Assembly (NCBI GenBank): GCA_017537025.1
Contig: JAFWCB010000009.1
Location: 59,443-123,442 of the forward strand
Direction of reading: 5' to 3'
Length of the DNA: 64,000 bases
Origin: Sediminibacterium sp.
Lineage (GTDB): Bacteria; Bacteroidota; Bacteroidia; Chitinophagales; Chitinophagaceae
The notes under the pieces are model-generated. The model saw only the letters and a program-made list of their open reading frames with translations. It had not been told where the DNA came from and made no database searches. Each line of letters opens with the position of its first letter. Positions within the stretch are counted from its first letter, which is position 1. Shown here one piece after another: positions 1 through 64,000 of this stretch. The position numbers were made by a program, and so were the translations under genes.

Positions 1-159
1 CCAAATGCAAAGATGATAAAGAACAATAGAGCAAGGTTTGAAATTGTTCATAATAAGTATAGATTAATCGCAGAGATATATTATGGACAGAACCGGGTTG
101 ATATAAGATTTATCGGCACCCATTCTGAATATGAAAAAATCGATCCATCAACAATTTAA
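1..159 (+). CDS. higB: HigB-type mRNA interferase toxin, C-terminal part
   Basis: The window opens inside this gene; frame 1 is open from base 1 to the TAA at 157-159. The visible 52 residues end with [13 protein letters not shown], the C-terminal signature of the HigB family of ribosome-dependent mRNA interferases. The preceding [10 protein letters not shown] strand also fits the RelE/HigB fold. It lies 11 bases upstream of a HigA-like antitoxin in the same direction, the toxin-first order normal for higBA. The start is outside the window, so intactness cannot be judged. Identification rests on the C-terminal motif plus the partner gene. Confidence 0.8.
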
Positions 160-170
160 ATTGTACAACT

Positions 171-539
171 ATGAGAATATGGTATTTAATTGAAAATGAA
201 ACGGATTATAACGAAGCAATTAAGCGTTATGAGGAGATACGATATGCAAAAAAAGGAGATCCAGATTATCGTGAATTAATGCTATTAGTCAAAATAATAA
301 GTGAATATGAAAACAGCATTTCAACGCTCCCCAAACTTGATCCTATTGAGTTTATAAAAATTCGCATGGAAGATTTTGGTTATAAAGCAGCAGATTTGGC
401 TAAAGTATATGGCGATAAAGCAACGGTAAGTAAAGTGCTGAACTATAAACAGGCCCTATCGTTAAATATGATCAGAAAGTTTAGTAAGTTACTACAAATT
501 CCACCCGAGGCATTAATTAAAGAATACGAATTACAATAA
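171..539 (+). CDS. higA: HigA-type antitoxin, HTH XRE family
   Basis: 122-residue protein whose C-terminal half (about residues 65-120) is an XRE-like helix-turn-helix: IRMEDFGYKAADLAKVYGD is followed by KATVSKVLNYKQALSLNMI. The acidic N-terminal half is the usual toxin-binding and linker part of the long HigA variant. It starts with ATG 11 bases after the upstream HigB toxin, so the two are co-transcribed. Antitoxins of this family neutralise HigB and repress their own promoter through the HTH; that regulation is family knowledge, since the promoter lies outside the window. The next gene begins 2 bases after its stop. Confidence 0.85.
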   Translation: MRIWYLIENETDYNEAIKRYEEIRYAKKGDPDYRELMLLVKIISEYENSISTLPKLDPIEFIKIRMEDFGYKAADLAKVYGDKATVSKVLNYKQALSLNMIRKFSKLLQIPPEALIKEYELQ

Positions 540-541
540 CT

Positions 542-1744
542 TTGAACTACCGAAAAATTACTGCCACACAAATTTTTGACGGTCATAGATTCCTTGCATC
601 AGGAACTGTAATCATATTTGATAGTACCGGCACAATCGTAGATATCATATCTAAAGAAGAGGCGGGAGAAGATGTAGAAAATGTTGAAGGTATTCTTTGT
701 CCGGGTTTTATAAATGCACACTGCCATCTTGAGCTCAGCCACATGAAAGGTTTGATACCTGAGCATACTGGACTCCAAGATTTTATTGTAGATGTTGTTG
801 GTAAACGCCATTTCCCGGAAGAAGAAATACGACATGCGATTACCAATGCAGAAAAAGAAATGATTGCCGACGGCATTATTGCAGTAGGAGATATTTGTAA
901 TAACACGCACACTATTTTTCAGAAACAACAAAATAATATAGCCTATTATAATTTTATAGAAGTAAGTGGTTGGAACCCATCTATTGCGCAAGCCCGTTAT
1001 GAGCATTCAAAAAAAATATTCGAAGCATATCAATTCAAACCTCATAATTCAAAATTCATAATTCAAAATTCCTCTCTATCCCCCCACGCTCCCTATTCTG
1101 TTTCGAATGATTTATGGGATTTATTAACGCCACATTTCCCCGGAAAAACAATAACTATTCATAATCAAGAATCGGCTGCAGAAAATGAACTATTTAAAAC
1201 CGGTACGGGGAAATTTAGAGATATGTATGCGAAGATGGGATTAGATGATAGCCATTTTACACCAACAGGAAAAACAAGTTTACAATCTTATTATCACAAA
1301 CTAAGCAAGGCGTCACAAAAGATACTGGTTCATAATACGTTTATTTCAGAGGAAGATATTTTAAATCTTCAATCTGGTTCGCCTAGGCGAATCAATCTGA
1401 AATCTGATATAGCTAAAAGTAACTTATCTACTGTCTATGGTCAATCGTCTATGGTCTTTTTCTGCCTCTGCCCAAATGCCAACTTATACATCGAAAATAG
1501 GTTGCCTCCCATTGATTTATTACGCAAGAACAATTGTACTATTATTTTAGGCACAGATAGTTTAGCCGGTAATCATAAACTCAGCATTAAATCAGAAATC
1601 AAAACGATTCAAAAACATTTCCCTCATATTCCATTGGAAGAAATTTTAGGATGGGCTACAATCAACGGGGCACGTGCCTTACAAATGGATACAACTCTTG
1701 GTAGTTTTGAAAAAGGGAAGCAGCCGGGATGGGCAGTTTTATAG
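542..1744 (+). CDS. Amidohydrolase-superfamily metal-dependent deaminase/hydrolase
   Basis: 400 residues. The metal-binding pattern of the amidohydrolase superfamily is visible: NAHCHLELSH (HxH) near residue 60, SPHAPYSVS and IHNQESAAENE in the middle, HNTF later, and the terminal metal Asp in LGTDSLAGN. The fold is that of cytosine deaminase, SAH deaminase and aminodeoxyfutalosine deaminase; the substrate cannot be chosen from sequence. The start is TTG two bases after the higA stop; no ATG lies before the HxH motif. Two regions look foreign: about residues 168-178, made of the heptamers ATAATTC and AAAATTC, and residues 275-306, carrying the palindrome TTCGCCTAGGCGAA and GTCTATG repeats. 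Both keep the frame. Confidence 0.8.
   Translation: MNYRKITATQIFDGHRFLASGTVIIFDSTGTIVDIISKEEAGEDVENVEGILCPGFINAHCHLELSHMKGLIPEHTGLQDFIVDVVGKRHFPEEEIRHAITNAEKEMIADGIIAVGDICNNTHTIFQKQQNNIAYYNFIEVSGWNPSIAQARYEHSKKIFEAYQFKPHNSKFIIQNSSLSPHAPYSVSNDLWDLLTPHFPGKTITIHNQESAAENELFKTGTGKFRDMYAKMGLDDSHFTPTGKTSLQSYYHKLSKASQKILVHNTFISEEDILNLQSGSPRRINLKSDIAKSNLSTVYGQSSMVFFCLCPNANLYIENRLPPIDLLRKNNCTIILGTDSLAGNHKLSIKSEIKTIQKHFPHIPLEEILGWATINGARALQMDTTLGSFEKGKQPGWAVL
1044..1071 (+). repeat. Four-unit heptamer array inside the amidohydrolase gene
   Basis: The 7-base units ATAATTC and AAAATTC alternate twice (28 bases). They are read in frame in the amidohydrolase as a segment ending in FIIQNSS, just before the conserved SPHAPYS motif. 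The period of seven is the same as in the other arrays of this window. Confidence 0.85.
1378..1461 (+). repeat. Palindrome plus GTCTATG repeats inside the amidohydrolase gene
   Basis: A perfect 14-base palindrome TTCGCCTAGGCGAA (1378-1391) is followed by AATCTGA-like units and, from about 1433, two copies of GTCTATGGTC separated by one AATC. The block translates in frame to about 30 residues between the HNTFISEED region and the CLCPNANLYIENRLP block of the enzyme, a place where relatives usually have only a short linker (family knowledge). Confidence 0.7.
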
Positions 1745-1760
1745 AGCAGGGACATCAGAT

Positions 1761-1795
1761 ACGAGTTGCGGGTTGCGAGTTACGAGTTACGGGTT
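1761..1795. repeat. Five-unit heptamer array between convergent genes
   Basis: Five consecutive 7-base units of the pattern RCGRGTT: ACGAGTT, GCGGGTT, GCGAGTT and then two more. They occupy most of the 105-base gap between the amidohydrolase stop and the end of the convergent methyltransferase gene. No clear hairpin terminator is visible in this gap. Confidence 0.9.
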
Positions 1796-1849
1796 CAATG
1801 CTACTCTTCTCATTGCCCTTAGCCCAAAGTGTTATTATTAGTTATATTT

Positions 1850-2485
1850 TTATGAGGATTGTTTTCGAAGAAGTATTGCCAATATTCTTGGAATAGTCGA
1901 ACGATCACCATCATCAAAAAATTCTTGTATAGTTTCTACATCGAATCCATTTTTTTGAGCGGCTTCTGTAAAATCAGAAACATGATGATTAAAACAAGTG
2001 ACAACTTGTACACCCTCGGCAGTTTCAAATCTTGCTTTTGATCCTGTATATTGTTTGAAAGGGTGTAATTCTCCAACATAAACATATCCTCCACTTTTCA
2101 TCACTATACTTAACTTTTGAAAAATAATTTCAAGATTTTCTATATGCTCAAGTACCAAACTAAATGTTGCTAAATCGAAATGATTTGTAGTAGCGAAAGC
2201 CCAATCCTCTAAAATATTTACTTGCATGAACTGAACTTTCTCAGATAGAATTTTTTCTTTTGCCTTAGCCAGCATTTCTTCGGATAAATCTATCGCCAAT
2301 ACTGAACGCGTTTTTGTAGCAAGCCATTCCGTATTTTTCCCGGTACCGCAACCAATTTCTAAACAGTTTTCAAAAGCATGATTTTTCAAAAGAGAACGCA
2401 AGGCGAGTGCCTCCAGATCTCTTGTTTTATTTTCATTTGTATCGTATTGCTGAGCCCAGCTATTGTATGCGTTTTTTATGTTCAT
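1850..2485 (-). CDS. Class I SAM-dependent methyltransferase
   Basis: 211 residues with the Rossmann methyltransferase motifs: motif I CLEIGCGTGKNTEWL (about residues 41-55), the acidic ribose-binding end of strand 2 in VLAIDLSEEML, and motif IV FDLATFSLVLEHI. This is the Methyltransf_11/25 type acting on small molecules. Nothing identifies the acceptor substrate. It is last in a minus-strand run after recO (33-base gap), the desaturase and pheS, and is probably co-transcribed with them. Confidence 0.8.
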   Translation of the reverse strand: MNIKNAYNSWAQQYDTNENKTRDLEALALRSLLKNHAFENCLEIGCGTGKNTEWLATKTRSVLAIDLSEEMLAKAKEKILSEKVQFMQVNILEDWAFATTNHFDLATFSLVLEHIENLEIIFQKLSIVMKSGGYVYVGELHPFKQYTGSKARFETAEGVQVVTCFNHHVSDFTEAAQKNGFDVETIQEFFDDGDRSTIPRILAILLRKQSS

Positions 2486-2518
2486 ACAGTAAAGTTAAAC
2501 AAACAAATAAGGTTGATA

Positions 2519-3256
2519 CTATCTTAAGACTTCCTGTAATATCTTATAACTCTTCATCTCCCCAAAACCGGGAATATGTAATACTAAAAACTGTTGATAC
2601 GCTTCTATTAATTGACGGCGTGTTTGCTGATTAAGTGTAATGGTTTCCAACTCATTATAAAAAGGCAAATTAGCAATGCGGGATGTAATAGCAGCTAGTT
2701 GTCCATCTACATAATAGGGGTGCGTAGGTTGCTCTTTTACAAAACTACCTTCCTGCCAATCAACAAATGCTGTATCTAAGCCATATTCTCCCTGAAGTTG
2801 AAAGCCTAACTCAGCTGCTAAATGCAATGTAAAATACAAGGGTAAATTCCCGGCAAATAATGAAGTGCCTTTATCCAGTTGCTTCAAACTATCTTCTATC
2901 AAATAGAACAATTCAGGATTTGCTTCAGGTTGTTTCAAACTATGTTGTAATAGTTCAATAATATACATAGCAACAGTATTCTTCACCACATCAAAAAAAA
3001 TGGACTCATAAATATGCGCCCATTTAAATTCTTTGATAAACTGTAATTGCTTGAGTTCATTATGATACACTTCTAAATCGAGTATGGCTGCGGGCTGAAA
3101 ATACCCAGCTTTACCCGCCGATTTTTTGGTGCTCTGCCGCACCCCCTTTACTATATATTGCTGTATACCAAAAAGCTCTGTGTAAATAGAAGTAATGACA
3201 CTGGTGTCGCCGTACTTTACGGTACGCAGTACAACTCCTTTTGTAGCATGAATCAT
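2519..3256 (-). CDS. recO: DNA repair protein RecO
   Basis: 245 residues. The N-terminal OB-fold is recognisable from TKGVVLRTVKYGDTSVI, followed by YTELFGIQQYIVKGVR, the standard RecO opening. The helical C-terminal region corresponds to the RecO_C domain. RecO loads RecA onto SSB-coated DNA with RecR in RecF-pathway recombinational repair. The classical zinc-finger cysteines of some RecO proteins are absent, which I believe is usual in Bacteroidota. It is 6 bases downstream of the desaturase gene, consistent with one transcript. Confidence 0.92.
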   Translation of the reverse strand: MIHATKGVVLRTVKYGDTSVITSIYTELFGIQQYIVKGVRQSTKKSAGKAGYFQPAAILDLEVYHNELKQLQFIKEFKWAHIYESIFFDVVKNTVAMYIIELLQHSLKQPEANPELFYLIEDSLKQLDKGTSLFAGNLPLYFTLHLAAELGFQLQGEYGLDTAFVDWQEGSFVKEQPTHPYYVDGQLAAITSRIANLPFYNELETITLNQQTRRQLIEAYQQFLVLHIPGFGEMKSYKILQEVLR

Positions 3257-3262
3257 ACCGAT

Positions 3263-3994
3263 TTATTGCTTCAGCTCTATTATTTGTACTTTATGCATGA
3301 TACGCATAAACAAAAAAGTAAGATCAAACTCAAACCACTTCTTGGCAAAATTAGCATCATCTTTTGCATAATGATGATTATTCTGAAATAATTCGCCCAT
3401 TAATAATATGCCCCAAGGAGATGTATTTTTAGAGTGATCCCCATTTTCAAAATTGCTATATCCGTATTTATGTCCGCACCAGTTTACAATAGCTCCCTGT
3501 ATCGGACCCATTAAAAAATGAATTGGTAATAATAAATACCACCAATAATTAGGCGCAAAAAAATAATAGAAAGTTACATAGCCCAGCATAAACAAAATAC
3601 GTGTAACAGGATGGTGCCCTAGCTTATCTAATCTATCCCAAACGGGCAAATACTCTTTTGTAAACTGGGGGTCCGGTACATTTTTACCTGTTAAAAATCC
3701 TCTGAAAATGAGTATTGTACTACGCATCATCTGATAGACATCTGTAAAAAAATGCGGTGAGTGAGGGTCTTTTTCGGTATCACTATACGCATGATGCATC
3801 CGATGCATAACCCCATAAGCCCTTGGAACTAAAAAAGAAGAACCTTGTACCAGCCAGGTTGATACATAAAAAATACGTTCCCAATTTTTACTGGTTGTAT
3901 ACATCTGATGAGAACAATATCGATGCAAAAAAAACGAGTGAAAGAACAGCGACAAAAACCAGTGTGAAAAAAAGAATAAGAGTATAGCAAGCAT
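3263..3994 (-). CDS. Membrane fatty acid (acyl-CoA/acyl-lipid) desaturase
   Basis: 243 residues with the three histidine boxes of the di-iron membrane desaturases: HRYCSH near residue 24, HRMHH near residue 64 and NNHHY near residue 206. Hydrophobic segments flank the boxes, as in delta-9 desaturases. The likely role is introducing a cis double bond into membrane acyl chains, but regiospecificity cannot be read from sequence. It starts 19 bases after the pheS stop and ends 6 bases before recO. It is short for the family, but all three boxes are present. Confidence 0.88.
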   Translation of the reverse strand: MLAILLFFFSHWFLSLFFHSFFLHRYCSHQMYTTSKNWERIFYVSTWLVQGSSFLVPRAYGVMHRMHHAYSDTEKDPHSPHFFTDVYQMMRSTILIFRGFLTGKNVPDPQFTKEYLPVWDRLDKLGHHPVTRILFMLGYVTFYYFFAPNYWWYLLLPIHFLMGPIQGAIVNWCGHKYGYSNFENGDHSKNTSPWGILLMGELFQNNHHYAKDDANFAKKWFEFDLTFLFMRIMHKVQIIELKQ

Positions 3995-4013
3995 AGAGCA
4001 ATATAATGTTTAT

Positions 4014-5129
4014 TTATACCACACCTGTGAATTGTTTAAGAAAACGTATATCATTTTGAGAATACAATCGTAAATCATTCACCTGATATTTTAATTGCGT
4101 AATGCGCTCTACACCCATACCGAATGCAAAGCCGGTATATTTATTGGAGTCGATACTAAAATTCTCCAACACATTGGGGTGCACCATACCACTACCTAAA
4201 ATTTCCACCCAACCACTGTGTTTACAAATATTACATCCGTCGCCACCACATATTAAACAACTGATATCCATTTCCGCACTTGGCTCTGTAAAGGGAAAAT
4301 AACTGGGACGAAAACGCACTTTTACATTTTTGCCAAACATCTCCTGAACAAAAAAGTATAGTGTTTGCTTCAAATCCGCAAAACTTACTTGTTCATCTAC
4401 ATATAAGCCTTCTACCTGATGAAAAAAACAGTGCGCCCGTGCACTTACCGTTTCGTTTCTATAAACCCTACCCGGACAAATAACCCGAATAGGCGGTTTT
4501 TGTGTTTCCATAACCCTTGCCTGCACGCTGCTGGTATGTGTTCGTAATAACCAAGTGGCACCATTGGCCTCTGTGGGCTTATTAATGTAGAAAGTATCCT
4601 GCATATCGCGAGCAGGATGATCTTCGGGTAAATTCATAGCACCGAAATTGTGCCAATCATCCTCTATTTCAGGGCCTTCGGCTACTGCAAATCCCAATCT
4701 TTTAAAAATGGAAACAATTTCATTACGCACTAAACTCAATGGGTGACGAGTACCTACAGGTATGGGTTCTCCGGGGAGGCTATAGTCGAGATTCGGCTTG
4801 CCCGACTCCTTGGAGGCGGGGTTTCGACCCTTCAACGAGCTCAGGGTGACATCGGGTTGCTCATTTCGAGATTCGAGATGCGTGTTACTTAATGAGGCTT
4901 GCAATTCCTCAAAACGCGCTTCAGCAAAGAGTTTGAAGTCGTTAAGTATTTGTCCGAATGACTTTTTTTGATCCGCAGGTACCTGCTTCATTTCACCCAT
5001 CACCGCTTTTACTAAGCCCTTAGTACCTAAATATTTTATACGAAACTGCTCTAGGGCTGTGGCATCGCTAATAGTAGCCGCCTGCATCTCGGCCTTATAG
5101 CCCTCAATTTGCTGCAATAATGCTTCCAT
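4014..5129 (-). CDS. pheS: Phenylalanine--tRNA ligase alpha subunit
   Basis: 371 residues. The N-terminal coiled-coil arm (about 1-80) is followed by the class II core: the LGTRHPLS-like entry VGTRHPLSLVRNE, motif 2 GRVYRNETVSARAHCFFHQ, and motif 3 GFAFGMGVERITQLKY near the C terminus. A cysteine cluster, CLICGGDGCNICKHSGW, with four Cys in CxxC pairs, sits before WVEILGSGMV and may bind zinc. Between the arm and the core, about residues 78-117 are a repeat-derived insertion containing DVTLSSLKGRNPASKE, where relatives have a short linker. The gene leads a minus-strand run with the desaturase, recO and a methyltransferase. The beta subunit is not in the window. Confidence 0.95.
   Translation of the reverse strand: MEALLQQIEGYKAEMQAATISDATALEQFRIKYLGTKGLVKAVMGEMKQVPADQKKSFGQILNDFKLFAEARFEELQASLSNTHLESRNEQPDVTLSSLKGRNPASKESGKPNLDYSLPGEPIPVGTRHPLSLVRNEIVSIFKRLGFAVAEGPEIEDDWHNFGAMNLPEDHPARDMQDTFYINKPTEANGATWLLRTHTSSVQARVMETQKPPIRVICPGRVYRNETVSARAHCFFHQVEGLYVDEQVSFADLKQTLYFFVQEMFGKNVKVRFRPSYFPFTEPSAEMDISCLICGGDGCNICKHSGWVEILGSGMVHPNVLENFSIDSNKYTGFAFGMGVERITQLKYQVNDLRLYSQNDIRFLKQFTGVV
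4801..4898 (-). repeat. Composite CAGGGTGACA element and heptamers inserted in pheS
   Basis: On the plus strand, a near-palindrome starting CCCGACTCC and ending GGAGGCGGGG (4801-4821) is followed by a segment ending GAGCTCAGGGTGACA (to 4851). Next comes TTTCGAGATTCGAGAT, two 7-base units of TCGAGAT type. All of it is translated within pheS without breaking the frame. The pairing of CAGGGTGACA with a CCCCGCC/GGCGGGG hairpin recurs at 58968-59010. Confidence 0.75.
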
Positions 5130-5188
5130 GCGGCGAAGATAATTAGTTTATCGATTAGCGCCCAACCTGCTAAATGGTTGATATACTG

Positions 5189-5196
5189 TACATTTG
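5189..5196 (+). promoter_or_regulatory. Possible Bacteroidota -7 promoter element TACATTTG
   Basis: TACATTTG matches the Bacteroidota -7 consensus TAnnTTTG. It lies 21 bases before the ATG of the DUF4290 gene, giving a short leader. A convincing -33 TTTG at normal spacing is not visible, so the call is tentative. Confidence 0.35.
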
Positions 5197-5217
5197 TAGG
5201 AATACACTATTTGAATA

Positions 5218-5970
5218 ATGGACTATAATACCTCAAGAAACCAGTTGGGAATGAAGGAATACGGTCGCCACGTGCAACGTATGGTGGAGTATTTATTAAC
5301 GATTGAAGACCGCGAAAAGCGACAAAAACAAGCACAATCTGTAATTGAGCTGATGGGCTTTTTAAATCCACACTTAAAAAATGTGGAAGACTTTCGCCAT
5401 AAGCTATGGGATCATCTTTTTTTTATAAGCGATTTTAAATTGGATGTTGATAGCCCCTATCCTATTCCACAAAAAGAAACCTATAAAATGAAGCCCGATC
5501 CGCTTCCCTATCCTAAGCATCATCCTAAATATGCGCATTTAGGTAAGAATATAGAATTGGTTATAGACAAAGCTTTGAAAGAAGAAGACCCGGAGAAAAA
5601 AGCAGGCTTTGCCAATGCTATTGCTTATTACATGAAATTAAGTTACAGCAATTGGCATAAGGAACTGGTACAAGACGATGCCATACGCTCCGAGTTGGAT
5701 GCCATTACGGGGGGACAATTAGAATTTTCCAACACGCCGTTTATTAAGCATCGTAATCAAATTGAGCGCGACGATTACCCGAGCAGGGGTGGTAGATGGC
5801 AACAAAATTTCGGTGGCAGAAATAATAGAAACAACAGAAACAATAATGGCCGCTCCGATAACCGAAACGGCAATAACAATCGTAACAATAATGGTGGCCG
5901 CCCCGATAATCGAAATGGCAACAGTAATAATCGCAATAATAATAATGGCGGTTATAAGAAACGTTATTAA
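5218..5970 (+). CDS. DUF4290 domain protein with Asn/Arg/Gly-rich tail
   Basis: 250 residues. Positions 1 to about 185 match the DUF4290 family of Bacteroidota, starting MDYNTSRNQLGMKEYGR, with a helical character and a conserved HKLWDHLFFISDF segment. From about residue 188 the protein becomes a low-complexity tail of N, R and G ending GGYKKRY. Such tails resemble RNA-binding or disordered RGG-like regions, but no function is established. It precedes murA by 39 bases in the same direction, a neighbourhood common in this phylum. The tail is encoded by AAT/AAC/CGT-rich triplets and probably varies in length by slippage (inference). Confidence 0.85.
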   Translation: MDYNTSRNQLGMKEYGRHVQRMVEYLLTIEDREKRQKQAQSVIELMGFLNPHLKNVEDFRHKLWDHLFFISDFKLDVDSPYPIPQKETYKMKPDPLPYPKHHPKYAHLGKNIELVIDKALKEEDPEKKAGFANAIAYYMKLSYSNWHKELVQDDAIRSELDAITGGQLEFSNTPFIKHRNQIERDDYPSRGGRWQQNFGGRNNRNNRNNNGRSDNRNGNNNRNNNGGRPDNRNGNSNNRNNNNGGYKKRY

Positions 5971-5973
5971 CCT

Positions 5974-6001
5974 TATTCCCTATTCCCTCCACCCTATCCC
6001 C
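5974..6001. repeat. Four-unit heptamer array between DUF4290 gene and murA
   Basis: Units TATTCCC, TATTCCC, TCCACCC and TATCCCC fill 28 of the 39 intergenic bases. The array ends 8 bases before the murA ATG, leaving no Shine-Dalgarno-like sequence. It belongs to the same period-seven class as the other arrays. Confidence 0.85.
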
Positions 6002-6009
6002 TAAAAAAC

Positions 6010-7314
6010 ATGTCTTCCTTCGAAGTTATAGGTGGTAAAAAATTAGCAGGTACCATTACACCACAAGGTGCTAAGAATGAGGCGTTGCAGATTTTATCGG
6101 CAGTTGTATTAACAGACGAACCGGTGACCATTTCAAATATCCCCGATATACTCGATGTAAATTTATTGATTGAGTTGTTAGCGGATATTGGTGTGAAAGT
6201 AGAAAAACTAGCATCAGACACTTATCGTTTTCAAGCCGATGGTATTGACCCTGATTATTTATCTACCGAAGCATTCCGTAAAAAAAGTGGGAGGCTTCGC
6301 GGTAGTGTGATGCTGGCAGGGCCCATGCTGGCAAGGTTTTCCAGAGCTTATATCCCTAAACCCGGCGGGGATAAAATTGGTCGACGACGATTAGATACGC
6401 ATATTATTGGTTTTCAAAAATTAGGGGCTATTTACGACTATGATGATGCTATCAGTTGCTTTACCTTAAAAGCAGCATCCTTAAAAGGTACTTATATGTT
6501 ACTCGATGAACCTTCGGTAACAGGTACAGCCAATATTGTAATGGCAGCAGTTTTTGCTGAAGGAGCCACTACTATTTACAATGCTGCTTGTGAGCCATAT
6601 TTACAACAGCTCTGTAACATGCTTAATCGAATGGGCGCCAAAATAAAAGGTATCGGTAGTAATTTATTAACGATAGAAGGGGTCACAAAATTAGGTGGAA
6701 CGGAACATCGCTTACTGCCCGACATGATTGAGATTGGAAGTTTTATTGGTTTAGCAGCTATGACGCAGAGTGCTATTACCATTAAAAATGCGGGAGTTGC
6801 GCATTTAGGAATCATTCCTGAAAAATTTCTACAGCTAGGTATTCAGTTTAGTATTCAAGACGATGATATTCATATTCCTGCTCAGGAAACATATACGGTA
6901 CAAACCTATTTAGATGGAGGTATTCTTACCATCTATGATCATCCTTGGCCCGGCTTTACGCCCGATCTATTATCGATTGTATTGGTTGTGGCCACACAAG
7001 CCATCGGAAGTGTTTTAATTCATCAGAAAATGTTTGAGAGCCGATTATTTTTCACCGACAAGTTGATTGATATGGGAGCTCAAATTATACTCTGCGATCC
7101 GCATCGGGCAACAGTTATAGGTTTAGGTAGAAAAAATAATTTAAGAGGTATTACGATGAGCTCGCCCGATATACGCGCCGGACAAGCATTGCTTATTGCT
7201 GCGTTAAGTGCTGAAGGAAAAAGTACGATTCAAAATATAGAACAGATAGATAGAGGATATCAATTTATTGATAAACGCTTGCAGGCGTTAGGGGCAGAAA
7301 TTCAAAGGAAATAA
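6010..7314 (+). CDS. murA: UDP-N-acetylglucosamine 1-carboxyvinyltransferase
   Basis: 434 residues, full length for MurA, the first committed enzyme of peptidoglycan synthesis (enolpyruvyl transfer from PEP to UDP-GlcNAc). The substrate-binding K22-N23 pair is present in PQGAKNEALQ, and two inside-out alpha/beta domains are evident. At the catalytic loop the E. coli PGGC115 motif reads PGGDKIGRRRLDTH here, so the usual Cys is Asp121. Cys-to-Asp enzymes (Mycobacterium, Chlamydia) are active but not alkylated by fosfomycin; that is family knowledge. The ATG at 6010 lies just after a heptamer array. The next gene is convergent. Confidence 0.96.
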   Translation: MSSFEVIGGKKLAGTITPQGAKNEALQILSAVVLTDEPVTISNIPDILDVNLLIELLADIGVKVEKLASDTYRFQADGIDPDYLSTEAFRKKSGRLRGSVMLAGPMLARFSRAYIPKPGGDKIGRRRLDTHIIGFQKLGAIYDYDDAISCFTLKAASLKGTYMLLDEPSVTGTANIVMAAVFAEGATTIYNAACEPYLQQLCNMLNRMGAKIKGIGSNLLTIEGVTKLGGTEHRLLPDMIEIGSFIGLAAMTQSAITIKNAGVAHLGIIPEKFLQLGIQFSIQDDDIHIPAQETYTVQTYLDGGILTIYDHPWPGFTPDLLSIVLVVATQAIGSVLIHQKMFESRLFFTDKLIDMGAQIILCDPHRATVIGLGRKNNLRGITMSSPDIRAGQALLIAALSAEGKSTIQNIEQIDRGYQFIDKRLQALGAEIQRK

Positions 7315-7329
7315 ATTCAAAAAAGATAT

Positions 7330-8196
7330 TTATAGTTTAGTTCTATACGCTTTCGGTGAAACTCCATTCAGTTTTTTAAAAAGCCTGGCAAAATAGTTGG
7401 GATACTCAAAATTGAGCAAATAAGCAATTTCTGAAATAGAATAACTAGTGTGTAGTAGGTAATTTTTAGCTTGTTCTATTAAATGCTCTTGAACTAGCGA
7501 TAGTGCCGACTTTCCTCTGACCTCATTACAAATCCTGTTCAGATGTACGGCTGTAATATTCAATTCTTTAGCATATGCAGGAATAGTTTTCTGTCTGTCT
7601 GCAGCTTTAACCAATTGCATAAACTTTCGGTAGTATTGTAATGATTGATTTGTATCTTTTATTAAATGATTTCCATGATTTAGTATCAATCTGTGTATGT
7701 AAATAAAAAGTCTACACAGTAAAGCATGAAGCATGAGCTCCTTATTTATTTTTTTGGTAAAAAGCTCTTCGTTTATTTCGGTAAAAAGTAGTTGTATCTG
7801 TTCATATAGATTAGGAGATAAAATAATATATTTTAATGTTTCAAATTCAACTACTAGGTCTGAGGCATTAGAAAATATTTTATCAAATACGGAATCTGAG
7901 ATGGTGAGAATATGCCCCTTTACGTTCTTGCTGTAAAGAAATCCATGTATCGTATTTGGAGGAATCACTAAAATACATGGTATTTGAAGAGAGAGCGATT
8001 TTTCAGAGTTTTCCAACAATACATCGCCCGATTCAACTAAAAAAATTTGGTATAAATGAGCATGGAAATGGGGTTTAATCACCCAATCAAATCCTTTAGT
8101 TCTGGTTTCAATTAACTCCAAAAAAATATAATTAGTTTTTCTTTTAAAGTCATTATCCCCATACAACCCGTCATAATAGGCCAGTTTTTTCTTCAT
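7330..8196 (-). CDS. AraC-family transcriptional regulator
   Basis: 288 residues. The N-terminal part (about 20-110) looks like a cupin sensor: WVIKPHFHAHLYQIFLVESG contains the typical metal/ligand-facing His pair, and ILVIPPNTIHGF is the second cupin strand. The C-terminal 100 residues hold the two AraC HTH motifs: YAKELNITAVHLNRICNEV, then SISEIAYLLNFEYPNYFARL and FKKLNGVSPKAYR. The ligand is unknown. It is divergent from the DUF3500/HupE pair with a 211-base AT-rich gap between them, so it may regulate that pair (inference from position only). Confidence 0.9.
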   Translation of the reverse strand: MKKKLAYYDGLYGDNDFKRKTNYIFLELIETRTKGFDWVIKPHFHAHLYQIFLVESGDVLLENSEKSLSLQIPCILVIPPNTIHGFLYSKNVKGHILTISDSVFDKIFSNASDLVVEFETLKYIILSPNLYEQIQLLFTEINEELFTKKINKELMLHALLCRLFIYIHRLILNHGNHLIKDTNQSLQYYRKFMQLVKAADRQKTIPAYAKELNITAVHLNRICNEVRGKSALSLVQEHLIEQAKNYLLHTSYSISEIAYLLNFEYPNYFARLFKKLNGVSPKAYRTKL

Positions 8197-8407
8197 GTGA
8201 CAAACATGTTCGATTTGTATCTATAAAATGAAAAATAGTTATAATTTATAATAAGCTGCTTTATTTTCTTTATCAGGCTCTATTCTATGATGTGAGTCTG
8301 AATAATTATATGCTAATTATAATTAATGATTGGAGATATGTTGGATTAATAAGTTGACTTATTGTAAAATATACCGTTAATACCATTAAATAATCTAAAA
8401 TTATAAT

Positions 8408-9538
8408 ATGAATAAAAAACGCTCATTAGCTTTCTTAGTTTTTTTAGCACTATTGCTCGCAGGTTGCTCGAAAAATAATAGTACAAATTCAACATCAACC
8501 CCTACAACAAATCCAACTCCAAGCACTGGTGGTGCAGTAGGAACAACAGGTGTTTGTTCAGTAAGTATCAGTTCACCAAGTGCTTGTACTAGTAGCACCG
8601 GATTATCAAAAATTATATGTTTATGCGATCAGTTTAAAACATCACTTTCCTCTTCACAGGTAGCTACTTTACAATTGCCATATACCTTCGCGAACGTTAA
8701 AACATGGAGTAACTTACCTGCTGCTTTATCGCCAAGGTTGGGATTAAGGCTAGGAGATTTAACATCTGCACAAGTAGGATTAGCAAAAGCTATCATAAAA
8801 GAAATAACCGGCTCTTCATTGAATTCAGGTTATGACGAGGTACAACAATTATGGTTAGCAGATGATTATCTCAATGGAAATGGAGGTGGGGCAACGTATG
8901 GTTCGGGTAATTACTATATAGCCATTTTTGGAACACCTGCAACAACCGGTCAATTTGAAATTTTGTTTACAGGGCATCATAAAACAGTTGCTAATACTTA
9001 TAAAGATGGTGTATTGATAGGGGCAACACCACGCTTCATAGCTATTGAGCCGTTGAGTTTTACTAATGCAAGTATTAATTACACACCTGTAAATCAAGAA
9101 AAAACAGCATTTGTAAATCTCCTATCAGCTTTAAATCCGAGCCAGTTAAGTACGGCTAAATCGAGTTTAACTTTTTCGGATCTGTTACTTACACCCGGAA
9201 AAGACTGGCAGTTCCCAACAACATTTACAGGCCTCCAATGCAATAGCTTAACAAGCGCTCAAAAAGCACTTGTTTTAGCTGCCATTCAAACATATACAAA
9301 TGATGTGACCGATACTGATGGATCTGCCATATTAGCAAAGTATAATTCTGATATAGATAATACATATATCACTTATAGTGGTACCGGAACTTTCAATACG
9401 CAGAATGATTACATAAGAATTGATGGCCCGAATGTATGGATAGAATTCAGCGTACAGAGAGCAATTGTATTAACGGGAGTGCATTACCACTCCGTATGGA
9501 GAGATAGAAATACAGACTATGGGACTACGAAGCCATAA
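8408..9538 (+). CDS. DUF3500 family lipoprotein
   Basis: 376 residues with a lipoprotein signal: basic MNKKR, a hydrophobic core and the lipobox LLAGCSK, giving Cys20 as the predicted lipidated residue. A Ser/Thr/Asn/Pro linker follows (about 22-45). The body matches DUF3500, with YYIAIFGTPATTGQFEILF and HHKTVANTYKDG (the His-rich part) and the C-terminal GVHYHSVWRDRNTDYG. DUF3500 has no assigned reaction. The gene overlaps the next one, a HupE/UreJ-like protein, by 20 bases, so the two are translationally coupled. The upstream AT-rich gap presumably holds the promoter. Confidence 0.85.
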   Translation: MNKKRSLAFLVFLALLLAGCSKNNSTNSTSTPTTNPTPSTGGAVGTTGVCSVSISSPSACTSSTGLSKIICLCDQFKTSLSSSQVATLQLPYTFANVKTWSNLPAALSPRLGLRLGDLTSAQVGLAKAIIKEITGSSLNSGYDEVQQLWLADDYLNGNGGGATYGSGNYYIAIFGTPATTGQFEILFTGHHKTVANTYKDGVLIGATPRFIAIEPLSFTNASINYTPVNQEKTAFVNLLSALNPSQLSTAKSSLTFSDLLLTPGKDWQFPTTFTGLQCNSLTSAQKALVLAAIQTYTNDVTDTDGSAILAKYNSDIDNTYITYSGTGTFNTQNDYIRIDGPNVWIEFSVQRAIVLTGVHYHSVWRDRNTDYGTTKP

Positions 9539-10826
9539 AACTAAATTTAGTTTTTTCAGTCTCATATTTTTAGTTTCTGTCTTAGCCTTGAAAACAGAAG
9601 CTCATCCAATGCCTAATAGCATTATAAAGCTCTTTGTAATGGATCGGGCAATAAAAGGGGAGGCATATATTCCATTTTTAGAGCTTGAAAATGCATTAGT
9701 AGATAATAAGCAGCGCCTCTCGGATAAGCTATTTCTTCAAAGCTATTTTTTAAAACATATTCGAGTACGATCAGGAGATAAAGATTGGGATATAAAAATT
9801 GATACGCTAATTTTTAGTTATTCGAAAAATGAAATTGTAGGAAATTATAAAGAATTAAAAATTAGTTTTTACTTAACGCCTAAAATAAAGGATAGCTTAA
9901 GAAATTTCACGCTTTATTATGACGTAGTGGTTCATCAGGTAATTAATCACTCCGTTATAGTCATGCTGTCGCAAGATTGGCAAAATGGTATACACGAAGA
10001 AACTAAAACCAAAGAATTAGGCACTATTGGTTACGATGTGATCAACAGTAAAATTTTACCCTTATCTATTAATTTAGATGCCGGCAGTAAGTGGATAGGC
10101 TTTATGTCTATGATAAATATGGGCATGCAACACATTAAAAAGGGGACAGATCATTTACTATTTTTAATGACACTATTACTTCCTGCTTTTTTAATAGCTG
10201 AAAATAGAAAATGGACCAGCTATAGTGGAATCAAAAAAGGTGTTTATAAGGTTCTATTGATAGTGTCTGCTTTCACCATTGGTCATTCGATAACTTTATT
10301 TATTGCTGCATGTAACCTATTTAAACTTCCTACACAACTGATTGAAGTTACCATTGCGCTATCGATTTTTATTTCTGCCTTTCATTGTGTTATTCCCGTA
10401 TTTTATAAGAAGGAGATCCTGATAGCATTAGGATTTGGCTTTGTGCATGGCTTGGCATTTTCGCAAACACTTCAGATATTTCAACTTGAAAAGATAGACT
10501 TACTCATTAGTATATTAGGATTTAACCTAGGAATTGAAGCCATGCAACTTATTATCATTTTAATGATTATACCATCTTTTATTTTATTAAGTCCAACTAT
10601 TTTTTTTAGCGTTATAAAAAATACGCTGGCTGTATTTGTAATGATAATCGCGTTAGGTTGGATATTTCAACGAATAACAAACGTGTCGAATCCAATAACT
10701 GAATTAGCTGAAATCATATTCGAACATGCCAATTGGTTAATACTTATTATTTCAGTATTGGCATTAATACTTTACTGGATAGACTTTACAATAAAGACGA
10801 AAAAAGTTTTTAGATATAGGCAATAA
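9519..10826 (+). CDS. HupE/UreJ-like membrane protein
   Basis: 435 residues. An N-terminal signal segment (SLIFLVSVLALKTEA) precedes an extracytoplasmic domain of about 160 residues. Several membrane helices follow, carrying the HupE/UreJ signatures GTDHLLFLMTLLLPAF and FTIGHSITLFIAA, plus GFVHGLAFSQTL. HupE/UreJ proteins are linked to nickel or other transition-metal uptake in hydrogenase and urease systems. No such enzyme is nearby, so the substrate is open. It starts inside the end of the DUF3500 gene and is followed directly by a strong hairpin. Confidence 0.82.
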   Translation: MGLRSHKTKFSFFSLIFLVSVLALKTEAHPMPNSIIKLFVMDRAIKGEAYIPFLELENALVDNKQRLSDKLFLQSYFLKHIRVRSGDKDWDIKIDTLIFSYSKNEIVGNYKELKISFYLTPKIKDSLRNFTLYYDVVVHQVINHSVIVMLSQDWQNGIHEETKTKELGTIGYDVINSKILPLSINLDAGSKWIGFMSMINMGMQHIKKGTDHLLFLMTLLLPAFLIAENRKWTSYSGIKKGVYKVLLIVSAFTIGHSITLFIAACNLFKLPTQLIEVTIALSIFISAFHCVIPVFYKKEILIALGFGFVHGLAFSQTLQIFQLEKIDLLISILGFNLGIEAMQLIIILMIIPSFILLSPTIFFSVIKNTLAVFVMIIALGWIFQRITNVSNPITELAEIIFEHANWLILIISVLALILYWIDFTIKTKKVFRYRQ

Positions 10827-10860
10827 TAAATCCCGACTACCAACATAATCGGGATTTATT
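10825..10860. terminator. Bidirectional hairpin terminator
   Basis: Perfect 12-base stem, AATAAATCCCGA (10825-10836) with TCGGGATTTATT (10849-10860), and a 12-base loop. The A/T-rich stem ends give U-tracts on both strands. It sits between the convergent HupE-like gene and the tricorn-like protease gene and can serve both. Confidence 0.88.
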
Positions 10861-10876
10861 AAAAATCAATTAGGAT

Positions 10877-13800
10877 TTATTTTATCTCTTTCATCAATTC
10901 TTTTACAGCAGCCTCTAGTTGCTGATCAACTCCTTTCTTTACCACATCATATTCATTCATTACTTTAATATCCGGTTCTGTTTGGCGATTCTCGAGGTAT
11001 TGTCCACGATTATTTTTCACCCCAACAGATGGTGCACCCCAACGAATACCGCTATCCATTAAAGCTTCCCAGCCGGCGAAAGTACAAGTACCGGGTACAG
11101 GCATACCTACTAGTTTATTGATTTTTAACTCCTGTACCATAAATGAATAACAATGACCATCACTATAATTGGCCTCATTCGCTAATGAGATACTGGGTTT
11201 GGTCCAGCGGAAATTAGGCTCAAATCCATTACTACGTACATCATTGGTATAGTCCATAAATTGCTTACCGCTTAAGAACACGCTTAAATCGGCAACAAGA
11301 TCACCACCACCATTATTACGTGTATCTACCACAACCCCTTTCTTGGCAAAATATTTACCCATCATCTCTTCATAGGTGCTGCGGAAAGCGCCGTCATTCA
11401 TGCCGGGTATATGCACATATCCTAAAGCACCGCCGCTTAGTTTCTCTACTTCATCGGCATTACGTTTTACCCAACGTTCATATAGTAACCCATTTTGCTC
11501 TCCTAAAGAAATGGCTTTCACCGTAATTTCTCTTTTGGTAGTTCCTTCTATAATATTGAGTAAAACAGTTTTACCAGCTTTACGATTCAAGTATTGCGCT
11601 AAATCTTTGTCGGGCGTTATTAATTCGCCATCTATAGATTCGATAACAGTACCCGCTTTCACATTGAGGCCGGCTTTATCAAGAGGGCCATCTTTTATTA
11701 CTTCTTCAATTTTTACTCCATTGCCTGTATAGGCTGCATCATAAAAAGCACCCAATGATGCTGTTGCATCGCCGGATGCGCTGAAGGCAGCATAGCTACT
11801 TCCACTATGACTTACATTTAACTCTCCTAATAATTCGCTCAGCATTTCACTAAACTCATAGTTATTACCGATTGAGGAAATATATTTATCGTAATCCGGT
11901 TTATAACTATCCCAGTCAATACCATGGAATGTTTTGGTATAGAAAGTTTTCTTCGTTCTACGCCATACATGATCAAACATGGCTTGTTTTTCTTCAGCTG
12001 TATTGATGATCATTTCTCCGTTAATACCTACTCTATCTTGCTTACCACTGGCAGGATCGATTTTAGTAATGCCACCATCGCTACTGATAAAAATAGATTT
12101 TTGATCTTTATCCCAAACCATAGAAGCGAAACCGGCATTGAGTGGTATCAGCATTTTTGTTTCGCGTGTACGCAGGTTGGTTGTCCATAAGTTCATCCCT
12201 CTTTCAAAACGAGCTAAGTAGTAAAGGGTTTCACCATCCTTACTTACTAAAGCATCACCCATGCTGGATGAGTGAATGGTTACTTTAGCTTTACGTTGTG
12301 AAAGTCCATTCCAATCAATTACTACACTATCCTTTGCAGGCGTTTTCTTTTTACTTGTATCCGCTTTGGCTTTATTATCTTCTACTTCTTTTACCAATGC
12401 TATTTCTTCCTTATTCAATTTGAACCTATCAAAAGCTTCTTGTGTAAAGAACATCATATAGGCATCGCTTTGTGCTCCACCGCTCATAGCAGCAGCGCGC
12501 AAGCCATCCCTATTACTCTGCCATAACATGGCTTTGCCACCCATTACCCATTTAGGACGAAAATCATTGAATCCGCTTTCTGTTAGATTTACAATTTTCT
12601 TTCCATCGGCACTTACCAAACCAACTTCTCCAACTGCACTACCCGGTACGGAGTAATCGAATAATAACCACTTACTATCGGGGCTCCATTGAAAATATTG
12701 ATCGTTTTCCATCCAAGCGAAAATTTGATTCGTATTAAGGATGGTACGCGATTGTTTTGAAGCCAAATTATATATGCGAATCAAATCTCTGTTTTCTACA
12801 TAAGCTAATTCTTTACCGTCGGGTGAATAGAGCGGCTGTGTATTATCATTTGCATTATCTAGAACAGGAGTTTCTTTTAATAATGTAGCTGCATAAAAGT
12901 AGGGTTCATCGGCACGTACAATTTTAGTTTCAAAAATGCTCCATTTATTATTTCTTTCCGCAGTATAAATAATAGATTTCCCATCGGGCGAAAAGGAAAC
13001 CTGTGTTTCTTGTGAAGGTGTATTCGTAATACGCTTGGTAATACCCCCATCTACACTGGTTACAAAAACTTCTCCTCTAAAAGTAAAGGCAACTTCTTTA
13101 CCATTAGAAGATACAGATATACCACTACCGCTATTTACACGTATCACCTGTTCATCATTTTTACGCGCATCGGCAACTATGGTAATAGGTAATTTTTTGG
13201 GTGATCCACTGCCCTTCATGGTATAAATTTCTCCATCGTATCCAAAACAAAGCGTACCATCATTAGCGGAACTTAAAAAACGAACTGGGTGTTTTTTAAA
13301 AGAGGTAAGTTGTTCCGATTTCCCACCTGCTATATTCATTTTATGAATATTAAAACTTCCGCTTTCTTCACTCAAATAAAAGATGGCTTTTTCTCCATCA
13401 GTAAAAATAGGCGTACGGTCTTCTCCATTAAAAGAAGTGATTTTTGTATGCTTGCCTGTTTTCGTATCGTATACCCAAATATCTCTTGTGATAGCAGAAG
13501 TATGGTGTTTGCGCCAGGCGTTCTCACCTCCTTTTTTATCGTGATAGATCCATTTGCTACCATCTTTACTTGTTTTTACATCTTCTGCAGGCGTTGTTAG
13601 CAATTGATTAACTCTGCCACCATTTACAGATACACTGTATAGTTCCGGCATTGAACCGGTAGGGAACTGGCGATTTGCGGCAGCATCCATTCTGGCCGAC
13701 CCGAAAATGATTGACTTATCATCGGCAGTAAAATCGTAAGGATATTCTTGCGCAGAATGATAGGTTACTCTTTTGGCCTCGCCTCCATTTACGGAAATAG

Positions 13801-14080
13801 TGAAAATATCAAAGTTGCCATAGCGATCGCTGGCGAAGGCAATCGTTTTACTATCATGGCTCCACACCGGCATAAAATCATGTGCTTCATGCATAGTAAG
13901 TGGGGTGGCAGAACCTCCCTGTGAAGATACCTTGTACAAATCGCCCTTAAAAGTAAAAACAATGGTTTTACCATCGGGTGAAATAGCTGAATAGCGCATC
14001 CATTTCGGATCATTTGTTTGGGCCGTTATTTGTTGCACAAACAACAAACTGCCTAATACTAGTTTGGAAATTTTGTTCAT
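10877..14080 (-). CDS. Tricorn-like S41 family serine protease, secreted
   Basis: 1067 residues with an N-terminal signal peptide (MNKISKLVLGSLLFVQQITAQ). About residues 30-650 are PD40/TolB-like beta-propeller blades, seen as repeated SPDGKxIxFxxxG units such as SPDGKTIVFTFKG, SPDGKSIIYTAERN and SPDSKWLLFDYS. The tricorn-type catalytic region follows: SH in LGELNVSHSG, a PDZ domain (about 790-880), and the S41 core with VVVDTRNNGGGD and YSDGH. Ser973 in YSDG is the likely nucleophile by comparison with tricorn. The protein is probably an oligopeptidase of the periplasm or cell surface. It is complete, with no frame problems. Confidence 0.9.
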   Translation of the reverse strand: MNKISKLVLGSLLFVQQITAQTNDPKWMRYSAISPDGKTIVFTFKGDLYKVSSQGGSATPLTMHEAHDFMPVWSHDSKTIAFASDRYGNFDIFTISVNGGEAKRVTYHSAQEYPYDFTADDKSIIFGSARMDAAANRQFPTGSMPELYSVSVNGGRVNQLLTTPAEDVKTSKDGSKWIYHDKKGGENAWRKHHTSAITRDIWVYDTKTGKHTKITSFNGEDRTPIFTDGEKAIFYLSEESGSFNIHKMNIAGGKSEQLTSFKKHPVRFLSSANDGTLCFGYDGEIYTMKGSGSPKKLPITIVADARKNDEQVIRVNSGSGISVSSNGKEVAFTFRGEVFVTSVDGGITKRITNTPSQETQVSFSPDGKSIIYTAERNNKWSIFETKIVRADEPYFYAATLLKETPVLDNANDNTQPLYSPDGKELAYVENRDLIRIYNLASKQSRTILNTNQIFAWMENDQYFQWSPDSKWLLFDYSVPGSAVGEVGLVSADGKKIVNLTESGFNDFRPKWVMGGKAMLWQSNRDGLRAAAMSGGAQSDAYMMFFTQEAFDRFKLNKEEIALVKEVEDNKAKADTSKKKTPAKDSVVIDWNGLSQRKAKVTIHSSSMGDALVSKDGETLYYLARFERGMNLWTTNLRTRETKMLIPLNAGFASMVWDKDQKSIFISSDGGITKIDPASGKQDRVGINGEMIINTAEEKQAMFDHVWRRTKKTFYTKTFHGIDWDSYKPDYDKYISSIGNNYEFSEMLSELLGELNVSHSGSSYAAFSASGDATASLGAFYDAAYTGNGVKIEEVIKDGPLDKAGLNVKAGTVIESIDGELITPDKDLAQYLNRKAGKTVLLNIIEGTTKREITVKAISLGEQNGLLYERWVKRNADEVEKLSGGALGYVHIPGMNDGAFRSTYEEMMGKYFAKKGVVVDTRNNGGGDLVADLSVFLSGKQFMDYTNDVRSNGFEPNFRWTKPSISLANEANYSDGHCYSFMVQELKINKLVGMPVPGTCTFAGWEALMDSGIRWGAPSVGVKNNRGQYLENRQTEPDIKVMNEYDVVKKGVDQQLEAAVKELMKEIK

Positions 14081-14155
14081 AGCTTCTTAGTCTTGAAAAG
14101 GGAAGATAAGTATCCTTTGTAAAGCCATGAAAAAAATAGGGAGAAATTGCTCCTA

Positions 14156-15253
14156 TTAAGGATTAATGGTAATGAAGAGGTAAACAAAAAAAAGAATAAT
14201 CAGTACCAGCCCCTGCAAAATATTAGTTCTCCCCTTACTAAGAGACAGTATAATGCTAAAGAGTGATAGTAAAAAAATTACAGAAGAGTCGGTACCAATA
14301 CCAAGTGCCAGAGGTAGATCCATCCATAGAGAAACCAAGGCTACCACCGGTATCGTTAGGCTGATACTGGCTAAGGCTGATCCTAGAGAAAGGTTTAAAC
14401 TCTTTTGCATTTTGTTTGCCAATGCTGCTTTTACTGCCGATATACCTTCCGGAAGTAATACAACGCAAGCAATGATGATTCCCGATAAAGCAGAGGGGGC
14501 TCCTATTTTATGAATCCAAGCTTCTAAATCAGGAGCTAAAGATTCGGCCAGTAAAACGACTGCTGTTAAATTTACGGGTAATAATATCGCACTTAGCCAA
14601 GTTGCTTTTTTACCCGGTTTATCATGTATTTCCTGTAGTTCTTCTTCTGTAACAAAATCATTCCTGTGCCTGATATTTTGCACAAATAAAAAAGCTAAGT
14701 ACAACAGAAAAGTAATGATCGCTACAAATGCTAATTGCTTTTTAGAGTAATAAGGCCCGGGAGTTGAAATCGTGAAGTTGGGAAGAATAAGGGTTAATAC
14801 ACAAATAGCTACAAGCACTGTGAGAATAGAAGTAACCCCTAAAGAGCCAAAAAATTGTTCCCGGTATTTTAATCCGCCTATAAAAAGGGTTAATCCACAC
14901 ATGCCCGTTAAAATGATCATTAAAGCGGCAAAAACAGTATCTCTTGCTAAAGACGAAGCGTTTTCCCCACCAGCCAACATCATAGATAAAATAATCGACG
15001 ACTCAATAATAGTTACGCATAAAGCCAACACGAGGGCTCCGAAAGGCTCACCAATTCTGGCGGAAATAATTTCGGCATGATGCACAGCACTCATTACAGT
15101 GGCAAACAGAAAAAATACGATTGCTAACATAATGAAGGGGCCATGGAAATAATGATGTAAAACAAAACAGCCAATGGCAAAAACGGGTATAGCGATAGCA
15201 GTAATAACTGCTTTAAGCGTTGGCGTATTGAAAGTAGGCTGCATAATGCTCAA
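14156..15253 (-). CDS. ChaA-like calcium/cation:proton antiporter
   Basis: 365 residues of almost continuous membrane helices, in two halves typical of the CaCA superfamily. Acidic alpha-repeat motifs are visible: GEPFGALVLALCVTIIESS in the first half and LLPEGISAVKAALANKMQKS in the second. This is the ChaA / y4hA type rather than YrbG. Such proteins exchange Ca2+ or Na+ for H+ at the inner membrane; which ion is used cannot be told. It is divergent from the 5-oxoprolinase operon, whose first possible ATG overlaps its start. Confidence 0.87.
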   Translation of the reverse strand: MSIMQPTFNTPTLKAVITAIAIPVFAIGCFVLHHYFHGPFIMLAIVFFLFATVMSAVHHAEIISARIGEPFGALVLALCVTIIESSIILSMMLAGGENASSLARDTVFAALMIILTGMCGLTLFIGGLKYREQFFGSLGVTSILTVLVAICVLTLILPNFTISTPGPYYSKKQLAFVAIITFLLYLAFLFVQNIRHRNDFVTEEELQEIHDKPGKKATWLSAILLPVNLTAVVLLAESLAPDLEAWIHKIGAPSALSGIIIACVVLLPEGISAVKAALANKMQKSLNLSLGSALASISLTIPVVALVSLWMDLPLALGIGTDSSVIFLLSLFSIILSLSKGRTNILQGLVLIILFFVYLFITINP

Positions 15254-15299
15254 AACTATTATATATATTTATCTTTCTACACATTATTCAAAACACTAC

Positions 15300-16010
15300 T
15301 TGGTACAAATATATACATTAGGAGAGCAAGCTGTTGTTTTACAGTTAGGATCGGGTGTTAGTATGGAAGTACATGAGCGTGTAATGGCTTACACAAGAGC
15401 CATACAAACAGCTAATTTCCCCTGGGTTATAGAACTTGTTCCGGCTTATAATAGCGTAACTGTTTACTATAGCATACCAACCATTTTGCAAATAGCCAAA
15501 ACAGATGATCTAGCAGCATGGGTAACTGATAACCTTTTAGGAATATCTGTTGATTTCAGTAATAATAAACAAGCAAACAAAAAAATTATCGAAATACCTG
15601 CTTGCTACGACCCCGCATTAGGAGTTGATATGCTATTCGTATCAGAAGAACTCAAGCTTGGAATAGATAAGATTATCGAAATACACAGTAATCGATTATA
15701 CACAGTATACATGCTTGGTTTCTTACCCGGTTTCCCTTACATGGGGTCGGTAGATGAGCGCATACAACACCCACGTAAAAAAAATCCCTCGAAACAAATA
15801 CTTGCGGGCAGTATTGGTATTGCAGGAGCCCAAACAGGTATTTATCCGCTTCAATCACCGGGTGGATGGCAAATCATTGCAAGGACCCCCCTTGCCATAT
15901 TTGATTTGGAGAAGGAAAATCCTTGCTTATTGGCTGCAGGCGATCAGGTTCGGTTTGTTCCTATATCGCTGGAAAGATTTTATGAAATAGAAAAGGAAAA
16001 TCAGGCATGA
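15300..16010 (+). CDS. pxpB: 5-oxoprolinase subunit B (KipI-like)
   Basis: About 236 residues from the TTG at 15300, where the family pattern begins (VQIYTLGEQAVVLQLG). An ATG at 15246 would add 18 untypical residues and overlap the divergent antiporter gene. The signature YMLGFLPGFPYMGSVD and QTGIYPLQSPGGWQIIART identify allophanate-hydrolase-subunit-1/KipI proteins. With PxpA and PxpC it forms the ATP-dependent prokaryotic 5-oxoprolinase that opens 5-oxoproline to glutamate. Its stop overlaps the pxpC start by 4 bases. Confidence 0.9.
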   Translation: MVQIYTLGEQAVVLQLGSGVSMEVHERVMAYTRAIQTANFPWVIELVPAYNSVTVYYSIPTILQIAKTDDLAAWVTDNLLGISVDFSNNKQANKKIIEIPACYDPALGVDMLFVSEELKLGIDKIIEIHSNRLYTVYMLGFLPGFPYMGSVDERIQHPRKKNPSKQILAGSIGIAGAQTGIYPLQSPGGWQIIARTPLAIFDLEKENPCLLAAGDQVRFVPISLERFYEIEKENQA

Positions 16011-16984
16011 GTATATCCATCATTAAATCAAAACCCGGATGTACCATCCAAGATGAAGGCCGATTTGGTTTTCAAGCGCTTGGCATAAACCCTACCGGCG
16101 TAATGGATCTGCATGCTATGCACATTGCCAACGCTTTACTGGGCAATGCATTATCAGAAGCTGTAATAGAGTTTATATTTCCGGCCCCCGTTTTTTATTT
16201 TCATCGAAATACATTTATCAGTTTGAGTGGAGCGGATTTTGGTGCTACCATCAATAATACATCTATACCTGTTAACCGACCTATTTTTATTCCTGCTGAA
16301 ACAACCCTTCATTTCACAAAAAAAATTCGTGGAAATTTTGCCTACTTAGCTGTTCAGAGTGGGTTCGAGTTACAAGATTGGCTGGGAAGTTACAGTACGC
16401 ATAAAAAAGTAGGTGCCGGTGGTTTACATGGAGATGATTTACAAAAAGGCGACATCATTCATTTTCGAAACGAGCAAAAGAATTATGTACATGAGGATGT
16501 TATGGTTATGCCCTGGCAGGCAGATGTTGGCGATTTTTACAATTCAACCATATACTGCACGTCAGCACCTGAATCTATAATCAGTGATAATGAATCCACT
16601 CATTGGTGGAAGGATCAATATTTTACTATTCTTCCGAATAGTGATAGGATGGGATACCGATTGAGTGGGGGAAATTTTGAAAAAGTAGATACCGCAGAAA
16701 TAACTTCATCCGCTGTTACAAGAGGCACTATACAACTACCTCCGAATAAAATACCGATAGTATTAATGGCCGATCATCAAACAACAGGCGGCTACGCCCG
16801 TATAGCCAATATTTGTGCCTCCTCATTTTCATCCTTTGCGCAACAAGTTTTTAATAGCCCTTTTATGATGGAGATGATCTCAATAAAAGAAGCGGAAAAA
16901 AAATGGATTGAACAGTACTATCATTTGCAAATACTACAACAAGCATGTACCTTACGAATTAAAGAACAGTTTCATGCATATTGA
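16007..16984 (+). CDS. pxpC: 5-oxoprolinase subunit C (KipA-like, biotin-dependent carboxyltransferase family)
   Basis: 325 residues. It opens SISIIKSKPGCTIQDEGRFG followed by GINPTGVMDLHAMHIANALL, the diagnostic AHS2/KipA opening, and later has the PNSDRMGYRLSG block. PxpC pairs with PxpB as the ATP-handling part of 5-oxoprolinase. The start overlaps the pxpB stop by 4 bases (ATGA) and its end overlaps pxpA by 11 bases, so all three subunits are translated from one coupled message. The usual length and motifs argue for an intact gene. Confidence 0.92.
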   Translation: MSISIIKSKPGCTIQDEGRFGFQALGINPTGVMDLHAMHIANALLGNALSEAVIEFIFPAPVFYFHRNTFISLSGADFGATINNTSIPVNRPIFIPAETTLHFTKKIRGNFAYLAVQSGFELQDWLGSYSTHKKVGAGGLHGDDLQKGDIIHFRNEQKNYVHEDVMVMPWQADVGDFYNSTIYCTSAPESIISDNESTHWWKDQYFTILPNSDRMGYRLSGGNFEKVDTAEITSSAVTRGTIQLPPNKIPIVLMADHQTTGGYARIANICASSFSSFAQQVFNSPFMMEMISIKEAEKKWIEQYYHLQILQQACTLRIKEQFHAY

Positions 16985-17684
16985 CTTGAATTGCGATATA
17001 GGAGAAGGTTTTCCCTATGATGAAGCACTGATGCCTTATATGTCAAGCGCCAATATTAGCTGTGGTGAACACGCAGGTTCCGCAGAAACCATACATCATA
17101 CTATCAGCTTATGTAAAAAATATGGCGTAGCCATTGGCGCTCATCCCAGTTTCCCGGATCCCGAAAATTTCGGTAGAAAAGAAATGCATATACCCGAAGA
17201 TGAATTATTTGACTCATTAGCTAATCAAATTGTTTTGATCCGTTTTTGGTGCCGGGTTGAAGGAGCAGTTATGCATCATGTAAAGCCACATGGGGCATTA
17301 TATAATATGGCAGCAAGAGATAGGAATATCAGTAAAACAATTGTAAGCGTTATTAAAGAGATAGATAGCAGCATCATTCTGTATGGGTTAAGCAATAGCT
17401 ACCTAATTAGTGAAGCAGAAAAAGCCGGATTACAAACTGCTGCTGAAGTTTTTGCCGATAGAAGATATACTGCTGATGGCTATTTGGTTCCAAGAACGGA
17501 GCCGGATGCAATTATAGAAGATGAAAATATAGCAATTGAACAAGCCCTACAATTTGTTAGGAATAGAAATAAAAAAAGAGCTGATACTATATGTTTACAC
17601 GGTGATAATGATCAAGCATTACCATTTGCAAAAAAAATTTATCAAACTTTTAAAGCTAATAATATTGCCATTCAAACGATTTAA
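16974..17684 (+). CDS. pxpA: 5-oxoprolinase subunit A (LamB/YcsF family)
   Basis: 236 residues from the ATG at 16974, which gives the exact family start HIDLNCDIGEGFPYDEALM. Further signatures are SANISCGEHAGS, GAHPSFPDPENFGRK, HVKPHGALYNMAA and EVFADRRYTADGYLVPR. The metal-like acidic/His pocket of LamB/YcsF proteins is therefore intact. It provides the hydrolytic half of 5-oxoprolinase, removing the 5-oxoproline made spontaneously from glutamine/glutamate or glutathione turnover. It overlaps pxpC upstream and the NRAMP-like gene downstream. Confidence 0.93.
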   Translation: MHIDLNCDIGEGFPYDEALMPYMSSANISCGEHAGSAETIHHTISLCKKYGVAIGAHPSFPDPENFGRKEMHIPEDELFDSLANQIVLIRFWCRVEGAVMHHVKPHGALYNMAARDRNISKTIVSVIKEIDSSIILYGLSNSYLISEAEKAGLQTAAEVFADRRYTADGYLVPRTEPDAIIEDENIAIEQALQFVRNRNKKRADTICLHGDNDQALPFAKKIYQTFKANNIAIQTI

Positions 17685-18837
17685 GATACCATCCATTGGT
17701 GGGGTAGGATTAGGGGCTGCTTTTTTAATGGCGAATTCGTCTATTGGTCCGGGTTTTCTTACACAAACTACAGTATTCACAAAAGAGTTACTTACCAACT
17801 TTGGGTTTGTAATATTACTCTCTTCTCTGATAGATATAGGAGCACAACTTAATACCTGGCGCATACTTACGCTCACTAATTTACGTGCTCAAGATTTTGC
17901 AAATAAGGTATTACCCGGTTTAGGTTATTTACTCTCTGCATTAATTGTATTTGGTGGTTTTGCATTTAATATCGGAAATATAGCGGGCTGCGGATTAGGT
18001 ATGAATGTCTTATTTGGTATCAGTTATGAGCAAGGTGCTTTTATCAGTGGTGTTTTGGCACTCACTTTATTTTGGTGGAAGGAAATCGGCAGTATGCTCG
18101 ATCAGTTCACAAAAACATTAGGTATACTAAAAATTGGTCTTACCATTTTTATTGCCTGGAAAGCTCAACCGCCCATTTTAGAAGCATTACAGCATAGTAT
18201 CATTCCTGTAAAATGGAGTGGTAAAGCAATTATAACCATAGTGGGCGGAACTGTGGGTGGTTATCTTATGTTCTCCGGAGCACATCGTTTATTAGATGCA
18301 GGTATCAGCGGAAAAAAAAGTGAATCGGAAGTTAACAGAAGCGCTATCAGCGGTATTGCTATTTCAGGTATTATGCGTTATACTTTATTCTTAGCAACAG
18401 TTGGTGTAATTAGTTCAGGTACCATTTTATCGGCCGAAAACCCTGCTGCAACAGTATTTCAGAAAGCAGCCGGTAGCATAGGACTAAGGATTTTTGGTAT
18501 TGTATTATGGAGCGCTGCTATTTCATCTGTGGTGGGGGCTAGTTATACGGCCATCTCTTTTTTCAAAACCTTTCACCCCTTTATTCAAAAACATGAGCGA
18601 ATATTTATTTCCATATTTATTATGCTCTGCACAGCAATTTTTATAGCCATTGGGAAACCTGTTTCATTGTTACTAGCCGCCGGCTATATTAATGGTCTCA
18701 TTTTGCCTATTGCCCTTGCCATCATACTTTTTGGCGCCGGACAAAAAAGAATCATGCAAGATCATCGTCACCCTTTATGGATGCATATTGCAGGTTGGGC
18801 AGTGGTGCTACTTATGGGATGGATGGTGTTGGTATAA
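17665..18837 (+). CDS. NRAMP-like transporter of the 5-oxoprolinase cluster (YcsG type)
   Basis: About 390 residues from the TTG at 17665, overlapping pxpA by 20 bases. An ATG at 17608 is in frame but would overlap pxpA by 77 bases. It has eleven or so hydrophobic segments. The first, GLGAAFLMANSSIGPGFLTQ, matches the NRAMP helix-1 region, but the metal-binding DPGN motif reads NSSIGPG here. In Bacillus subtilis the similar YcsG gene lies in the ycsF-kipI-kipA cluster. The context therefore suggests uptake of 5-oxoproline or a related amino acid rather than Mn/Fe (inference). It converges with and overlaps the 3' end of selU by 26 bases. Confidence 0.8.
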   Translation: MPFKRFKIPSIGGVGLGAAFLMANSSIGPGFLTQTTVFTKELLTNFGFVILLSSLIDIGAQLNTWRILTLTNLRAQDFANKVLPGLGYLLSALIVFGGFAFNIGNIAGCGLGMNVLFGISYEQGAFISGVLALTLFWWKEIGSMLDQFTKTLGILKIGLTIFIAWKAQPPILEALQHSIIPVKWSGKAIITIVGGTVGGYLMFSGAHRLLDAGISGKKSESEVNRSAISGIAISGIMRYTLFLATVGVISSGTILSAENPAATVFQKAAGSIGLRIFGIVLWSAAISSVVGASYTAISFFKTFHPFIQKHERIFISIFIMLCTAIFIAIGKPVSLLLAAGYINGLILPIALAIILFGAGQKRIMQDHRHPLWMHIAGWAVVLLMGWMVLV

Positions 18838-19936
18838 TATGTAAAATAGCAGTAGCATTATCCCTCGGATTAGTTGATGAACAAGGAATTTTGCGGACTT
18901 GCATCTCCGGATTTTCTCTTCGCAAAAGGCCATTAATATATAACTTGTCATAATACTTAAGCAGAATAGCAAAACAACGATGTATATCTTTTTCCAATAA
19001 AAAATTCACAGCATTCTTTGTTTCTAATCCACCTAATTTTTTTTGAATACGCAAAATCGCATTAACTAATTTATCCTGATCATATTTACCATAGCTCTGC
19101 ACAATATTATCTAATCGTTCTGCAAATGGAATATCTAAAAACAAAACGGGTTTACTGCGCATAGTATTGAATAAATTACCCGGAATATTTACTTCTCCAA
19201 TACGTTGGCTTTCGTCTTCAACAAAAATAGTGTGTAGTGGATAGTGTGTAGTGGGTAGTTTCTTACTACTCACTTCCCACTTCTCACTATTCACTATTGC
19301 GCTAAGCGCATTCGCTAAGTCATTCTCAAACTGTTCTTGGGTTGGCTGTTTAGGCATACCCAAATTACCAAAGGCGGAACCTTTATGGCAAGCGATGGCT
19401 TCAAGATCTATTACAGCAGCACCTTTTGCAGCTAATGCAGATAGTAATTCTGTTTTACCACTACCGGTATAGCCACCAATTATAGTAATAGGATAATCTT
19501 TTTGAAATTGCGCTAACACCCATTTTCGATACTGCTTATATCCCCCTACTAATGAATAAACTTTAAACCCATAGAGATCCAATAGCCAAGCAACCCCCGC
19601 GCTACGCATACCACCACGCCAACAATGTACCAATACCACTTTCTTACTTTGCACTACCCACTTTTCACTATCCACTAATGCTTCCACCTCTTCCACCATC
19701 TTCACCATTTTCTTTCCAAAATATTTCAATCCGATTTTTATCGCTTTCTCCCTACTCTCTTTTTTATATGCCGTACCTACTACTTTTCTTTCTTCGTCTG
19801 TAAAAAGTGGAAGCGAATATGCTCCGGGAATATGGGCGTGTTCAAACTCACCGGGGCTACGTACATCCAACACAGGATGTGATTCAGCCAGTTTTAAAAA
19901 CTCATCAATATTTAATTTTGTAATAGCCACATACAA
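18812..19936 (-). CDS. selU: tRNA 2-selenouridine/geranyl-2-thiouridine synthase
   Basis: 374 residues. The N-terminal rhodanese domain shows VLDVRSPGEFEHAHIPGA and the active-site Cys in VLVHCWRGGMRS; the C-terminal P-loop domain has IIGGYTGSGKTELL. SelU (MnmH) replaces sulfur by selenium at the wobble 2-thiouridine of some tRNAs via a geranylated intermediate. No selD is in the window. Two in-frame insertions made of heptamer repeats are seen, encoding SEKWVVQSKK near residue 90 and SEKWEVSSKK near residue 220. The start is TTG at 19936; a GTG at 19930 is an alternative. It is divergent from the SixA-like gene. Confidence 0.88.
   Translation of the reverse strand: MYVAITKLNIDEFLKLAESHPVLDVRSPGEFEHAHIPGAYSLPLFTDEERKVVGTAYKKESREKAIKIGLKYFGKKMVKMVEEVEALVDSEKWVVQSKKVVLVHCWRGGMRSAGVAWLLDLYGFKVYSLVGGYKQYRKWVLAQFQKDYPITIIGGYTGSGKTELLSALAAKGAAVIDLEAIACHKGSAFGNLGMPKQPTQEQFENDLANALSAIVNSEKWEVSSKKLPTTHYPLHTIFVEDESQRIGEVNIPGNLFNTMRSKPVLFLDIPFAERLDNIVQSYGKYDQDKLVNAILRIQKKLGGLETKNAVNFLLEKDIHRCFAILLKYYDKLYINGLLRRENPEMQVRKIPCSSTNPRDNATAILHIIPTPSIP
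19225..19298. repeat. Double heptamer array with opposed arms inside selU
   Basis: Left arm: GTGTAGT, GGATAGT, GTGTAGT, GGGTAGT (19232-19259), preceded by AAATAGT. Right arm: TACTACT, CACTTCC, CACTTCT, CACTATT, CACTATT (19264-19298). The arms are roughly reverse complements of each other, so a hairpin is possible. The block is translated in selU as about 25 residues including SEKWEVSSKK and LPTTHYPLHT. Confidence 0.88.
19637..19679. repeat. Second heptamer array inside selU
   Basis: Units CACTACC, CACTTTT, CACTATC and CACTAAT (19652-19679) follow a TTTCTTACT leader. The same leader precedes the right arm of the array at 19225-19298. My hand alignment of the two sites gives 30 identities in 36 bases. 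It encodes SEKWVVQSKK just before the rhodanese active-site motif. Confidence 0.85.
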
Positions 19937-19965
19937 ATGTACAGGGCATTTTGTACCTTTTCTGC

Positions 19966-20454
19966 ATGAAACAACTGATTATTGTGAGGCATGCCAAAAG
20001 TAGCTGGGCTAATATAGGTATGAGTGATTTTGAAAGACCGCTTAATGAACGGGGAAATAGAGATGCACCCGAAATGGCAAATCGACTTATCAATAGAAAT
20101 GTAGTCGTAGACGCATTTGTTTCCAGTACAGCCAATAGAGCCCTTACTACTGCCACTTATTTCGCTAAAACATTTGGCAAAAACCAAACTGATATCATCA
20201 GCGTACCCGAATTATATCATGCATCCACAGCAACATTTTATCAAGTTATCAAAAAGTTGAATAATACATTCCAAACAGTTGCATTATTTTCACATAACCC
20301 TGGCATCACAGATTTTGTAAATGAGTTAACCGAAACAAATATTGATAATATGCCCACTTGCGGCATTTTCGCAGTAAAGATTGATACCAATAATTGGATG
20401 GAATTTATACATGCAGCAAAAACTTTCTGGTTTGTCGATTACCCTAAGCTGTGA
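19966..20454 (+). CDS. SixA-like histidine phosphatase
   Basis: 162 residues from the ATG at 19966, giving the family start KQLIIVRHAKSSW with the RHG-type catalytic motif (RHA). ERPLNERGNRDAPEMANRL follows, and the second catalytic His lies in LFSHNPGITDF. The short length and RHAKS motif place it with SixA/phosphohistidine phosphatase-like proteins of the histidine phosphatase superfamily. The substrate is unknown. It is divergent from selU with only about 30 bases between starts, and it converges with the EamA gene, overlapping by 11 bases. Confidence 0.87.
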   Translation: MKQLIIVRHAKSSWANIGMSDFERPLNERGNRDAPEMANRLINRNVVVDAFVSSTANRALTTATYFAKTFGKNQTDIISVPELYHASTATFYQVIKKLNNTFQTVALFSHNPGITDFVNELTETNIDNMPTCGIFAVKIDTNNWMEFIHAAKTFWFVDYPKL

Positions 20455-21343
20455 TAATTTTTTCTCTTTTGAAATTAGCTAAGAAAACCCCTCCGAAAAT
20501 AAGTAGGGCAGCAAGCCCTTTTATCAAACTAAAATGTTCACCCGCAAAAATAGTAGCAATAACAGCAGCAAAAATTGGCTGCGTATAGATAAAAGCGCCT
20601 GTACGAGAGGGGCCAATAGTGGAGATACTATATACGGTAAGCAGATACGCCACAAAGGTTACCACAATAGCCACATAGGCCAGTGCAATAAAATGTGAAA
20701 TATCAAATATTTCCCATCTGGTTTCTAAAAAAGGAGGCAAACCAAAAGGGATAATACCGATTGTTCCGAAAGTAAAAACCCATCTCAAAACAAGTATAGG
20801 TGAGTATTTGGCCATTAATGGTCTTACCAATACTAAGTAAAACGCGTAAGAAGAAGCGTTTGTGAGCACCAAAATATCTCCCACTAACATATCCGATCCT
20901 TGTTGTGATTGATCTTTCGATAAAATTAATAACGCCGCACCTGAAATACCCATGATAAGTCCGCCAAGCTTCAAAAAATTAAATTTCTCTTTGATTAATA
21001 AAGCAGCGATAATGGTTATAAGAATAGGAGTGGCTAAGGATAATAAAGAACTATGGATAGCACTTGTAAGGGATAACCCTTTTACAAATAGCAATTGATT
21101 AATCACTACACCGGTAAGTGCGCAAAGTAAAAAACGCGGGATATCTTTTCTATCAATTTTTTGATCTCCCTTTTTGAATAGAAACAGTATCCAAAAAAGA
21201 CTAATACTCGTTCCTACACGTACCAGATTCAAAGCAAAAGGATGAATAAAGCCTGGCGTAATATATTTTACCACCGCATAACTACTTCCGAAAATAAAAT
21301 TTGAACCGATAGCTGCGCCATACTTATTGATTACGCCTTTCAT
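20444..21343 (-). CDS. EamA/DMT-superfamily transporter
   Basis: 299 residues with ten predicted membrane helices in two EamA repeats. The first begins near GSNFIFGSSYAVVKY with the family's PFALNLVRVGTS loop, and the second after about residue 150 with LTNASSYAFYLVLVRPL. The conserved ending IFAAVIATIFAGEHFSLIKG is the RhaT/EamA signature. Such proteins usually export amino acids or other metabolites; no substrate can be named. It overlaps the upstream glycosyltransferase-like gene by 4 bases (ATGA), showing coupled translation. Confidence 0.87.
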   Translation of the reverse strand: MKGVINKYGAAIGSNFIFGSSYAVVKYITPGFIHPFALNLVRVGTSISLFWILFLFKKGDQKIDRKDIPRFLLCALTGVVINQLLFVKGLSLTSAIHSSLLSLATPILITIIAALLIKEKFNFLKLGGLIMGISGAALLILSKDQSQQGSDMLVGDILVLTNASSYAFYLVLVRPLMAKYSPILVLRWVFTFGTIGIIPFGLPPFLETRWEIFDISHFIALAYVAIVVTFVAYLLTVYSISTIGPSRTGAFIYTQPIFAAVIATIFAGEHFSLIKGLAALLIFGGVFLANFKREKIITA

Positions 21344-22497
21344 GGCTGCAAAGATATTTTATTATTATCGTAAATAGCCTCTAATAACACGGTGAGGTCT
21401 TCCTCCTTAAACGCAATGAGTTCTTTGAATGAATAATTAAAAGAACTAGCGGCTGCGAGTGTACTTTTATTAAAAGTCTTCTGTGTAACCGAAAAAATCT
21501 GGTTTTGCTGCATCAAAATCTCTGCTAAGTAGGCTTGCTCTGTTTGTCCGGGTGTTGGCACTACAATTAATTTCTTTTTTAATACCAATAACTCCATTAA
21601 AGAAGTATAACCACCTCTGCAAACGATATATTCACTTTGCTGTAATACTATGGCCAGTTCATTGGTGGGGAGATGGTTATAGATAGTAGACGGCAGACGG
21701 TAGACGGTAGAAGGTAGATTAGAATTATGTATCTCAAAACTTATCTCCGGTCCTTTGTCTCCGGTCTCCTGTCTATTTAGTATTCCTCTTACAATCACCA
21801 TTTCTTCTTCTACTTCGGAAACTAATTCGAAAACCATCTCCTCAAAAATTGTTCTTTGTGGTTCGGGGCCTGAGATCAAAAAGCAGTATTTGTATGTAAT
21901 AGCTGTATCTATTTTCTTGAATCGCGATAATAAATTAATATACTGAACAGGTACTTGAGGTAAAACATGGGGATGCGATAATTTACCTGCTATTCCTTCA
22001 ACCATATCGGGTACCCAACAACTTGTAAACCTGTTGACCCATCTGTATAAAAAATATTGACTAATTCTTTCCAGTAATGTATTATTTAGATGCAATTGCA
22101 ACTGGTGGGTAATAAAAATTGTGGGTATTTTTTTGTGATATAACCCGTACCGATTATCGGCAATAACTAAATCAATTTTTTCTTCTTCAACAACCGATTC
22201 AAGCCATCTATTCTCCCGAATGATGGTATGGAGAATTTTTGGAAGTTGTTGTATAATTTTAAAGAAGAATAAGCTGCCATTTACCGGATACCTTATTCCA
22301 TAGCCCTTCAACCTTAACCCCTTTATTTGCGGAAATTCGCGTTCAAACAAAGCAATTTGAGCTTTTTCGCCGGCAACTAAAACATTACAACCCTGTGCGA
22401 GCAAGCTATTGATTATAGGTATACATCGGGTTGTATGTCCAAGCCCCCAATCGAGTGGGGCCACCAAAACTGTTAAATCCGTATATTTTTTCTGCAA
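21340..22497 (-). CDS. Glycosyltransferase-like protein (GT-B fold)
   Basis: About 385 residues from the TTG at 22497. A TTG at 22539 would add 14 residues but overlap the divergent small lipoprotein gene. The body begins TVLVAPLDWGLGHTTRCIPI, a GT-B nucleotide-sugar enzyme opening with the Gly-His-rich loop of MurG/GT28-like proteins. The C-terminal donor domain has IVCRGGYTSLMELLVLKKK and PTPGQTEQAYLAEIL, also GT28-like. Donor and acceptor are unknown. About residues 240-272 are a repeat-derived insertion including GDKGPEISFEIHN and STVYRLPSTIYN. It is coupled to the EamA gene. Confidence 0.8.
   Translation of the reverse strand: MQKKYTDLTVLVAPLDWGLGHTTRCIPIINSLLAQGCNVLVAGEKAQIALFEREFPQIKGLRLKGYGIRYPVNGSLFFFKIIQQLPKILHTIIRENRWLESVVEEEKIDLVIADNRYGLYHKKIPTIFITHQLQLHLNNTLLERISQYFLYRWVNRFTSCWVPDMVEGIAGKLSHPHVLPQVPVQYINLLSRFKKIDTAITYKYCFLISGPEPQRTIFEEMVFELVSEVEEEMVIVRGILNRQETGDKGPEISFEIHNSNLPSTVYRLPSTIYNHLPTNELAIVLQQSEYIVCRGGYTSLMELLVLKKKLIVVPTPGQTEQAYLAEILMQQNQIFSVTQKTFNKSTLAAASSFNYSFKELIAFKEEDLTVLLEAIYDNNKISLQP
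21681..21778. repeat. Paired heptamer arrays inside the glycosyltransferase gene
   Basis: First block 21681-21715: AGATAGT, AGACGGC, AGACGGT twice, AGAAGGT. Second block 21744-21778: TCTCCGG, TCCTTTG, TCTCCGG, TCTCCTG, TCTATTT. About 28 bases containing TTATGTATCTC separate them. All of it is read through in frame on the minus strand. GACCGGAGACA, in the second block read on the minus strand, also occurs at the 3' end of cysS. Confidence 0.88.
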
Positions 22498-22518
22498 TTT
22501 ATTTATCTTAGTATCAAT

Positions 22519-22644
22519 ATGAGACTGAAAATAAACCAAATTATGGTTTTGCTGTTATTTACCGGTATCATTATGTTGAGTTCGGGCTGTGGTATTTTCC
22601 AGAAATCGAACAAAACCAAATATTGTGGTTGTCCGAAACACTAA
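22519..22644 (+). CDS. Small lipoprotein, 41 residues
   Basis: The ATG at 22519 opens a 41-codon frame ending TAA at 22642-22644. The product has a basic start, a hydrophobic stretch (MVLLLFTGIIMLSS) and a lipobox-like SSGCG with Cys24 as the likely lipid site. It ends in a short cysteine-containing tail, KYCGCPKH. It would be an outer- or inner-membrane lipoprotein of 18 residues after processing. Two bases separate it from the following small gene. No function is known to me. Coding status rests on the lipoprotein signal and the tidy spacing. Confidence 0.65.
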   Translation: MRLKINQIMVLLLFTGIIMLSSGCGIFQKSNKTKYCGCPKH

Positions 22645-22646
22645 TT

Positions 22647-22892
22647 ATGGGTGCAAATAGAGATTTATTAGTATTGGCAAATCAAGCCCATTTATCGAAA
22701 GAGGAGCTCGATAAGCAACTCGCTGCACTCAACACCATCTTATTCCCGGTTGAAAATTGGAATGCCTTTTGTACCGCTAATGAAATCATTGATATTAATA
22801 AACACAAAATAATTACCAAAGTACATTTGGTACAAAAGATCCTTAAGGATACACCTAATAAGCCGTTTATTTTTATTTGTAATAAAAATTAA
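22647..22892 (+). CDS. Hypothetical protein, 81 residues
   Basis: The frame starts at ATG 22647, two bases after the small lipoprotein stop; an upstream TTG-type start at 22623 would overlap that gene. The product begins GANRDLLVLANQAHLSKEEL and looks soluble and mostly helical, with no signal peptide, membrane segment or recognisable motif. It may be co-transcribed with the lipoprotein gene. Its end overlaps the convergent aminotransferase gene by 4 bases. I do not recognise the family. Confidence 0.6.
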   Translation: MGANRDLLVLANQAHLSKEELDKQLAALNTILFPVENWNAFCTANEIIDINKHKIITKVHLVQKILKDTPNKPFIFICNKN

Positions 22893-24148
22893 GACAACTT
22901 AACTAAAGCTTCTTCCAATTTAGCCAACATGGCCGGAATTTCTTCTTTCTTACTGGTACCTACACTTAAGCGGTACCAAGAATTATCTGCGCCAGCTCCA
23001 AATGCAGAAAAAGGAACAACTGCTAATTTAGCTTCGCCTAAAATATAAGAAGTAACATCTGCTTGTGTACTTAATATTTGTTGATTGGCATATTGCTTAC
23101 CAACAAGATCTAATTTGATCGTAAGATAAATAGCGGCTTGTGGTACTACTGCATCTACGGCATAGCCTTTATTTTTAAGTGCTATAAGCCCGTTGTATAT
23201 AGTTTGTAACCGATATTCGATTTCTGCTTTAAAATGAACTAAATATTGTTCAATGGCTTCTCGCTGTAGTAAATATTGTGCCACAGCTTTTTGTTCTGCC
23301 ATTGGTGCCCATGCTCCTAAATGGCTTAAAACAGCTTTCATTTTAGCAATAATATTTCCCGGTCCCATGGCCCAACCCACACGAACGCCGGTTGCAGCAA
23401 ATACTTTAGAAATACCATCAATAAAAATGGTATACTCCTTCATAGCCGGATCTAAAGAAATTGGGTTAGCATGAACAGTATCTCCATAAGTGAGTGTCCA
23501 ATACATTTGATCGAACATCAAGTATAATTTCTTTTCATGCGCTCCTCGCTTATTATTTTCTGCTATAATTAAATCGCAAATTTCTTTCAGGGCATTTGCT
23601 GAAAGTGTTGTTCCTGTTGGGTTCTGAGGTGTACACAAACAAATAAGCGTGGCTCCTTCGATATTTTTTTTAATATCTGCCACGGTAGGCATAAAATTAT
23701 TTTCCGGTAAACAATCGATCAAGCAATGCTCACCATCTGTTAAGTGAACATAGTGATTGTTGTTCCAGGAAGGAACACCATAAATCACTTTATCGCCTTT
23801 ATCTACAATCACTTTAAATAAAGCGTATATGAGCGGGCGACCTCCGGAAGCTACCTGAATTTCTTGTGCATCATAATGAATGCCCTCCCATTCATGAATA
23901 AAAGTACTAATGGCTTTTCTCAGTTCTAAAATACCTTCAGCAGCAGGATAGTTGGTATAATGCTTTTGATAAGATTCAATAATCAGTGTTTCCAGTTCTT
24001 TGGGTATGGGAAAAACCTGCGGATCAAAATCACCAATTGTAAAATTATAAATGGTTTCTCCATTTCTAATGCGCTCATTAATAGCATTTCCCAACTTTAC
24101 AATTTCACTTCCAATTAATGTTTCCGCTAAATGGCTCAACTTACTCAT
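22889..24148 (-). CDS. PLP-dependent aminotransferase class I/II
   Basis: 419 residues of fold-type I aminotransferase. The PLP lysine is in FIDGISKVFAATGVRVGWAMG, the aromatic-Asn region in LCTPQNPTGTTLS, and the opening is NFTIGDFDPQVFPIP, where aspartate aminotransferases have G-E/D-PDF. The first residue block, SKLSHLAETLIGSEIVKLG, matches a subgroup common in Bacteroidota. Substrates of this subgroup (aspartate, aromatic or branched amino acids) cannot be separated by reading. It is divergent from the TonB-plug-like gene. Confidence 0.87.
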   Translation of the reverse strand: MSKLSHLAETLIGSEIVKLGNAINERIRNGETIYNFTIGDFDPQVFPIPKELETLIIESYQKHYTNYPAAEGILELRKAISTFIHEWEGIHYDAQEIQVASGGRPLIYALFKVIVDKGDKVIYGVPSWNNNHYVHLTDGEHCLIDCLPENNFMPTVADIKKNIEGATLICLCTPQNPTGTTLSANALKEICDLIIAENNKRGAHEKKLYLMFDQMYWTLTYGDTVHANPISLDPAMKEYTIFIDGISKVFAATGVRVGWAMGPGNIIAKMKAVLSHLGAWAPMAEQKAVAQYLLQREAIEQYLVHFKAEIEYRLQTIYNGLIALKNKGYAVDAVVPQAAIYLTIKLDLVGKQYANQQILSTQADVTSYILGEAKLAVVPFSAFGAGADNSWYRLSVGTSKKEEIPAMLAKLEEALVKLS

Positions 24149-24213
24149 ACCTTAACTTTTGCGCGAAGTTAACAGAAAGAGCAAAGTATAGCGGGAAGTT
24201 TTTATTTTTAAGG

Positions 24214-25404
24214 ATGAAAAAAAGCTACGCTTTACTGATAGCACCTATTTTTTGCTTGCTTTGTGAGTGGATTACTGCCCAAGATTCTTTAATCCTCAGT
24301 TTGTCGAAAAAAAATTATCAAAGAGGCGATTCTCTAGAAATCAGCATCGATTTGCCGAATTATGCAGCTTTAAAATTAAAGTCGGCAACAGTTCATGTTT
24401 GGATAGATGATGTAGTAACGCATCGGCGTTGGAAATTTCGATATCCCTTAATTGAAGGAGCTGCTGTAGCTGCCTTAAAAATTGGCGACCAAATACCGGA
24501 TGGAGAATACGCTATCAGTTGTTTGGCAACATCCGGGTTTTATCGCATCAGCGGACATCTAACAGATCGGGATAAAAAGGATTCCATTATCAACTACATG
24601 ATGCGTACAGGCAATAATAAAATGATTGTTGATCAATTGAAAGTAGATGCAAATGATAATTTTGTAATGAAGCCCATGCTCTTTCAAGATAAAGCTTCTT
24701 TTTATTTCTCTCCGGTAAAAAAAGAGCGACACAACTATTTAGCAGTACAGTTAAAAACACCGATAGACTCATTATTTGAACCCATATTAACAACAACCGC
24801 TTTTTTTACCGTGGGTAAATCAACGCTAACGTCGAAATCATTTGTACTATCGCTCGATGATCCTGAAGAGTCGGGATTATTATCTAATGTAACAGTATAT
24901 ACAAAGGCAAAAACAAAAGTGCAAGAATATGATGATAAATATAGTAGCGGATTATTCAAAAATGAAAATGCGATGATCTTCGATGGATTAGAGAATGATG
25001 AATTGGCCAATGCCCCAACACTAGGTTGGTTTTTACAGCAAAAAGTGCCGGGATTAACTGTTGTAACTACCGACGATAATAGGGAGATATATAAATGGCG
25101 ACAAGGTTCCGGCAATTTTGTGTCTACGGCCGGCGGTACCAGCTCCGACCCCAATGCTAGGCCTGATGCCTGTACTATTTTTATAGATGAATTTGAAGTG
25201 CCTGCAGGCGATCAAATGATGGTATTTCCAAGAGATATTGCGATGATAAAAGTTTTTCGTCCACCTTTTCAATACAGCTCTACAACCGGTTTTAACGGAG
25301 CAATAGCCATTTATACTAAAAAGGGGAAATTTGTTTCCGCAAATGGAACCAGGTTTTCATTTATACTAAAAGGCTACACTCCATTTGACAGTATCTGGAA
25401 TTAG
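24214..25404 (+). CDS. Secreted protein with TonB-plug-like C-terminal domain
   Basis: 396 residues from the ATG at 24214, which follows AAGG and gives a clear signal peptide (KKSYALLIAPIFCLLCEWITAQ). The N-terminal part (about 25-115) resembles the extended beta domains of macroglobulin-like proteins (YQRGDSLEISIDLPNY). From about residue 265 the pattern DGLENDELANAPTLGWFLQQ, CTIFIDEFEV, and FNGAIAIYTKKG resembles the plug of SusC/TonB receptors. No 22-strand barrel follows and the protein simply ends. It may be a periplasmic or surface plug-only protein, a form seen in Bacteroidota carboxypeptidase/macroglobulin-plug proteins. Function is unknown. Confidence 0.7.
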   Translation: MKKSYALLIAPIFCLLCEWITAQDSLILSLSKKNYQRGDSLEISIDLPNYAALKLKSATVHVWIDDVVTHRRWKFRYPLIEGAAVAALKIGDQIPDGEYAISCLATSGFYRISGHLTDRDKKDSIINYMMRTGNNKMIVDQLKVDANDNFVMKPMLFQDKASFYFSPVKKERHNYLAVQLKTPIDSLFEPILTTTAFFTVGKSTLTSKSFVLSLDDPEESGLLSNVTVYTKAKTKVQEYDDKYSSGLFKNENAMIFDGLENDELANAPTLGWFLQQKVPGLTVVTTDDNREIYKWRQGSGNFVSTAGGTSSDPNARPDACTIFIDEFEVPAGDQMMVFPRDIAMIKVFRPPFQYSSTTGFNGAIAIYTKKGKFVSANGTRFSFILKGYTPFDSIWN

Positions 25405-25428
25405 TATTAACTTCCAAAAAAGAAAAAT

Positions 25429-25611
25429 ATGGGAAAAGCCAAGTCTACCAGAAAAAATGTAAAGAAGAAAAGTCCAACATCAGGTATGGTATCTAAACCT
25501 GCCGGACCAGCAAGCAGTTTTGGAAAAACAGGACCCGGAGGTATGAACCAAAACTTTGCTTCCACTAAAAAGAAAGGAGGATTCAGCGTAACACCTAGGA
25601 AGGCATCGTAG
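25429..25611 (+). CDS. Small basic hypothetical protein
   Basis: 60 residues, rich in Lys, Ser and Gly (GKAKSTRKNVKKKSPTSG and later FASTKKKGGFSV), with no hydrophobic stretch. The start ATG is 24 bases after the previous stop. The composition suggests a disordered nucleic-acid-binding or ribosome-associated peptide, but this is only inference. The antisense frame is also open, so coding strand choice rests on the start position and direction. Confidence 0.55.
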   Translation: MGKAKSTRKNVKKKSPTSGMVSKPAGPASSFGKTGPGGMNQNFASTKKKGGFSVTPRKAS

Positions 25612-25678
25612 CCATCATTACTACAGGCATTAAGCGAAATCAATATGAACAACTAAAGATTTCTTAGGAGTATTTTTA

Positions 25679-26062
25679 ATGTCTAGAAAAAAGAAAATAA
25701 TAATACTATCAATTATTTTAACACTTATTGTTATCAGTAATTTCCCCCCTATTAACACATTAATTGTAATGTACGAAAGGGGTCTTGGCTATTTTAGTTA
25801 TTCAAAAAAAAGTGATACAACTTCTTTTTATTTTGAAAATGGGATGGGGCCTTCTGAACTTGTTTATTTTATGTGGAGGAGGGATAGTAATTTTATTAAA
25901 GAAAACCCGCACGAATTCGATGATACTTTGTACAGGAACTTTACCATAAATCCACTTTTTTTCTGGCATTGGAAAGATTATTTTATTGATGAACGATATA
26001 CTTTGCCTTATATCAGCACAAAGGAGGTTTATAGAAATGCGAGGAAGAAAAAAAGTAATTAA
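25679..26062 (+). CDS. Single-pass membrane hypothetical protein
   Basis: 127 residues starting ATG at 25679. A basic start (SRKKK) and a hydrophobic helix (IIILSIILTLIVISNF) anchor it. The remaining 100 residues are aromatic-rich (YFMWRRDSNF, FFWHWKDYFID) and presumably extracytoplasmic. I do not recognise a family. A strong hairpin lies 35 bases after the stop, which suggests it ends a transcription unit with the small basic gene upstream. Confidence 0.65.
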   Translation: MSRKKKIIILSIILTLIVISNFPPINTLIVMYERGLGYFSYSKKSDTTSFYFENGMGPSELVYFMWRRDSNFIKENPHEFDDTLYRNFTINPLFFWHWKDYFIDERYTLPYISTKEVYRNARKKKSN

Positions 26063-26096
26063 AATAAAAGAAGATGTTTTAGACGTTTCGTAAACT

Positions 26097-26130
26097 ATAA
26101 AGCCCCTCTAGCTATTAAGAGGGGCTTTAT
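26097..26130. terminator. Bidirectional hairpin terminator
   Basis: Perfect 13-base stem ATAAAGCCCCTCT (26097-26109) with AGAGGGGCTTTAT (26118-26130) and an 8-base loop, A/T-rich on both flanks. It separates the convergent small membrane-protein gene and the BNR-repeat protein gene and can terminate both. Confidence 0.9.
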
Positions 26131-26147
26131 ATATAAATTAAGATACT

Positions 26148-29100
26148 TTACTCTATCGCCTTATAATCTTTAAAATACTTTACGGGTGCTGCTTCTGCGA
26201 GTGTTCTATATTGTTTCCATACACCATCAAAAAGTGCATTTGCTTTTTTCACCACTGCAGCTACCGCTTCTTCCGCATCATTCATAGCTCTGTTTTCTTG
26301 CGCGCCCGGCATAGCTGTTTTACCCATCACTAAAGAGCGGGCTTCCCCTAATAAACCATTCACTGTTTCTTGCGGAATATTACCATATCCCTGCTTTGTT
26401 TGTGGCTTACCATTAAGCGTTTCACGAATATCTTTTATCCCATCTGCAACCAACTTAGCCACTTTCCGCAGTGTATCTGCATCTTTTTTCTCCATAGCAC
26501 TATATCCTGCTTCTACTTTTTTCATGATATCTTCTACCTCCGTAATCCTTTCCGTAATAGAAGTGATCTTCAACGTAGACTGTTCAATTCTGTTATTCGC
26601 TTTTCGCAAAGCATCTCTCAGTTCTTTGGGAGTAGGGGCATTGGGGTCATCATTAACCACCACCATCATACTATCTGTTAATTCTCCCCCTAAAGAAAGT
26701 ACCACTTTGTAGGTTCCGGGATCAACAGGTAAACCGGCCGGCTCGGCGTTACCACCGCCACCACCAAATCTTCCGCCGCCGCCTCCACGGCCACCACCGG
26801 CAGCTCTTGCACCCTTCCCTTCCAATCCCCAATAAAAGCGATTGAAACCACTATCTGCACGGGTACGCAAGTTTCTTACATTATTACCGGCTGCATCCAT
26901 AATACGAACTTGCACCGTATCACTTAATTTATTTTTACCCGTATCAGTTGCAGATTTTTGTACGAAGAAACTTAATGCAGCACCGGTTTTTCTATTCTCA
27001 CCTTCATAAGTACCATAGGTGCTGTATTCGATACCCGTAGCATTTTTAATTTTTGCTTGATACGCTTGCGGCGCATCAAAGGCAGTTAATTTTTTAGTGA
27101 AGAGTTGCCCCTTATTAGCCGCCAGTTTTCTGAGCGGACGAATATCATCCAATATCCATAGTGCTCTTCCAAAAGTAGCGATCACTAAATCAGCTTCACG
27201 CTCCTGAATAGCTAAATCATAGGTAGAAACAGATGGGTATTCATTTTTAAATTGTTGGAAGTTGGTACCATTATCCAAGCTAATCCAAAGCCCTTGTTCT
27301 GTTCCAACAAAAATTAAATTGGGTTCTACCGGGTCTTGAATAACACATAATGCATAGCCTGTAACTTTTTTCTCATCAATTAAACGTGTCCAGGTTTTAC
27401 CAAAATCTGTAGTACGAAAAATATAGGGCTTCATATCACCTCTTCTATAATCATTCACCACAACAAATGCTTCTGCTGCGTTATAGGATGAGGCACGAAT
27501 TTGTGGAACCCATGCTCCTAAAGGCATTCCGGGGATTTTTCCGCGGAAGTTGGTCCAGGTTTTACCTCCATCTCTTGTCAATTGCACATTTCCATCATCC
27601 GTACCAACCCATATAGTACCCTGCTCTTTCGGTGATGGTGCAATGCTAATAATGGTACAATAGTTCTCAGCACCGGTTATATCAACAGAAATACCTCCAT
27701 TATTAGATTGATCGATTTTAGCTGAATCATTCGTAGTAAGGTCGGGGGATATTTGTTCCCATGCAGCTCCTTTATTCGTGCTCTTATTTAAAAACTGACT
27801 ACCATAATAAATGGTTGCTTTATTAAACGGGTCTTGGGCTATAGCTGCATTCCAATTAAAACGTTGACGTGTATTCTTATTTGGCCGGGGCGGACGAATA
27901 CTCCAATCTTCCCCTGTGGCAATATTATAACGTGATAAATTGCCCCCTTGGCTCATCGTGTATACCCATCTTGGATCTTCTGCATCGGGCATTACATCAA
28001 ACCCATCACCACCGCTTACGCCTTGCCAAAATGCATTACGGATACCACTCCGCTGCCATACATAAGCCGGTCCATGCCAGCTACCATTATCCTGTAAGCC
28101 ACCCATTACATGATAAGGCAATTCATTGTCTACATTGATATGATAAAATTGTCCGAGTGGTAATTTCTCATCAAACTGCCAGGTTTTACCTCTATCGCGG
28201 GTAATGCCAATACCTCCATCATTTCCATCGATGATAAAATTGGCATCATAAGGATGTATCCACCAGGCATGATGATCTGGGTGAATACCGCTGTATGGGA
28301 GCACCGGCTTCCAGGTTTTACCGGCATCTTCACTTACATTAATTACCTGATTGATATTGTACAATCGATTTTCATTCTTGGTATCAACAGCAATATCCTG
28401 AAAATAAAAAGCACGATTGGTTACTATAGCAGGATCGCTATTTACAAGTTCCCACTTCATGCCACCATCGTCTGATTTATACAAACCATTTTTAGTGGCT
28501 TCTACCAAAGCATATACCCGATTAGGATCGGTGCGACTAATACTAATTCCGATTCGGCCATACTCACCATCGGGTAAACCTTCTGCTTTTCCTAATTTTT
28601 TAAATGTTTTACCCGCATCATAAGTAACATAAAAACCACTACCGGCACCTCCTCCTTTTAAACTCCAGGGCGTACGTTTGTGCTCATACATATTTACAAA
28701 GAGTTTATTAGGGTTAGATGGATCCATTACCATATCACCTACTCCACTGTTATTATTGGTGAATAGAATTTGTTTCCAGGTTTCACCTCCATCTGTTGTT
28801 TTATAAACTCCCCTTTCCGGATGTTCTGCAAATGGATTACCCATTACGCCAACATAGACTATATCGGGATTATTAGGGTCGATGATAATTCGATGAATAT
28901 TGCGTGTTTTTTGTAACCCTAAACATTTCCATGTTTTTCCCCCATCTAAACTTTTATAAATTCCTTCTCCTAAACTAACTGAGTTACGAGGATTACCTTC
29001 CCCTGTACCTACCCATACCACATTAGGATTGGATTGAGTGATCGCTACTGCCCCAATATTTTGAATGGGTTGCTCGTCAAAAACGGGAGTCCAACTACCA

Positions 29101-29321
29101 CCCCCATTTTCAGTTTTCCATACACCACCGCTTGCTGTACCTAAAAAAATAATGTTGGGGTTTGTCCATACCGCATCTATGGCTGTAACACGGCCGCTCA
29201 TACCTGCCGGACCAATATTACGGGGTTTCCAATTTTTAAATTGCTTTGCAAAATCTACTTGTTGTGCATACACGAATAGAAAGCAAAAAGTGAAGGAAAG
29301 AAAAAAAATTGTTCTTCTCAT
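26148..29321 (-). CDS. Secreted BNR/Asp-box (VPS10/sortilin-like) repeat protein
   Basis: 1057 residues with a signal peptide (RRTIFFLSFTFCFLFVYAQ). About residues 20-700 are beta-propeller blades with repeated Asp-box motifs of the form S-x-D-G-G-x-T-W: KTENGGGSWTPVF, SLDGGKTWKCLG, TTDGGETWKQ, SEDAGKTWKP, TRDGGKTWTNF. About residues 840-865 form a glycine-rich stretch, and the last 200 residues are helical, possibly coiled-coil. Such proteins are often annotated as WD40/YVTN/BNR-like or glycosyl hydrolases. I see no catalytic signature, so binding to polymer or protein at the cell surface is equally likely. Confidence 0.85.
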   Translation of the reverse strand: MRRTIFFLSFTFCFLFVYAQQVDFAKQFKNWKPRNIGPAGMSGRVTAIDAVWTNPNIIFLGTASGGVWKTENGGGSWTPVFDEQPIQNIGAVAITQSNPNVVWVGTGEGNPRNSVSLGEGIYKSLDGGKTWKCLGLQKTRNIHRIIIDPNNPDIVYVGVMGNPFAEHPERGVYKTTDGGETWKQILFTNNNSGVGDMVMDPSNPNKLFVNMYEHKRTPWSLKGGGAGSGFYVTYDAGKTFKKLGKAEGLPDGEYGRIGISISRTDPNRVYALVEATKNGLYKSDDGGMKWELVNSDPAIVTNRAFYFQDIAVDTKNENRLYNINQVINVSEDAGKTWKPVLPYSGIHPDHHAWWIHPYDANFIIDGNDGGIGITRDRGKTWQFDEKLPLGQFYHINVDNELPYHVMGGLQDNGSWHGPAYVWQRSGIRNAFWQGVSGGDGFDVMPDAEDPRWVYTMSQGGNLSRYNIATGEDWSIRPPRPNKNTRQRFNWNAAIAQDPFNKATIYYGSQFLNKSTNKGAAWEQISPDLTTNDSAKIDQSNNGGISVDITGAENYCTIISIAPSPKEQGTIWVGTDDGNVQLTRDGGKTWTNFRGKIPGMPLGAWVPQIRASSYNAAEAFVVVNDYRRGDMKPYIFRTTDFGKTWTRLIDEKKVTGYALCVIQDPVEPNLIFVGTEQGLWISLDNGTNFQQFKNEYPSVSTYDLAIQEREADLVIATFGRALWILDDIRPLRKLAANKGQLFTKKLTAFDAPQAYQAKIKNATGIEYSTYGTYEGENRKTGAALSFFVQKSATDTGKNKLSDTVQVRIMDAAGNNVRNLRTRADSGFNRFYWGLEGKGARAAGGGRGGGGGRFGGGGGNAEPAGLPVDPGTYKVVLSLGGELTDSMMVVVNDDPNAPTPKELRDALRKANNRIEQSTLKITSITERITEVEDIMKKVEAGYSAMEKKDADTLRKVAKLVADGIKDIRETLNGKPQTKQGYGNIPQETVNGLLGEARSLVMGKTAMPGAQENRAMNDAEEAVAAVVKKANALFDGVWKQYRTLAEAAPVKYFKDYKAIE

Positions 29322-29458
29322 ATCAGTTTAATTAGGATAGGAAAAGTACGCATTATTAGAGAAAAAGCCTTCGCTTCTATATGAGCGGATAAAAAAAGAT
29401 AAGTAGTTTTTAGGGTTATCAATAAAATTATCGCTATACTAGCAGATAATATAATCCC

Positions 29459-30718
29459 TTGATTGCAACCAACACTAATCGTAGTTCATTTTCAGTAGGG
29501 CTATACGCTGCTATTGCAGCCTTTCTTACCTATACCATCATATTTGGATTTCGAAAATCGTTTACCGTTTGCACTTTCGATGGTATGCAGTTTGGGGGCT
29601 TTGGTTATAAAACCTTGTTGGTATTGAGTCAAATGTTAGGCTATTTAGCGGCAAAATTTTATGGTATTAAATTTATTGCAGAGCTGAAACGATTAGGTAG
29701 ATATAAAATAGTATTGTTATTGGTTGGTATTGCTTGGCTTGCTTGGTTATTATTTGCATTGATACCGGCACCCTATAATATTATATGCTTATTCATAAAT
29801 GGGTTTCCATTGGGTATGTTATGGGGTGTTATTTTTTCTTATATAGAAGGAAGAAAAGCAACTGATTTTATTGGGGCTGCTTTAGCAGTGAGTTTTATTT
29901 TTTCTTCTGGGTTTGTGAAATCGGTTGGAGCTTGGTTAATGTTGCATGTTGGGGTACCTGAGTTATGGGTACCATTTACAACAGGTGCAGTATTTGCAAT
30001 TCCGCTATTACTTTTTATTTATGCCATGGAAAAAATTCCCGCACCTTCAGCAGAAGATATTGCCTTACGGATGAACCGTGTACCTATGAGTGCCATGGAG
30101 CGTAAGGCTTTTTTACATAAATTTTTACCGGGTATTATAGCTGCTGTTTGCATTTATATGTTTGCGACTATTTTCCGCGATATCCGCGATAATTTCAGTG
30201 CCGATATGTGGAAGGAGATGGGATACTTGAATCAGCCCGCCATTTTTAGTAAAACCGAAACGCCCATTACACTTATTATACTGTTGCTTATAGGCAGTAT
30301 GGTGCTGATTCAAAATAATAGAAAAGCATTTATGCTTTCGCATGTATTTATAGGCATTGGCTTTATCATTGCCGGTTTTTCTACGTACTTATTTACCAAG
30401 CAATTGATAATACCCTACTGGTGGATGACTTTAGTAGGGTTGGGCTTATACATGGTATATATTCCTTTTAACTCTGTTTATTTTGAAAGATTGATAGCCA
30501 CTTTTCGTTTCACAGGAAATGTAGGTTTTTTAATTTATGTGGCCGATTCATTTGGCTATTTAGGAAGTGTGAGTGTACTTGTAAGTAAGGAAGTATTGAA
30601 GATAAGGTTGAATTGGGTAGATTTTTTCTCTACCAGTGTAATGGCTTTATCATTAGTAGGTATACTCATTACGGGTTATGCGATGTTTTATTTTGGGAGG
30701 AAGTCGGAGAGACAGTGA
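29459..30718 (+). CDS. DUF5690 family multipass membrane protein (MFS-like)
   Basis: 419 residues with about twelve hydrophobic segments, starting TTG at 29459. The opening YAAIAAFLTYTIIFGFRKSF and the loop IEGRKATDFIGAALAVSFIF are characteristic of the DUF5690 family, which looks like a divergent major-facilitator transporter. Cytoplasmic loops are basic. The substrate is unknown. It is divergent from the BNR protein gene and followed in the same direction by a histidine kinase, 73 bases on. No ATG start exists before the first helix, so TTG is well supported. Confidence 0.8.
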   Translation: MIATNTNRSSFSVGLYAAIAAFLTYTIIFGFRKSFTVCTFDGMQFGGFGYKTLLVLSQMLGYLAAKFYGIKFIAELKRLGRYKIVLLLVGIAWLAWLLFALIPAPYNIICLFINGFPLGMLWGVIFSYIEGRKATDFIGAALAVSFIFSSGFVKSVGAWLMLHVGVPELWVPFTTGAVFAIPLLLFIYAMEKIPAPSAEDIALRMNRVPMSAMERKAFLHKFLPGIIAAVCIYMFATIFRDIRDNFSADMWKEMGYLNQPAIFSKTETPITLIILLLIGSMVLIQNNRKAFMLSHVFIGIGFIIAGFSTYLFTKQLIIPYWWMTLVGLGLYMVYIPFNSVYFERLIATFRFTGNVGFLIYVADSFGYLGSVSVLVSKEVLKIRLNWVDFFSTSVMALSLVGILITGYAMFYFGRKSERQ

Positions 30719-30791
30719 GGCTTTATTATTTTTTTCATAACTTACTCTAAAATTTTTTGCTTTAGTTGAAGTATATCAAACTAACTGTTGC

Positions 30792-32885
30792 ATGAAACTA
30801 TTCTTAAAAATAATTTTCCTCCTTTTATTCCCTTTTTTCACCAAGGCTCACAATGGCTTTGTCGATAGCCTTTACAATAAATACAATCAAGCTAAAACAG
30901 ACTCTGCCAGGTATTATTACTTGCATAGGATATATGGATATTATGAAGAAGTGCAAAAAGATTCGGCTTTAGTATTGGTAAATAAAATGCTCGCCCTAGC
31001 ACAAAAAAATAAACAGCACTATACAGCCATTGTATGTAATGGGATGATCGGTTATCAGTTGAATGGCTTAGGTAAAAATGAATTGGCACTCGACGTATTA
31101 TTAAAGACGCTTAATCAATTTGATAATCATTTAAAAACCATACCGAATACTTGGTCGGCAGATGCAGGGACTATTGGCGATCAAATACCGATTGATCAAA
31201 AAAGCATTGTAGCAAAAGCCTATATTAATCATACACTTGGCGTTGTAATTTTTAATACAGGTAATACTGAACAGGCTGAAACATATTTTAGAATTGGCTA
31301 CAACCTCGCCAAACAAATTCGGTATACAGTTAGGTGGGCAATAGCCGCAATGAATTTGGGTAGATGTTATGTATATAGAAATAAACTGGATAGTGCTTTA
31401 CAATTTCTATATGAGTCTAATACACTTGCTTATACCTCAAGTGCAGCTCGCTATTTAGCGAATATTAATACTTATACCGGGGATATTTTTCGATTAAAAA
31501 ACCAAAAAGACAGTGCATTCAATCACTATTATAAAGCCATTTATTATGGCAAAACAAAGAGTAACTTTAATGGATTGCTACAAGCTTATTTTTCAATAGC
31601 AAGACTTCATAGAGAGGTGGGTAATACCGACTCAAGTTTACTTTACTCTAATTACTGCTTACAAATTATTGATAAACTTGGCAGTAATTTTACATCATTT
31701 AATGTAAATAAAGGATCTATTTATCAAAACATGTATGCTTGCTTCTTACTAACACCACAAAAAGATAGTATCAATAAATACAAGGATCTCTATTTAATTC
31801 AAAACGATAGCATTAAACAAAAACGTATCAATGCATTGATTGGTTTTCAAAATACATTATTTAAAAATCAGCTCCGTTTACAAGAATTAGAGAAGGATAA
31901 AATCAATAGTGATAATCGAAATAGAACAACTTTATTTATTGCCGGGATCATTTTAGTATTAGCAACTTCAATTTTACTTTTTCGTAATAATCGTATTCAA
32001 CAGAAAAATAATATAGTATTACAAAAAGCATACAGTGATTTAAAATCCACTCAAACCCAACTGATCCAATCCGAGAAGATGGCTAGCCTGGGAGAGCTTA
32101 CTGCTGGTATTGCGCATGAGATACAGAACCCATTAAATTTTGTGAATAATTTCTCTGAGCTAAATAATGAATTGTTACAAGAGCTGGGACCCCTCGACAA
32201 GCTCGGGGTGACAGCCGATCAGCAAGATATTCTAAAAGACCTTCAATCCAACTCCGAAAAAATCAATCATCATGGACAAAGAGCAGCTGCAATTGTAAAA
32301 GGGATGCTGCAACATTCAAGAACTTCATCCGGACAAAAAGAGCCAACCGATATCAATGCTTTGTGTGATGAATATTTAAGACTAGCGTATCACGGACTAA
32401 GAGCAAAAGACAAGAACTTTAATGCAGAATTTAAAACCGAGTTTGATACAAGTATACCGAAAGTGAATATCGTTCCGCAGGATATGGGAAGGGTGGTATT
32501 GAATTTGATTAATAATGCGTTTTTCGCCGTAGGCGAAAGGAGGAAGGCAGAAGGAGGAAGCCATAAGGTTGAAGCAATAAGTAGTGAGGAAAAAGGCATT
32601 CCTTCCGGCTTACAGCTTACACCTTACAGCCCAACAGTTACTGTAAGCACTAAAAACCTCGGCAACAAAATAGAAATCACAGTATCCGACAACGGTACAG
32701 GTATTCCTAGTGAGATCAAAGAAAAGATCTTCCAGCCCTTTTTCACCACCAAACCAACAGGACAAGGAACAGGGTTGGGATTGAGTTTGGCATATGATAT
32801 TGTTACGAAAGTGCATGGAGGAAAGTTAACTGTGGAGAGTGAACAAGGAAAGGGAACAACGTTTAAGATTGAGATACCAACTTAG
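30792..32885 (+). CDS. TPR-containing sensor histidine kinase (copy 1)
   Basis: 697 residues: signal peptide (KLFLKIIFLLLFPFFTKAH), a periplasmic TPR region (about 25-370), and one membrane helix (TTLFIAGIILVLATSILLF). The DHp follows with H442 in [16 protein letters not shown], then the HATPase domain with N box [17 protein letters not shown] and [15 protein letters not shown]. No receiver or response regulator is adjacent. Two in-frame repeat insertions are seen: [11 protein letters not shown] after the DHp helix 1 and a longer one after the N box. The catalytic half is nearly the same as in three other kinases at 58999-64000. The TAG stop lies in a palindromic repeat. Confidence 0.9.
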   Translation: MKLFLKIIFLLLFPFFTKAHNGFVDSLYNKYNQAKTDSARYYYLHRIYGYYEEVQKDSALVLVNKMLALAQKNKQHYTAIVCNGMIGYQLNGLGKNELALDVLLKTLNQFDNHLKTIPNTWSADAGTIGDQIPIDQKSIVAKAYINHTLGVVIFNTGNTEQAETYFRIGYNLAKQIRYTVRWAIAAMNLGRCYVYRNKLDSALQFLYESNTLAYTSSAARYLANINTYTGDIFRLKNQKDSAFNHYYKAIYYGKTKSNFNGLLQAYFSIARLHREVGNTDSSLLYSNYCLQIIDKLGSNFTSFNVNKGSIYQNMYACFLLTPQKDSINKYKDLYLIQNDSIKQKRINALIGFQNTLFKNQLRLQELEKDKINSDNRNRTTLFIAGIILVLATSILLFRNNRIQQKNNIVLQKAYSDLKSTQTQLIQSEKMASLGELTAGIAHEIQNPLNFVNNFSELNNELLQELGPLDKLGVTADQQDILKDLQSNSEKINHHGQRAAAIVKGMLQHSRTSSGQKEPTDINALCDEYLRLAYHGLRAKDKNFNAEFKTEFDTSIPKVNIVPQDMGRVVLNLINNAFFAVGERRKAEGGSHKVEAISSEEKGIPSGLQLTPYSPTVTVSTKNLGNKIEITVSDNGTGIPSEIKEKIFQPFFTTKPTGQGTGLGLSLAYDIVTKVHGGKLTVESEQGKGTTFKIEIPT
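32187..32214 (+). repeat. CTCGGGGTGACA element in kinase copy 1
   Basis: A 28-base segment running from GGACCCCTCGACAAG to CTCGGGGTGACAG, a variant of the TGTCACCCTGAGCTTGTCGA family. It is translated as [10 protein letters not shown] within the dimerisation domain. Confidence 0.8.
32522..32629 (+). repeat. Hairpin plus CTTACAG heptamers in kinase copy 1
   Basis: The interrupted palindrome TTTCGCCGTAGGCGAAA (32522-32538) is followed by AGGAAGCCATAAGG-type sequence and then three heptamers, CTTACAG, CTTACAC, CTTACAG (32609-32629). The block encodes about 30 residues between the N box and the TVTVST strand of the ATPase domain. Confidence 0.85.
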
Positions 32886-32940
32886 CGCCTTTGCGTCTTC
32901 GCGTTGAATATTTCAACGCAAAGTCGCTAAGACGCCAAGT
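32883..32940. repeat. TAGCGCCTTTGCGTCTT palindromic repeat after kinase copy 1
   Basis: An imperfect inverted repeat centred on CGTTGAATATTTCAACG, with outer arms TAGCGCCTTTGCGTCTT and CGCTAAGACGCCAAG. It contains the kinase stop TAG and fills the gap to the penicillin acylase gene. A near-copy in the opposite orientation follows kinase copy 2 (58918-58967). It may form a terminator-like hairpin, but there is no clean T-run. Confidence 0.85.
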
Positions 32941-32962
32941 TGCAAAGAAAGAATACATAATT

Positions 32963-35209
32963 ATGAAAAGAGTTTTTTTAGCCTTAACGATTTTATTTGC
33001 AATTAGTACAGTAGCCCAAAGCCCAGCAGAAATCGCCCGCTGGAATGCACAAGCTAAGCGCGTGACCATTATTCGCGATGTATATGGCGTTCCACATATA
33101 TATGGAAAAACAGATGCTGATGCAGTTTTTGGTTTATTATATGCACAATGCGAAAATGATTTTAAACGCGTAGAGATGAACTATATAGAAAAGCTGGGAC
33201 GAAAGGCAGAAGTGCTAGGTGAAAAGGAACTCTATAATGATTTATATATTCGATTAATTATCGACAGTGCTGATGCAGTATCTGATTATAATAAGGCGCC
33301 TATCTGGCTAAAAAAATTGATGAATGCATGGGCTGATGGTATTAATTACTACCTCTATAAACATCCGAATGTAAAACCTGCATTACTTACAAGCTTTAAG
33401 CCATGGTACACTTTACTATGGACAGATGGAAGCATCGGCGCCATTAGCACTGGTGATGTAACAGAACAGGATGTAAAAAATTTTTATAGTAATAATGTAC
33501 CGCTTGGCTCTATGACTTTTAATTCCTATAAGACAAATGATGAACTCATAGGCATCAATAAAAGGTATCCTCTTTTATTAAATTCTTCTCAGGAAGAGAA
33601 AGTTGATGGGTCAAATGGCTTCGCTATTGCTCCATCCAAAACCGAAAGTGGTAATGCCATTTTGTATATCAATCCACATACCACTTTTTATTTTCGTCCA
33701 GAAGTGCATATAAATAGTAATGAACAATTAAATGTGTATGGCGCTGTTACCTGGGGCCAGTTCTTTATTTATCAGGGTTTTAATTCATTTTGCGGGTGGA
33801 TGCACACTAGTAGTAGTGTAGATGTAAGCGATATGTATGCTGAGAAATTAAAAAAACAAAATAATGCTTATGTATATTACTACGATGGAAAGTGGCTGCC
33901 TGTGAGAGAAAAAATAATTCAAGTAAAATACCTAAAAGGCAATAATCTCGAAATAAAAAAATTTATAACCTACCATACACATCACGGGCCGATCATGGCC
34001 AAACGGGGTGCACAAATTATTTCTGTAAAAAGTAATAACAGAAATATGAAAGGTTTAATGCAAAGCTGGTTAAGAACAAAAGCAAAGGGTTTGGAGGATT
34101 ATAAAAAAGTAATGGATTTAAAAGCCAATACAAGTAATAATACAGTATTTGCCGACAATAAAGGGAATATTGCCTACTGGCATGGTGATTTTGTACCTCG
34201 CAGAGATGAAAAACTTAACTGGGGTAAAGTGATGGATGGTACCACAAAATCTACAGAATGGAGAGGCTTACATAATGTAAATGAAATAGTGCATGTGTAT
34301 AATCCTTCTACAGGATGGATTCAAAACTGTAACTCTACTCCTTTTACAGTTAGCGGTACAGCAAGCCCCCTCAAAAAAAATTACCCGACATATATGGCAC
34401 CTGATGGTGAAAATTTCAGAGGTATTAATGCTGTACGCGTACTCAGTAAAGAAAATAAATTTGATATAAACAAAATTATTACAGCAGGTTATGATACTTA
34501 TTTATCTGCGTTTGAAATTTTAATTCCGGGTTTATTAAAGCACTTTGATGCTTTACCTGAGAATGATTCTTTAAAATTGTATTTGAAAGAACCCGCAGCT
34601 ATATTAAAACAATGGGATTATCGCGCCTCGGAAACATCTGTGGCACAAGCCTTAGCGATTGAATGGGCACAGCTACTAGGACCTGGCATTCGCAAAGTAT
34701 ATATTGAAGATGGTGAAATTGACCAGATAAAAGCAACTCAATTATTTGTTGATACCGCCGCTGCTAAAGAACTGTTAAACCCGCTGAAGAACGTCATTAA
34801 TAATTTCAAATCAAAGTTCGGAAAATGGCAAATAGCCTGGGGTGAGTTAAACCGTTATCAACGAGTAAGTAATGAAATACAGCAGCAATACGATGATAGC
34901 AAAGAAAGTGTTCCTGTGGCATTTGCATCTAGTGCTTGGGGTATGTTGCCCGCGTACAACAGCAATTATTATACGGGCACAAAATTAAGATATGGGACTA
35001 GCGGAAATAGTTTTGTATGCGCTGTAGAGTTTGGTTCTCGGGTAAAAGCGAAATCTGTATTGGCAGGTGGTGTTAGTGGTGATGTAAATTCACCTCACTT
35101 CAAAGATCAATTGCTTATGTACACAAAAGGAAAATTTAAAGAAGTGTCTTTTTACAAAGAAGATGTAATGAAGAATAAAGAAAAAGAATACCATCCGGGG
35201 GAGAAATAA
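32963..35209 (+). CDS. Penicillin acylase family Ntn-hydrolase (S45)
   Basis: 748 residues from the ATG at 32963, which starts a clean signal peptide (KRVFLALTILFAISTVAQ). Upstream in-frame codons belong to the palindromic repeat. The short alpha segment has RVTIIRDVYGVPHIYGKTD, and the autocleavage/nucleophile site is DGSNGFAIAP, with Ser217 as the presumed N-terminal nucleophile of the beta chain. Later NCNSTPFT and WDYRAS blocks fit S45 acylases. Homologues hydrolyse acyl amides such as N-acyl homoserine lactones, beta-lactam side chains or aculeacin; the substrate here is not predictable. Location would be periplasmic. Confidence 0.88.
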   Translation: MKRVFLALTILFAISTVAQSPAEIARWNAQAKRVTIIRDVYGVPHIYGKTDADAVFGLLYAQCENDFKRVEMNYIEKLGRKAEVLGEKELYNDLYIRLIIDSADAVSDYNKAPIWLKKLMNAWADGINYYLYKHPNVKPALLTSFKPWYTLLWTDGSIGAISTGDVTEQDVKNFYSNNVPLGSMTFNSYKTNDELIGINKRYPLLLNSSQEEKVDGSNGFAIAPSKTESGNAILYINPHTTFYFRPEVHINSNEQLNVYGAVTWGQFFIYQGFNSFCGWMHTSSSVDVSDMYAEKLKKQNNAYVYYYDGKWLPVREKIIQVKYLKGNNLEIKKFITYHTHHGPIMAKRGAQIISVKSNNRNMKGLMQSWLRTKAKGLEDYKKVMDLKANTSNNTVFADNKGNIAYWHGDFVPRRDEKLNWGKVMDGTTKSTEWRGLHNVNEIVHVYNPSTGWIQNCNSTPFTVSGTASPLKKNYPTYMAPDGENFRGINAVRVLSKENKFDINKIITAGYDTYLSAFEILIPGLLKHFDALPENDSLKLYLKEPAAILKQWDYRASETSVAQALAIEWAQLLGPGIRKVYIEDGEIDQIKATQLFVDTAAAKELLNPLKNVINNFKSKFGKWQIAWGELNRYQRVSNEIQQQYDDSKESVPVAFASSAWGMLPAYNSNYYTGTKLRYGTSGNSFVCAVEFGSRVKAKSVLAGGVSGDVNSPHFKDQLLMYTKGKFKEVSFYKEDVMKNKEKEYHPGEK

Positions 35210-35210
35210 A

Positions 35211-35231
35211 GTGGATAGTGACTAGTTATGA
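35211..35231. repeat. Short heptamer run between penicillin acylase and UDG-like genes
   Basis: GTGGATA, GTGACTA and GTTATGA follow the acylase stop after one base and run into the 3' end of the convergent gene, covering its TAA stop (35226-35228). It is degenerate, but in the same period and wording (GTGGATAGTG) as the selU arrays. Confidence 0.6.
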
Positions 35232-35768
35232 TAGGGCCTCAATGATCTTGCTGAATTTTTCTCGGAATACTCCTTGTTGCCCGCTACCAGGAAAAGGTAG
35301 TCGTTCGTTAATTACATTATAGTGTAGCGACTTTAACTTAGGATAGCAGATATCATAAACATTAGCTTTTATAAGAATAATTGGTGTTTGCTTAGTAATC
35401 GCTTTTTCTATACGTAGTAGCAAATGAGGAAAAGATGCTTCATAAGATTCACCGGTAACTTCTACAGGTACTTCAGCTAAATCGATCAACCAAAAACCAT
35501 CCTCTTTGAATTTATGTAAAAGTTGCTCCTTTAAAAGGGGGTCTCTTTTCTTTTTTAGATATTGCTCTTTATCATTGGGATATAAAACAGCCATAGTTTC
35601 TAGGAACAAAGAATCCTGTTTGGGAACATCTTCAAAATAAAAATCCTTATCCAAACTGCAAGAAGGGGCTTCTGTTATAAGCAAGGCCTTAATTTCACGC
35701 GGTTTATATTTATTACGTGCTGCTGTATATTTCGATCTTAATGCCTCAATGTTCGTTTGATCTACCAT
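35226..35768 (-). CDS. Hypothetical protein, possibly uracil-DNA-glycosylase-like fold
   Basis: 180 residues, soluble. The pattern REIKALLITEAPSCS near residue 22 (a UDG-superfamily-like strand plus a short loop) and the ending INERLPFPGSGQQGVFREKF resemble the motif A and motif 2 regions of the uracil-DNA glycosylase superfamily, but the catalytic Asp/Asn of motif A is not clearly present. It may be a divergent or non-enzymatic member. It lies 75 bases after cysS on the minus strand, separated by a repeat array. I would treat the family call as weak. Confidence 0.55.
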   Translation of the reverse strand: MVDQTNIEALRSKYTAARNKYKPREIKALLITEAPSCSLDKDFYFEDVPKQDSLFLETMAVLYPNDKEQYLKKKRDPLLKEQLLHKFKEDGFWLIDLAEVPVEVTGESYEASFPHLLLRIEKAITKQTPIILIKANVYDICYPKLKSLHYNVINERLPFPGSGQQGVFREKFSKIIEALS

Positions 35769-35784
35769 TTATATATAATTATAT

Positions 35785-35844
35785 GATCCCTTCGGGATCT
35801 TACACTACTCACTATGCACTATACACTACCCACTGTCTCCGGTC
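35785..35844. repeat. GATCCC hairpin and CACTAYN heptamer array at the 3' end of cysS
   Basis: The hairpin GATCCCTTCGGGATC (35785-35799) is followed by CACTACT, CACTATG, CACTATA, CACTACC, CACTGTC and TCCGGTC (35803-35844). The array abuts the cysS stop, and its last base is part of the TAG. The hairpin may act as the cysS terminator, but no T-run is evident. Confidence 0.88.
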
Positions 35845-37349
35845 TAATTAATTGTAAAACTTACTCCTCCATCTTTTTCATCTTTGAGCTGAACGCCAAG
35901 AGCGGCAAGCTCATTGCGAATTTTATCGGAGGTTACAAAATCTTTGCGTTGCTTGGCTTCTTTGCGAATATTGATAAGTAATTGCAGTACTCCTTCCAAC
36001 TTATTATTATCGGCAGTTTTTGTGGTTACGAGTCCGAAGATATCGGTAATAAAGGCTTTGAGTTGTTCTTTTAATAAGGAAACCGTAGCTGCAGAGAGCG
36101 TATGCTTAGCTATATGTTTATCTTTTAAGGCGTTGATAATAGGAACAATTTCAAAAATATTTGCAATTACTTTAGCCGTATTCAAATCGTCGTTCATAAA
36201 CTCACTAAACTCATTCACGAGTTTTGTGAGTTTTTCATTGAGGGCAGTATCCGTTCCAACAGTAGCTTCCGCAAAGTTTTCTTGCATAAACCAATCATAC
36301 GCTTCCATTAATCTGCGCAAAGCTTTTTCACTGCCTTGTAAGGCGTCGTTACTAAAATCGAGTGTGCTGCGGTATTGCGATTGTAAAATAAAAAAGCGGA
36401 TAGTAGAAGGTGCATAAGCTTGTGTGAGCATCGGGTGATTACCACTGAACAATTCACTCAGTTTAATCACATTACCATAACTCTTACCCATTTTTTTACC
36501 ATTGATGGTAATCATATTATTGTGTAACCAATAACGCGCAGGTAATTTATGATTGCAAACAGTACTCTGTGCAATTTCACACTCATGATGCGGAAATTGT
36601 AAATCCATTCCACCGCCATGTATATCAAATTCCTCTCCTAAATATTTAGTAGCCATGGCCGAACACTCGATATGCCATCCTGGGAAACCTTCGCCCCATG
36701 GGCTTTGCCAGCGCATAATATGTTCGGGTGGTGCTTTTTTCCAAAGTGCAAAATCGCTTTTGTTACGTTTCTCCTCTTGGTTATCGAGTTCGCGGGTAGT
36801 ATCGAGTTGGTCGTCTAATATTCTTCCACTTAAAACACCGTAAGGTTGACCTTTAACAGAAAAATCGGTATTATACTTTTCTACATCAAAATAAACAGAG
36901 CCATTTGCTTCATAGGCATATCCATCTTTAATGATGTTTTTAATCATTTCAATTTGCTCTACAATATGGCCTGTTGCAGTTGGCTCTATACTTGGCGGGA
37001 GATTATTAAACTGCGTCATTCCCCAATGGAAAAGATTCGTGTATTTCTGCACCAGTTCCATGGGTTCCAATTTTTCTAAAATGGCTTTCTTGGTAATTTT
37101 ATCTTCTGCCTCGCGACCTTCTTCTTCAAAATGTCCGGCATCGGTAATATTACGCACATAACGCACTTTATACCCAAGATGCATCAAATATCGATACACC
37201 ACATCGAATGTAATAAAAGGGCGGGCATGCCCTAAATGACTTTCGCCACTTACGGTTGGTCCGCACACATACATACCCACATATGGGGTATTAATAGGTT
37301 CAAATACTTCTTTTTTCCGGGTAAGTGAGTTATATACTTTGAGCGCCAT
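35844..37349 (-). CDS. cysS: Cysteine--tRNA ligase
   Basis: 501 residues, full length. The class I HIGH motif reads HLGHARPF (H38-H41), preceded by the zinc-ligand Cys29 in YVCGPTVSG. Further zinc/Cys ligands are in [10 protein letters not shown] and HHECEIAQ, and the KMSKS motif is KKMGKSYGN. The C-terminal helical domain is present ([20 protein letters not shown]). It charges tRNA-Cys. It stands at the end of a dense minus-strand run (rlmD, two rhomboids, two EEP proteins), 15 bases after the EEP gene. Its TAG stop abuts a heptamer array. Confidence 0.96.
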
Positions 37350-37364
37350 TGGCGCGAAATTATT

Positions 37365-38468
37365 TTATTTTTTCAAACGAAGGTCGGAAAGCAGCATAAT
37401 ATGATCACTTAAAAAAGGATCTACGAGTTCAAATTGCCTAACATCAAAGTTTTTATCGGGTAAAATATAATCAATTCTCAGGGTTGGGGCAAGGGAAATA
37501 AAGGTTCTACCAATGCCAAAACCCCTTTCCAGAAAGGCATCTTGTCTATTTCCACGAATGTTAAAATAGGTATAAGAATTGGGAACATCATTGAAATCAC
37601 CACAAATAAGGTGGGGGTAAGAACTGCTATCTAACACTTTTCTCACTAAATCGGCCTGAATGCCTCTTTTCTGATAAGCGGCTTTCATTTTTCGGATAAG
37701 CCCTTTGGAAGCAGAAAGCGACTCGGTTTGTGGATCCTTGATCTTTTCAATATCTTGATAATCCTGTTTTTTAAACTTAAACGATTGCAAATGTGTAGTA
37801 AAAATTCGAATGGTATCGTAGCCCTTAAGTATATCAGCAAAGATTAAACTTTCAGCATCTACAAAATCAGTTTTCCCTGAGGCAATAATGGGGTAGCGAG
37901 AAAAGATTACAGAGCCAGATTGATAGTTATTACCATTGAGAATATGATCTGCTGAAAAATAATAATAAGGGTGTGTTTTAGAAAAAAGTGCAATATTATT
38001 TTCGTTTGAAGCAGTATTAAATTCCTGCAGGCAAATAATATCAGGGTTATAGTTCAGTATACTATTGGCAATTTCCACTCTTACAGGAATGATATTTTTT
38101 TTATGCTTACCAATACCATTAAAACTTTGCACGTTCCAGTCAACTAAACGAAAAGTATTATTGGGTTTTATTTTAGTAATAGTACTGAACCCGGTCCAAG
38201 CAAAAGCAACCGGTATTTGTTTATACCCAACGCATAAAACTAATAATGAAATACTTGCCCATACAGGCCTGCTTATTAACCAAAATATTAAAAAGAAAAT
38301 GAGGATTACAATTAAGTAAGGAGTTATGAGCGGAAGAAAGCCATGCATCCACCAAGAAGAGGGATTAATAAAAGGAGAGCAGGCAGCCAACAGAAAAATC
38401 AATCCACAAAAAATATTGACGGAAATGATAAATGTTTTGGATATTCTTCTTACCCAGTGCTTAGCCAT
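37365..38468 (-). CDS. Membrane-anchored endonuclease/exonuclease/phosphatase family protein (copy 2)
   Basis: 367 residues. Three N-terminal hydrophobic segments (about 12-100) precede an EEP catalytic domain: RLVDWNVQSFNG, the metal Glu in IICLQEFNT, LICGDFNDVPNSYTY, and the terminal DHIMLLSDL, where Asp-His is the catalytic pair. Members act on nucleic acids, phosphoinositides or sphingomyelin; no choice is possible here. It is a paralogue of the gene just upstream (18 bases) with the same layout. It is read together with the rhomboid genes and cysS. Confidence 0.88.
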   Translation of the reverse strand: MAKHWVRRISKTFIISVNIFCGLIFLLAACSPFINPSSWWMHGFLPLITPYLIVILIFFLIFWLISRPVWASISLLVLCVGYKQIPVAFAWTGFSTITKIKPNNTFRLVDWNVQSFNGIGKHKKNIIPVRVEIANSILNYNPDIICLQEFNTASNENNIALFSKTHPYYYFSADHILNGNNYQSGSVIFSRYPIIASGKTDFVDAESLIFADILKGYDTIRIFTTHLQSFKFKKQDYQDIEKIKDPQTESLSASKGLIRKMKAAYQKRGIQADLVRKVLDSSSYPHLICGDFNDVPNSYTYFNIRGNRQDAFLERGFGIGRTFISLAPTLRIDYILPDKNFDVRQFELVDPFLSDHIMLLSDLRLKK

Positions 38469-38486
38469 CCTTAAAAATACAAAAAA

Positions 38487-39581
38487 TTACTGCTCAAGGG
38501 AAAGATCAGCAATAATGGGGTAATGGTCCGATAAGCGTAAGCGTGGAGAGTTGTATTGCATGGTATATACGCTTGGGCTAGTGAGCACAACATCAATTCG
38601 AAGTGTTGGTAAAATACGGGAATAAGTACCGCCCCATCCAAAACCTTTTTCAAGAAAAGCATCTTTTGTATCCGCAGCCAATAAAGCATATGGATAACCA
38701 GCCGGTACACTATTTAAATCAGCACAGAAAACGAAAGGCTTTTTTTGTTTTTTGAAAATTTGAACTATCTCATTTGCTTGTAATGTGTGTATTTTATCAA
38801 AATATGCTAATCGTTCTATACGAGATGAATGAAGTAAAAATGCAGTATCTTCTTTCATATAATCAAGATACCCGATATTATTGGACGCAATTTTTTTGGG
38901 GCCTAATAGCATGGAACGCAGATGGGTATTGAATAAACGAAGATTTTGATTATGGAATATAATATCTGCATAGGCAATACTCTCGGCATATTGTTTATCG
39001 GTAAAACGAATATGACCGCTGTCTTGTATTTTAATTTTTGAGAAAATAGCCGTTCCGTAATCTTTACCGTCTTCACTAAAATAATAGTAGGGATAGCCCA
39101 GTGAATCGCGAATAAAAGCTATATTATCGTGATTATTTCCAAGGCGTAAGTGGGTGAAATCTTGTAAGCAAAGCACATCTGCTTTTGTGCTTTTTAAAAA
39201 AGCAATAGCAAGTTCATGACGTTCATTCCAAGTTTTTTCTCTCCATATAGCTTTAAAAATAAAATTATCGATATTCCAGCTGAGAACTCGTAAATATTGA
39301 ATGTGCTTTTGTTCTTTAAATGTATGGGGGAAATGAAAGGCGAAACTCGATTTAGTATTTTCATACCCCAGTAAGAATAGCGATAAAAGTAATAACCATT
39401 TTTTAGAACTCACAAATCCTGTAACTAAAATGAAGATCAGCAGTAGTATTTGTAGTACAGCAAACCCAAGCGCTAAATAGCTGATACCGTTCCAAGATTT
39501 GGGATGAATATAATGTGAAAAGCAAGCAGGAATATAGCATACTGCTAAAACAATAGTAATAATTGATAGTATTTTCTTCAT
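38487..39581 (-). CDS. Membrane-anchored endonuclease/exonuclease/phosphatase family protein (copy 1)
   Basis: 364 residues with two or three N-terminal membrane segments (about 5-85) and an EEP domain: LRVLSWNIDNFIF, then VLCLQDFTHL where the usual catalytic Glu is Asp, VFCADLNSVPAGYPY where GDFN reads ADLN, and a DHYPIIADL ending. The Glu-to-Asp and Gly-to-Ala changes suggest weaker or altered chemistry than the neighbouring paralogue, which has CLQEF and GDFND. Its start overlaps the rhomboid stop by one base. Confidence 0.85.
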   Translation of the reverse strand: MKKILSIITIVLAVCYIPACFSHYIHPKSWNGISYLALGFAVLQILLLIFILVTGFVSSKKWLLLLSLFLLGYENTKSSFAFHFPHTFKEQKHIQYLRVLSWNIDNFIFKAIWREKTWNERHELAIAFLKSTKADVLCLQDFTHLRLGNNHDNIAFIRDSLGYPYYYFSEDGKDYGTAIFSKIKIQDSGHIRFTDKQYAESIAYADIIFHNQNLRLFNTHLRSMLLGPKKIASNNIGYLDYMKEDTAFLLHSSRIERLAYFDKIHTLQANEIVQIFKKQKKPFVFCADLNSVPAGYPYALLAADTKDAFLEKGFGWGGTYSRILPTLRIDVVLTSPSVYTMQYNSPRLRLSDHYPIIADLSLEQ

Positions 39582-40510
39582 TACAATGCTTCGTCGTCGT
39601 CACTGGCTCTTTTCAAAAATGCTTTCTCTTCATCACTTAAAAAAGCATACCCATGTTGATTAATTTTATCCAAAATCGCATCTAATTTTTGTTGCGTAAC
39701 ATTTGCTATTTTCTCATAAGGTTTACGATTGGTTCTGTAGAAATGCTTTTCTGCATAGCTTTTTTGTGCTTGCTTTTTTTCCGGGCTAAACAAATCATCC
39801 AGCCAATTGACGAATTGAAGCATCCAGTTACCCCAATCATTTCCTTTTTGTAGTTGTTTAATGAATATAAATCCAAAAGCACCTCCTGCAAGATGAGCTG
39901 CAGCAATACCGCCATTATCGCTGGCTAGTGTAGCAAAATCTATGGCAACAAATATGAGTGTAAGTACCCATAGTGGAATGCCCCCATTGATAAGCGGAAA
40001 TAATCGATAGTCGGGAGCTAGTGTAGTGGTTGCTACAGCAATTGTCATTACAGCGGCACCGCCCCCCATAAAAGGGGCTGTTGTAGCAATATTCCTCTCC
40101 AATACCGGGAACAGATTATTACATACTACAAATACAAGCCCACCAATAAAACCGCCATATAAATAAAGCGGGATCAATCGGCTATTACCCGCAAGGTCTT
40201 GCAGTATATAGCCAAAAGCCCAGAGCCATAAAACAGTAGAAATTAAATGCCATACGCTACTATGCATAAACATGGCGGTGATGAAAGTCCATGGTCGCGA
40301 AAAAAAAGTATCCGGTACGGGTGAGAGTACAAACCAGTTAAATACTTGGCGATAAAAAAATTCGATAGGTGTATCTGTTAAAAAATAGAATACCTTGATA
40401 GAAGCAAAAATGAGGAATAGCAGGGTATTTACTGCAAACAATAGCACCAGGTTATTATTATCCTGCCCTAATAGAATACGTCTTGTTGATTTGTAAGAAT
40501 CGAAAGCCAT
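39581..40510 (-). CDS. Rhomboid-family membrane protein, probably inactive
   Basis: 309 residues with six membrane helices of the rhomboid fold and a soluble C-terminal tail (about 225-309). The helix-2 signature SSVWHLISTVLWLWAFG and the helix-6 His (H206 in AAAHLAGG) are present. At the catalytic Ser of helix 4 (GASA/GxSG) the sequence reads MGGGAAVMTI, so the Ser is Gly151. The protein is therefore likely a pseudoprotease, comparable in principle to iRhoms. It is one base after an apparently active rhomboid and overlaps the EEP gene. Confidence 0.85.
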   Translation of the reverse strand: MAFDSYKSTRRILLGQDNNNLVLLFAVNTLLFLIFASIKVFYFLTDTPIEFFYRQVFNWFVLSPVPDTFFSRPWTFITAMFMHSSVWHLISTVLWLWAFGYILQDLAGNSRLIPLYLYGGFIGGLVFVVCNNLFPVLERNIATTAPFMGGGAAVMTIAVATTTLAPDYRLFPLINGGIPLWVLTLIFVAIDFATLASDNGGIAAAHLAGGAFGFIFIKQLQKGNDWGNWMLQFVNWLDDLFSPEKKQAQKSYAEKHFYRTNRKPYEKIANVTQQKLDAILDKINQHGYAFLSDEEKAFLKRASDDDEAL

Positions 40511-40511
40511 A

Positions 40512-41246
40512 TTAATAAAACGATTTTTTGTTGGTTTTGTTCCAAGTCATCACAATTAATAGCCCTACTATAGCCCCCCCAATATGTGCCCATCGTGCAA
40601 CATTATCGCCTGCTGAATTTTGAAGCGCAAAAAACAATTCATATCCGAAATAGAGCAGCCCTATCCATTTTGCTTTAACAGGGAATAGAAAATAGATATA
40701 AATATAAGTATTGGGGAAAAGGTAAATAAAGGCAGCTAATACACCGAATACGGCACCGCTGGCACCCAGTGTAGCCGTATTAATCATAGCGTTATAGTAA
40801 GTAGTAATTTTTATAAATGCTTGCTCAGAAATTCCATTATTGGCATGTAAGCTAATAGCTTCTTGATACTCTTTCATCAACGGAATAAATTCATAACTCA
40901 AAAATAAAAGGTGAATAAGGGCGGCCCCTAATCCACAAATGATATAAAAAATTAGAAATCGTTTTGAGCCCCATAAATTTTCCAGTACGGCACCAAACAT
41001 CCAGAGCGCAAACATATTCCCGAAAATATGTCCGAAGTCGCCATGTAAAAACATATGCGTAATCAATTGCCAAGGGCGGAATAAGGGGCTTTGCCAAGCG
41101 TGTAAAGCCAAACTATCTTCAAAGGAAAAAATAGCTGAAGGACCGGTAAAGGTTTTTTGGGCTAAAAAAAATAGCACATTGATGATCAATAAATTTTTAA
41201 TGATCGTTGGCAGGATCTCAAATCTACTCGGGCGAAATTCAGTCAT
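40512..41246 (-). CDS. Rhomboid family intramembrane serine protease
   Basis: 244 residues, six helices. Catalytic Ser163 is in the canonical GASGAVFG and His221 in RWAHIGGAIVG. The HGDFGHIFGNMFALWMFG segment provides the conserved helix-2 His/Asn residues. It should cleave membrane helices of substrate proteins within the inner membrane; targets are unknown. It lies 3 bases after rlmD and 1 base before the second, Ser-less rhomboid, an arrangement suggesting the pair is made together and may interact (inference). Confidence 0.92.
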   Translation of the reverse strand: MTEFRPSRFEILPTIIKNLLIINVLFFLAQKTFTGPSAIFSFEDSLALHAWQSPLFRPWQLITHMFLHGDFGHIFGNMFALWMFGAVLENLWGSKRFLIFYIICGLGAALIHLLFLSYEFIPLMKEYQEAISLHANNGISEQAFIKITTYYNAMINTATLGASGAVFGVLAAFIYLFPNTYIYIYFLFPVKAKWIGLLYFGYELFFALQNSAGDNVARWAHIGGAIVGLLIVMTWNKTNKKSFY

Positions 41247-41249
41247 AAT

Positions 41250-42668
41250 TTATGTTAATTTCAGTTGAACAACATTTTCAATATGCAAGGTGTGTGGAAA
41301 CATATCTACCGGTTGAATTTTTGTTACTGTATATTTCTCTGCTAATAACGCTAAATCACGGGCTTGTGTTGCGGGGTTACAACTTACATATACTATTAAA
41401 GGCGCTGCAATATCCAATAATTTCTTCACTAACTTATCATGCATACCCGCGCGTGGCGGATCGGTAATGATCACATCGGGTTTACCATGTTGAGTAAAAA
41501 AGTCATCGGTACAAATGTCTATCACATCACCTGTAAAAAAATGACTATGTGTTACCCCGTTCAAATTTGCATTTTCTTTAGCATCTTCAATAGCGTCTGC
41601 AACCACTTCTACCCCTACTAATTTTTTAGCGTTTTTACTTACAAATAACCCGATACTACCGGTACCACAATATAAGTCGTACACTAACTGAGAACCATCT
41701 AGTTCCGCAAACTCACGGGTAACAGCGTATAGTTTTTCAGCCTGTTTGGTATTCGTTTGGAAGAATGATTTCGGACTAATCTTAAACTGCAGATCCTCTA
41801 GGTTTTCAATAATAAAACCCTTGCCAAAATAAGTAATTGGGTTTTGATCGAATAAGCTATCGTTCTTCTTATTATTGATCGTATATAGCAGGGTTGTAAT
41901 TTGCGGAAAAGACTTCAAAAGCATATTCAGTAAGGCTTCACGCGGTTCCTTATCTTCATAGGCAATAACTACATTTATCATCCATTCCCCTATAGTACTA
42001 TTGCGTACAAGTACATTTCTGATCCACCCTTCATGTTTTTTAATATCATAACAAGGAAGTTTGGCATCCATAACAAATTTGGCAATGGCATTTCTGATTC
42101 CATTCGTGGGCTCCTCTTGTAAATGACAGGTATTTATTTCTACCACTTTATCAAAAAAACCTCTCACATGAAAACCGGCTGCACCGGACTGTTCAGGGAG
42201 CTCGCCTTCCGCTTTAAGCCTACGAAATTCTTCGGTAGGGATAAATTTCCGCGTAGCGAAAGTGTATTCCATTTTATTGCGGTATCGCGTAGTAGCCTCC
42301 GCACCGATAATTGGTTGAATTGGAGGCAAAGGTATTTTTGCTATACGAGTGAGGTTATCGGTAACCTGCTGCTGCTTATAAGTCAATTGTTTCGAATAGG
42401 GTAACATTTGCCATTGGCAACCCCCACAAACCCCAAAATGACTGCAAAAAGGAGTTACTCTGTCTGCAGCTAATTGATGCGTTTTTACCACAAATCCCTC
42501 AGCCCAATCTGACTTGCTTTTGGATAGCTGAACATCTACAATATCGCCGGGTACGGCCCCTTCAATAAAAACCACTTTTCCATCTACTCGGGCAAGGGCT
42601 TTCCCTTCGGCTGCATAATCAATTACGGGTACTTGTTCCAGTACCACTGTTTTTCGTTGCTTCTTCAC
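41250..42668 (-). CDS. rlmD: 23S rRNA (uracil-C5)-methyltransferase RlmD-like
   Basis: 472 residues. The N-terminal TRAM domain (about 5-65) is followed by the 4Fe-4S cysteines C75, C81 and C84 in PFCSHFGVCGGCQW, with the fourth Cys in VEINTCHLQ. The SAM motif YDLYCGTGSIGLF and the catalytic TDPPRAGM and YVSCNPATQARDL blocks complete the RumA/RlmD family. These enzymes make m5U in 23S rRNA (position 1939 or 747 in E. coli); a tRNA-acting relative cannot be excluded. It heads the minus-strand run, divergent from the thioredoxin-like gene. Confidence 0.9.
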   Translation of the reverse strand: MKKQRKTVVLEQVPVIDYAAEGKALARVDGKVVFIEGAVPGDIVDVQLSKSKSDWAEGFVVKTHQLAADRVTPFCSHFGVCGGCQWQMLPYSKQLTYKQQQVTDNLTRIAKIPLPPIQPIIGAEATTRYRNKMEYTFATRKFIPTEEFRRLKAEGELPEQSGAAGFHVRGFFDKVVEINTCHLQEEPTNGIRNAIAKFVMDAKLPCYDIKKHEGWIRNVLVRNSTIGEWMINVVIAYEDKEPREALLNMLLKSFPQITTLLYTINNKKNDSLFDQNPITYFGKGFIIENLEDLQFKISPKSFFQTNTKQAEKLYAVTREFAELDGSQLVYDLYCGTGSIGLFVSKNAKKLVGVEVVADAIEDAKENANLNGVTHSHFFTGDVIDICTDDFFTQHGKPDVIITDPPRAGMHDKLVKKLLDIAAPLIVYVSCNPATQARDLALLAEKYTVTKIQPVDMFPHTLHIENVVQLKLT

Positions 42669-42730
42669 GGGATAAAGGTACGAATTTGCATTGCCTTTGT
42701 TTTTGTAATTTCACCTCCGAATAATTGAAT

Positions 42731-44176
42731 ATGCGTAATAAATCGTTTTTTATCTTTTGCTTGTTTTTTTTATTGGTAGTTGCCGCCGATGCGCAAGTAC
42801 CCAAAACTTCACCCTCCGGATATAGGATACCCATTACTATTACACCTTTAAAGAATACAAAAGTATACTTGGGTTCTTATTTTGGTAAAAGTATGACGCT
42901 CGTTGATTCGGCGAAAATTGATGCCAATAGTAAGGGGGTATTTCAGGGATCAAAAAAATTAACCGGCGGTATTTATTTTGTGGTATCACCCAGCTATACC
43001 ATTTTATTTGAATTATTGATGGATGCACAACAGCAGTTTTCTATTGTAGCAGATACGACTCAGAAAGAAAAAGCGATGATTAGTGGGTCCCCCGACAATG
43101 ATCTTTTTAAACAGTATTCTATTTTTTCAACGGAAAAAGGAAAACTATTACAACAGCTTGAGGCTGCGTTTAAAGCTGCCACAAACCAGGCCGATTCTGC
43201 CCGGATAAAAGAGCAGATCATTAAAACCGATAAAGCGTTAAGGGACTATCAAGAAAATATTATTAAAACAAAACCGCAGAGTTTACTGGCTACTTTGTTT
43301 TCCGCCATGAAACGCCCCACACCGCCGCCAATACCTGTGATAAAGGGTAAGCCCGATTCTACCTACCCTTACTATTTTGTGAAGAATCATTATTGGGATG
43401 GTATTAGTTTCAATGATGACCGTTTATTACGCACTCCTTTTTTTGAACCTAAGATCGATGAGTATTACAAAAATTATGTATCTCCCAATCCCGATTCCAT
43501 TATTCAGGAAGTGAAGATGATGTTATTGTATGCACGTTCGGGAAAAGAAATATATCCTTACTTGCTTACCAAGTTCACCAATAAATATATGACTCCTGAA
43601 TTTATGGGTCAGGATAAAGTGTTCGTGTATTTATTTGAAAATTTTTACGCTAAAGGAGATACCCTATTATTAAACCCTGCTTCGCGCAAAACCGTTACCG
43701 AAAGGGCATATAGCCTCATGGCAAATCAATTAGGCAATCCGGCACCCGTACTCGATTTAACAGATACAGTAGGTAAAACGGTTTCATTATATGCGCAAAA
43801 ATCGCCGTTTACATTAGTTGTTTTTTGGGATCCTAATTGCGGACACTGTAAGGAAGAGCTACCGCGTATAGATTCCATTTATAGGGCTAAATGGAAAGCA
43901 AAAGGCGTATCTGTTTATTCCGTAAATATTTATGAGAATGAAATTGCTGCATGGAAACAATTTTTAAAAGAGAAAAATATAAGTAAAGAATGGGTACAGG
44001 CTTATCAAACCAAAGCAGCTCGTGATGCGGAGCAGAAAGCAGGTGTACCTAATTATCGACAACTATATGATATTTTTAAAACACCTACACTTTATCTGTT
44101 AGATAAGGATAAACGAATTATGGCCAAGCAGCTTAGCATTGAACAGTTTGATGCTTTAATAGATGCTAAACAATAG
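42731..44176 (+). CDS. TlpA-like periplasmic thioredoxin-fold protein with DUF4369/5106-like domain
   Basis: 481 residues from the ATG at 42731 with a signal peptide (NKSFFIFCLFFLLVVAADAQ). The N-terminal beta domain (about 30-115) resembles DUF4369. A helical middle part follows, with a thioredoxin domain from about residue 335. The redox motif CGHC is in VVFWDPNCGHCKEELPRID, and the cis-Pro is in FKTPTLYLL. It probably acts in thiol exchange or disulfide reduction in the periplasm, as in the TlpA/ResA group. It converges with metF, overlapping by 11 bases. Confidence 0.88.
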   Translation: MRNKSFFIFCLFFLLVVAADAQVPKTSPSGYRIPITITPLKNTKVYLGSYFGKSMTLVDSAKIDANSKGVFQGSKKLTGGIYFVVSPSYTILFELLMDAQQQFSIVADTTQKEKAMISGSPDNDLFKQYSIFSTEKGKLLQQLEAAFKAATNQADSARIKEQIIKTDKALRDYQENIIKTKPQSLLATLFSAMKRPTPPPIPVIKGKPDSTYPYYFVKNHYWDGISFNDDRLLRTPFFEPKIDEYYKNYVSPNPDSIIQEVKMMLLYARSGKEIYPYLLTKFTNKYMTPEFMGQDKVFVYLFENFYAKGDTLLLNPASRKTVTERAYSLMANQLGNPAPVLDLTDTVGKTVSLYAQKSPFTLVVFWDPNCGHCKEELPRIDSIYRAKWKAKGVSVYSVNIYENEIAAWKQFLKEKNISKEWVQAYQTKAARDAEQKAGVPNYRQLYDIFKTPTLYLLDKDKRIMAKQLSIEQFDALIDAKQ

Positions 44177-45119
44177 CATTCACCACATTCCAAATAACTT
44201 TTGGTTTACCGAGTGTGTAGTAATGCAATACCGGTACGCCAAATTTTTTCAACTCCTTACTCTGTTGAATAAGCCACTCAGTGCCTATTTGCTCGCATTC
44301 GGCATCGGTTTTACATTTAGAGATAGCGTTAGATAATTCGGTAGGGATATCTACATGAAATATTCTTGGTAAAACAGAGAGTTGTTTTTTATTGGTGATA
44401 GGTTTTAATCCGGGAATAATGGGAACCGTAATACCCATATCTCTACAAGCTTTTACGTAATCAAAGAATTTTTGATTATCGAAAAACATTTGTGTCATAA
44501 TATAATCGGCGCCTGCATCCACTTTTTCTTTTAGTCGTTGCAAATCTATTTCTAAGTTAGGCGCTTCGAAATGTTTTTCGGGATAGCCGGCAGTACCAAT
44601 ACAGAAATTAGTTTTACCCCCGTTTTGTATGTCTTCATCAATATATAAACCACTATTGAGGTTTACCACTTGTTTTTGAAGATCAATGGCGTATCTATGT
44701 CCACCGGGCTCAGGCTCAAAGCTGGCCTCATTTTTGGCGGCATCTCCCCGAAGTACGAGTACATTATCTATTCCCAAGAAATTGAGATCAATAAGAGCAT
44801 CTTCACTTTCGCGTTTATTAAAACCGCCACAAATAAAATGGGGTACCGTATCTACTTGATAATGGTTCATAATAGCTGCGCAAATACCTACTGTACCCGG
44901 GCGTTTACGAACTTCTACTTTATCAAAAGTGCCATCGGATTTCTTTTTAAAAGCAGTTTCGCTGCGATGATAGGTAACATTGATCCAAGAAGGTTTAAAC
45001 TCCATGAGTGGATCCAGATGATCATATACATTTTGGATGGTTTTCCCTTTTAGCGGTGGCAATACTTCAAAAGAAATAAGGGTATCTTTCGCCTGCTGAA
45101 TATGTTCGGTAACTTTCAT
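44166..45119 (-). CDS. metF: 5,10-methylenetetrahydrofolate reductase
   Basis: 317 residues from the ATG at 45119, giving the family start KVTEHIQQAKDTLISFEVLPP (the catalytic Glu is in FEVLPP). A longer frame to 45173 adds 18 untypical residues. FAD/folate-binding blocks include NVTYHRSE, VPHFICGG, VLVLRGD, IGTAGYPEKH, and TQMFFDNQKFFDY. It reduces methylene-THF to methyl-THF for methionine synthesis. No metH lies in the window. It is divergent from lptB by about 140 bases. Confidence 0.95.
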   Translation of the reverse strand: MKVTEHIQQAKDTLISFEVLPPLKGKTIQNVYDHLDPLMEFKPSWINVTYHRSETAFKKKSDGTFDKVEVRKRPGTVGICAAIMNHYQVDTVPHFICGGFNKRESEDALIDLNFLGIDNVLVLRGDAAKNEASFEPEPGGHRYAIDLQKQVVNLNSGLYIDEDIQNGGKTNFCIGTAGYPEKHFEAPNLEIDLQRLKEKVDAGADYIMTQMFFDNQKFFDYVKACRDMGITVPIIPGLKPITNKKQLSVLPRIFHVDIPTELSNAISKCKTDAECEQIGTEWLIQQSKELKKFGVPVLHYYTLGKPKVIWNVVNAIV

Positions 45120-45257
45120 CTGCTGTGCTAAACTTTTGTGCAAGATACAACGAGTTGGATAAATGATAACCATTAGCTATCCAAGCCGATCGTATTTAAC
45201 TCCTTATAACACCTCTTTACCAACCATTTATTTTATCTTCGCACTAAATATTTTTTC

Positions 45258-46025
45258 TTGAGTCTTATCATCCATACCAAAAATCTGGTAAAACGCTATA
45301 AAGGCAGAACCGTAGTAAATCAGGTATCTGTAAGCGTTAAGCAAGGCGAAATTGTGGGACTATTAGGCCCGAATGGTGCCGGTAAAACCACTTCCTTTTA
45401 TATGGTAGTCGGGCTCATAAAACCCGACGAAGGAACTGTTTATTTGAACGAAGAAGATATTACTAAACTACCCATGTACAAGAGAGCGCAAATGGGTATT
45501 GGTTACTTACCTCAAGAAGCCAGTGTTTTCAGAAAATTAAGCGTGGAAGATAATATCATGGCTGTGCTGGAAATGACCAAACTCAATGCTGAAGAGCGTG
45601 CTGCTAAATTAGAGTCCTTACTCGATGAATTTAATTTGCACCATGTGAGAAAAAATAATGGCGATAGCTTAAGTGGAGGTGAGAGAAGAAGAACAGAGAT
45701 AGCACGGGCTTTAGCCGTAGATCCTAAATTTATTTTGTTAGATGAACCCTTTGCAGGTGTTGATCCTATTGCGGTTGAGGATATTCAAAGCGTAGTGGCA
45801 AAACTCAAATATAAAAATATTGGTATTCTAATTACCGATCATAATGTGAACGAAACACTTTCCATTTGCGATAGGGCTTACTTACTTATTGAAGGAAAAA
45901 TTTTTAAACACGGAACAGCAGAAGAACTAGCCGAAGACGATCAGGTTCGTCGTCTTTACCTGGGCACCAATTTCGAATTAAAGCGCAAAGATTGGATCAT
46001 AGAGATGGCGCGTGAAAATAGCTAG
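45258..46025 (+). CDS. lptB: LPS export ABC transporter ATP-binding protein
   Basis: 255 residues, starting TTG at 45258. Walker [11 protein letters not shown] loop [10 protein letters not shown], signature [15 protein letters not shown], Walker B FILLDEPF and H loop ITDHNV are all intact. The YLPQEASVF and [13 protein letters not shown] segments are specific for LptB, the cytoplasmic ATPase of the LptBFG complex that extracts lipopolysaccharide from the inner membrane. A 12-residue C-terminal extension ([12 protein letters not shown]) is common in Bacteroidota. The GH3-like and fabG genes follow at 50- and 36-base gaps. Confidence 0.93.
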
Positions 46026-46075
46026 TCCTAAGTTGTTGATTATCTGCCCTTTTATCCTTATTTTCAGGCTCTATC

Positions 46076-47584
46076 ATGAAGCTGTTAAGCCCTGCTATAT
46101 CCCGATTAGCTCGCCTTCGCCATTGGCGAATTGAACAATGGGTACAAGACCCCATTGCGGCACAGCGTGAGGTGTTACAAGATCTGGTTACACATGGTCA
46201 ATACACGGAATTTGGTCGCAAATACGGGTTTAATCAATTGTTCACGATTAGGAAATTTAAAGAAGCGGTTCCTATTCACGAATACAATGATGTAAAGCCC
46301 TATATAGAACGGATTATGCAGGGGGAAGAAAATATTTTATGGAATACCCCGGTATCTTGGTTTGCAAAAAGCAGTGGAACCACCAGTGATAAAAGTAAGT
46401 TCATCCCTATTACGCAAGAAAGCTTGGAAGACTGCCATTTTCAGAGTGCCAAAGACGTTCTCACCCTTTACTATAATCATCATAATGGAAGCGATCTGTT
46501 AACAGGTAAGGGATTAGTGATTGGAGGCAGCCACCAGATTAGTCCGATTAATGAATCCATGCAGTATGGCGATTTGAGTGCTGTACTTTTACAAAATACA
46601 CCTATGTGGGCGAACTGGATTCGTACACCGGAACTATCAATTGCTTTGCTTGATGAATGGGAAACTAAGATTGAGAAACTGGCACAAAGTACCATTGAAG
46701 AAGATGTAACTTCCATTTCAGGAGTTCCTACCTGGACCCTTATTTTGATCAGAAGAATATTGGAGATAACAGGCAAAGCTACTTTAAAAGAAGTATGGCC
46801 AAATTTGGAATTATATATACATGGTGGCGTTTCTTTTGTGCCTTATCGGGATCAGTTTAAAAAATTAATTGGTGAGGGCTGCAGTTATTTAGAAATGTAT
46901 AATGCCAGTGAAGGTTTTTTTGCTGCACAGGATACACCCGATGAAGAGGGTATGTTATTGTTTGTGGAGAATGGAATATTTTATGAGTTCATGCCTGTGG
47001 GTGAGTATGGGAAAGAAAATCCTACAACAATAGGTTTAGATAAAGTGGAAGTAGGACAAAACTACGCAATGGTTATTAGTACCAATGGGGGTCTGTGGAG
47101 ATATTTATTGGGAGATACGGTTCAGTTTACATCATTACATCCTTTCAAAATAAAAGTGAGTGGAAGGCTTAAGCAGTACATCAATACTTTCGGTGAAGAA
47201 TTAATTGCAGATAATGCTGATAAAGCTATTGCTATAGCTTGCGAAAAAACAGGTTTAATGGTGAATGATTATACCGCTGCACCGGTTTATTTTGGCGATA
47301 ATACCAAAGGCGCGCATGAATGGTTAATAGAGTTTGAAGAAGAGCCTGCTAATATCGATTCATTTGCGTATGAGTTAGACTGCGCATTAAAGTCTGTTAA
47401 TAGTGATTACGAAGCGAAGCGATATAAAGATATTGCACTTAGTTTACCAGTTGTAAAGGCACTATCAAGAGGAACTTTTCATGCATGGTTAAAGCAAAAA
47501 GGGAAATTGGGTGGACAGCATAAAGTACCTCGGCTGAGCAATGAACGAACGTATATTGAAGAAGTAAAAAAATTGATTAAATAA
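46076..47584 (+). CDS. GH3 auxin-responsive-like acyl-adenylate/amido synthetase
   Basis: 502 residues matching the GH3 family of the adenylate-forming superfamily. The phosphate-binding motif is AKSSGTTSDKSKFIP, and ATP-site blocks YNASEGFFAAQD and LLGDTVQFTS are present. Plant GH3 enzymes join amino acids to acyl acids; bacterial homologues have no firmly known substrate. In Bacteroidota they often sit near lipid genes, as here between lptB and fabG. The length is normal and all motifs are intact. Confidence 0.9.
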   Translation: MKLLSPAISRLARLRHWRIEQWVQDPIAAQREVLQDLVTHGQYTEFGRKYGFNQLFTIRKFKEAVPIHEYNDVKPYIERIMQGEENILWNTPVSWFAKSSGTTSDKSKFIPITQESLEDCHFQSAKDVLTLYYNHHNGSDLLTGKGLVIGGSHQISPINESMQYGDLSAVLLQNTPMWANWIRTPELSIALLDEWETKIEKLAQSTIEEDVTSISGVPTWTLILIRRILEITGKATLKEVWPNLELYIHGGVSFVPYRDQFKKLIGEGCSYLEMYNASEGFFAAQDTPDEEGMLLFVENGIFYEFMPVGEYGKENPTTIGLDKVEVGQNYAMVISTNGGLWRYLLGDTVQFTSLHPFKIKVSGRLKQYINTFGEELIADNADKAIAIACEKTGLMVNDYTAAPVYFGDNTKGAHEWLIEFEEEPANIDSFAYELDCALKSVNSDYEAKRYKDIALSLPVVKALSRGTFHAWLKQKGKLGGQHKVPRLSNERTYIEEVKKLIK

Positions 47585-47620
47585 TAATAACGTTTATTTG
47601 CGCAATCTAAAATTATTGTT

Positions 47621-48376
47621 ATGCAATTATTAGCAGGAAAAACATCGATTGTTACAGGGGCAGCCAGAGGCATTGGAGCTGCGATAGCTTTGAAATTAGC
47701 TGAACATGGTAGTAATGTGGTATTGACTTATGTGAGTGATAGCAGTGCCGAAAAAGCAAATGCCTTAGTTGCACAAATCGAGGGGATGGGCGTAAAAGCA
47801 AAAGCTGTGAAAAGCAATGCAGGTGTTTTTGCAGAGTGTGAAACATTAGTAAATGATACAATAAAAGAATTTGGTGCGATTGATGTTTGCGTAAACAATG
47901 CAGGAATTTCAAAAGACAATTTATTATTGCGTATGAGTGAGGAACAGTGGGATGAAGTGATGGATATTAATTTGAAAAGTATTTTTAACATGACGAAACA
48001 GGTCATTCGTCCAATGATGAAAGCCAAATCGGGCAGTATTATAAATATGAGCTCAATTATTGGTATCCGCGGTAATGCAGGGCAAAGTAGTTATGCAGCC
48101 AGTAAGGCCGGCATTATTGGATTTACTAAATCTATTGCTGCTGAGTTAGGTAGCAGAAATATTCGTTGTAACGCAATTGCTCCGGGTTTTATTGAAACTG
48201 ATATGACACATTATTTAAAAGATGGAGATGCTGCCACTTCTTTTTTACAAAAAATCCCTTTGGGAAGATTTGGTAAGGCAGAAGAGATTGCTAACACTAC
48301 TTTGTTTTTAGCAAGTGATATGAGCTCCTATATTACCGGTCAAGTATTAAGCACTTGCGGGGGATTGAATATTTAG
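47621..48376 (+). CDS. fabG: 3-oxoacyl-ACP reductase FabG
   Basis: 251 residues of the short-chain dehydrogenase fold. The cofactor loop TGAARGIGAAIA, NNAG motif VCVNNAGIS, catalytic Ser in INMSSIIG and the YAASK motif in QSSYAASKAGIIG are intact. The PG-motif IAPGFIETDMTH is typical of FabG. It reduces 3-oxoacyl-ACP with NADPH in fatty acid elongation. It is downstream of GH3 in the same direction and converges with the SbtA-like gene after 6 bases. Confidence 0.92.
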   Translation: MQLLAGKTSIVTGAARGIGAAIALKLAEHGSNVVLTYVSDSSAEKANALVAQIEGMGVKAKAVKSNAGVFAECETLVNDTIKEFGAIDVCVNNAGISKDNLLLRMSEEQWDEVMDINLKSIFNMTKQVIRPMMKAKSGSIINMSSIIGIRGNAGQSSYAASKAGIIGFTKSIAAELGSRNIRCNAIAPGFIETDMTHYLKDGDAATSFLQKIPLGRFGKAEEIANTTLFLASDMSSYITGQVLSTCGGLNI

Positions 48377-48382
48377 TGATAG

Positions 48383-49354
48383 TTACACCGTTGGTATCCA
48401 TTCAATCAATAACCAATACAAAGGCATACCAATACTAATGTTGAATGGGAAAGTTAGTCCTAATGCCATTGGTATATATAGCCCCGGATCTGCTTTTGGA
48501 GCGGCCAGTCGCATAGCTGCAGGCACTGCGATATAAGATGCACTTGCTGCTAAAATAGCAAGCATAAATCGATTACCCGTTTCTATATGCCAAAAACTGC
48601 TGATCCAAACAGCCATGAATCCGTTGAATAAAGGAATAATAATACTAATTACGGTTACGAACCAACCATACTGAATAAATGCCTTAAATCGCTTTGCAGC
48701 AACCATACCCATTTCTAGTAAAAAAATAGCTAGGAATCCTTTAAAAATATCTGATGTAAATGGTTTGATTCCTTCTGCTTGTTTGGTATCTGCAATAAGA
48801 CCTATAAAAAGGCTTCCTAAAATCATCCAAACAGATCCATTGGTAAAAGCATCATGAAGAACAGTTTTAAAACTGCTTGTTTTCTCTTGACTTTTTTCAT
48901 ATTTACGAATGAGGATCATACCTACTACAATGGCAGGTGCTTCCATCATTGCCATGGCGGCCACCATGTGGCCGCCATAAGGGGTATTGTTCATTTCTAA
49001 AAAAGAAGCAGCTGAAATAAAAGTTACGGCACTCACCGATCCATAAGCAGAGGCAACGGCACCGGCATCAGAAACATTTAACTTCCATCTTAATAAATAA
49101 AAAACATATACAGGTACAATAATAGAAAATAAAAGTGCCAGTACTAATGTAATGATAATTGTTTCATTGATACCACTATGCACTAATTCTTGTCCGCCCC
49201 TAAACCCAATCGAAAAAAGTAAATAGAGAGAAATAAATTTTGCACTGGAAGCCGGTATCTCCAGATCACTTTTAACGATGGTAGCTAATACACCCAAAAT
49301 AAAGAATAGTAGCACCGGATTAGTAAGATTACTGATTAAAATATTCGTATTCAT
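48383..49354 (-). CDS. SbtA-like sodium-dependent bicarbonate transporter family permease
   Basis: 323 residues, about ten membrane helices in two inverted halves. The opening LTNPVLLFFILGVLATIVKS and the segments FRGGQELVHSG and SAYGSVSAVTFISA match the SbtA family. In cyanobacteria SbtA takes up bicarbonate with Na+; in a heterotroph it may supply bicarbonate for carboxylases (inference). No PII-like SbtB gene is adjacent. It is divergent from the ABC transporter gene with a 110-base gap. Confidence 0.9.
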   Translation of the reverse strand: MNTNILISNLTNPVLLFFILGVLATIVKSDLEIPASSAKFISLYLLFSIGFRGGQELVHSGINETIIITLVLALLFSIIVPVYVFYLLRWKLNVSDAGAVASAYGSVSAVTFISAASFLEMNNTPYGGHMVAAMAMMEAPAIVVGMILIRKYEKSQEKTSSFKTVLHDAFTNGSVWMILGSLFIGLIADTKQAEGIKPFTSDIFKGFLAIFLLEMGMVAAKRFKAFIQYGWFVTVISIIIPLFNGFMAVWISSFWHIETGNRFMLAILAASASYIAVPAAMRLAAPKADPGLYIPMALGLTFPFNISIGMPLYWLLIEWIPTV

Positions 49355-49464
49355 GATAAATTTGGTTGTATTTTTACTTTTATTAGCAGTAGATTAACGA
49401 AATTAGGCACAATCCTTGTCAATCTTGTGCCAAGCGGAACAATTTATAACCGAACGTACGGCTT

Positions 49465-51165
49465 ATGGCATCACAAAACAAAGTATCTCCACTCGGAGCA
49501 GCAAAAAAAATTTTCACCCTTTTACGTTTAGATCGAAAAGACGTATATGCCATCTATGTATTTGCCATACTTGCAGGATTAGTACATTTAGCCATGCCAC
49601 TGGGTATTCAAACCATTATTAGCTTTGTGATGGCCGGTTCTATGAGCACTTCCATCATTATTTTAATATTCTTGGTGGTTTTAGCTGTTTTTTTGAATGG
49701 ATTGCTTCAGGTCAGGCAAATGCAGGTAACTGAAAAAATCCAACAGAAAATTTATGTTCGCTATGCCATGGAGTTTTCCGACAGGCTGCCCAAAATCAAT
49801 ATTGAAAAACTAGATAGTTACTATCTACCTGAACTTGTAAATCGTTTTTTTGATACTATTTCGCTACAAAAAGGAATTGAGAAAATATTATTAGATATTC
49901 CTGCGGCCGTTATTCAAATTATTTTCGGCGTATCGTTACTGGCATTGTACCATCCCGTTTTTATTGGTTTTGGAACGGTACTACTTATTATTCTTTACAT
50001 CATTCTTCGCTATACCTTACCCGATGGTTTTGAAGCAAGCTTGGAAGCTAGCAATCAAAAATATGCTACAGCGGCATGGTTAGAGGAAATGGCTAGAGTT
50101 ATAAAAACTTTTAAATATTCCCGAGGAACATCATTAAATATTCAAAAAACAGATGGTATCGTAGATAAATACTTACATGCGCGAACAAATTATTTTAGGG
50201 TGCTACTCACGCAGTATTGGAGCTTGGTAAGTTTTAAGTTAATTATTACCGCAGCGATGCTTATTGTAGGTGCTGTATTATTAGTAGATCAACAAATCAA
50301 TATTGGGCAGTTCATTGCTGCGGATATTGTGATTCTTTCCGTTATCGGATCGGTTGAAAAGTTAATTGGAAATTTAGATAAAGTATACGATGTACTTACC
50401 TCCGTTGAAAAACTTAGTAAGATCACAGAAAGTGATATAGAAGTAGAAGGATCTGTAGCATTACAACAAATCAACAGTGGCGTTTCAATTTCATTTGAGC
50501 AAGTAAATTTTGGTTACAATAATGCAAAGGATATTCTTCAAGGAATAAATCTTCAAATTAAGCCTGGCGAAAAAATTTGTATCATGGGTGAGTCGGGTTC
50601 CGGAAAATCAAGCATGCTAAGACTTCTCACCGGTGCTTTCAAACAGTTTGAAGGTGCTGTTCTGATAGACGATATGCCTATTGGCAATTATACACTAAAC
50701 TCTATACGCGCTCAAACCGGAATACTATTAAGTCAGCAAGATATATTTAACGGTACCATTTGGGAAAACATAACAATGGGTAATACGGAAATCAAACATA
50801 GTGAGGTTACAACTTTAGTTGAAAGCTGTGGATTGTCTTCGTTTATCAAAAATTTACCCAAAGGATATGATACCATACTGGATCCTTCAGGTATTAAACT
50901 AACGGGAAAGATTCGTCAGAATGTATTATTATTAAGAGCTTTATTAGGAAATCCGAGATTGCTTTTATTGGAAGAGCCATTAAATTATTTAGAACCGGCA
51001 TACAAAGAGAAAATAACCGATTATCTGATGAAAAAAGGAGAAGCAACTATTTTGATTGCAACTAACGATAAATCACTTGCAGCTAATGCAAATCGTATTG
51101 TATATCTGGAGAAAGGGCGTGTAAAAGCGATCGGCAGTTGGGAACAAATTAAAGAATTGATCTGA
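49465..51165 (+). CDS. ABC exporter subunit (fused TMD-NBD) with degenerate ATPase motifs
   Basis: 566 residues: a six-helix transmembrane domain (about 25-300) and a nucleotide-binding domain. Walker A GESGSGKS (375-382) and the Q loop LLSQQDIF are intact. The signature LSGGQ reads LTGKI (479-483), Walker B is LLLLEEP (E503-E504), the D loop is LNYLEP instead of SALD, and the H-loop His is Asn534 in IATNDKS. This suggests poor hydrolysis, or a half-dead partner. The following HlyD and TolC-like genes (9- and 3-base gaps) make it a type I secretion-like tripartite exporter; there is no peptidase domain or obvious substrate gene. Confidence 0.88.
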   Translation: MASQNKVSPLGAAKKIFTLLRLDRKDVYAIYVFAILAGLVHLAMPLGIQTIISFVMAGSMSTSIIILIFLVVLAVFLNGLLQVRQMQVTEKIQQKIYVRYAMEFSDRLPKINIEKLDSYYLPELVNRFFDTISLQKGIEKILLDIPAAVIQIIFGVSLLALYHPVFIGFGTVLLIILYIILRYTLPDGFEASLEASNQKYATAAWLEEMARVIKTFKYSRGTSLNIQKTDGIVDKYLHARTNYFRVLLTQYWSLVSFKLIITAAMLIVGAVLLVDQQINIGQFIAADIVILSVIGSVEKLIGNLDKVYDVLTSVEKLSKITESDIEVEGSVALQQINSGVSISFEQVNFGYNNAKDILQGINLQIKPGEKICIMGESGSGKSSMLRLLTGAFKQFEGAVLIDDMPIGNYTLNSIRAQTGILLSQQDIFNGTIWENITMGNTEIKHSEVTTLVESCGLSSFIKNLPKGYDTILDPSGIKLTGKIRQNVLLLRALLGNPRLLLLEEPLNYLEPAYKEKITDYLMKKGEATILIATNDKSLAANANRIVYLEKGRVKAIGSWEQIKELI

Positions 51166-51174
51166 TAAAATAGT

Positions 51175-52542
51175 ATGGCAAATCATTATTTCATAGAAGC
51201 TGATATTGATAGCGAGGTAGCACATACGCAGCTAAAATCATTTAAGGCAGTATATCATATCAACAAAACCAATAACATTAAAAAATGGCTTTGGGGTATA
51301 TTAATCGCTCTGATCATTACCTTATTTCTACCCTGGACGCAAAACATCCGTGCTACAGGTGCTGTAACAACTCTGCGTCAAGAGCAACGTCCGCAAGAGC
51401 TTAATACTATTATCGCAGGAAGAGTTGTGAAATGGTATGTAAAAGAGGGCGACTTCGTTAAAAAAGGAGATACGATTTTGCAGCTAGGAGAAGTAAAAGT
51501 AGACTATTTTGATCCTAAATTACTAGATAGAACCAAACAACAAATTGATGCAAAACAAACGGCGATAGGAGGATATCAAAGTAAAGCAATTACTGCTGAG
51601 TCACAGATTAAAGCATTAGAGGAAGGGCAAAAATTAAAACTCTCACAAATTGATATCAAACTCCGGCAACAAGATTTAAAAGTTACCAGTGATAGTATTG
51701 ATTTAGTGGCGGCATCTAATGAATTGAGTGTAGCGAAAAGGCAAATTGACGCAGCCAAACTCATGCTGGATAGTGGTGTTATTTCTTTGATCGATTTTGA
51801 GAGAAGAAAAATAAGTTTTCAAAATGCAGTTGCAAAAAGAGTGGGCGCCGAAAATAAGTTTCTTCAGTCTAAGCAAGAGCTTATAAGCTTACGCATAGAA
51901 AAAAATGCAACAGTTCAAGAGTATACAGATAAAATAGCAAAAGCCAATGGCGATCGTTTTGGGTCATTAGCCAATGTAGCTACGGGAGAGGCTGATGTTG
52001 CTAAGTTGCAGAACGCTTACAGTAATTATGATATTAGAAATCAACTTTATTATATAACGGCTCCGCAAAGCGGACAAATTACCAAAGCCCGTAAAGCAGG
52101 TATCGGTGAAATGGTGAAAGAGGGGGATATGGTTGTGGAGGTGGTACCAGATCAAATAAAATATGCAGTGGAGTTATTTGTTGCACCTATGGATTTACCA
52201 CTTATTAATATAGGTCAGAAAATCAGGTTTATTTTTGATGGCTTCCCGGCTATCGTATTTACCGGATGGCCTGCCGCTTCTTACGGAACCTTTGGGGGCG
52301 TAGTTGCTGCAGTTGAAACATCTGTAAGTGCGAATGGGAAATTTAGGTTATTAGTAATAGAAGACCCGCAGGAAAAACCATGGCCTAAACAGTTGCGAAT
52401 GGGTGGAGGCGCCAATGGTATTGCCCTACTTAAAGATGTACCAATCGGATATGAATTGTGGCGAAATATCAATGGCTTCCCTCCTGAGTACTATAAACCT
52501 ACTGCTGCGGATAAATCGATGGCAACTGAGAAGAAAAAATAA
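51175..52542 (+). CDS. HlyD-family membrane fusion protein
   Basis: 455 residues. One membrane helix near the N terminus (WLWGILIALIITLFLPW, about 39-55) is followed by a barrel-sandwich/lipoyl strand, VVKWYVKEGDFVKKGDTILQLG. A long coiled-coil hairpin (about 120-285) comes next, and the second half-lipoyl segment TAPQSGQITKARKAGIGEMVKEG closes it. It links the inner-membrane ABC protein with the outer-membrane channel encoded 3 bases downstream. It starts 9 bases after the ABC gene. The C-terminal tail (about 420-455) is hydrophilic. Confidence 0.9.
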   Translation: MANHYFIEADIDSEVAHTQLKSFKAVYHINKTNNIKKWLWGILIALIITLFLPWTQNIRATGAVTTLRQEQRPQELNTIIAGRVVKWYVKEGDFVKKGDTILQLGEVKVDYFDPKLLDRTKQQIDAKQTAIGGYQSKAITAESQIKALEEGQKLKLSQIDIKLRQQDLKVTSDSIDLVAASNELSVAKRQIDAAKLMLDSGVISLIDFERRKISFQNAVAKRVGAENKFLQSKQELISLRIEKNATVQEYTDKIAKANGDRFGSLANVATGEADVAKLQNAYSNYDIRNQLYYITAPQSGQITKARKAGIGEMVKEGDMVVEVVPDQIKYAVELFVAPMDLPLINIGQKIRFIFDGFPAIVFTGWPAASYGTFGGVVAAVETSVSANGKFRLLVIEDPQEKPWPKQLRMGGGANGIALLKDVPIGYELWRNINGFPPEYYKPTAADKSMATEKKK

Positions 52543-52545
52543 CCA

Positions 52546-53928
52546 ATGAGAAAATTTTTGATTTTTGCAGCATTATTTTTTTTGAAAAGTGCATCTGCTC
52601 AAATGATGACACCTGAAGTGTTTATACAGCAAGTGCGCCAATATCATCCTATTGCAAAACAAGCTGCTATTCAGGTAGCAAAAGCACAAGCAGATTTATT
52701 ATCAGCTCGCGGAGGTTTTGATCCGGCAATAACACTTGATGCGAGTAGAAAAACTTTTGATGGGAAAAATTATTACTACTATACAAACCCTGAGTTTAAA
52801 CTACCTACTCGTATCGGTGGATTAGATGTAAAAACTGGTTTAGAAAATAATGGCGGGCAATTTTTGAATAACCAAGTTACCGAAGGTCAATCCAGTTATG
52901 TAGGGATTGAATTACCTATTGCTAAAGGATTATTGATCGATAAGCGTAGAGCAACCTTACAGCAAGCAAAAATTTATCGTTCGCAAAGTGAGCAAGAAAA
53001 AGCAAAAATGATCAACGATCTGTTATTTGACGCGTACACCGGCTATTGGCAATGGGCCGGTGCATGGCAACTCTATACTATTTATTCCCAATTTTTAAGT
53101 ATTTCAACAGATCGATTCCGACTGGTAAAAATAGCTTTTCAAAATGGGGATCGCTCTGCCATTGATACTGTAGAAGCCCTTACACAGGTACAGAATTTTC
53201 AGATGCTTCAGGTAGATGCGGCTGTTCGATTAAATACGGCATCACTAGAGCTATCTAATTTTTTATGGGATAGTAGAGATAGTGCTTATGAGCTCGCGCC
53301 AACTGTAGTACCTGATACTATTTCTTTTAATTTAACAGCACCTGCACGTTCCCTAGAAAATTTGCTGGTATTGTCTTCAACCACTAACCCGATCTTAAGA
53401 TCTTACAGTTATAAATTAGATGCTTTAGAGGTTGAAAGAAAGTTGAAATTTCAAAATATTCTTCCTGTTGTAAACGTAAAAGCAAACTTGTTGAATAGAG
53501 GATATAATGTAATGAAAGATTTTGGTGGTGCACTTTTTCAAAACAATTATTATTGGGGGGTTGACGTAAAAATACCTCTTTTCCTCAGAGAAGGCAGGGG
53601 AGATTATCAAAAAGCAAAATTGAAATTACAGGAAACAAATTATGAGTTAGCCGCAAAACGCTGGGAGGTAGAAAATAAAATTAAAAATTATTATACCGAA
53701 ACCCATTTATTACAAAAGCAAATAATGGCCACCCAGAATGCATTTAATGGTTTTAGTACCTTACTAAGAGCAGAGTCTTTACGATTCCAAAATGGCGAGA
53801 GTTCTTTATTTCTCATTAACACCCGTGAAAATAAACTTATTGAAACGGCTGAAAAACTCGTCAACCTCCGCGTTAAATATTTAAAAGCGAATTACGCTGC
53901 AGAGTGGGCTGCGGGTACACTCAGATAA
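52546..53928 (+). CDS. TolC-family outer membrane efflux protein
   Basis: 460 residues with a signal peptide (RKFLIFAALFFLKSASAQ) and the alternating helical hairpins of TolC-type proteins (AKAQADLLSARGGFDP early; ENKLIETAEKLVNLRVKYL late). It is the presumed exit duct of the ABC-HlyD system encoded just upstream, 3 bases away. The convergent glycosylase gene begins 25 bases after it, with no clear terminator hairpin between them. Confidence 0.88.
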   Translation: MRKFLIFAALFFLKSASAQMMTPEVFIQQVRQYHPIAKQAAIQVAKAQADLLSARGGFDPAITLDASRKTFDGKNYYYYTNPEFKLPTRIGGLDVKTGLENNGGQFLNNQVTEGQSSYVGIELPIAKGLLIDKRRATLQQAKIYRSQSEQEKAKMINDLLFDAYTGYWQWAGAWQLYTIYSQFLSISTDRFRLVKIAFQNGDRSAIDTVEALTQVQNFQMLQVDAAVRLNTASLELSNFLWDSRDSAYELAPTVVPDTISFNLTAPARSLENLLVLSSTTNPILRSYSYKLDALEVERKLKFQNILPVVNVKANLLNRGYNVMKDFGGALFQNNYYWGVDVKIPLFLREGRGDYQKAKLKLQETNYELAAKRWEVENKIKNYYTETHLLQKQIMATQNAFNGFSTLLRAESLRFQNGESSLFLINTRENKLIETAEKLVNLRVKYLKANYAAEWAAGTLR

Positions 53929-53953
53929 CTTAGTCTAATTTTTAATTAAATAC

Positions 53954-54637
53954 CTAAAGCTTGATATTCTTTCTTTGTATATATGCCCACCATAACATAA
54001 AGGCGGCAATGGTTTTATAGGGAGCCCATTGTTCTACTATCCATTCCATTTCTTCTTTACTAGTTTCTTTGGGTAGTTTTTTAATATGCTTTAAACTATT
54101 TACCAGCGCTACATCTCCAAAAGGAAATAAATTTGGCCTGCTGAGTACCATCATTAAAAACACATCGGCAGTCCAGTTACCAATACCTTTTATTTTCGTA
54201 AGTTTTGTTCTAATAATGTCATCCGATTCATTAGCTAATAAACGAAGATTTATTTCCCCGTTCACCATTGCTGTCGCAAGGTTTCGGGTATAGGATGTTT
54301 TTTGTTTACTAAAATAAGCAGCTCTAAAATCTTCATCAGATAATGCCAGTAACTTTTCAGGTGTGCATTTTCCTATTTTCTTTTTTAATTGTAAAAAAGC
54401 TGCTTTTGCAGAAGCTAAAGAAACCTGCTGCTCTAAGATAATTTGTACCAATGTTTCAACATGTAAAGCCCTTTTCCAGAATGGCGGATAGCCATAAGAT
54501 TCAATAATTATTTTTAAATCTGCATCTTTATCAGCTAAGCTATTACAAAGACGTATCAGTTCTTTATCATCAAAACTAGGTGTTGCCAAAAACTTATTTC
54601 TTTTTGAAGCTTGCCATAAAGTGTTTACTATACTCAC
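53954..54637 (-). CDS. DNA-3-methyladenine glycosylase II-like (HhH-GPD)
   Basis: 227 residues. The helix-hairpin-helix reads LTKIKGIGNWTADVFLMMVL, and the catalytic Asp is in FPFGDVALVN, as in AlkA-type glycosylases. The QIILEQQVSLASAKA block is the typical first conserved helix. There is no N-terminal TBP-like domain, so it is the short form. It should excise alkylated bases. Its start lies 44 bases inside the end of the enoyl-CoA hydratase gene, so it is likely co-translated. Confidence 0.9.
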   Translation of the reverse strand: MSIVNTLWQASKRNKFLATPSFDDKELIRLCNSLADKDADLKIIIESYGYPPFWKRALHVETLVQIILEQQVSLASAKAAFLQLKKKIGKCTPEKLLALSDEDFRAAYFSKQKTSYTRNLATAMVNGEINLRLLANESDDIIRTKLTKIKGIGNWTADVFLMMVLSRPNLFPFGDVALVNSLKHIKKLPKETSKEEMEWIVEQWAPYKTIAAFMLWWAYIQRKNIKL

Positions 54638-55364
54638 TAAGTATTAATCTACCACTTATAGCTGCTCTTTCTTTTAGTAATACATCCCATTGCTCCGTGC
54701 CATTCCAGAAAATTTTTTTGATCTCAGCTAAAGCCTCTGTGCTCGACTTTGATAATGTTGTAGATAAACGTGTAATAGCATCGTCCATACCCGCGATATC
54801 TTTATGCAATTCTGCAAATAAACCCTTTTTTCGAGCCCAATCTGCCGGGCGATACATGGTGGCATCGATGGTGAGTTGAGAAAATGCAGACAATCCTATT
54901 TTTCGCTCAACAGCCGGACCTACTACGAAAGGACCGATACCTACTGCTAATTCACTGAGTTTTACTTCCGCTGCTTCACAAGCGATAGCATAATCTGCAG
55001 CGGCGGCTAATCCTACACCACCTCCAATACATTTACCTTGTACTCGGGCAATAATAATTTTACCACAGGTACGCATGGCATTAATGACATTAGCGAAACC
55101 ACTAAAAAATTTCAACCCCTCCGCTTCATTAGAAATAGCTGCCAGTTCATCAAAAGAGGCTCCTGCACAAAATGTTTTTTCACCGGCTGAGCGAAGAATA
55201 ATAACTTTTGTTTGTGGATCCTGACCTTCTGCGTGTATAGTTTTCGCTAATGCTTCTAATACTTTACCCGGTAATGAATTGCTCTGTGGGTGATAAAATT
55301 CAATGGTGGCAATACCGTGCTCACGTTCTGTTTTTACATACCCTTCTTTTATTTCTTCTATCAT
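54594..55364 (-). CDS. Enoyl-CoA hydratase/isomerase family protein
   Basis: 256 residues of the crotonase fold. Oxyanion-hole loops GEKTFCAGASFDEL and VQGKCIGGGVGLAAAADYAIA are present, and the acidic residue in VKLSELAVGIGP corresponds to one catalytic Glu. It lies 9 bases after paaZ, so it probably hydrates or isomerises ring-opened phenylacetyl-CoA derivatives as a PaaF/PaaG-type enzyme (inference from context). Its 3' end overlaps the glycosylase gene by 44 bases. Confidence 0.85.
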   Translation of the reverse strand: MIEEIKEGYVKTEREHGIATIEFYHPQSNSLPGKVLEALAKTIHAEGQDPQTKVIILRSAGEKTFCAGASFDELAAISNEAEGLKFFSGFANVINAMRTCGKIIIARVQGKCIGGGVGLAAAADYAIACEAAEVKLSELAVGIGPFVVGPAVERKIGLSAFSQLTIDATMYRPADWARKKGLFAELHKDIAGMDDAITRLSTTLSKSSTEALAEIKKIFWNGTEQWDVLLKERAAISGRLILSEYSKHFMASFKKK

Positions 55365-55373
55365 ATGTACTTT

Positions 55374-57431
55374 TTAATCTTCAATCTTCAGTCTTTTCTC
55401 CACCATCGTTAATATGGTTGCAATACCTACTAGTTCTTCATTCTCATCAATCATTTCAACCAACCATTTTACGATACCCTTGTCAATATCTGTGATTTCT
55501 TTTTTCTCCTGTTGAATTTTTTCTTTACAAGTAAACCGAACATACATAGTTGAACCCGGGTACATCGGTTTGGTGAAACGAAGTTCATCTATTCCATAAT
55601 TTAATAAAACAGGATTTTTTTCATAACTACTAACAAATAATCCCGCTGACATACTCATGAGTAGATAGCCATGTGCTACTTGGCGTTCAAACATCGTACC
55701 CGTAAAATCGGTACTGGTTAAATGTGCATAGAAATGATCTCCGCTTAAGTCGGCAAATGCATTAATATCTTCTGAAGTAATGGTTCTTTTTTCCGTAATA
55801 AGTTGATCGCCGATAGCAAGTTCTTCAAAATATTTTTTAAAGGGATGTATGGTATCGGTATTTCCCTTAGCTCCTTGTTGGTATACTCCACTGATAGCGG
55901 TAATCATGTCGGGAGAGCCTTGCACGGCTACTCTTTGCATATAGTGCTTCACTCCGCGTATACCGCCCATTTCTTCTCCACCACCTGCTCTGCCGGGCCC
56001 TCCATGTACTAATAGCGGAAGGGGTGATCCATGTCCGGTACTTTCTTTAGCACAATCATTATTTAATATCAATACCCTTCCATGATAGGTGCCGGCGCCA
56101 ATTACATAATCTTTAGCGATAGTAGGGTCTGCTGTTACAATAGAACTAACCAATGAGCCTTTCCCCATTTTTGCTAATGTAATGGCTTCTTCAATGGATG
56201 AATAAGGCATCATAGTTGCAACCGGACCAAAAGGTTCTGTTTCATGAACAACTGTATCGCCGAATGGATTTGTATTCAGGAGTAAAAGTGGACTCATAAA
56301 CGCACCTTTCTCAGCATCTGCATCAACGGTGCTTACGCTATCTAATGAGCCATATATAATTTGTGAGGAAGCGAGGATTTTTTGTACCTGAGATTTTACT
56401 TCTGTTCGTTGTGATTCTCCCGCCAATGAACCCATGCGTACTTTTTCATTCAACGGATTACCAATAATTGTTTGTGCTAAAGCCCTACCTAAAGCAATTT
56501 GTACATCTTCTATTTTATTTTCCGGAACAAAAATGCGTCGAATAGCGGTACATCTTTGTCCGGCTTTAGTTGTCATTTCTTTCCTAACTTCTTTAATAAA
56601 AATATCCCATTCAGGCATATTAGGTGTAATATCATTTCCTAGTACAATGCAGTTTAATGAATCTGCTTCCATTGTAAAGGGAACATTTTCTGCTACTACT
56701 TTTTTACCTGATTTCAACAATAATCCTGTTGACGCAGAGCCTGTGAACGTAACTACATCTTGTGATGTAACATGTTCTAATAAATCACCTGCACTGCCAC
56801 AAATCAGTTGTAAGGCTCCCTGGGGTAATATATCCGAAGCTATGATTTCTTTTACCACTGCTTCTGTTACATACGATGTTAGTGTTGCAGGTTTTACAAT
56901 AGCAGGCATACCGGCTAATAAGTTCACGGCAATTTTTTCGAGCATTCCCCAAACAGGAAAATTAAATGCATTGATATGGATAGCTACGCCCTCTTTAGGG
57001 ATCAATAAATGATGCCCCATAAAACTACCTGCTTTCCCCAGAATATGCTGTTCACCATCTAAACAATAAGGGGTATCGGGAAATTTCCGTCGAAGAGAAG
57101 CATATGAAAATAAGTTTCCTATCCCCCCTTCAATATCTACCCAACTATCGGCTTTTGTAGCCCCTGTTTGATAGCTGATATCATAAAATTTTGGCAAGTG
57201 CTCTCTCAAATGAAGTGCTAATGCTCGCAACATTAAACCCCGCTCATGAAAACTCATATGTCGCAATGCTATGTTGCCTTTTGTTCTGGCAAAATGAAGC
57301 GCGGCAGCAAAATCAATCCCTTTTGTACTGGCTTTGGCAATGGGCTCACCGGTTACAGCATTGAATAGTAGTTGCCCATCTCCTTCCCCTTTAATCCAAC
57401 TACCTTGAATATAGTTCTCTACCTGATACAT
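55374..57431 (-). CDS. paaZ: PaaZ-type bifunctional oxepin-CoA hydrolase / semialdehyde dehydrogenase
   Basis: 685 residues from the ATG at 57431; an earlier in-frame start adds 6 residues. The aldehyde dehydrogenase domain (about 1-520) has the catalytic Glu in FTMEADSLN and Cys in GQRCTAIRR, with the unusual GGIRGVKHYMQR ending typical of PaaZ. A C-terminal MaoC-type hydratase (about 540-680) shows DLSGDHFYAH and FERQVAHGYLLMS. PaaZ opens the oxepin ring in aerobic phenylacetate degradation and oxidises the aldehyde. The other paa genes are not in this window. An enoyl-CoA hydratase follows. Confidence 0.93.
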   Translation of the reverse strand: MYQVENYIQGSWIKGEGDGQLLFNAVTGEPIAKASTKGIDFAAALHFARTKGNIALRHMSFHERGLMLRALALHLREHLPKFYDISYQTGATKADSWVDIEGGIGNLFSYASLRRKFPDTPYCLDGEQHILGKAGSFMGHHLLIPKEGVAIHINAFNFPVWGMLEKIAVNLLAGMPAIVKPATLTSYVTEAVVKEIIASDILPQGALQLICGSAGDLLEHVTSQDVVTFTGSASTGLLLKSGKKVVAENVPFTMEADSLNCIVLGNDITPNMPEWDIFIKEVRKEMTTKAGQRCTAIRRIFVPENKIEDVQIALGRALAQTIIGNPLNEKVRMGSLAGESQRTEVKSQVQKILASSQIIYGSLDSVSTVDADAEKGAFMSPLLLLNTNPFGDTVVHETEPFGPVATMMPYSSIEEAITLAKMGKGSLVSSIVTADPTIAKDYVIGAGTYHGRVLILNNDCAKESTGHGSPLPLLVHGGPGRAGGGEEMGGIRGVKHYMQRVAVQGSPDMITAISGVYQQGAKGNTDTIHPFKKYFEELAIGDQLITEKRTITSEDINAFADLSGDHFYAHLTSTDFTGTMFERQVAHGYLLMSMSAGLFVSSYEKNPVLLNYGIDELRFTKPMYPGSTMYVRFTCKEKIQQEKKEITDIDKGIVKWLVEMIDENEELVGIATILTMVEKRLKIED
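55376..55396. repeat. Short heptamer run at the 3' end of paaZ
   Basis: AATCTTC, AATCTTC and AGTCTTT immediately precede the complement of the paaZ stop and encode its last residues RLKIED. Only three units, so the call is modest. Confidence 0.55.
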
Positions 57432-57483
57432 AACTATCTTGATTATCACAGCAAAGCTAACGATTGATAGTTTATAGGGAAGA

Positions 57484-57518
57484 AAATAAAAAACCCATCC
57501 AGCTTGAGGCAGGATGGG
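57484..57518 (-). terminator. Intrinsic terminator downstream of adk
   Basis: Read on the minus strand, the stem CCCATCC (57518-57512) and GGATGGG (57500-57494) with an 11-base loop is followed by a T-rich run (TTTTTTATTTTC). It lies after the adk stop and before paaZ, so it separates the two units. Confidence 0.85.
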
Positions 57519-57558
57519 ATAGCAGTTGGTTATTGGTCACAAAAACTTTAACGGTTAT

Positions 57559-58140
57559 TTAAATAGACAAGCGTTTATCAATTTCGCTGCAAAGCCCGTT
57601 GAAAATTTCGTCAACGGTGCCCTCGCCTTTCAAGTGTACCACCTTATTAAACTTTTCGTAGTAGTTGGCAACCACTGTTGTTTTTTGCTTGTATTCGATG
57701 ATACGGGCCCTAATTACGGCTTCATTTGTATCATCGCTTCTACCGCTGGTAAGACCTCTGTTTAATAGCCTTTTTACCAATTCCTCTTCACTTACATCAA
57801 GTGCCAAAACAACCCCAATTTCAGTATTTTTTAATTTCAAGAGTTTATCTAGAGACTCGCTCTGAGCAACAGTTCTAGGGAATCCGTCGAATAAAAATCC
57901 CTTAGCTTGAGGATTCTCGTCTAAAGCAGAGCTAATCATGCCTACTACCACTTCATCCGGCACTAGCTGACCCTTATCCATAAGACTTTTAGCCTCAATT
58001 CCGAGGGGTGTTTTGCGTGCGATTTCACTACGTAAGAGGTCGCCGGTAGAGAGGTGTTTGAGGCCATAAGCAGCAATCAATTTTTCACTTTGTGTACCTT
58101 TTCCACTTCCGGGAGGACCGAATAAGATAATATTAAACAT
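57559..58140 (-). CDS. adk: Adenylate kinase
   Basis: 193 residues from the ATG at 58140, giving the classical start FNIILFGPPGSGKGTQSEKL. The longer frame to 58230 is untypical. AMP-site DGFPRT is in LFDGFPRTVAQSE, and the GDLLRSEIA helix is normal. The LID is the short form (NRGLTSGRSDDT), lacking the zinc-finger insert. It interconverts AMP, ADP and ATP and is essential in most bacteria. A terminator follows, separating it from paaZ. It is divergent from msrB. Confidence 0.95.
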   Translation of the reverse strand: MFNIILFGPPGSGKGTQSEKLIAAYGLKHLSTGDLLRSEIARKTPLGIEAKSLMDKGQLVPDEVVVGMISSALDENPQAKGFLFDGFPRTVAQSESLDKLLKLKNTEIGVVLALDVSEEELVKRLLNRGLTSGRSDDTNEAVIRARIIEYKQKTTVVANYYEKFNKVVHLKGEGTVDEIFNGLCSEIDKRLSI

Positions 58141-58316
58141 GTACGTACTAACCTTGAATGAAGAACAAATATACAATCGAACTGTTAAATTATCTTTAAC
58201 AGCATAATAAATCCTTTTAACCGTGTACAATTCAGCAATTAACGTTTGTTTTAGGAATAAAATGAAAGCTTTTTAAGTTTGCTACGTATATAATAACATA
58301 TCTAAATAATTATAAC

Positions 58317-58880
58317 ATGAAATTGATTATCACCCTAACAACTCTTGTGTTTCTATTACCGGGTTGTTGGGCTCAACAAAACAAGTCAAAACAAATAACA
58401 ACCATGGATACCAGTAAAAAAATGACGAACCCATACTATTCAAGAAATAGTAAAGATAAAGTAGCGGTAAATGATGAAGAGTGGAAGAAAGTGCTTTCCC
58501 CGGAAGTATATTATATTGCCAGAGAGAAGGGTACCGAGCGACCCTGGACGAGCAAGTTTGAGAGTTTTAAAGAGGCTGGCACCTATTATTGTGCCGTTTG
58601 TGGTAACGCCCTATTTAAAAGTGATACAAAATTTGAGAGCGGATGCGGCTGGCCTAGTTTTTATGAGCCTATTTCAAAAGGGTCTATCATTTATTTGCCC
58701 GATAATACGCATGGTATGCAAAGAACTGAAGTGCAATGTGGTAAATGCAAATCTCATTTGGGTCATGTGTTTGAAGATGGCCCACCTCCAACCGGCTTAC
58801 GTTACTGTATTAACGGGGTAGTATTAGATTTTGAGAAAGCTAAGGAAGCAGAGAAGAAGTATGATGCGAAGAAGGGATAA
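58317..58880 (+). CDS. msrB: Peptide-methionine (R)-S-oxide reductase, lipoprotein form
   Basis: 187 residues. The N-terminal signal ends in LLPGCWAQ, a lipobox-like site (Cys17), so the enzyme is probably exported and membrane-anchored. The MsrB core has two CxxC zinc pairs (CAVCGNALF and CGKCKSHLG), the substrate motif SGCGWPSF, and the catalytic Cys in RYCINGVVLDF. It reduces R-methionine sulfoxide in oxidised proteins. The kinase gene behind it is convergent, with repeat DNA in the gap (58881-58998). Confidence 0.93.
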   Translation: MKLIITLTTLVFLLPGCWAQQNKSKQITTMDTSKKMTNPYYSRNSKDKVAVNDEEWKKVLSPEVYYIAREKGTERPWTSKFESFKEAGTYYCAVCGNALFKSDTKFESGCGWPSFYEPISKGSIIYLPDNTHGMQRTEVQCGKCKSHLGHVFEDGPPPTGLRYCINGVVLDFEKAKEAEKKYDAKKG

Positions 58881-58917
58881 TGATTTATTCGGATAATTTC
58901 TAAAACTATTTATTCTT

Positions 58918-58967
58918 TCTTTGCGACTTTGCGTTGAAATATTAAACGCGAAGACGCAAAGGCGCTA
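58918..58967. repeat. CTTTGCGACTTTGCGTT palindromic repeat after kinase copy 2
   Basis: Reverse-orientation near-copy of the repeat at 32883-32940, centred on GTTGAAATATTAAACG, with the arm AAGACGCAAAGGCGCTA. It lies between msrB and the kinase 3' end. Compared with the other copy, about 16 bases (TAAGACGCCAAGTT region) are missing from one arm. Confidence 0.83.
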
Positions 58968-59010
58968 CCCTTCCCCGCCATGGCGGGGTAAACTAAGCTC
59001 AGGGTGACAT
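58968..59010 (-). repeat. Inserted TGTCACCCTGAGC element with CCCCGCC hairpin
   Basis: On the minus strand, ATGTCACCCTGAGCTTAG is followed by the perfect palindrome CCCCGCCATGGCGGGG (58973-58988). The segment is absent at the equivalent place after kinase copy 1 (near 32880), where the palindromic repeat directly follows the last codons. It supplies the final codons and the TGA stop of kinase copy 2. Confidence 0.85.
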
Positions 59011-61374
59011 GGGTATCTCAATCTTAAACGTTGTTCCCTTTCCTTGTTCACTCTCCACAGTTAGCTTACCTCCATGCACTTTCGTAACAATATCATAAGC
59101 CAAGCTTAATCCCAATCCCGTTCCTTGTCCGGTGGGTTTGGTGGTGAAAAAAGGCTGGAAGATCTTCTCTTTGATTTCGCTTGGTATGCCCGTGCCGTTG
59201 TCGGATACTGTGATTTCAATTTTATTCCCTAAGTTTTTGGTGCTTACAGTAACTGTTGGGCTATAAGGTGTAAGCTGTAAGCCGGAAGGAATACCTTTTT
59301 CCTCACTACTTATTGCTTCAACCTTATGGCTTATAGCCTCTTCCTTCCCCCTTTCGCCTACGGCGAAAAACGCATTATTGATCAAATTCAATACCACCCT
59401 TCCCATATCCTGCGGAACGATATTTACTTTTGGTATCGTTTCATCAAACTCCGTTTTAAATTCTGCATTAAAGTTCTTGTCTTTTGCCCTTAAGCCATGA
59501 TAAGCCAATCTTAAATACTCATCACATAAAGCATTGATATCCGTTGGTTCTTTTTGTCCGCTTGAGGTTCTGGAGTGCTGCAGCATGCCCTTCACAATTG
59601 CCGCTGCTCTTTGTCCATGATGATTGATTTTTTCGGAGTTGGATTGAAGGTCTTTTAGAATATCTTGCTGATCGGCTGTCACCCCGAGCTTGTCGAGGGG
59701 TCCCAGCTCTTGTAACAATTCATTATTTAGCTCCGAGAAATTATTCACAAAGTTCAGCGGGTTCTGAATCTCATGTGCAATACCTGCCGTAAGTTCTCCA
59801 AGGCTTGCCATCTTCTCGGATTGTATTAACTGCTGTTGGGTAGATTTGAGTGTATTGAGGTTCTTTTTATTGATTTGTAATTGGCGATTTACATAATACA
59901 ATGCAAAAACAACAACTAAAATTCCTATTAACGAAATCCATAGTAATAAATTATTTTTTTGTATCAAAGCATTTTGAATAGCATTCTTTTGCTTCATGGT
60001 ATTTAAACTATCCAATTGCTGCAATTCTTTTTTCTCAATTTCGTAATAGGAAATTTTTAATGGTGCTAACGATGCGTCTGTTTCCTTTGTTAATGAATCC
60101 AGTTGGTTGTTGTATAATTTGTAATGAGTAAAATCATTGATAGATGCATAATAGTCTTTAAAAGCAGCTAAATATTTTTTTTGAGCATCTGCTACTTTGC
60201 TCTCATTAGCTTTTTGTAAAGCCATAGTTAAATATGCCAATGCCTTTTGTGGCTGATCTTTTTTCGAATAATACAAGAATTTCCCGTAGTCAATTTCTAA
60301 TGCTCCGAAGTTTGTGTTAAAAGCCCTGCGAATACTGTCTGCCAATTGTTGGGCAATTGCTAAATTGCTTAAACCGTCTTCCGGTTTTCCGGTCTCTATT
60401 AAACAAATTCCTTTTTCAGTAAATATTCTCGATAAAAAATCAAAGTCACTCACACCATTTACACAATATTTTATTAAACTATCACAATAGCTAATACATT
60501 TTTCGTATTTTTTTCCAATAAGCGCTATTGTATTTGCTTGTCCAAAACTATTTTTTAAAATTGCAAGATTAGACAAACGGAAACCAATGGATATAGTAGA
60601 ATCAACAAGTAATTCCCCCCGTGTTGGGTTACCCCAATTTGCATATTCATCTGCTGCAACAGATAAGCTATTACAAAATGTACCTGTGTTGTACTCTTTA
60701 TAAATATCTGCAGCTTTTAAATAATTCGAAATGGCCCTGTTATAGGCGGCCTTAATGTTGTAATAACCACCCAAAGCATGGTAACAAGCAGCCATATTTG
60801 GTCTATTATTTCTAGTGGTGTAGAGCTTTAGCTTTTGCTCATAATATTGATATCGTTCTTCCTGAATATTTAAAGAATAATAGTATAAACGTAAAGTTGA
60901 CAACAAAGCTGGAATAGAATTATTGAACTGATCAAATAATTCAATGGCTTGTTTTATTAATTGGAATCGTTCTATATTTTTTGAAGAAGGGTCATTTATT
61001 TCCCTGAACTGAAGTTGTTTTTGATAAGCTCCATAGTCGGGGTGGTTTAATTGTCGCTTCAACGCTACCAATTCTTTTAAAAAACTTAAACCAATTTTAT
61101 TACCTGTTGCTACAGAAACTTTTAGCGTACCTATTAACCCATTGTCTACATATTGATTTAATAATTGTACCCTTATGGTTGGATTTTTCTCCTTAGATAA
61201 TGCTGCCAATAGGGAGTCTATTTTAGGATCATTTTTTTTATCATTTAAGATCAACGTAGAGGTTGCTGGATTAAAGTCGGGGAATAAGCTTTTTCGAACA
61301 GAGTCCAGAACCCGTGTTTGAGATTGAGCAGCTGCGACTATAATCAGAAAGATAATGAGCAATTGTTTTTTCAT
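58999..61374 (-). CDS. TPR-containing sensor histidine kinase (copy 2)
   Basis: 791 residues from the ATG at 61374, which starts a signal peptide ([18 protein letters not shown]). A TPR region of about 440 residues follows, with a membrane helix ([20 protein letters not shown]). The kinase core has H534 in [13 protein letters not shown] box [17 protein letters not shown] and [15 protein letters not shown]. The catalytic half is nearly identical to copy 1, including both repeat insertions, whereas the TPR half differs. The last three residues (MSP) and the TGA come from a repeat element. It is tandem with two more kinases upstream and has no response regulator nearby. Confidence 0.9.
59261..59368 (-). 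repeat. Heptamers and hairpin in kinase copy 2
   Basis: CTATAAG, GTGTAAG and CTGTAAG (59261-59281) and the interrupted palindrome TTTCGCCTACGGCGAAA (59352-59368) flank an insertion of about 30 residues in the ATPase domain, matching copy 1 in place and content. Confidence 0.83.
59676..59703 (-). repeat. CTGTCACCCCGAGC element in kinase copy 2
   Basis: 28-base segment identical in placement to 32187-32214, read in frame as [10 protein letters not shown]. It contains CTGTCACCCCGAGCTTGTCG. Confidence 0.82.
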
Positions 61375-61477
61375 ACAAAATCTTGTAGAAGTAAGGTACA
61401 AAATATAGTGGTGAAGAGGGTAAAATTTGACAAATACGGATTCTAATTCCATATTCTTCAAACAAATAGTTAATAGA

Positions 61478-63613
61478 TCATGATATAGGCAGGGTTATAA
61501 TAAACTTGGTTCCGCCCATTCCCATCGCTCTATTGGGTAAGCCATTAATTGTTGTGCTCTCAACCATTATCTCTCCACCATGTGCTTTCACAATATCGTA
61601 CGCTAAGCTTAGCCCCAACCCCGTTCCTTGTCCTGTTGGTTTGGTGGTGAAAAAGGGCTGGAAGATTTTTTCTTTGATCTCACTAGGTATCCCCGTGCCG
61701 TTGTCGGATACTGTGATTTCAATTTTATTCCCCAAGTTTTTGGTGCTTACAGTAACTGTTGGGCTATAAGGTGTAAGCTGTAAGCCGGAAGGAATAACTT
61801 TTTCCTCACTACTTATTGCTTCAACCTTATGGCTTATAGCCTCTTCCTTCCCCCTTTCGCCTACGGCGAAAAACGCATTATTAATCAAATTCAACACCAC
61901 CCTTCCCATATCCTGCGGAACGATATTTACTTTTGGTATCGTTTCATCAAACTCCGTTTTAAATTCTGCATTAAAGTTCTTGTCTTTTGCTCTTAGTCCG
62001 TGATACGCTAGTCTTAAATACTCATCACATAAAGCATTGATATCCGTTGGTTCTTTTTGTCCGCTTGAGGTTCTAGAGTGCTGCAGCATTCCCTTTACGA
62101 TTGCCGCTGCTCTTTGTCCATGATGATTGATTTTTTCAGAGTTGGATTGAAGGTCTTTTAGAATATCTTGCTGATCGGCTGTCACCCCGAGCTTGTCGAG
62201 GGGTCCCAGCTCTTGTAACAATTCATTATTTAGCTCCGAGAAATTATTCACAAAATTTAATGGGTTCTGTATCTCATGAGCAATGCCGGCTGTGAGCTCA
62301 CCTAATGATGCCATCTTCTCGGATTGGATGAGTTGGGTTTGGGTGGATTTCAGTTCTTGCAAGGTACTTTCTACTTTTTCTTTCTGTTCTTGTAAGACTA
62401 AATTCGCTTTCTGCTTTTGGCGATTGTTTCGGTAAAATACAAAAGCAAGTATTGATAACAACCCTAATCCGGCGAATAAAGCAGTAGTTCTGATTTTATT
62501 TTTAGAAGCCAGATTTTCCTGAGCTTCTTTTTCCAGCCGCAGTTGTTCTTCAAAATTGACATTTTGAAATTTATTTATTTTGTTGCTCCAATCCTTTGAT
62601 AAGCTATCACCTATAGTCTTTGAAATAGTAAGATAAACAAATGCACTGTCTAAATTTCCCTCTTCCTTCCAAAGCAAGGCAAGAAGGCCTGCTGAAGTAC
62701 CTTTTACTATTTCAGCAGATTTAAAATTTATTGCCTCAAAAAATGCATTTTTTGCATAGTATTTAGCCGAATCCCGACGTTTTAATTTTGCGTATAAGTA
62801 GGCAAGGTTAAGGCTCGTATTAATTTCACTTCGACTGTTTTTTTGTTGCCGGCTTGCCAATAAACTTTGCCAATAATAATACTTTACGGAATCAATCTTA
62901 TTTCTTTTTAAATACACTAAGCCGAGTGAACGCAATATTATACCGTTAAAAATTCTCCAGCCAGTAGTTTCTGAGTAACTCAATGCACGTTTATTATAAA
63001 TAATAGCCGAATCCAATTTATCAGTATCAACAAAAAATTGTCCAATATTCATATTGCCTTGTACAAAAGCCATTGACTTTGTACTTTCAAGTGTTTTAAA
63101 AATTTCAAGTTCATCTTTATAATATTGAATTCCTTTTTCGGTATTTCCTGCAGTCAAATAAATATTTCCGAATTGATGAAATGTGTAACCCATCTGGCTT
63201 AACCTGAATTTATGAGGATCAGTAAATTCATAATTTTTGGGGATGAATACTCCTTTCTCATTTTTTTCATCCTTTTCAATATCCAATGCTTCGTTAGCCA
63301 ATTTTAAACTAAGGGTAAGGTTTCCAGTTTGTGCGGCAAGATAGGATTGATACTCTGTAAAAAAGTGGGCTATCCATAAAGGTTGATTCATTTTTTTTGC
63401 TATTCTCACTCCTTCGTCTGCGAATAACAAACAGCTATCCCGATTATTCTCTGCATAATTGCCCGCAAGATCAAAAAGAACAACCATTTTAGTCAACTCA
63501 TCAGGTGCAGTTGTTAAAGCAGTTTTCAGACTGTCCAAATTGGTTTGCCAAACCTGCGCTTTAGAAAAAAAGGGGAGTGTGAAAAAAAATAAGATTTTTA
63601 TGTACTGCTTCAT
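61478..63613 (-). CDS. TPR-containing sensor histidine kinase (copy 3)
   Basis: 711 residues: signal peptide (KQYIKILFFFTLPFFSKAQ), TPR region (about 25-360), membrane helix (TTALFAGLGLLSILAFVFY) and a short coiled coil. The kinase core follows with H446 in [12 protein letters not shown] and DNGTGIP. Both repeat-derived insertions are present. The last 30 residues differ from copies 1 and 2 (VKAHGGEIMVESTTING and a longer end), marking the limit of the shared tract. It starts 8 bases before the end of the next kinase gene's coding region on the minus strand and is one of three in tandem. Confidence 0.9.
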   Translation of the reverse strand: MKQYIKILFFFTLPFFSKAQVWQTNLDSLKTALTTAPDELTKMVVLFDLAGNYAENNRDSCLLFADEGVRIAKKMNQPLWIAHFFTEYQSYLAAQTGNLTLSLKLANEALDIEKDEKNEKGVFIPKNYEFTDPHKFRLSQMGYTFHQFGNIYLTAGNTEKGIQYYKDELEIFKTLESTKSMAFVQGNMNIGQFFVDTDKLDSAIIYNKRALSYSETTGWRIFNGIILRSLGLVYLKRNKIDSVKYYYWQSLLASRQQKNSRSEINTSLNLAYLYAKLKRRDSAKYYAKNAFFEAINFKSAEIVKGTSAGLLALLWKEEGNLDSAFVYLTISKTIGDSLSKDWSNKINKFQNVNFEEQLRLEKEAQENLASKNKIRTTALFAGLGLLSILAFVFYRNNRQKQKANLVLQEQKEKVESTLQELKSTQTQLIQSEKMASLGELTAGIAHEIQNPLNFVNNFSELNNELLQELGPLDKLGVTADQQDILKDLQSNSEKINHHGQRAAAIVKGMLQHSRTSSGQKEPTDINALCDEYLRLAYHGLRAKDKNFNAEFKTEFDETIPKVNIVPQDMGRVVLNLINNAFFAVGERGKEEAISHKVEAISSEEKVIPSGLQLTPYSPTVTVSTKNLGNKIEITVSDNGTGIPSEIKEKIFQPFFTTKPTGQGTGLGLSLAYDIVKAHGGEIMVESTTINGLPNRAMGMGGTKFIITLPIS
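61764..61871 (-). repeat. Heptamers and hairpin in kinase copy 3
   Basis: CTATAAG, GTGTAAG and CTGTAAG (61764-61784) and TTTCGCCTACGGCGAAA (61855-61871) mark the same ATPase-domain insertion as in copies 1 and 2. Confidence 0.83.
62179..62206 (-). repeat. CTGTCACCCCGAGC element in kinase copy 3
   Basis: Same 28-base in-frame segment as in copies 1 and 2, read as [10 protein letters not shown]. Confidence 0.82.
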
Positions 63614-63621
63614 TTTAATAC

Positions 63622-64000
63622 TTAAATGGGTAATTGAACACTAAATGTAGTTCCTTCTCTTTCTTTACTTTCTACTTTCAATTCGCCCCCATGCCCTTTT
63701 GTTACGATATCATACGCAAGGCTCAACCCTAGCCCCGTTCCTTGTCCGGTTGGTTTGGTGGTGAAGAAAGGCTGGAAGATTTTTTCTTTGATCTCATTTG
63801 GTATCCCCGTTCCGTTGTCGGATACTGTGATTTCAATTTTATTCCCCAAGTTTTTGGTACTTACAGTAACTGTTGGGCTATAAGGTGTGAGCTGTAAGCC
63901 GGAAGGAATACCTTTTTCCTCACTACTTATTGCTTCAACCTTATGGCTTATAGCCTCTTCCTTCCCCCTTTCGCCTACGGCGAAAAACGCATTATTAATC
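63622..64000 (-). CDS. Sensor histidine kinase (copy 4), C-terminal part, cut by window edge
   Basis: The frame is open from the stop at 63622 to the window end and continues outside; the ATG at 63849 is internal. Visible parts are the N-box end (NNAFFAV), the repeat-derived insertion, [30 protein letters not shown] and [15 protein letters not shown]. The ending GTTFSVQLPI differs from the other copies. It is 8 bases upstream of copy 3 in the same direction, so the kinases may be co-transcribed. Its sensor half is not visible. Confidence 0.85.
   Translation of the reverse strand, partial: INNAFFAVGERGKEEAISHKVEAISSEEKGIPSGLQLTPYSPTVTVSTKNLGNKIEITVSDNGTGIPNEIKEKIFQPFFTTKPTGQGTGLGLSLAYDIVTKGHGGELKVESKEREGTTFSVQLPI
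63878..63985 (-). repeat. Heptamers and hairpin in kinase copy 4
   Basis: CTATAAG, GTGTGAG and CTGTAAG (63878-63898) and TTTCGCCTACGGCGAAA (63969-63985) show the same insertion as in the other three kinase copies; one base differs in the middle heptamer. Confidence 0.8.

Follow-up and report, generated by a model that had tools for sequence, protein, structure and literature searches.

Heptanucleotide arrays are known from cyanobacteria as STRR sequences, and the palindromic elements of Rickettsia insert in frame into proteins. The arrays described here are likened to both in general terms; copies of the Rickettsia elements are homologous to each other, whereas our arrays comprise several unit families. 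The S23 protein, a four-helix bundle (Pfam 23S_rRNA_IVP) related to Avd of diversity-generating retroelements, takes its name from the intervening sequences of rRNA.

The Coxiella 23S rRNA intervening sequence (IVS) carries an S23 gene, terminal inverted repeats that form a stem and three tandem heptamers (GACAGAT) before the gene; the repeat number differs between strains and RNase III excises the IVS from the RNA (PMC4990558). Degenerate 7-nt units (GGGAATC / GGGGAYT) of Xanthomonas and Nostoc are placed at or across stop codons and form convergent pairs, of which Xcc has 70 and Xac 75; 83% of the sites are common to two species, with the single or paired type mostly kept (PMC4692102). TAACTGA repeats of Beggiatoaceae, cyanobacteria and Bacteroidetes supply, when read in one of the two orientations, a stop codon in each frame; some Bacteroidetes and Microcystis also have assemblages of different heptamers, and there are 7-nt indels between strains (PMC4679880). 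Heptanucleotide families of Geobacter metallireducens are dispersed between and within genes, one class being drawn as a looped inverted form (PMC2700814), and REP/BIME sequences are inverted dimers downstream of genes, some inside them, whose GTAG members often supply TAG stops (PMC3733652).

The array pairs studied here resemble S23/IVS elements in having terminal inverted repeats, here as convergent pairs, but differ from the IVS of 23S rRNA in that their sites are protein-coding and intergenic, mostly without an S23 gene, and in that the heptamer arms are long; an S23 gene lies within the arms of an element in G031, a sister species, and at many other loci, whereas the pairs of our window hold no gene. 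The Xanthomonas type shares the 7-nt unit, convergent pairing and stop-codon placement (that 'convergent' means purine-first is our reading of that paper), but has one G-rich unit per genome, whereas we find several units, none of the GGGANTN form, in-frame copies and units that differ at shared sites. The TAACTGA system has mainly one unit, which in the Maribeggiatoa genome usually precedes start codons and forms one inverted pair (PMC4679880); TAACTGA is not among our units, although its rotation CTGATAA fits the NNNRTAR rule given below. Unlike our arrays, the Geobacter classes have one consensus each and are interpreted as regulatory (PMC2700814).

Bacteroidetes heptamers (PMC4679880), Xanthomonas convergent pairs (PMC4692102) and heptamers before the IVS S23 gene (PMC4990558) are in print separately. 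A literature search that left subscription journals mostly outside found no report joining them, none tying heptamer arrays generally to S23 genes and none of unit replacement at shared sites. These findings bear on the suggestion of an initial annotation that the family may be undescribed.

Period-7 arrays in the window and its genome

The window is a stretch of 64,000 nt from a 3.19-Mb Sediminibacterium genome (hereafter the home genome), of which a 400-kb sample was also analysed (464 kb together with the window). Its features are:

1032..1071, + strand, heptamer array AATTCAA/AATTCAT, in frame in the amidohydrolase gene (542-1744); CAGATTT units and the same length in G031
1378..1391, no strand, palindrome TTCGCCTAGGCGAA, adjoining the second amidohydrolase array; gapped out in G031
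1425..1459, + strand, heptamer array GTCTATG, in frame in the amidohydrolase gene; GTCTACC in G031
1751..1795, no strand, heptamer array GAGTTAC/GGGTTGC, 7 nt past the amidohydrolase stop; by eye, G031 has a short stretch of this family here
4839..4851, - strand, TGTCACCCTGAGC element within pheS, part of 48 nt extra relative to G031
4865..4890, - strand, weak heptamer array CGAGATT in pheS, score 9.1; TTGACCA units in G031
5971..6003, no strand, heptamer array CCCTATT directly past a stop codon; CTTTTAC units in G031
19228..19298, no strand, convergent heptamer pair, TAGTGGG arm then its complement, in frame in selU; CGGGTTG pair in G031
19646..19677, no strand, second selU array, TAGTG family; no array here in G031
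21680..21784, no strand, inverted heptamer pair, GTAGACG arm and CTCCGGT arm, in frame in the glycosyltransferase gene; GAGTTGC/CTCGAAT pair in G031
32201..32213, - strand, TGTCACCCCGAGC element within a histidine kinase gene
32522..32538, no strand, REP-like hairpin TTTCGCCGTAGGCGAAA bordering the kinase insert
32531..32630, no strand, inverted heptamer pair, AAGGNNN arm and CTTACAG arm, 3' of the kinase N-box
35803..35845, - strand, heptamer array CACTATG at the 3' end of gene 35844-37349
55345..55395, - strand, heptamer array TCTTCAA at a two-gene junction
58973..58988, no strand, hairpin CCCCGCCATGGCGGGG
58997..59009, - strand, TGTCACCCTGAGC element at a kinase 3' end
59260..59368, no strand, inverted pair with hairpin in a paralogous kinase copy
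59677..59689, + strand, TGTCACCCCGAGC element in a kinase copy
61763..61871, no strand, inverted pair with hairpin in a paralogous kinase copy
62180..62192, + strand, TGTCACCCCGAGC element in a kinase copy
63877..63985, no strand, inverted pair with hairpin in a paralogous kinase copy; the window end cuts the gene

No Rfam match was obtained in the window. At a strict threshold it contains nine lag-7 segments, while among 20 control lags (2-24, excluding multiples of 7) 16 give none and lags 3, 9, 12 and 15 give one each; this bears out the initial annotation, which had reported dispersed period-7 arrays at many places. A windowed count gives five at lag 7 against none in each of ten third-order Markov simulations. 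Tandem Repeats Finder places repeats of period 7 or 14 at 1032-1071, 1760-1795, 9774-9801, 19227-19259, 19646-19676, 21686-21718, 21744-21774 and 32537-32568. Beyond the window, the 400-kb sample holds 52 lag-7 segments against a mean of 5.0 for control lags 5, 8, 10, 11 and 13, a mean to which real octamer arrays contribute part, and of 118 repeats called in the 464 kb, 65 have 7 or 14 as their best period. The period-7 arrays are confirmed and occur throughout the genome. Period 7 is not a law, for octamer and 12-mer arrays also exist, and across 25 genomes of the genus, the home genome included, array density ranges from 0 to about 32 per 100 kb (samples of 14-400 kb).

Unit grammar and polarity

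Registration of 79 arrays yields a single grammar in the home genome, X1 X2 N R T A R, in which X1X2 sets the family and RTAR is present in most units. The units, many of them without G-tracts, comprise several families, and some arrays combine families or surround other repeats; for 61 of 65 arrays, the similarity to an array at a distant locus exceeds that obtained once the letters of the unit are permuted. In the NNNRTAR orientation, three units supply TAG or TAA in every frame. The RTAR rule beats a reversed control in 55 of 65 home arrays, eight of 16 in G031, 13 of 22 in other members and, among the matches listed, 82 of 169 in other phyla. A universal RTAR rule was accordingly rejected, the grammar being genome-specific and unsupported outside the home genome.

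Neighbouring arrays no more than 80 bp apart are mostly inverted (15 of 18 in the home genome and window; 59 of 89 in contigs of other phyla, among the matches listed), and the purine-rich arm comes first. This polarity is 14 v 1 in the home genome, where three kinase copies are included (12 v 1 with the copies counted once), 9 v 0 with two neither in sampled relatives, and 49 v 7 with three neither, among the matches listed, in contigs of many phyla, a set of at least 118 contigs picked by one TAGTG pattern; ordinary 9-bp inverted repeats of the home genome, used as control, give 37 v 40. The pyrimidine-first exceptions are one home pair (L087:18741-18838), the seven in other phyla (among the matches listed) and, by eye, a pair of G036 in L121, and of the two inverted pairs of G031 one is purine-first and one neither. 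Snap-back copying from arm to arm was provisionally set aside: in 12 hairpins, identity within hairpins v between loci of the same family is 0.74 v 0.79 for TG, 0.83 v 0.84 for TT and 0.62 v 0.74 for GC, the last comparison being inflated by the kinase copies, but 0.72 v 0.65 for GG.

Placement at genes and in protein loops

Coding and intergenic copies were counted, as the initial annotation had proposed. The 61 clusters lie at gene 3' ends (within 15 nt) in 31 cases, inside genes in 21 (including three kinase copies), between genes in five and at 5' ends in four, where random placement expects 4.0, 49.3, 5.7 and 2.0, respectively; gene calls came from a purpose-written script that missed two ORFs.

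In-frame insertion, as annotated, is upheld for the amidohydrolase, selU and glycosyltransferase genes, as is placement at gene ends; the pheS array is weak (9.1). The glycosyltransferase loop measures 86 aa in the home protein, 88 in G031 and 68-69 in nine other aligned relatives (10 of 13 relatives aligned; G010, G033 and G035, with one internal stop each, were omitted). Similarly, the amidohydrolase loop has 69 aa, against 59 in G031 and 51 in seven other aligned relatives (eight of 13 aligned, five with split or partial matches being omitted), and both selU arrays occupy loops of variable length in an alignment of 19 of 30 loci in which row L021 is in the wrong reading frame. One in-gene 'array' elsewhere in the home genome, C23:81378-81420, is native protein sequence, present in G031 too, and was rejected. 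Four separate insertions into the four kinases are not supported: the kinase arrays go back to the duplication of a single domain (copies of 300 nt, 76-94%), and the fourth kinase encodes nearly the same insert. Kinase query residues 587-615 have no counterpart when aligned to the solved structure 3a0r.

Differing units at sites shared with G031

G031 DNA is about 81% identical to the home genome across two stretches of the window, and 14 sites were compared. An array is also present in G031 at 11 of these, with a different unit at nine and the unit family kept at two. Eight sites are in the window (six with a called array in G031, a seventh with a shorter stretch by eye, one with none); five further sites include four with an array in G031, L087:18702 being scored as shared through a flanking called array and the same family by eye, and one without; the fourteenth, C23:81378, is native sequence in both species. 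L083, L087 and L079 were picked as array-rich, four of the six L083 clusters being outside the comparison, and for four L079 clusters an orthologous G031 stretch was not found. Most comparable sites are common to both species, and the spread is thus partly old.

The unit changes (home v G031) are AATTCAA v CAGATTT, GTCTATG v GTCTACC, CGAGATT v TTGACCA, CCCTATT v CTTTTAC, the TAGTGGG pair v the CGGGTTG pair, the GTAGACG pair v the GAGTTGC pair, CAATCTT v CAATCGT, ACGATAG-type v GTTATAG-type and the TG.RTAG pair v the TC.RTAG pair. Rewriting may leave length unaltered, as with four CAATCTT against four CAATCGT units, and TG v TC is changed in both arms; hairpins are retained while units change. 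Measured in fixed alignment windows, the length differences at eight coding array sites are 0, 30, 48, -3, 3, -6, 0 and 69, all multiples of three, while three sites not wholly within a gene differ by 26, 4 and 2. This agrees with the annotated absence of frame breaks and with the selection on total length proposed there.

Our best reading is that arrays stay at fixed places while their units are rewritten; slippage combined with template switching probably does this, in a genus where SbcD is undetected. On the other side, the unit family was retained at some sites, and octamer arrays show almost no change, two of them being alike in both species.

One site is filled in G031 and empty at the matching home site: a heptamer pair of G031 (L350, reverse strand, 933-1042) is absent at L087:16021-16034. 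The array gives the upstream gene a new TAG stop in place of its native stop, and the start of the downstream gene is unchanged. GAAGTGGT flanks the pair on both sides; this duplication may be due to chance, as it is a single case and the first unit itself reads AGTGGTC.

S23 genes between heptamer arms

At C23:83333-83778 of the home genome, octamer arms surround a GxxExxY gene (PF13366, E 2.5e-39), while at the matching place in G031 heptamer arms surround an S23 gene (PF05635, E 2.6e-28), so that one shared site has different cargo. The G031 arms belong to the CGAGATT/CCCGTAT family, which also stands alone in the selU and glycosyltransferase genes of that species. S23 or GxxExxY genes are rare in the sampled sequence, where six were found: arrays stand on both sides in the home genome, G031 and L163 and on neither at L243 and L246, and L301, at a contig edge, has one on its only visible side. 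By comparison, eight of 363 genes of the home genome have arrays on both sides.

Thirty-four S23 loci, drawn from nine of 12 plasmid records, 22 viral contigs and three loci of the sampled sequence, have a lag-7 array within 150 nt upstream in 26 cases, downstream in 18 and on both sides in 16, against 21 of 457 control windows from the same loci. With identical flanking arrays counted once (L377-379 and L396, L380-381, L382-383, L384-386 and L369-370 being near-identical), the counts are 18, 15 and 13 of 26. Period 7 is the best of periods 5-13 upstream at 32 of the 34 loci and downstream at 24, and the 16 two-sided loci are purine-first in 12 cases, pyrimidine-first in one and neither in three. 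Arms thus border the S23 genes of unrelated bacteria much more often than the background would give, and the same arm families also occur alone.

The arm units are diverse (GGGAACA, GGTGACA, AAGGTTT, GCAGAAG, TAGTGGT and GAGAGTG); those of Nostoc and Anabaena plasmids are heptamers, and the Pseudanabaena arms are direct, not inverted. Plasmid S23 genes lie within ordinary gene rows, in two cases between cas6 and cas4, and their inverted flanks exceed all 60 shuffles at six of nine loci. Plasmid GxxExxY genes, taken as control family, have lag-7 arrays in none of six cases, with flanks inverted beyond all shuffles in three of six and periods near 9. By script, eight of the 34 loci show arrays on neither side (L387, L388, L389, L398, L363, L243) or are one-sided; at L363 heptamers are visible by eye, but the locus does not pass the low-complexity filter. 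Phage records gave no S23 match. The array pairs of the window surround no gene, and no S23 gene was found in the 464 kb of home sequence; the annotated statement that no transposase is visible is true of the window, although arms of this kind enclose S23 genes elsewhere.

Origin of the arrays

We consider it somewhat more probable than the contrary that the array pairs of the window represent, without its gene, a small element of convergent, purine-first 7-nt arms which when complete encloses an S23 gene. This is consistent with the flanking of S23 genes, the solitary occurrence of arm families, the solo pair of G031 at an empty home site and the exchange of cargo at a shared one. The rRNA intervening sequence of Coxiella unites these components too, namely the S23 gene, terminal inverted repeats and tandem heptamers (PMC4990558).

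Alternatively, no mobile element may be involved, slippage in heptad steps and template switching during replication creating and rewriting convergent arrays with S23 genes merely nearby. Such an origin would account for the dominance of period 7 and the concerted unit changes, heptamers occur widely among bacteria (Mrazek 2007, cited in PMC4679880), and loss of SbcD_C, found in none of 16 genus members against six of 14 controls, would make palindromes tolerable. We nevertheless regard it as unlikely, because it predicts neither the purine-first polarity (49 v 7, among the matches listed) nor the S23 association, and because SbcD_C is undetected in array-poor and array-rich members alike (16 of 16), which disqualifies its loss as a discriminator.

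Selection for hairpins in the RNA of gene ends, as terminators or RNase III sites, with structure conserved and sequence free, is a less probable explanation again: the 31 of 61 clusters at 3' ends, the persistence of hairpins despite unit change and the excision of rRNA intervening sequences by RNase III (PMC4990558) point towards it, but many arrays stand singly, 21 of the clusters are within genes, and structure demands neither period 7 nor polarity.

We attach very little probability to a REP/RAYT-like transposition in which a Y1 transposase uses a GTAG-like (RTAR) tetranucleotide. RTAR does occur in most home units, and Y1_Tnp is found in nine of 12 array-bearing v four of 13 array-poor members (Fisher P 0.047; one of the nine, G033, is below the Pfam cut-off). 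Outside the phylum, among the matches listed, 20 of 29 genomes with arrays have it v five of 14 controls (30 contigs from 29 genomes, completeness not given). G027, G072 and G062, however, have arrays without Y1_Tnp, G036 has three Y1_Tnp matches but lacks arrays in 52 kb, apart from one pair found in L121, and RTAR is unpreferred outside the home genome. REP/BIME sequences are defined hairpins with a partner transposase (PMC3733652), whereas here the transposase does not always accompany the arrays and the home RAYT gene is flanked by another palindrome, GAGCTCCGTAGGAGCG, not by heptamer arrays; RAYT is therefore correlated with arrays yet not required, and was rejected as sole motor. Equally improbable is end-extension and fusion, in which 3' ends at breaks would gain purine-rich 7-nt units and then be joined, as in head-to-head telomere fusions: it would explain the polarity and the other elements in hairpin centres (L074:17148-17314, L089:11665-11812), and bacterial reverse transcriptases that add tandem repeats exist (DRT10, 9-nt repeats; PMC12632851), but RVT_1 is not associated with array-bearing genomes (one of eight v two of eight array-poor, some genomes being incomplete) and Ku occurs in one of 16 members, so that neither a telomerase/DRT10-like enzyme nor NHEJ was retained.

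If the pairs are gene-less S23 elements, full elements would insert at gene borders and in permissive loops, and would lose the S23 gene, or might never have had one (MITE-like), persisting as solo pairs. Slippage and template switching within and between arms would then rewrite units concertedly; inside genes, survival would be limited to length changes that are multiples of three. The S23 genes may instead be passengers that land in arrays and not their cause. A broader proposal, which we hold to be rather doubtful, is that S23 proteins and convergent 7-nt arms together make up a single class of small bacterial mobile element, widespread but so far unrecognised; rRNA intervening sequences would be one branch of it and solo pairs its commonest form, with S23 guiding the host polymerase in writing and re-spelling repeats and GxxExxY genes with 8-9-nt arms forming a sister class. 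Should the arms belong to S23 elements, heptamer abundance, the role of the S23 protein and rRNA intervening sequences would become one testable system, in which sister species whose arrays are spelled differently at a given site would reveal the mode of rewriting and which protein loops are tolerant.

Hairpins and other dispersed repeats

The initial annotation had joined heptamers and hairpins in a single family. Hairpins, TGTCACCC elements and heptamer arrays are, however, separate repeats, two of eight TGTCACCC elements having a called array no more than 150 bp away, as do 4.6% of random points. Perfect hairpins (7-bp stem with at least 4 G/C, loop of 2-4) number 39 in 464 kb of the home genome against a mean of 12.5 in two simulations, and lie between genes (20), inside genes (17) and at 3' ends (2); array-poor relatives show no excess (20 v 18). 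The home hairpins are taken as REP-like because similarly built palindromes, by eye, flank the home RAYT gene. The window has five TGTCACCCTGAGC sites with up to two mismatches, two of them exact, where 0.53 are expected, and the one in pheS adjoins a weak array only. Genome-wide there are 21 exact copies, against none of a reversed control, and TGTCACCCTGAGC extends into a CCCTTCGACAAGCTCAGGGTGACA-like element.

Genes between inverted arrays

Inverted arrays of 8–9-nt units lie on both flanks of GxxExxY (PDDEXK_3) genes, in the Sediminibacterium genome and in the stretches L371 and L373, and these genes with their arms are likely a sister class of the S23 elements.

C23:83333–83778 (L088:3333–3778): GxxExxY gene with inverted arms

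The octamer arms are resembled by a long imperfect palindrome with CGCAAAG/AAGACGC-like units, found at both kinase ends in the window (32886–32950 and 58920–58970). One kinase domain, together with its inserts, is duplicated among the tandem histidine kinases at 59009–63925 (copies of 300 nt, 76–94%).

In Pseudanabaena and Anabaena plasmids (L365, L366), an S23 gene with heptamer arms stands between cas6 and cas4, within CRISPR rows that are type I-D-like.

Other arrays and a Y1 transposase gene

Octamer arrays of AGTCCGGA and CGTCAGAA types, with one 12-mer, occur at five places, some in convergent layout; two are similar between this genome and the sister species G031.

Octamer/12-mer arrays:
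L082:14563–14606
L082:16727–16866
L279:910–995
L273:644–969
L092:2047–2120

The SbcD_C domain was found in none of the 16 genus genomes searched and was present in a Bacteroides control. In the Sediminibacterium genome, palindromes of the GAGCTCCGTAGGAGCG type stand on either side of a Y1 transposase gene that is RAYT-like; the genome's second Y1 match (C23:584720) falls under the Pfam cut-off.

L117:1375–1860 and flanks (G000:C19 near 692,239): RAYT-like Y1 transposase gene

Repeats are also nested: the centre of the heptamer pair at L089:11665–11812 holds an octamer-like stretch as well as a TGTCACCCTGAGCTTGTCGAAGGG element.
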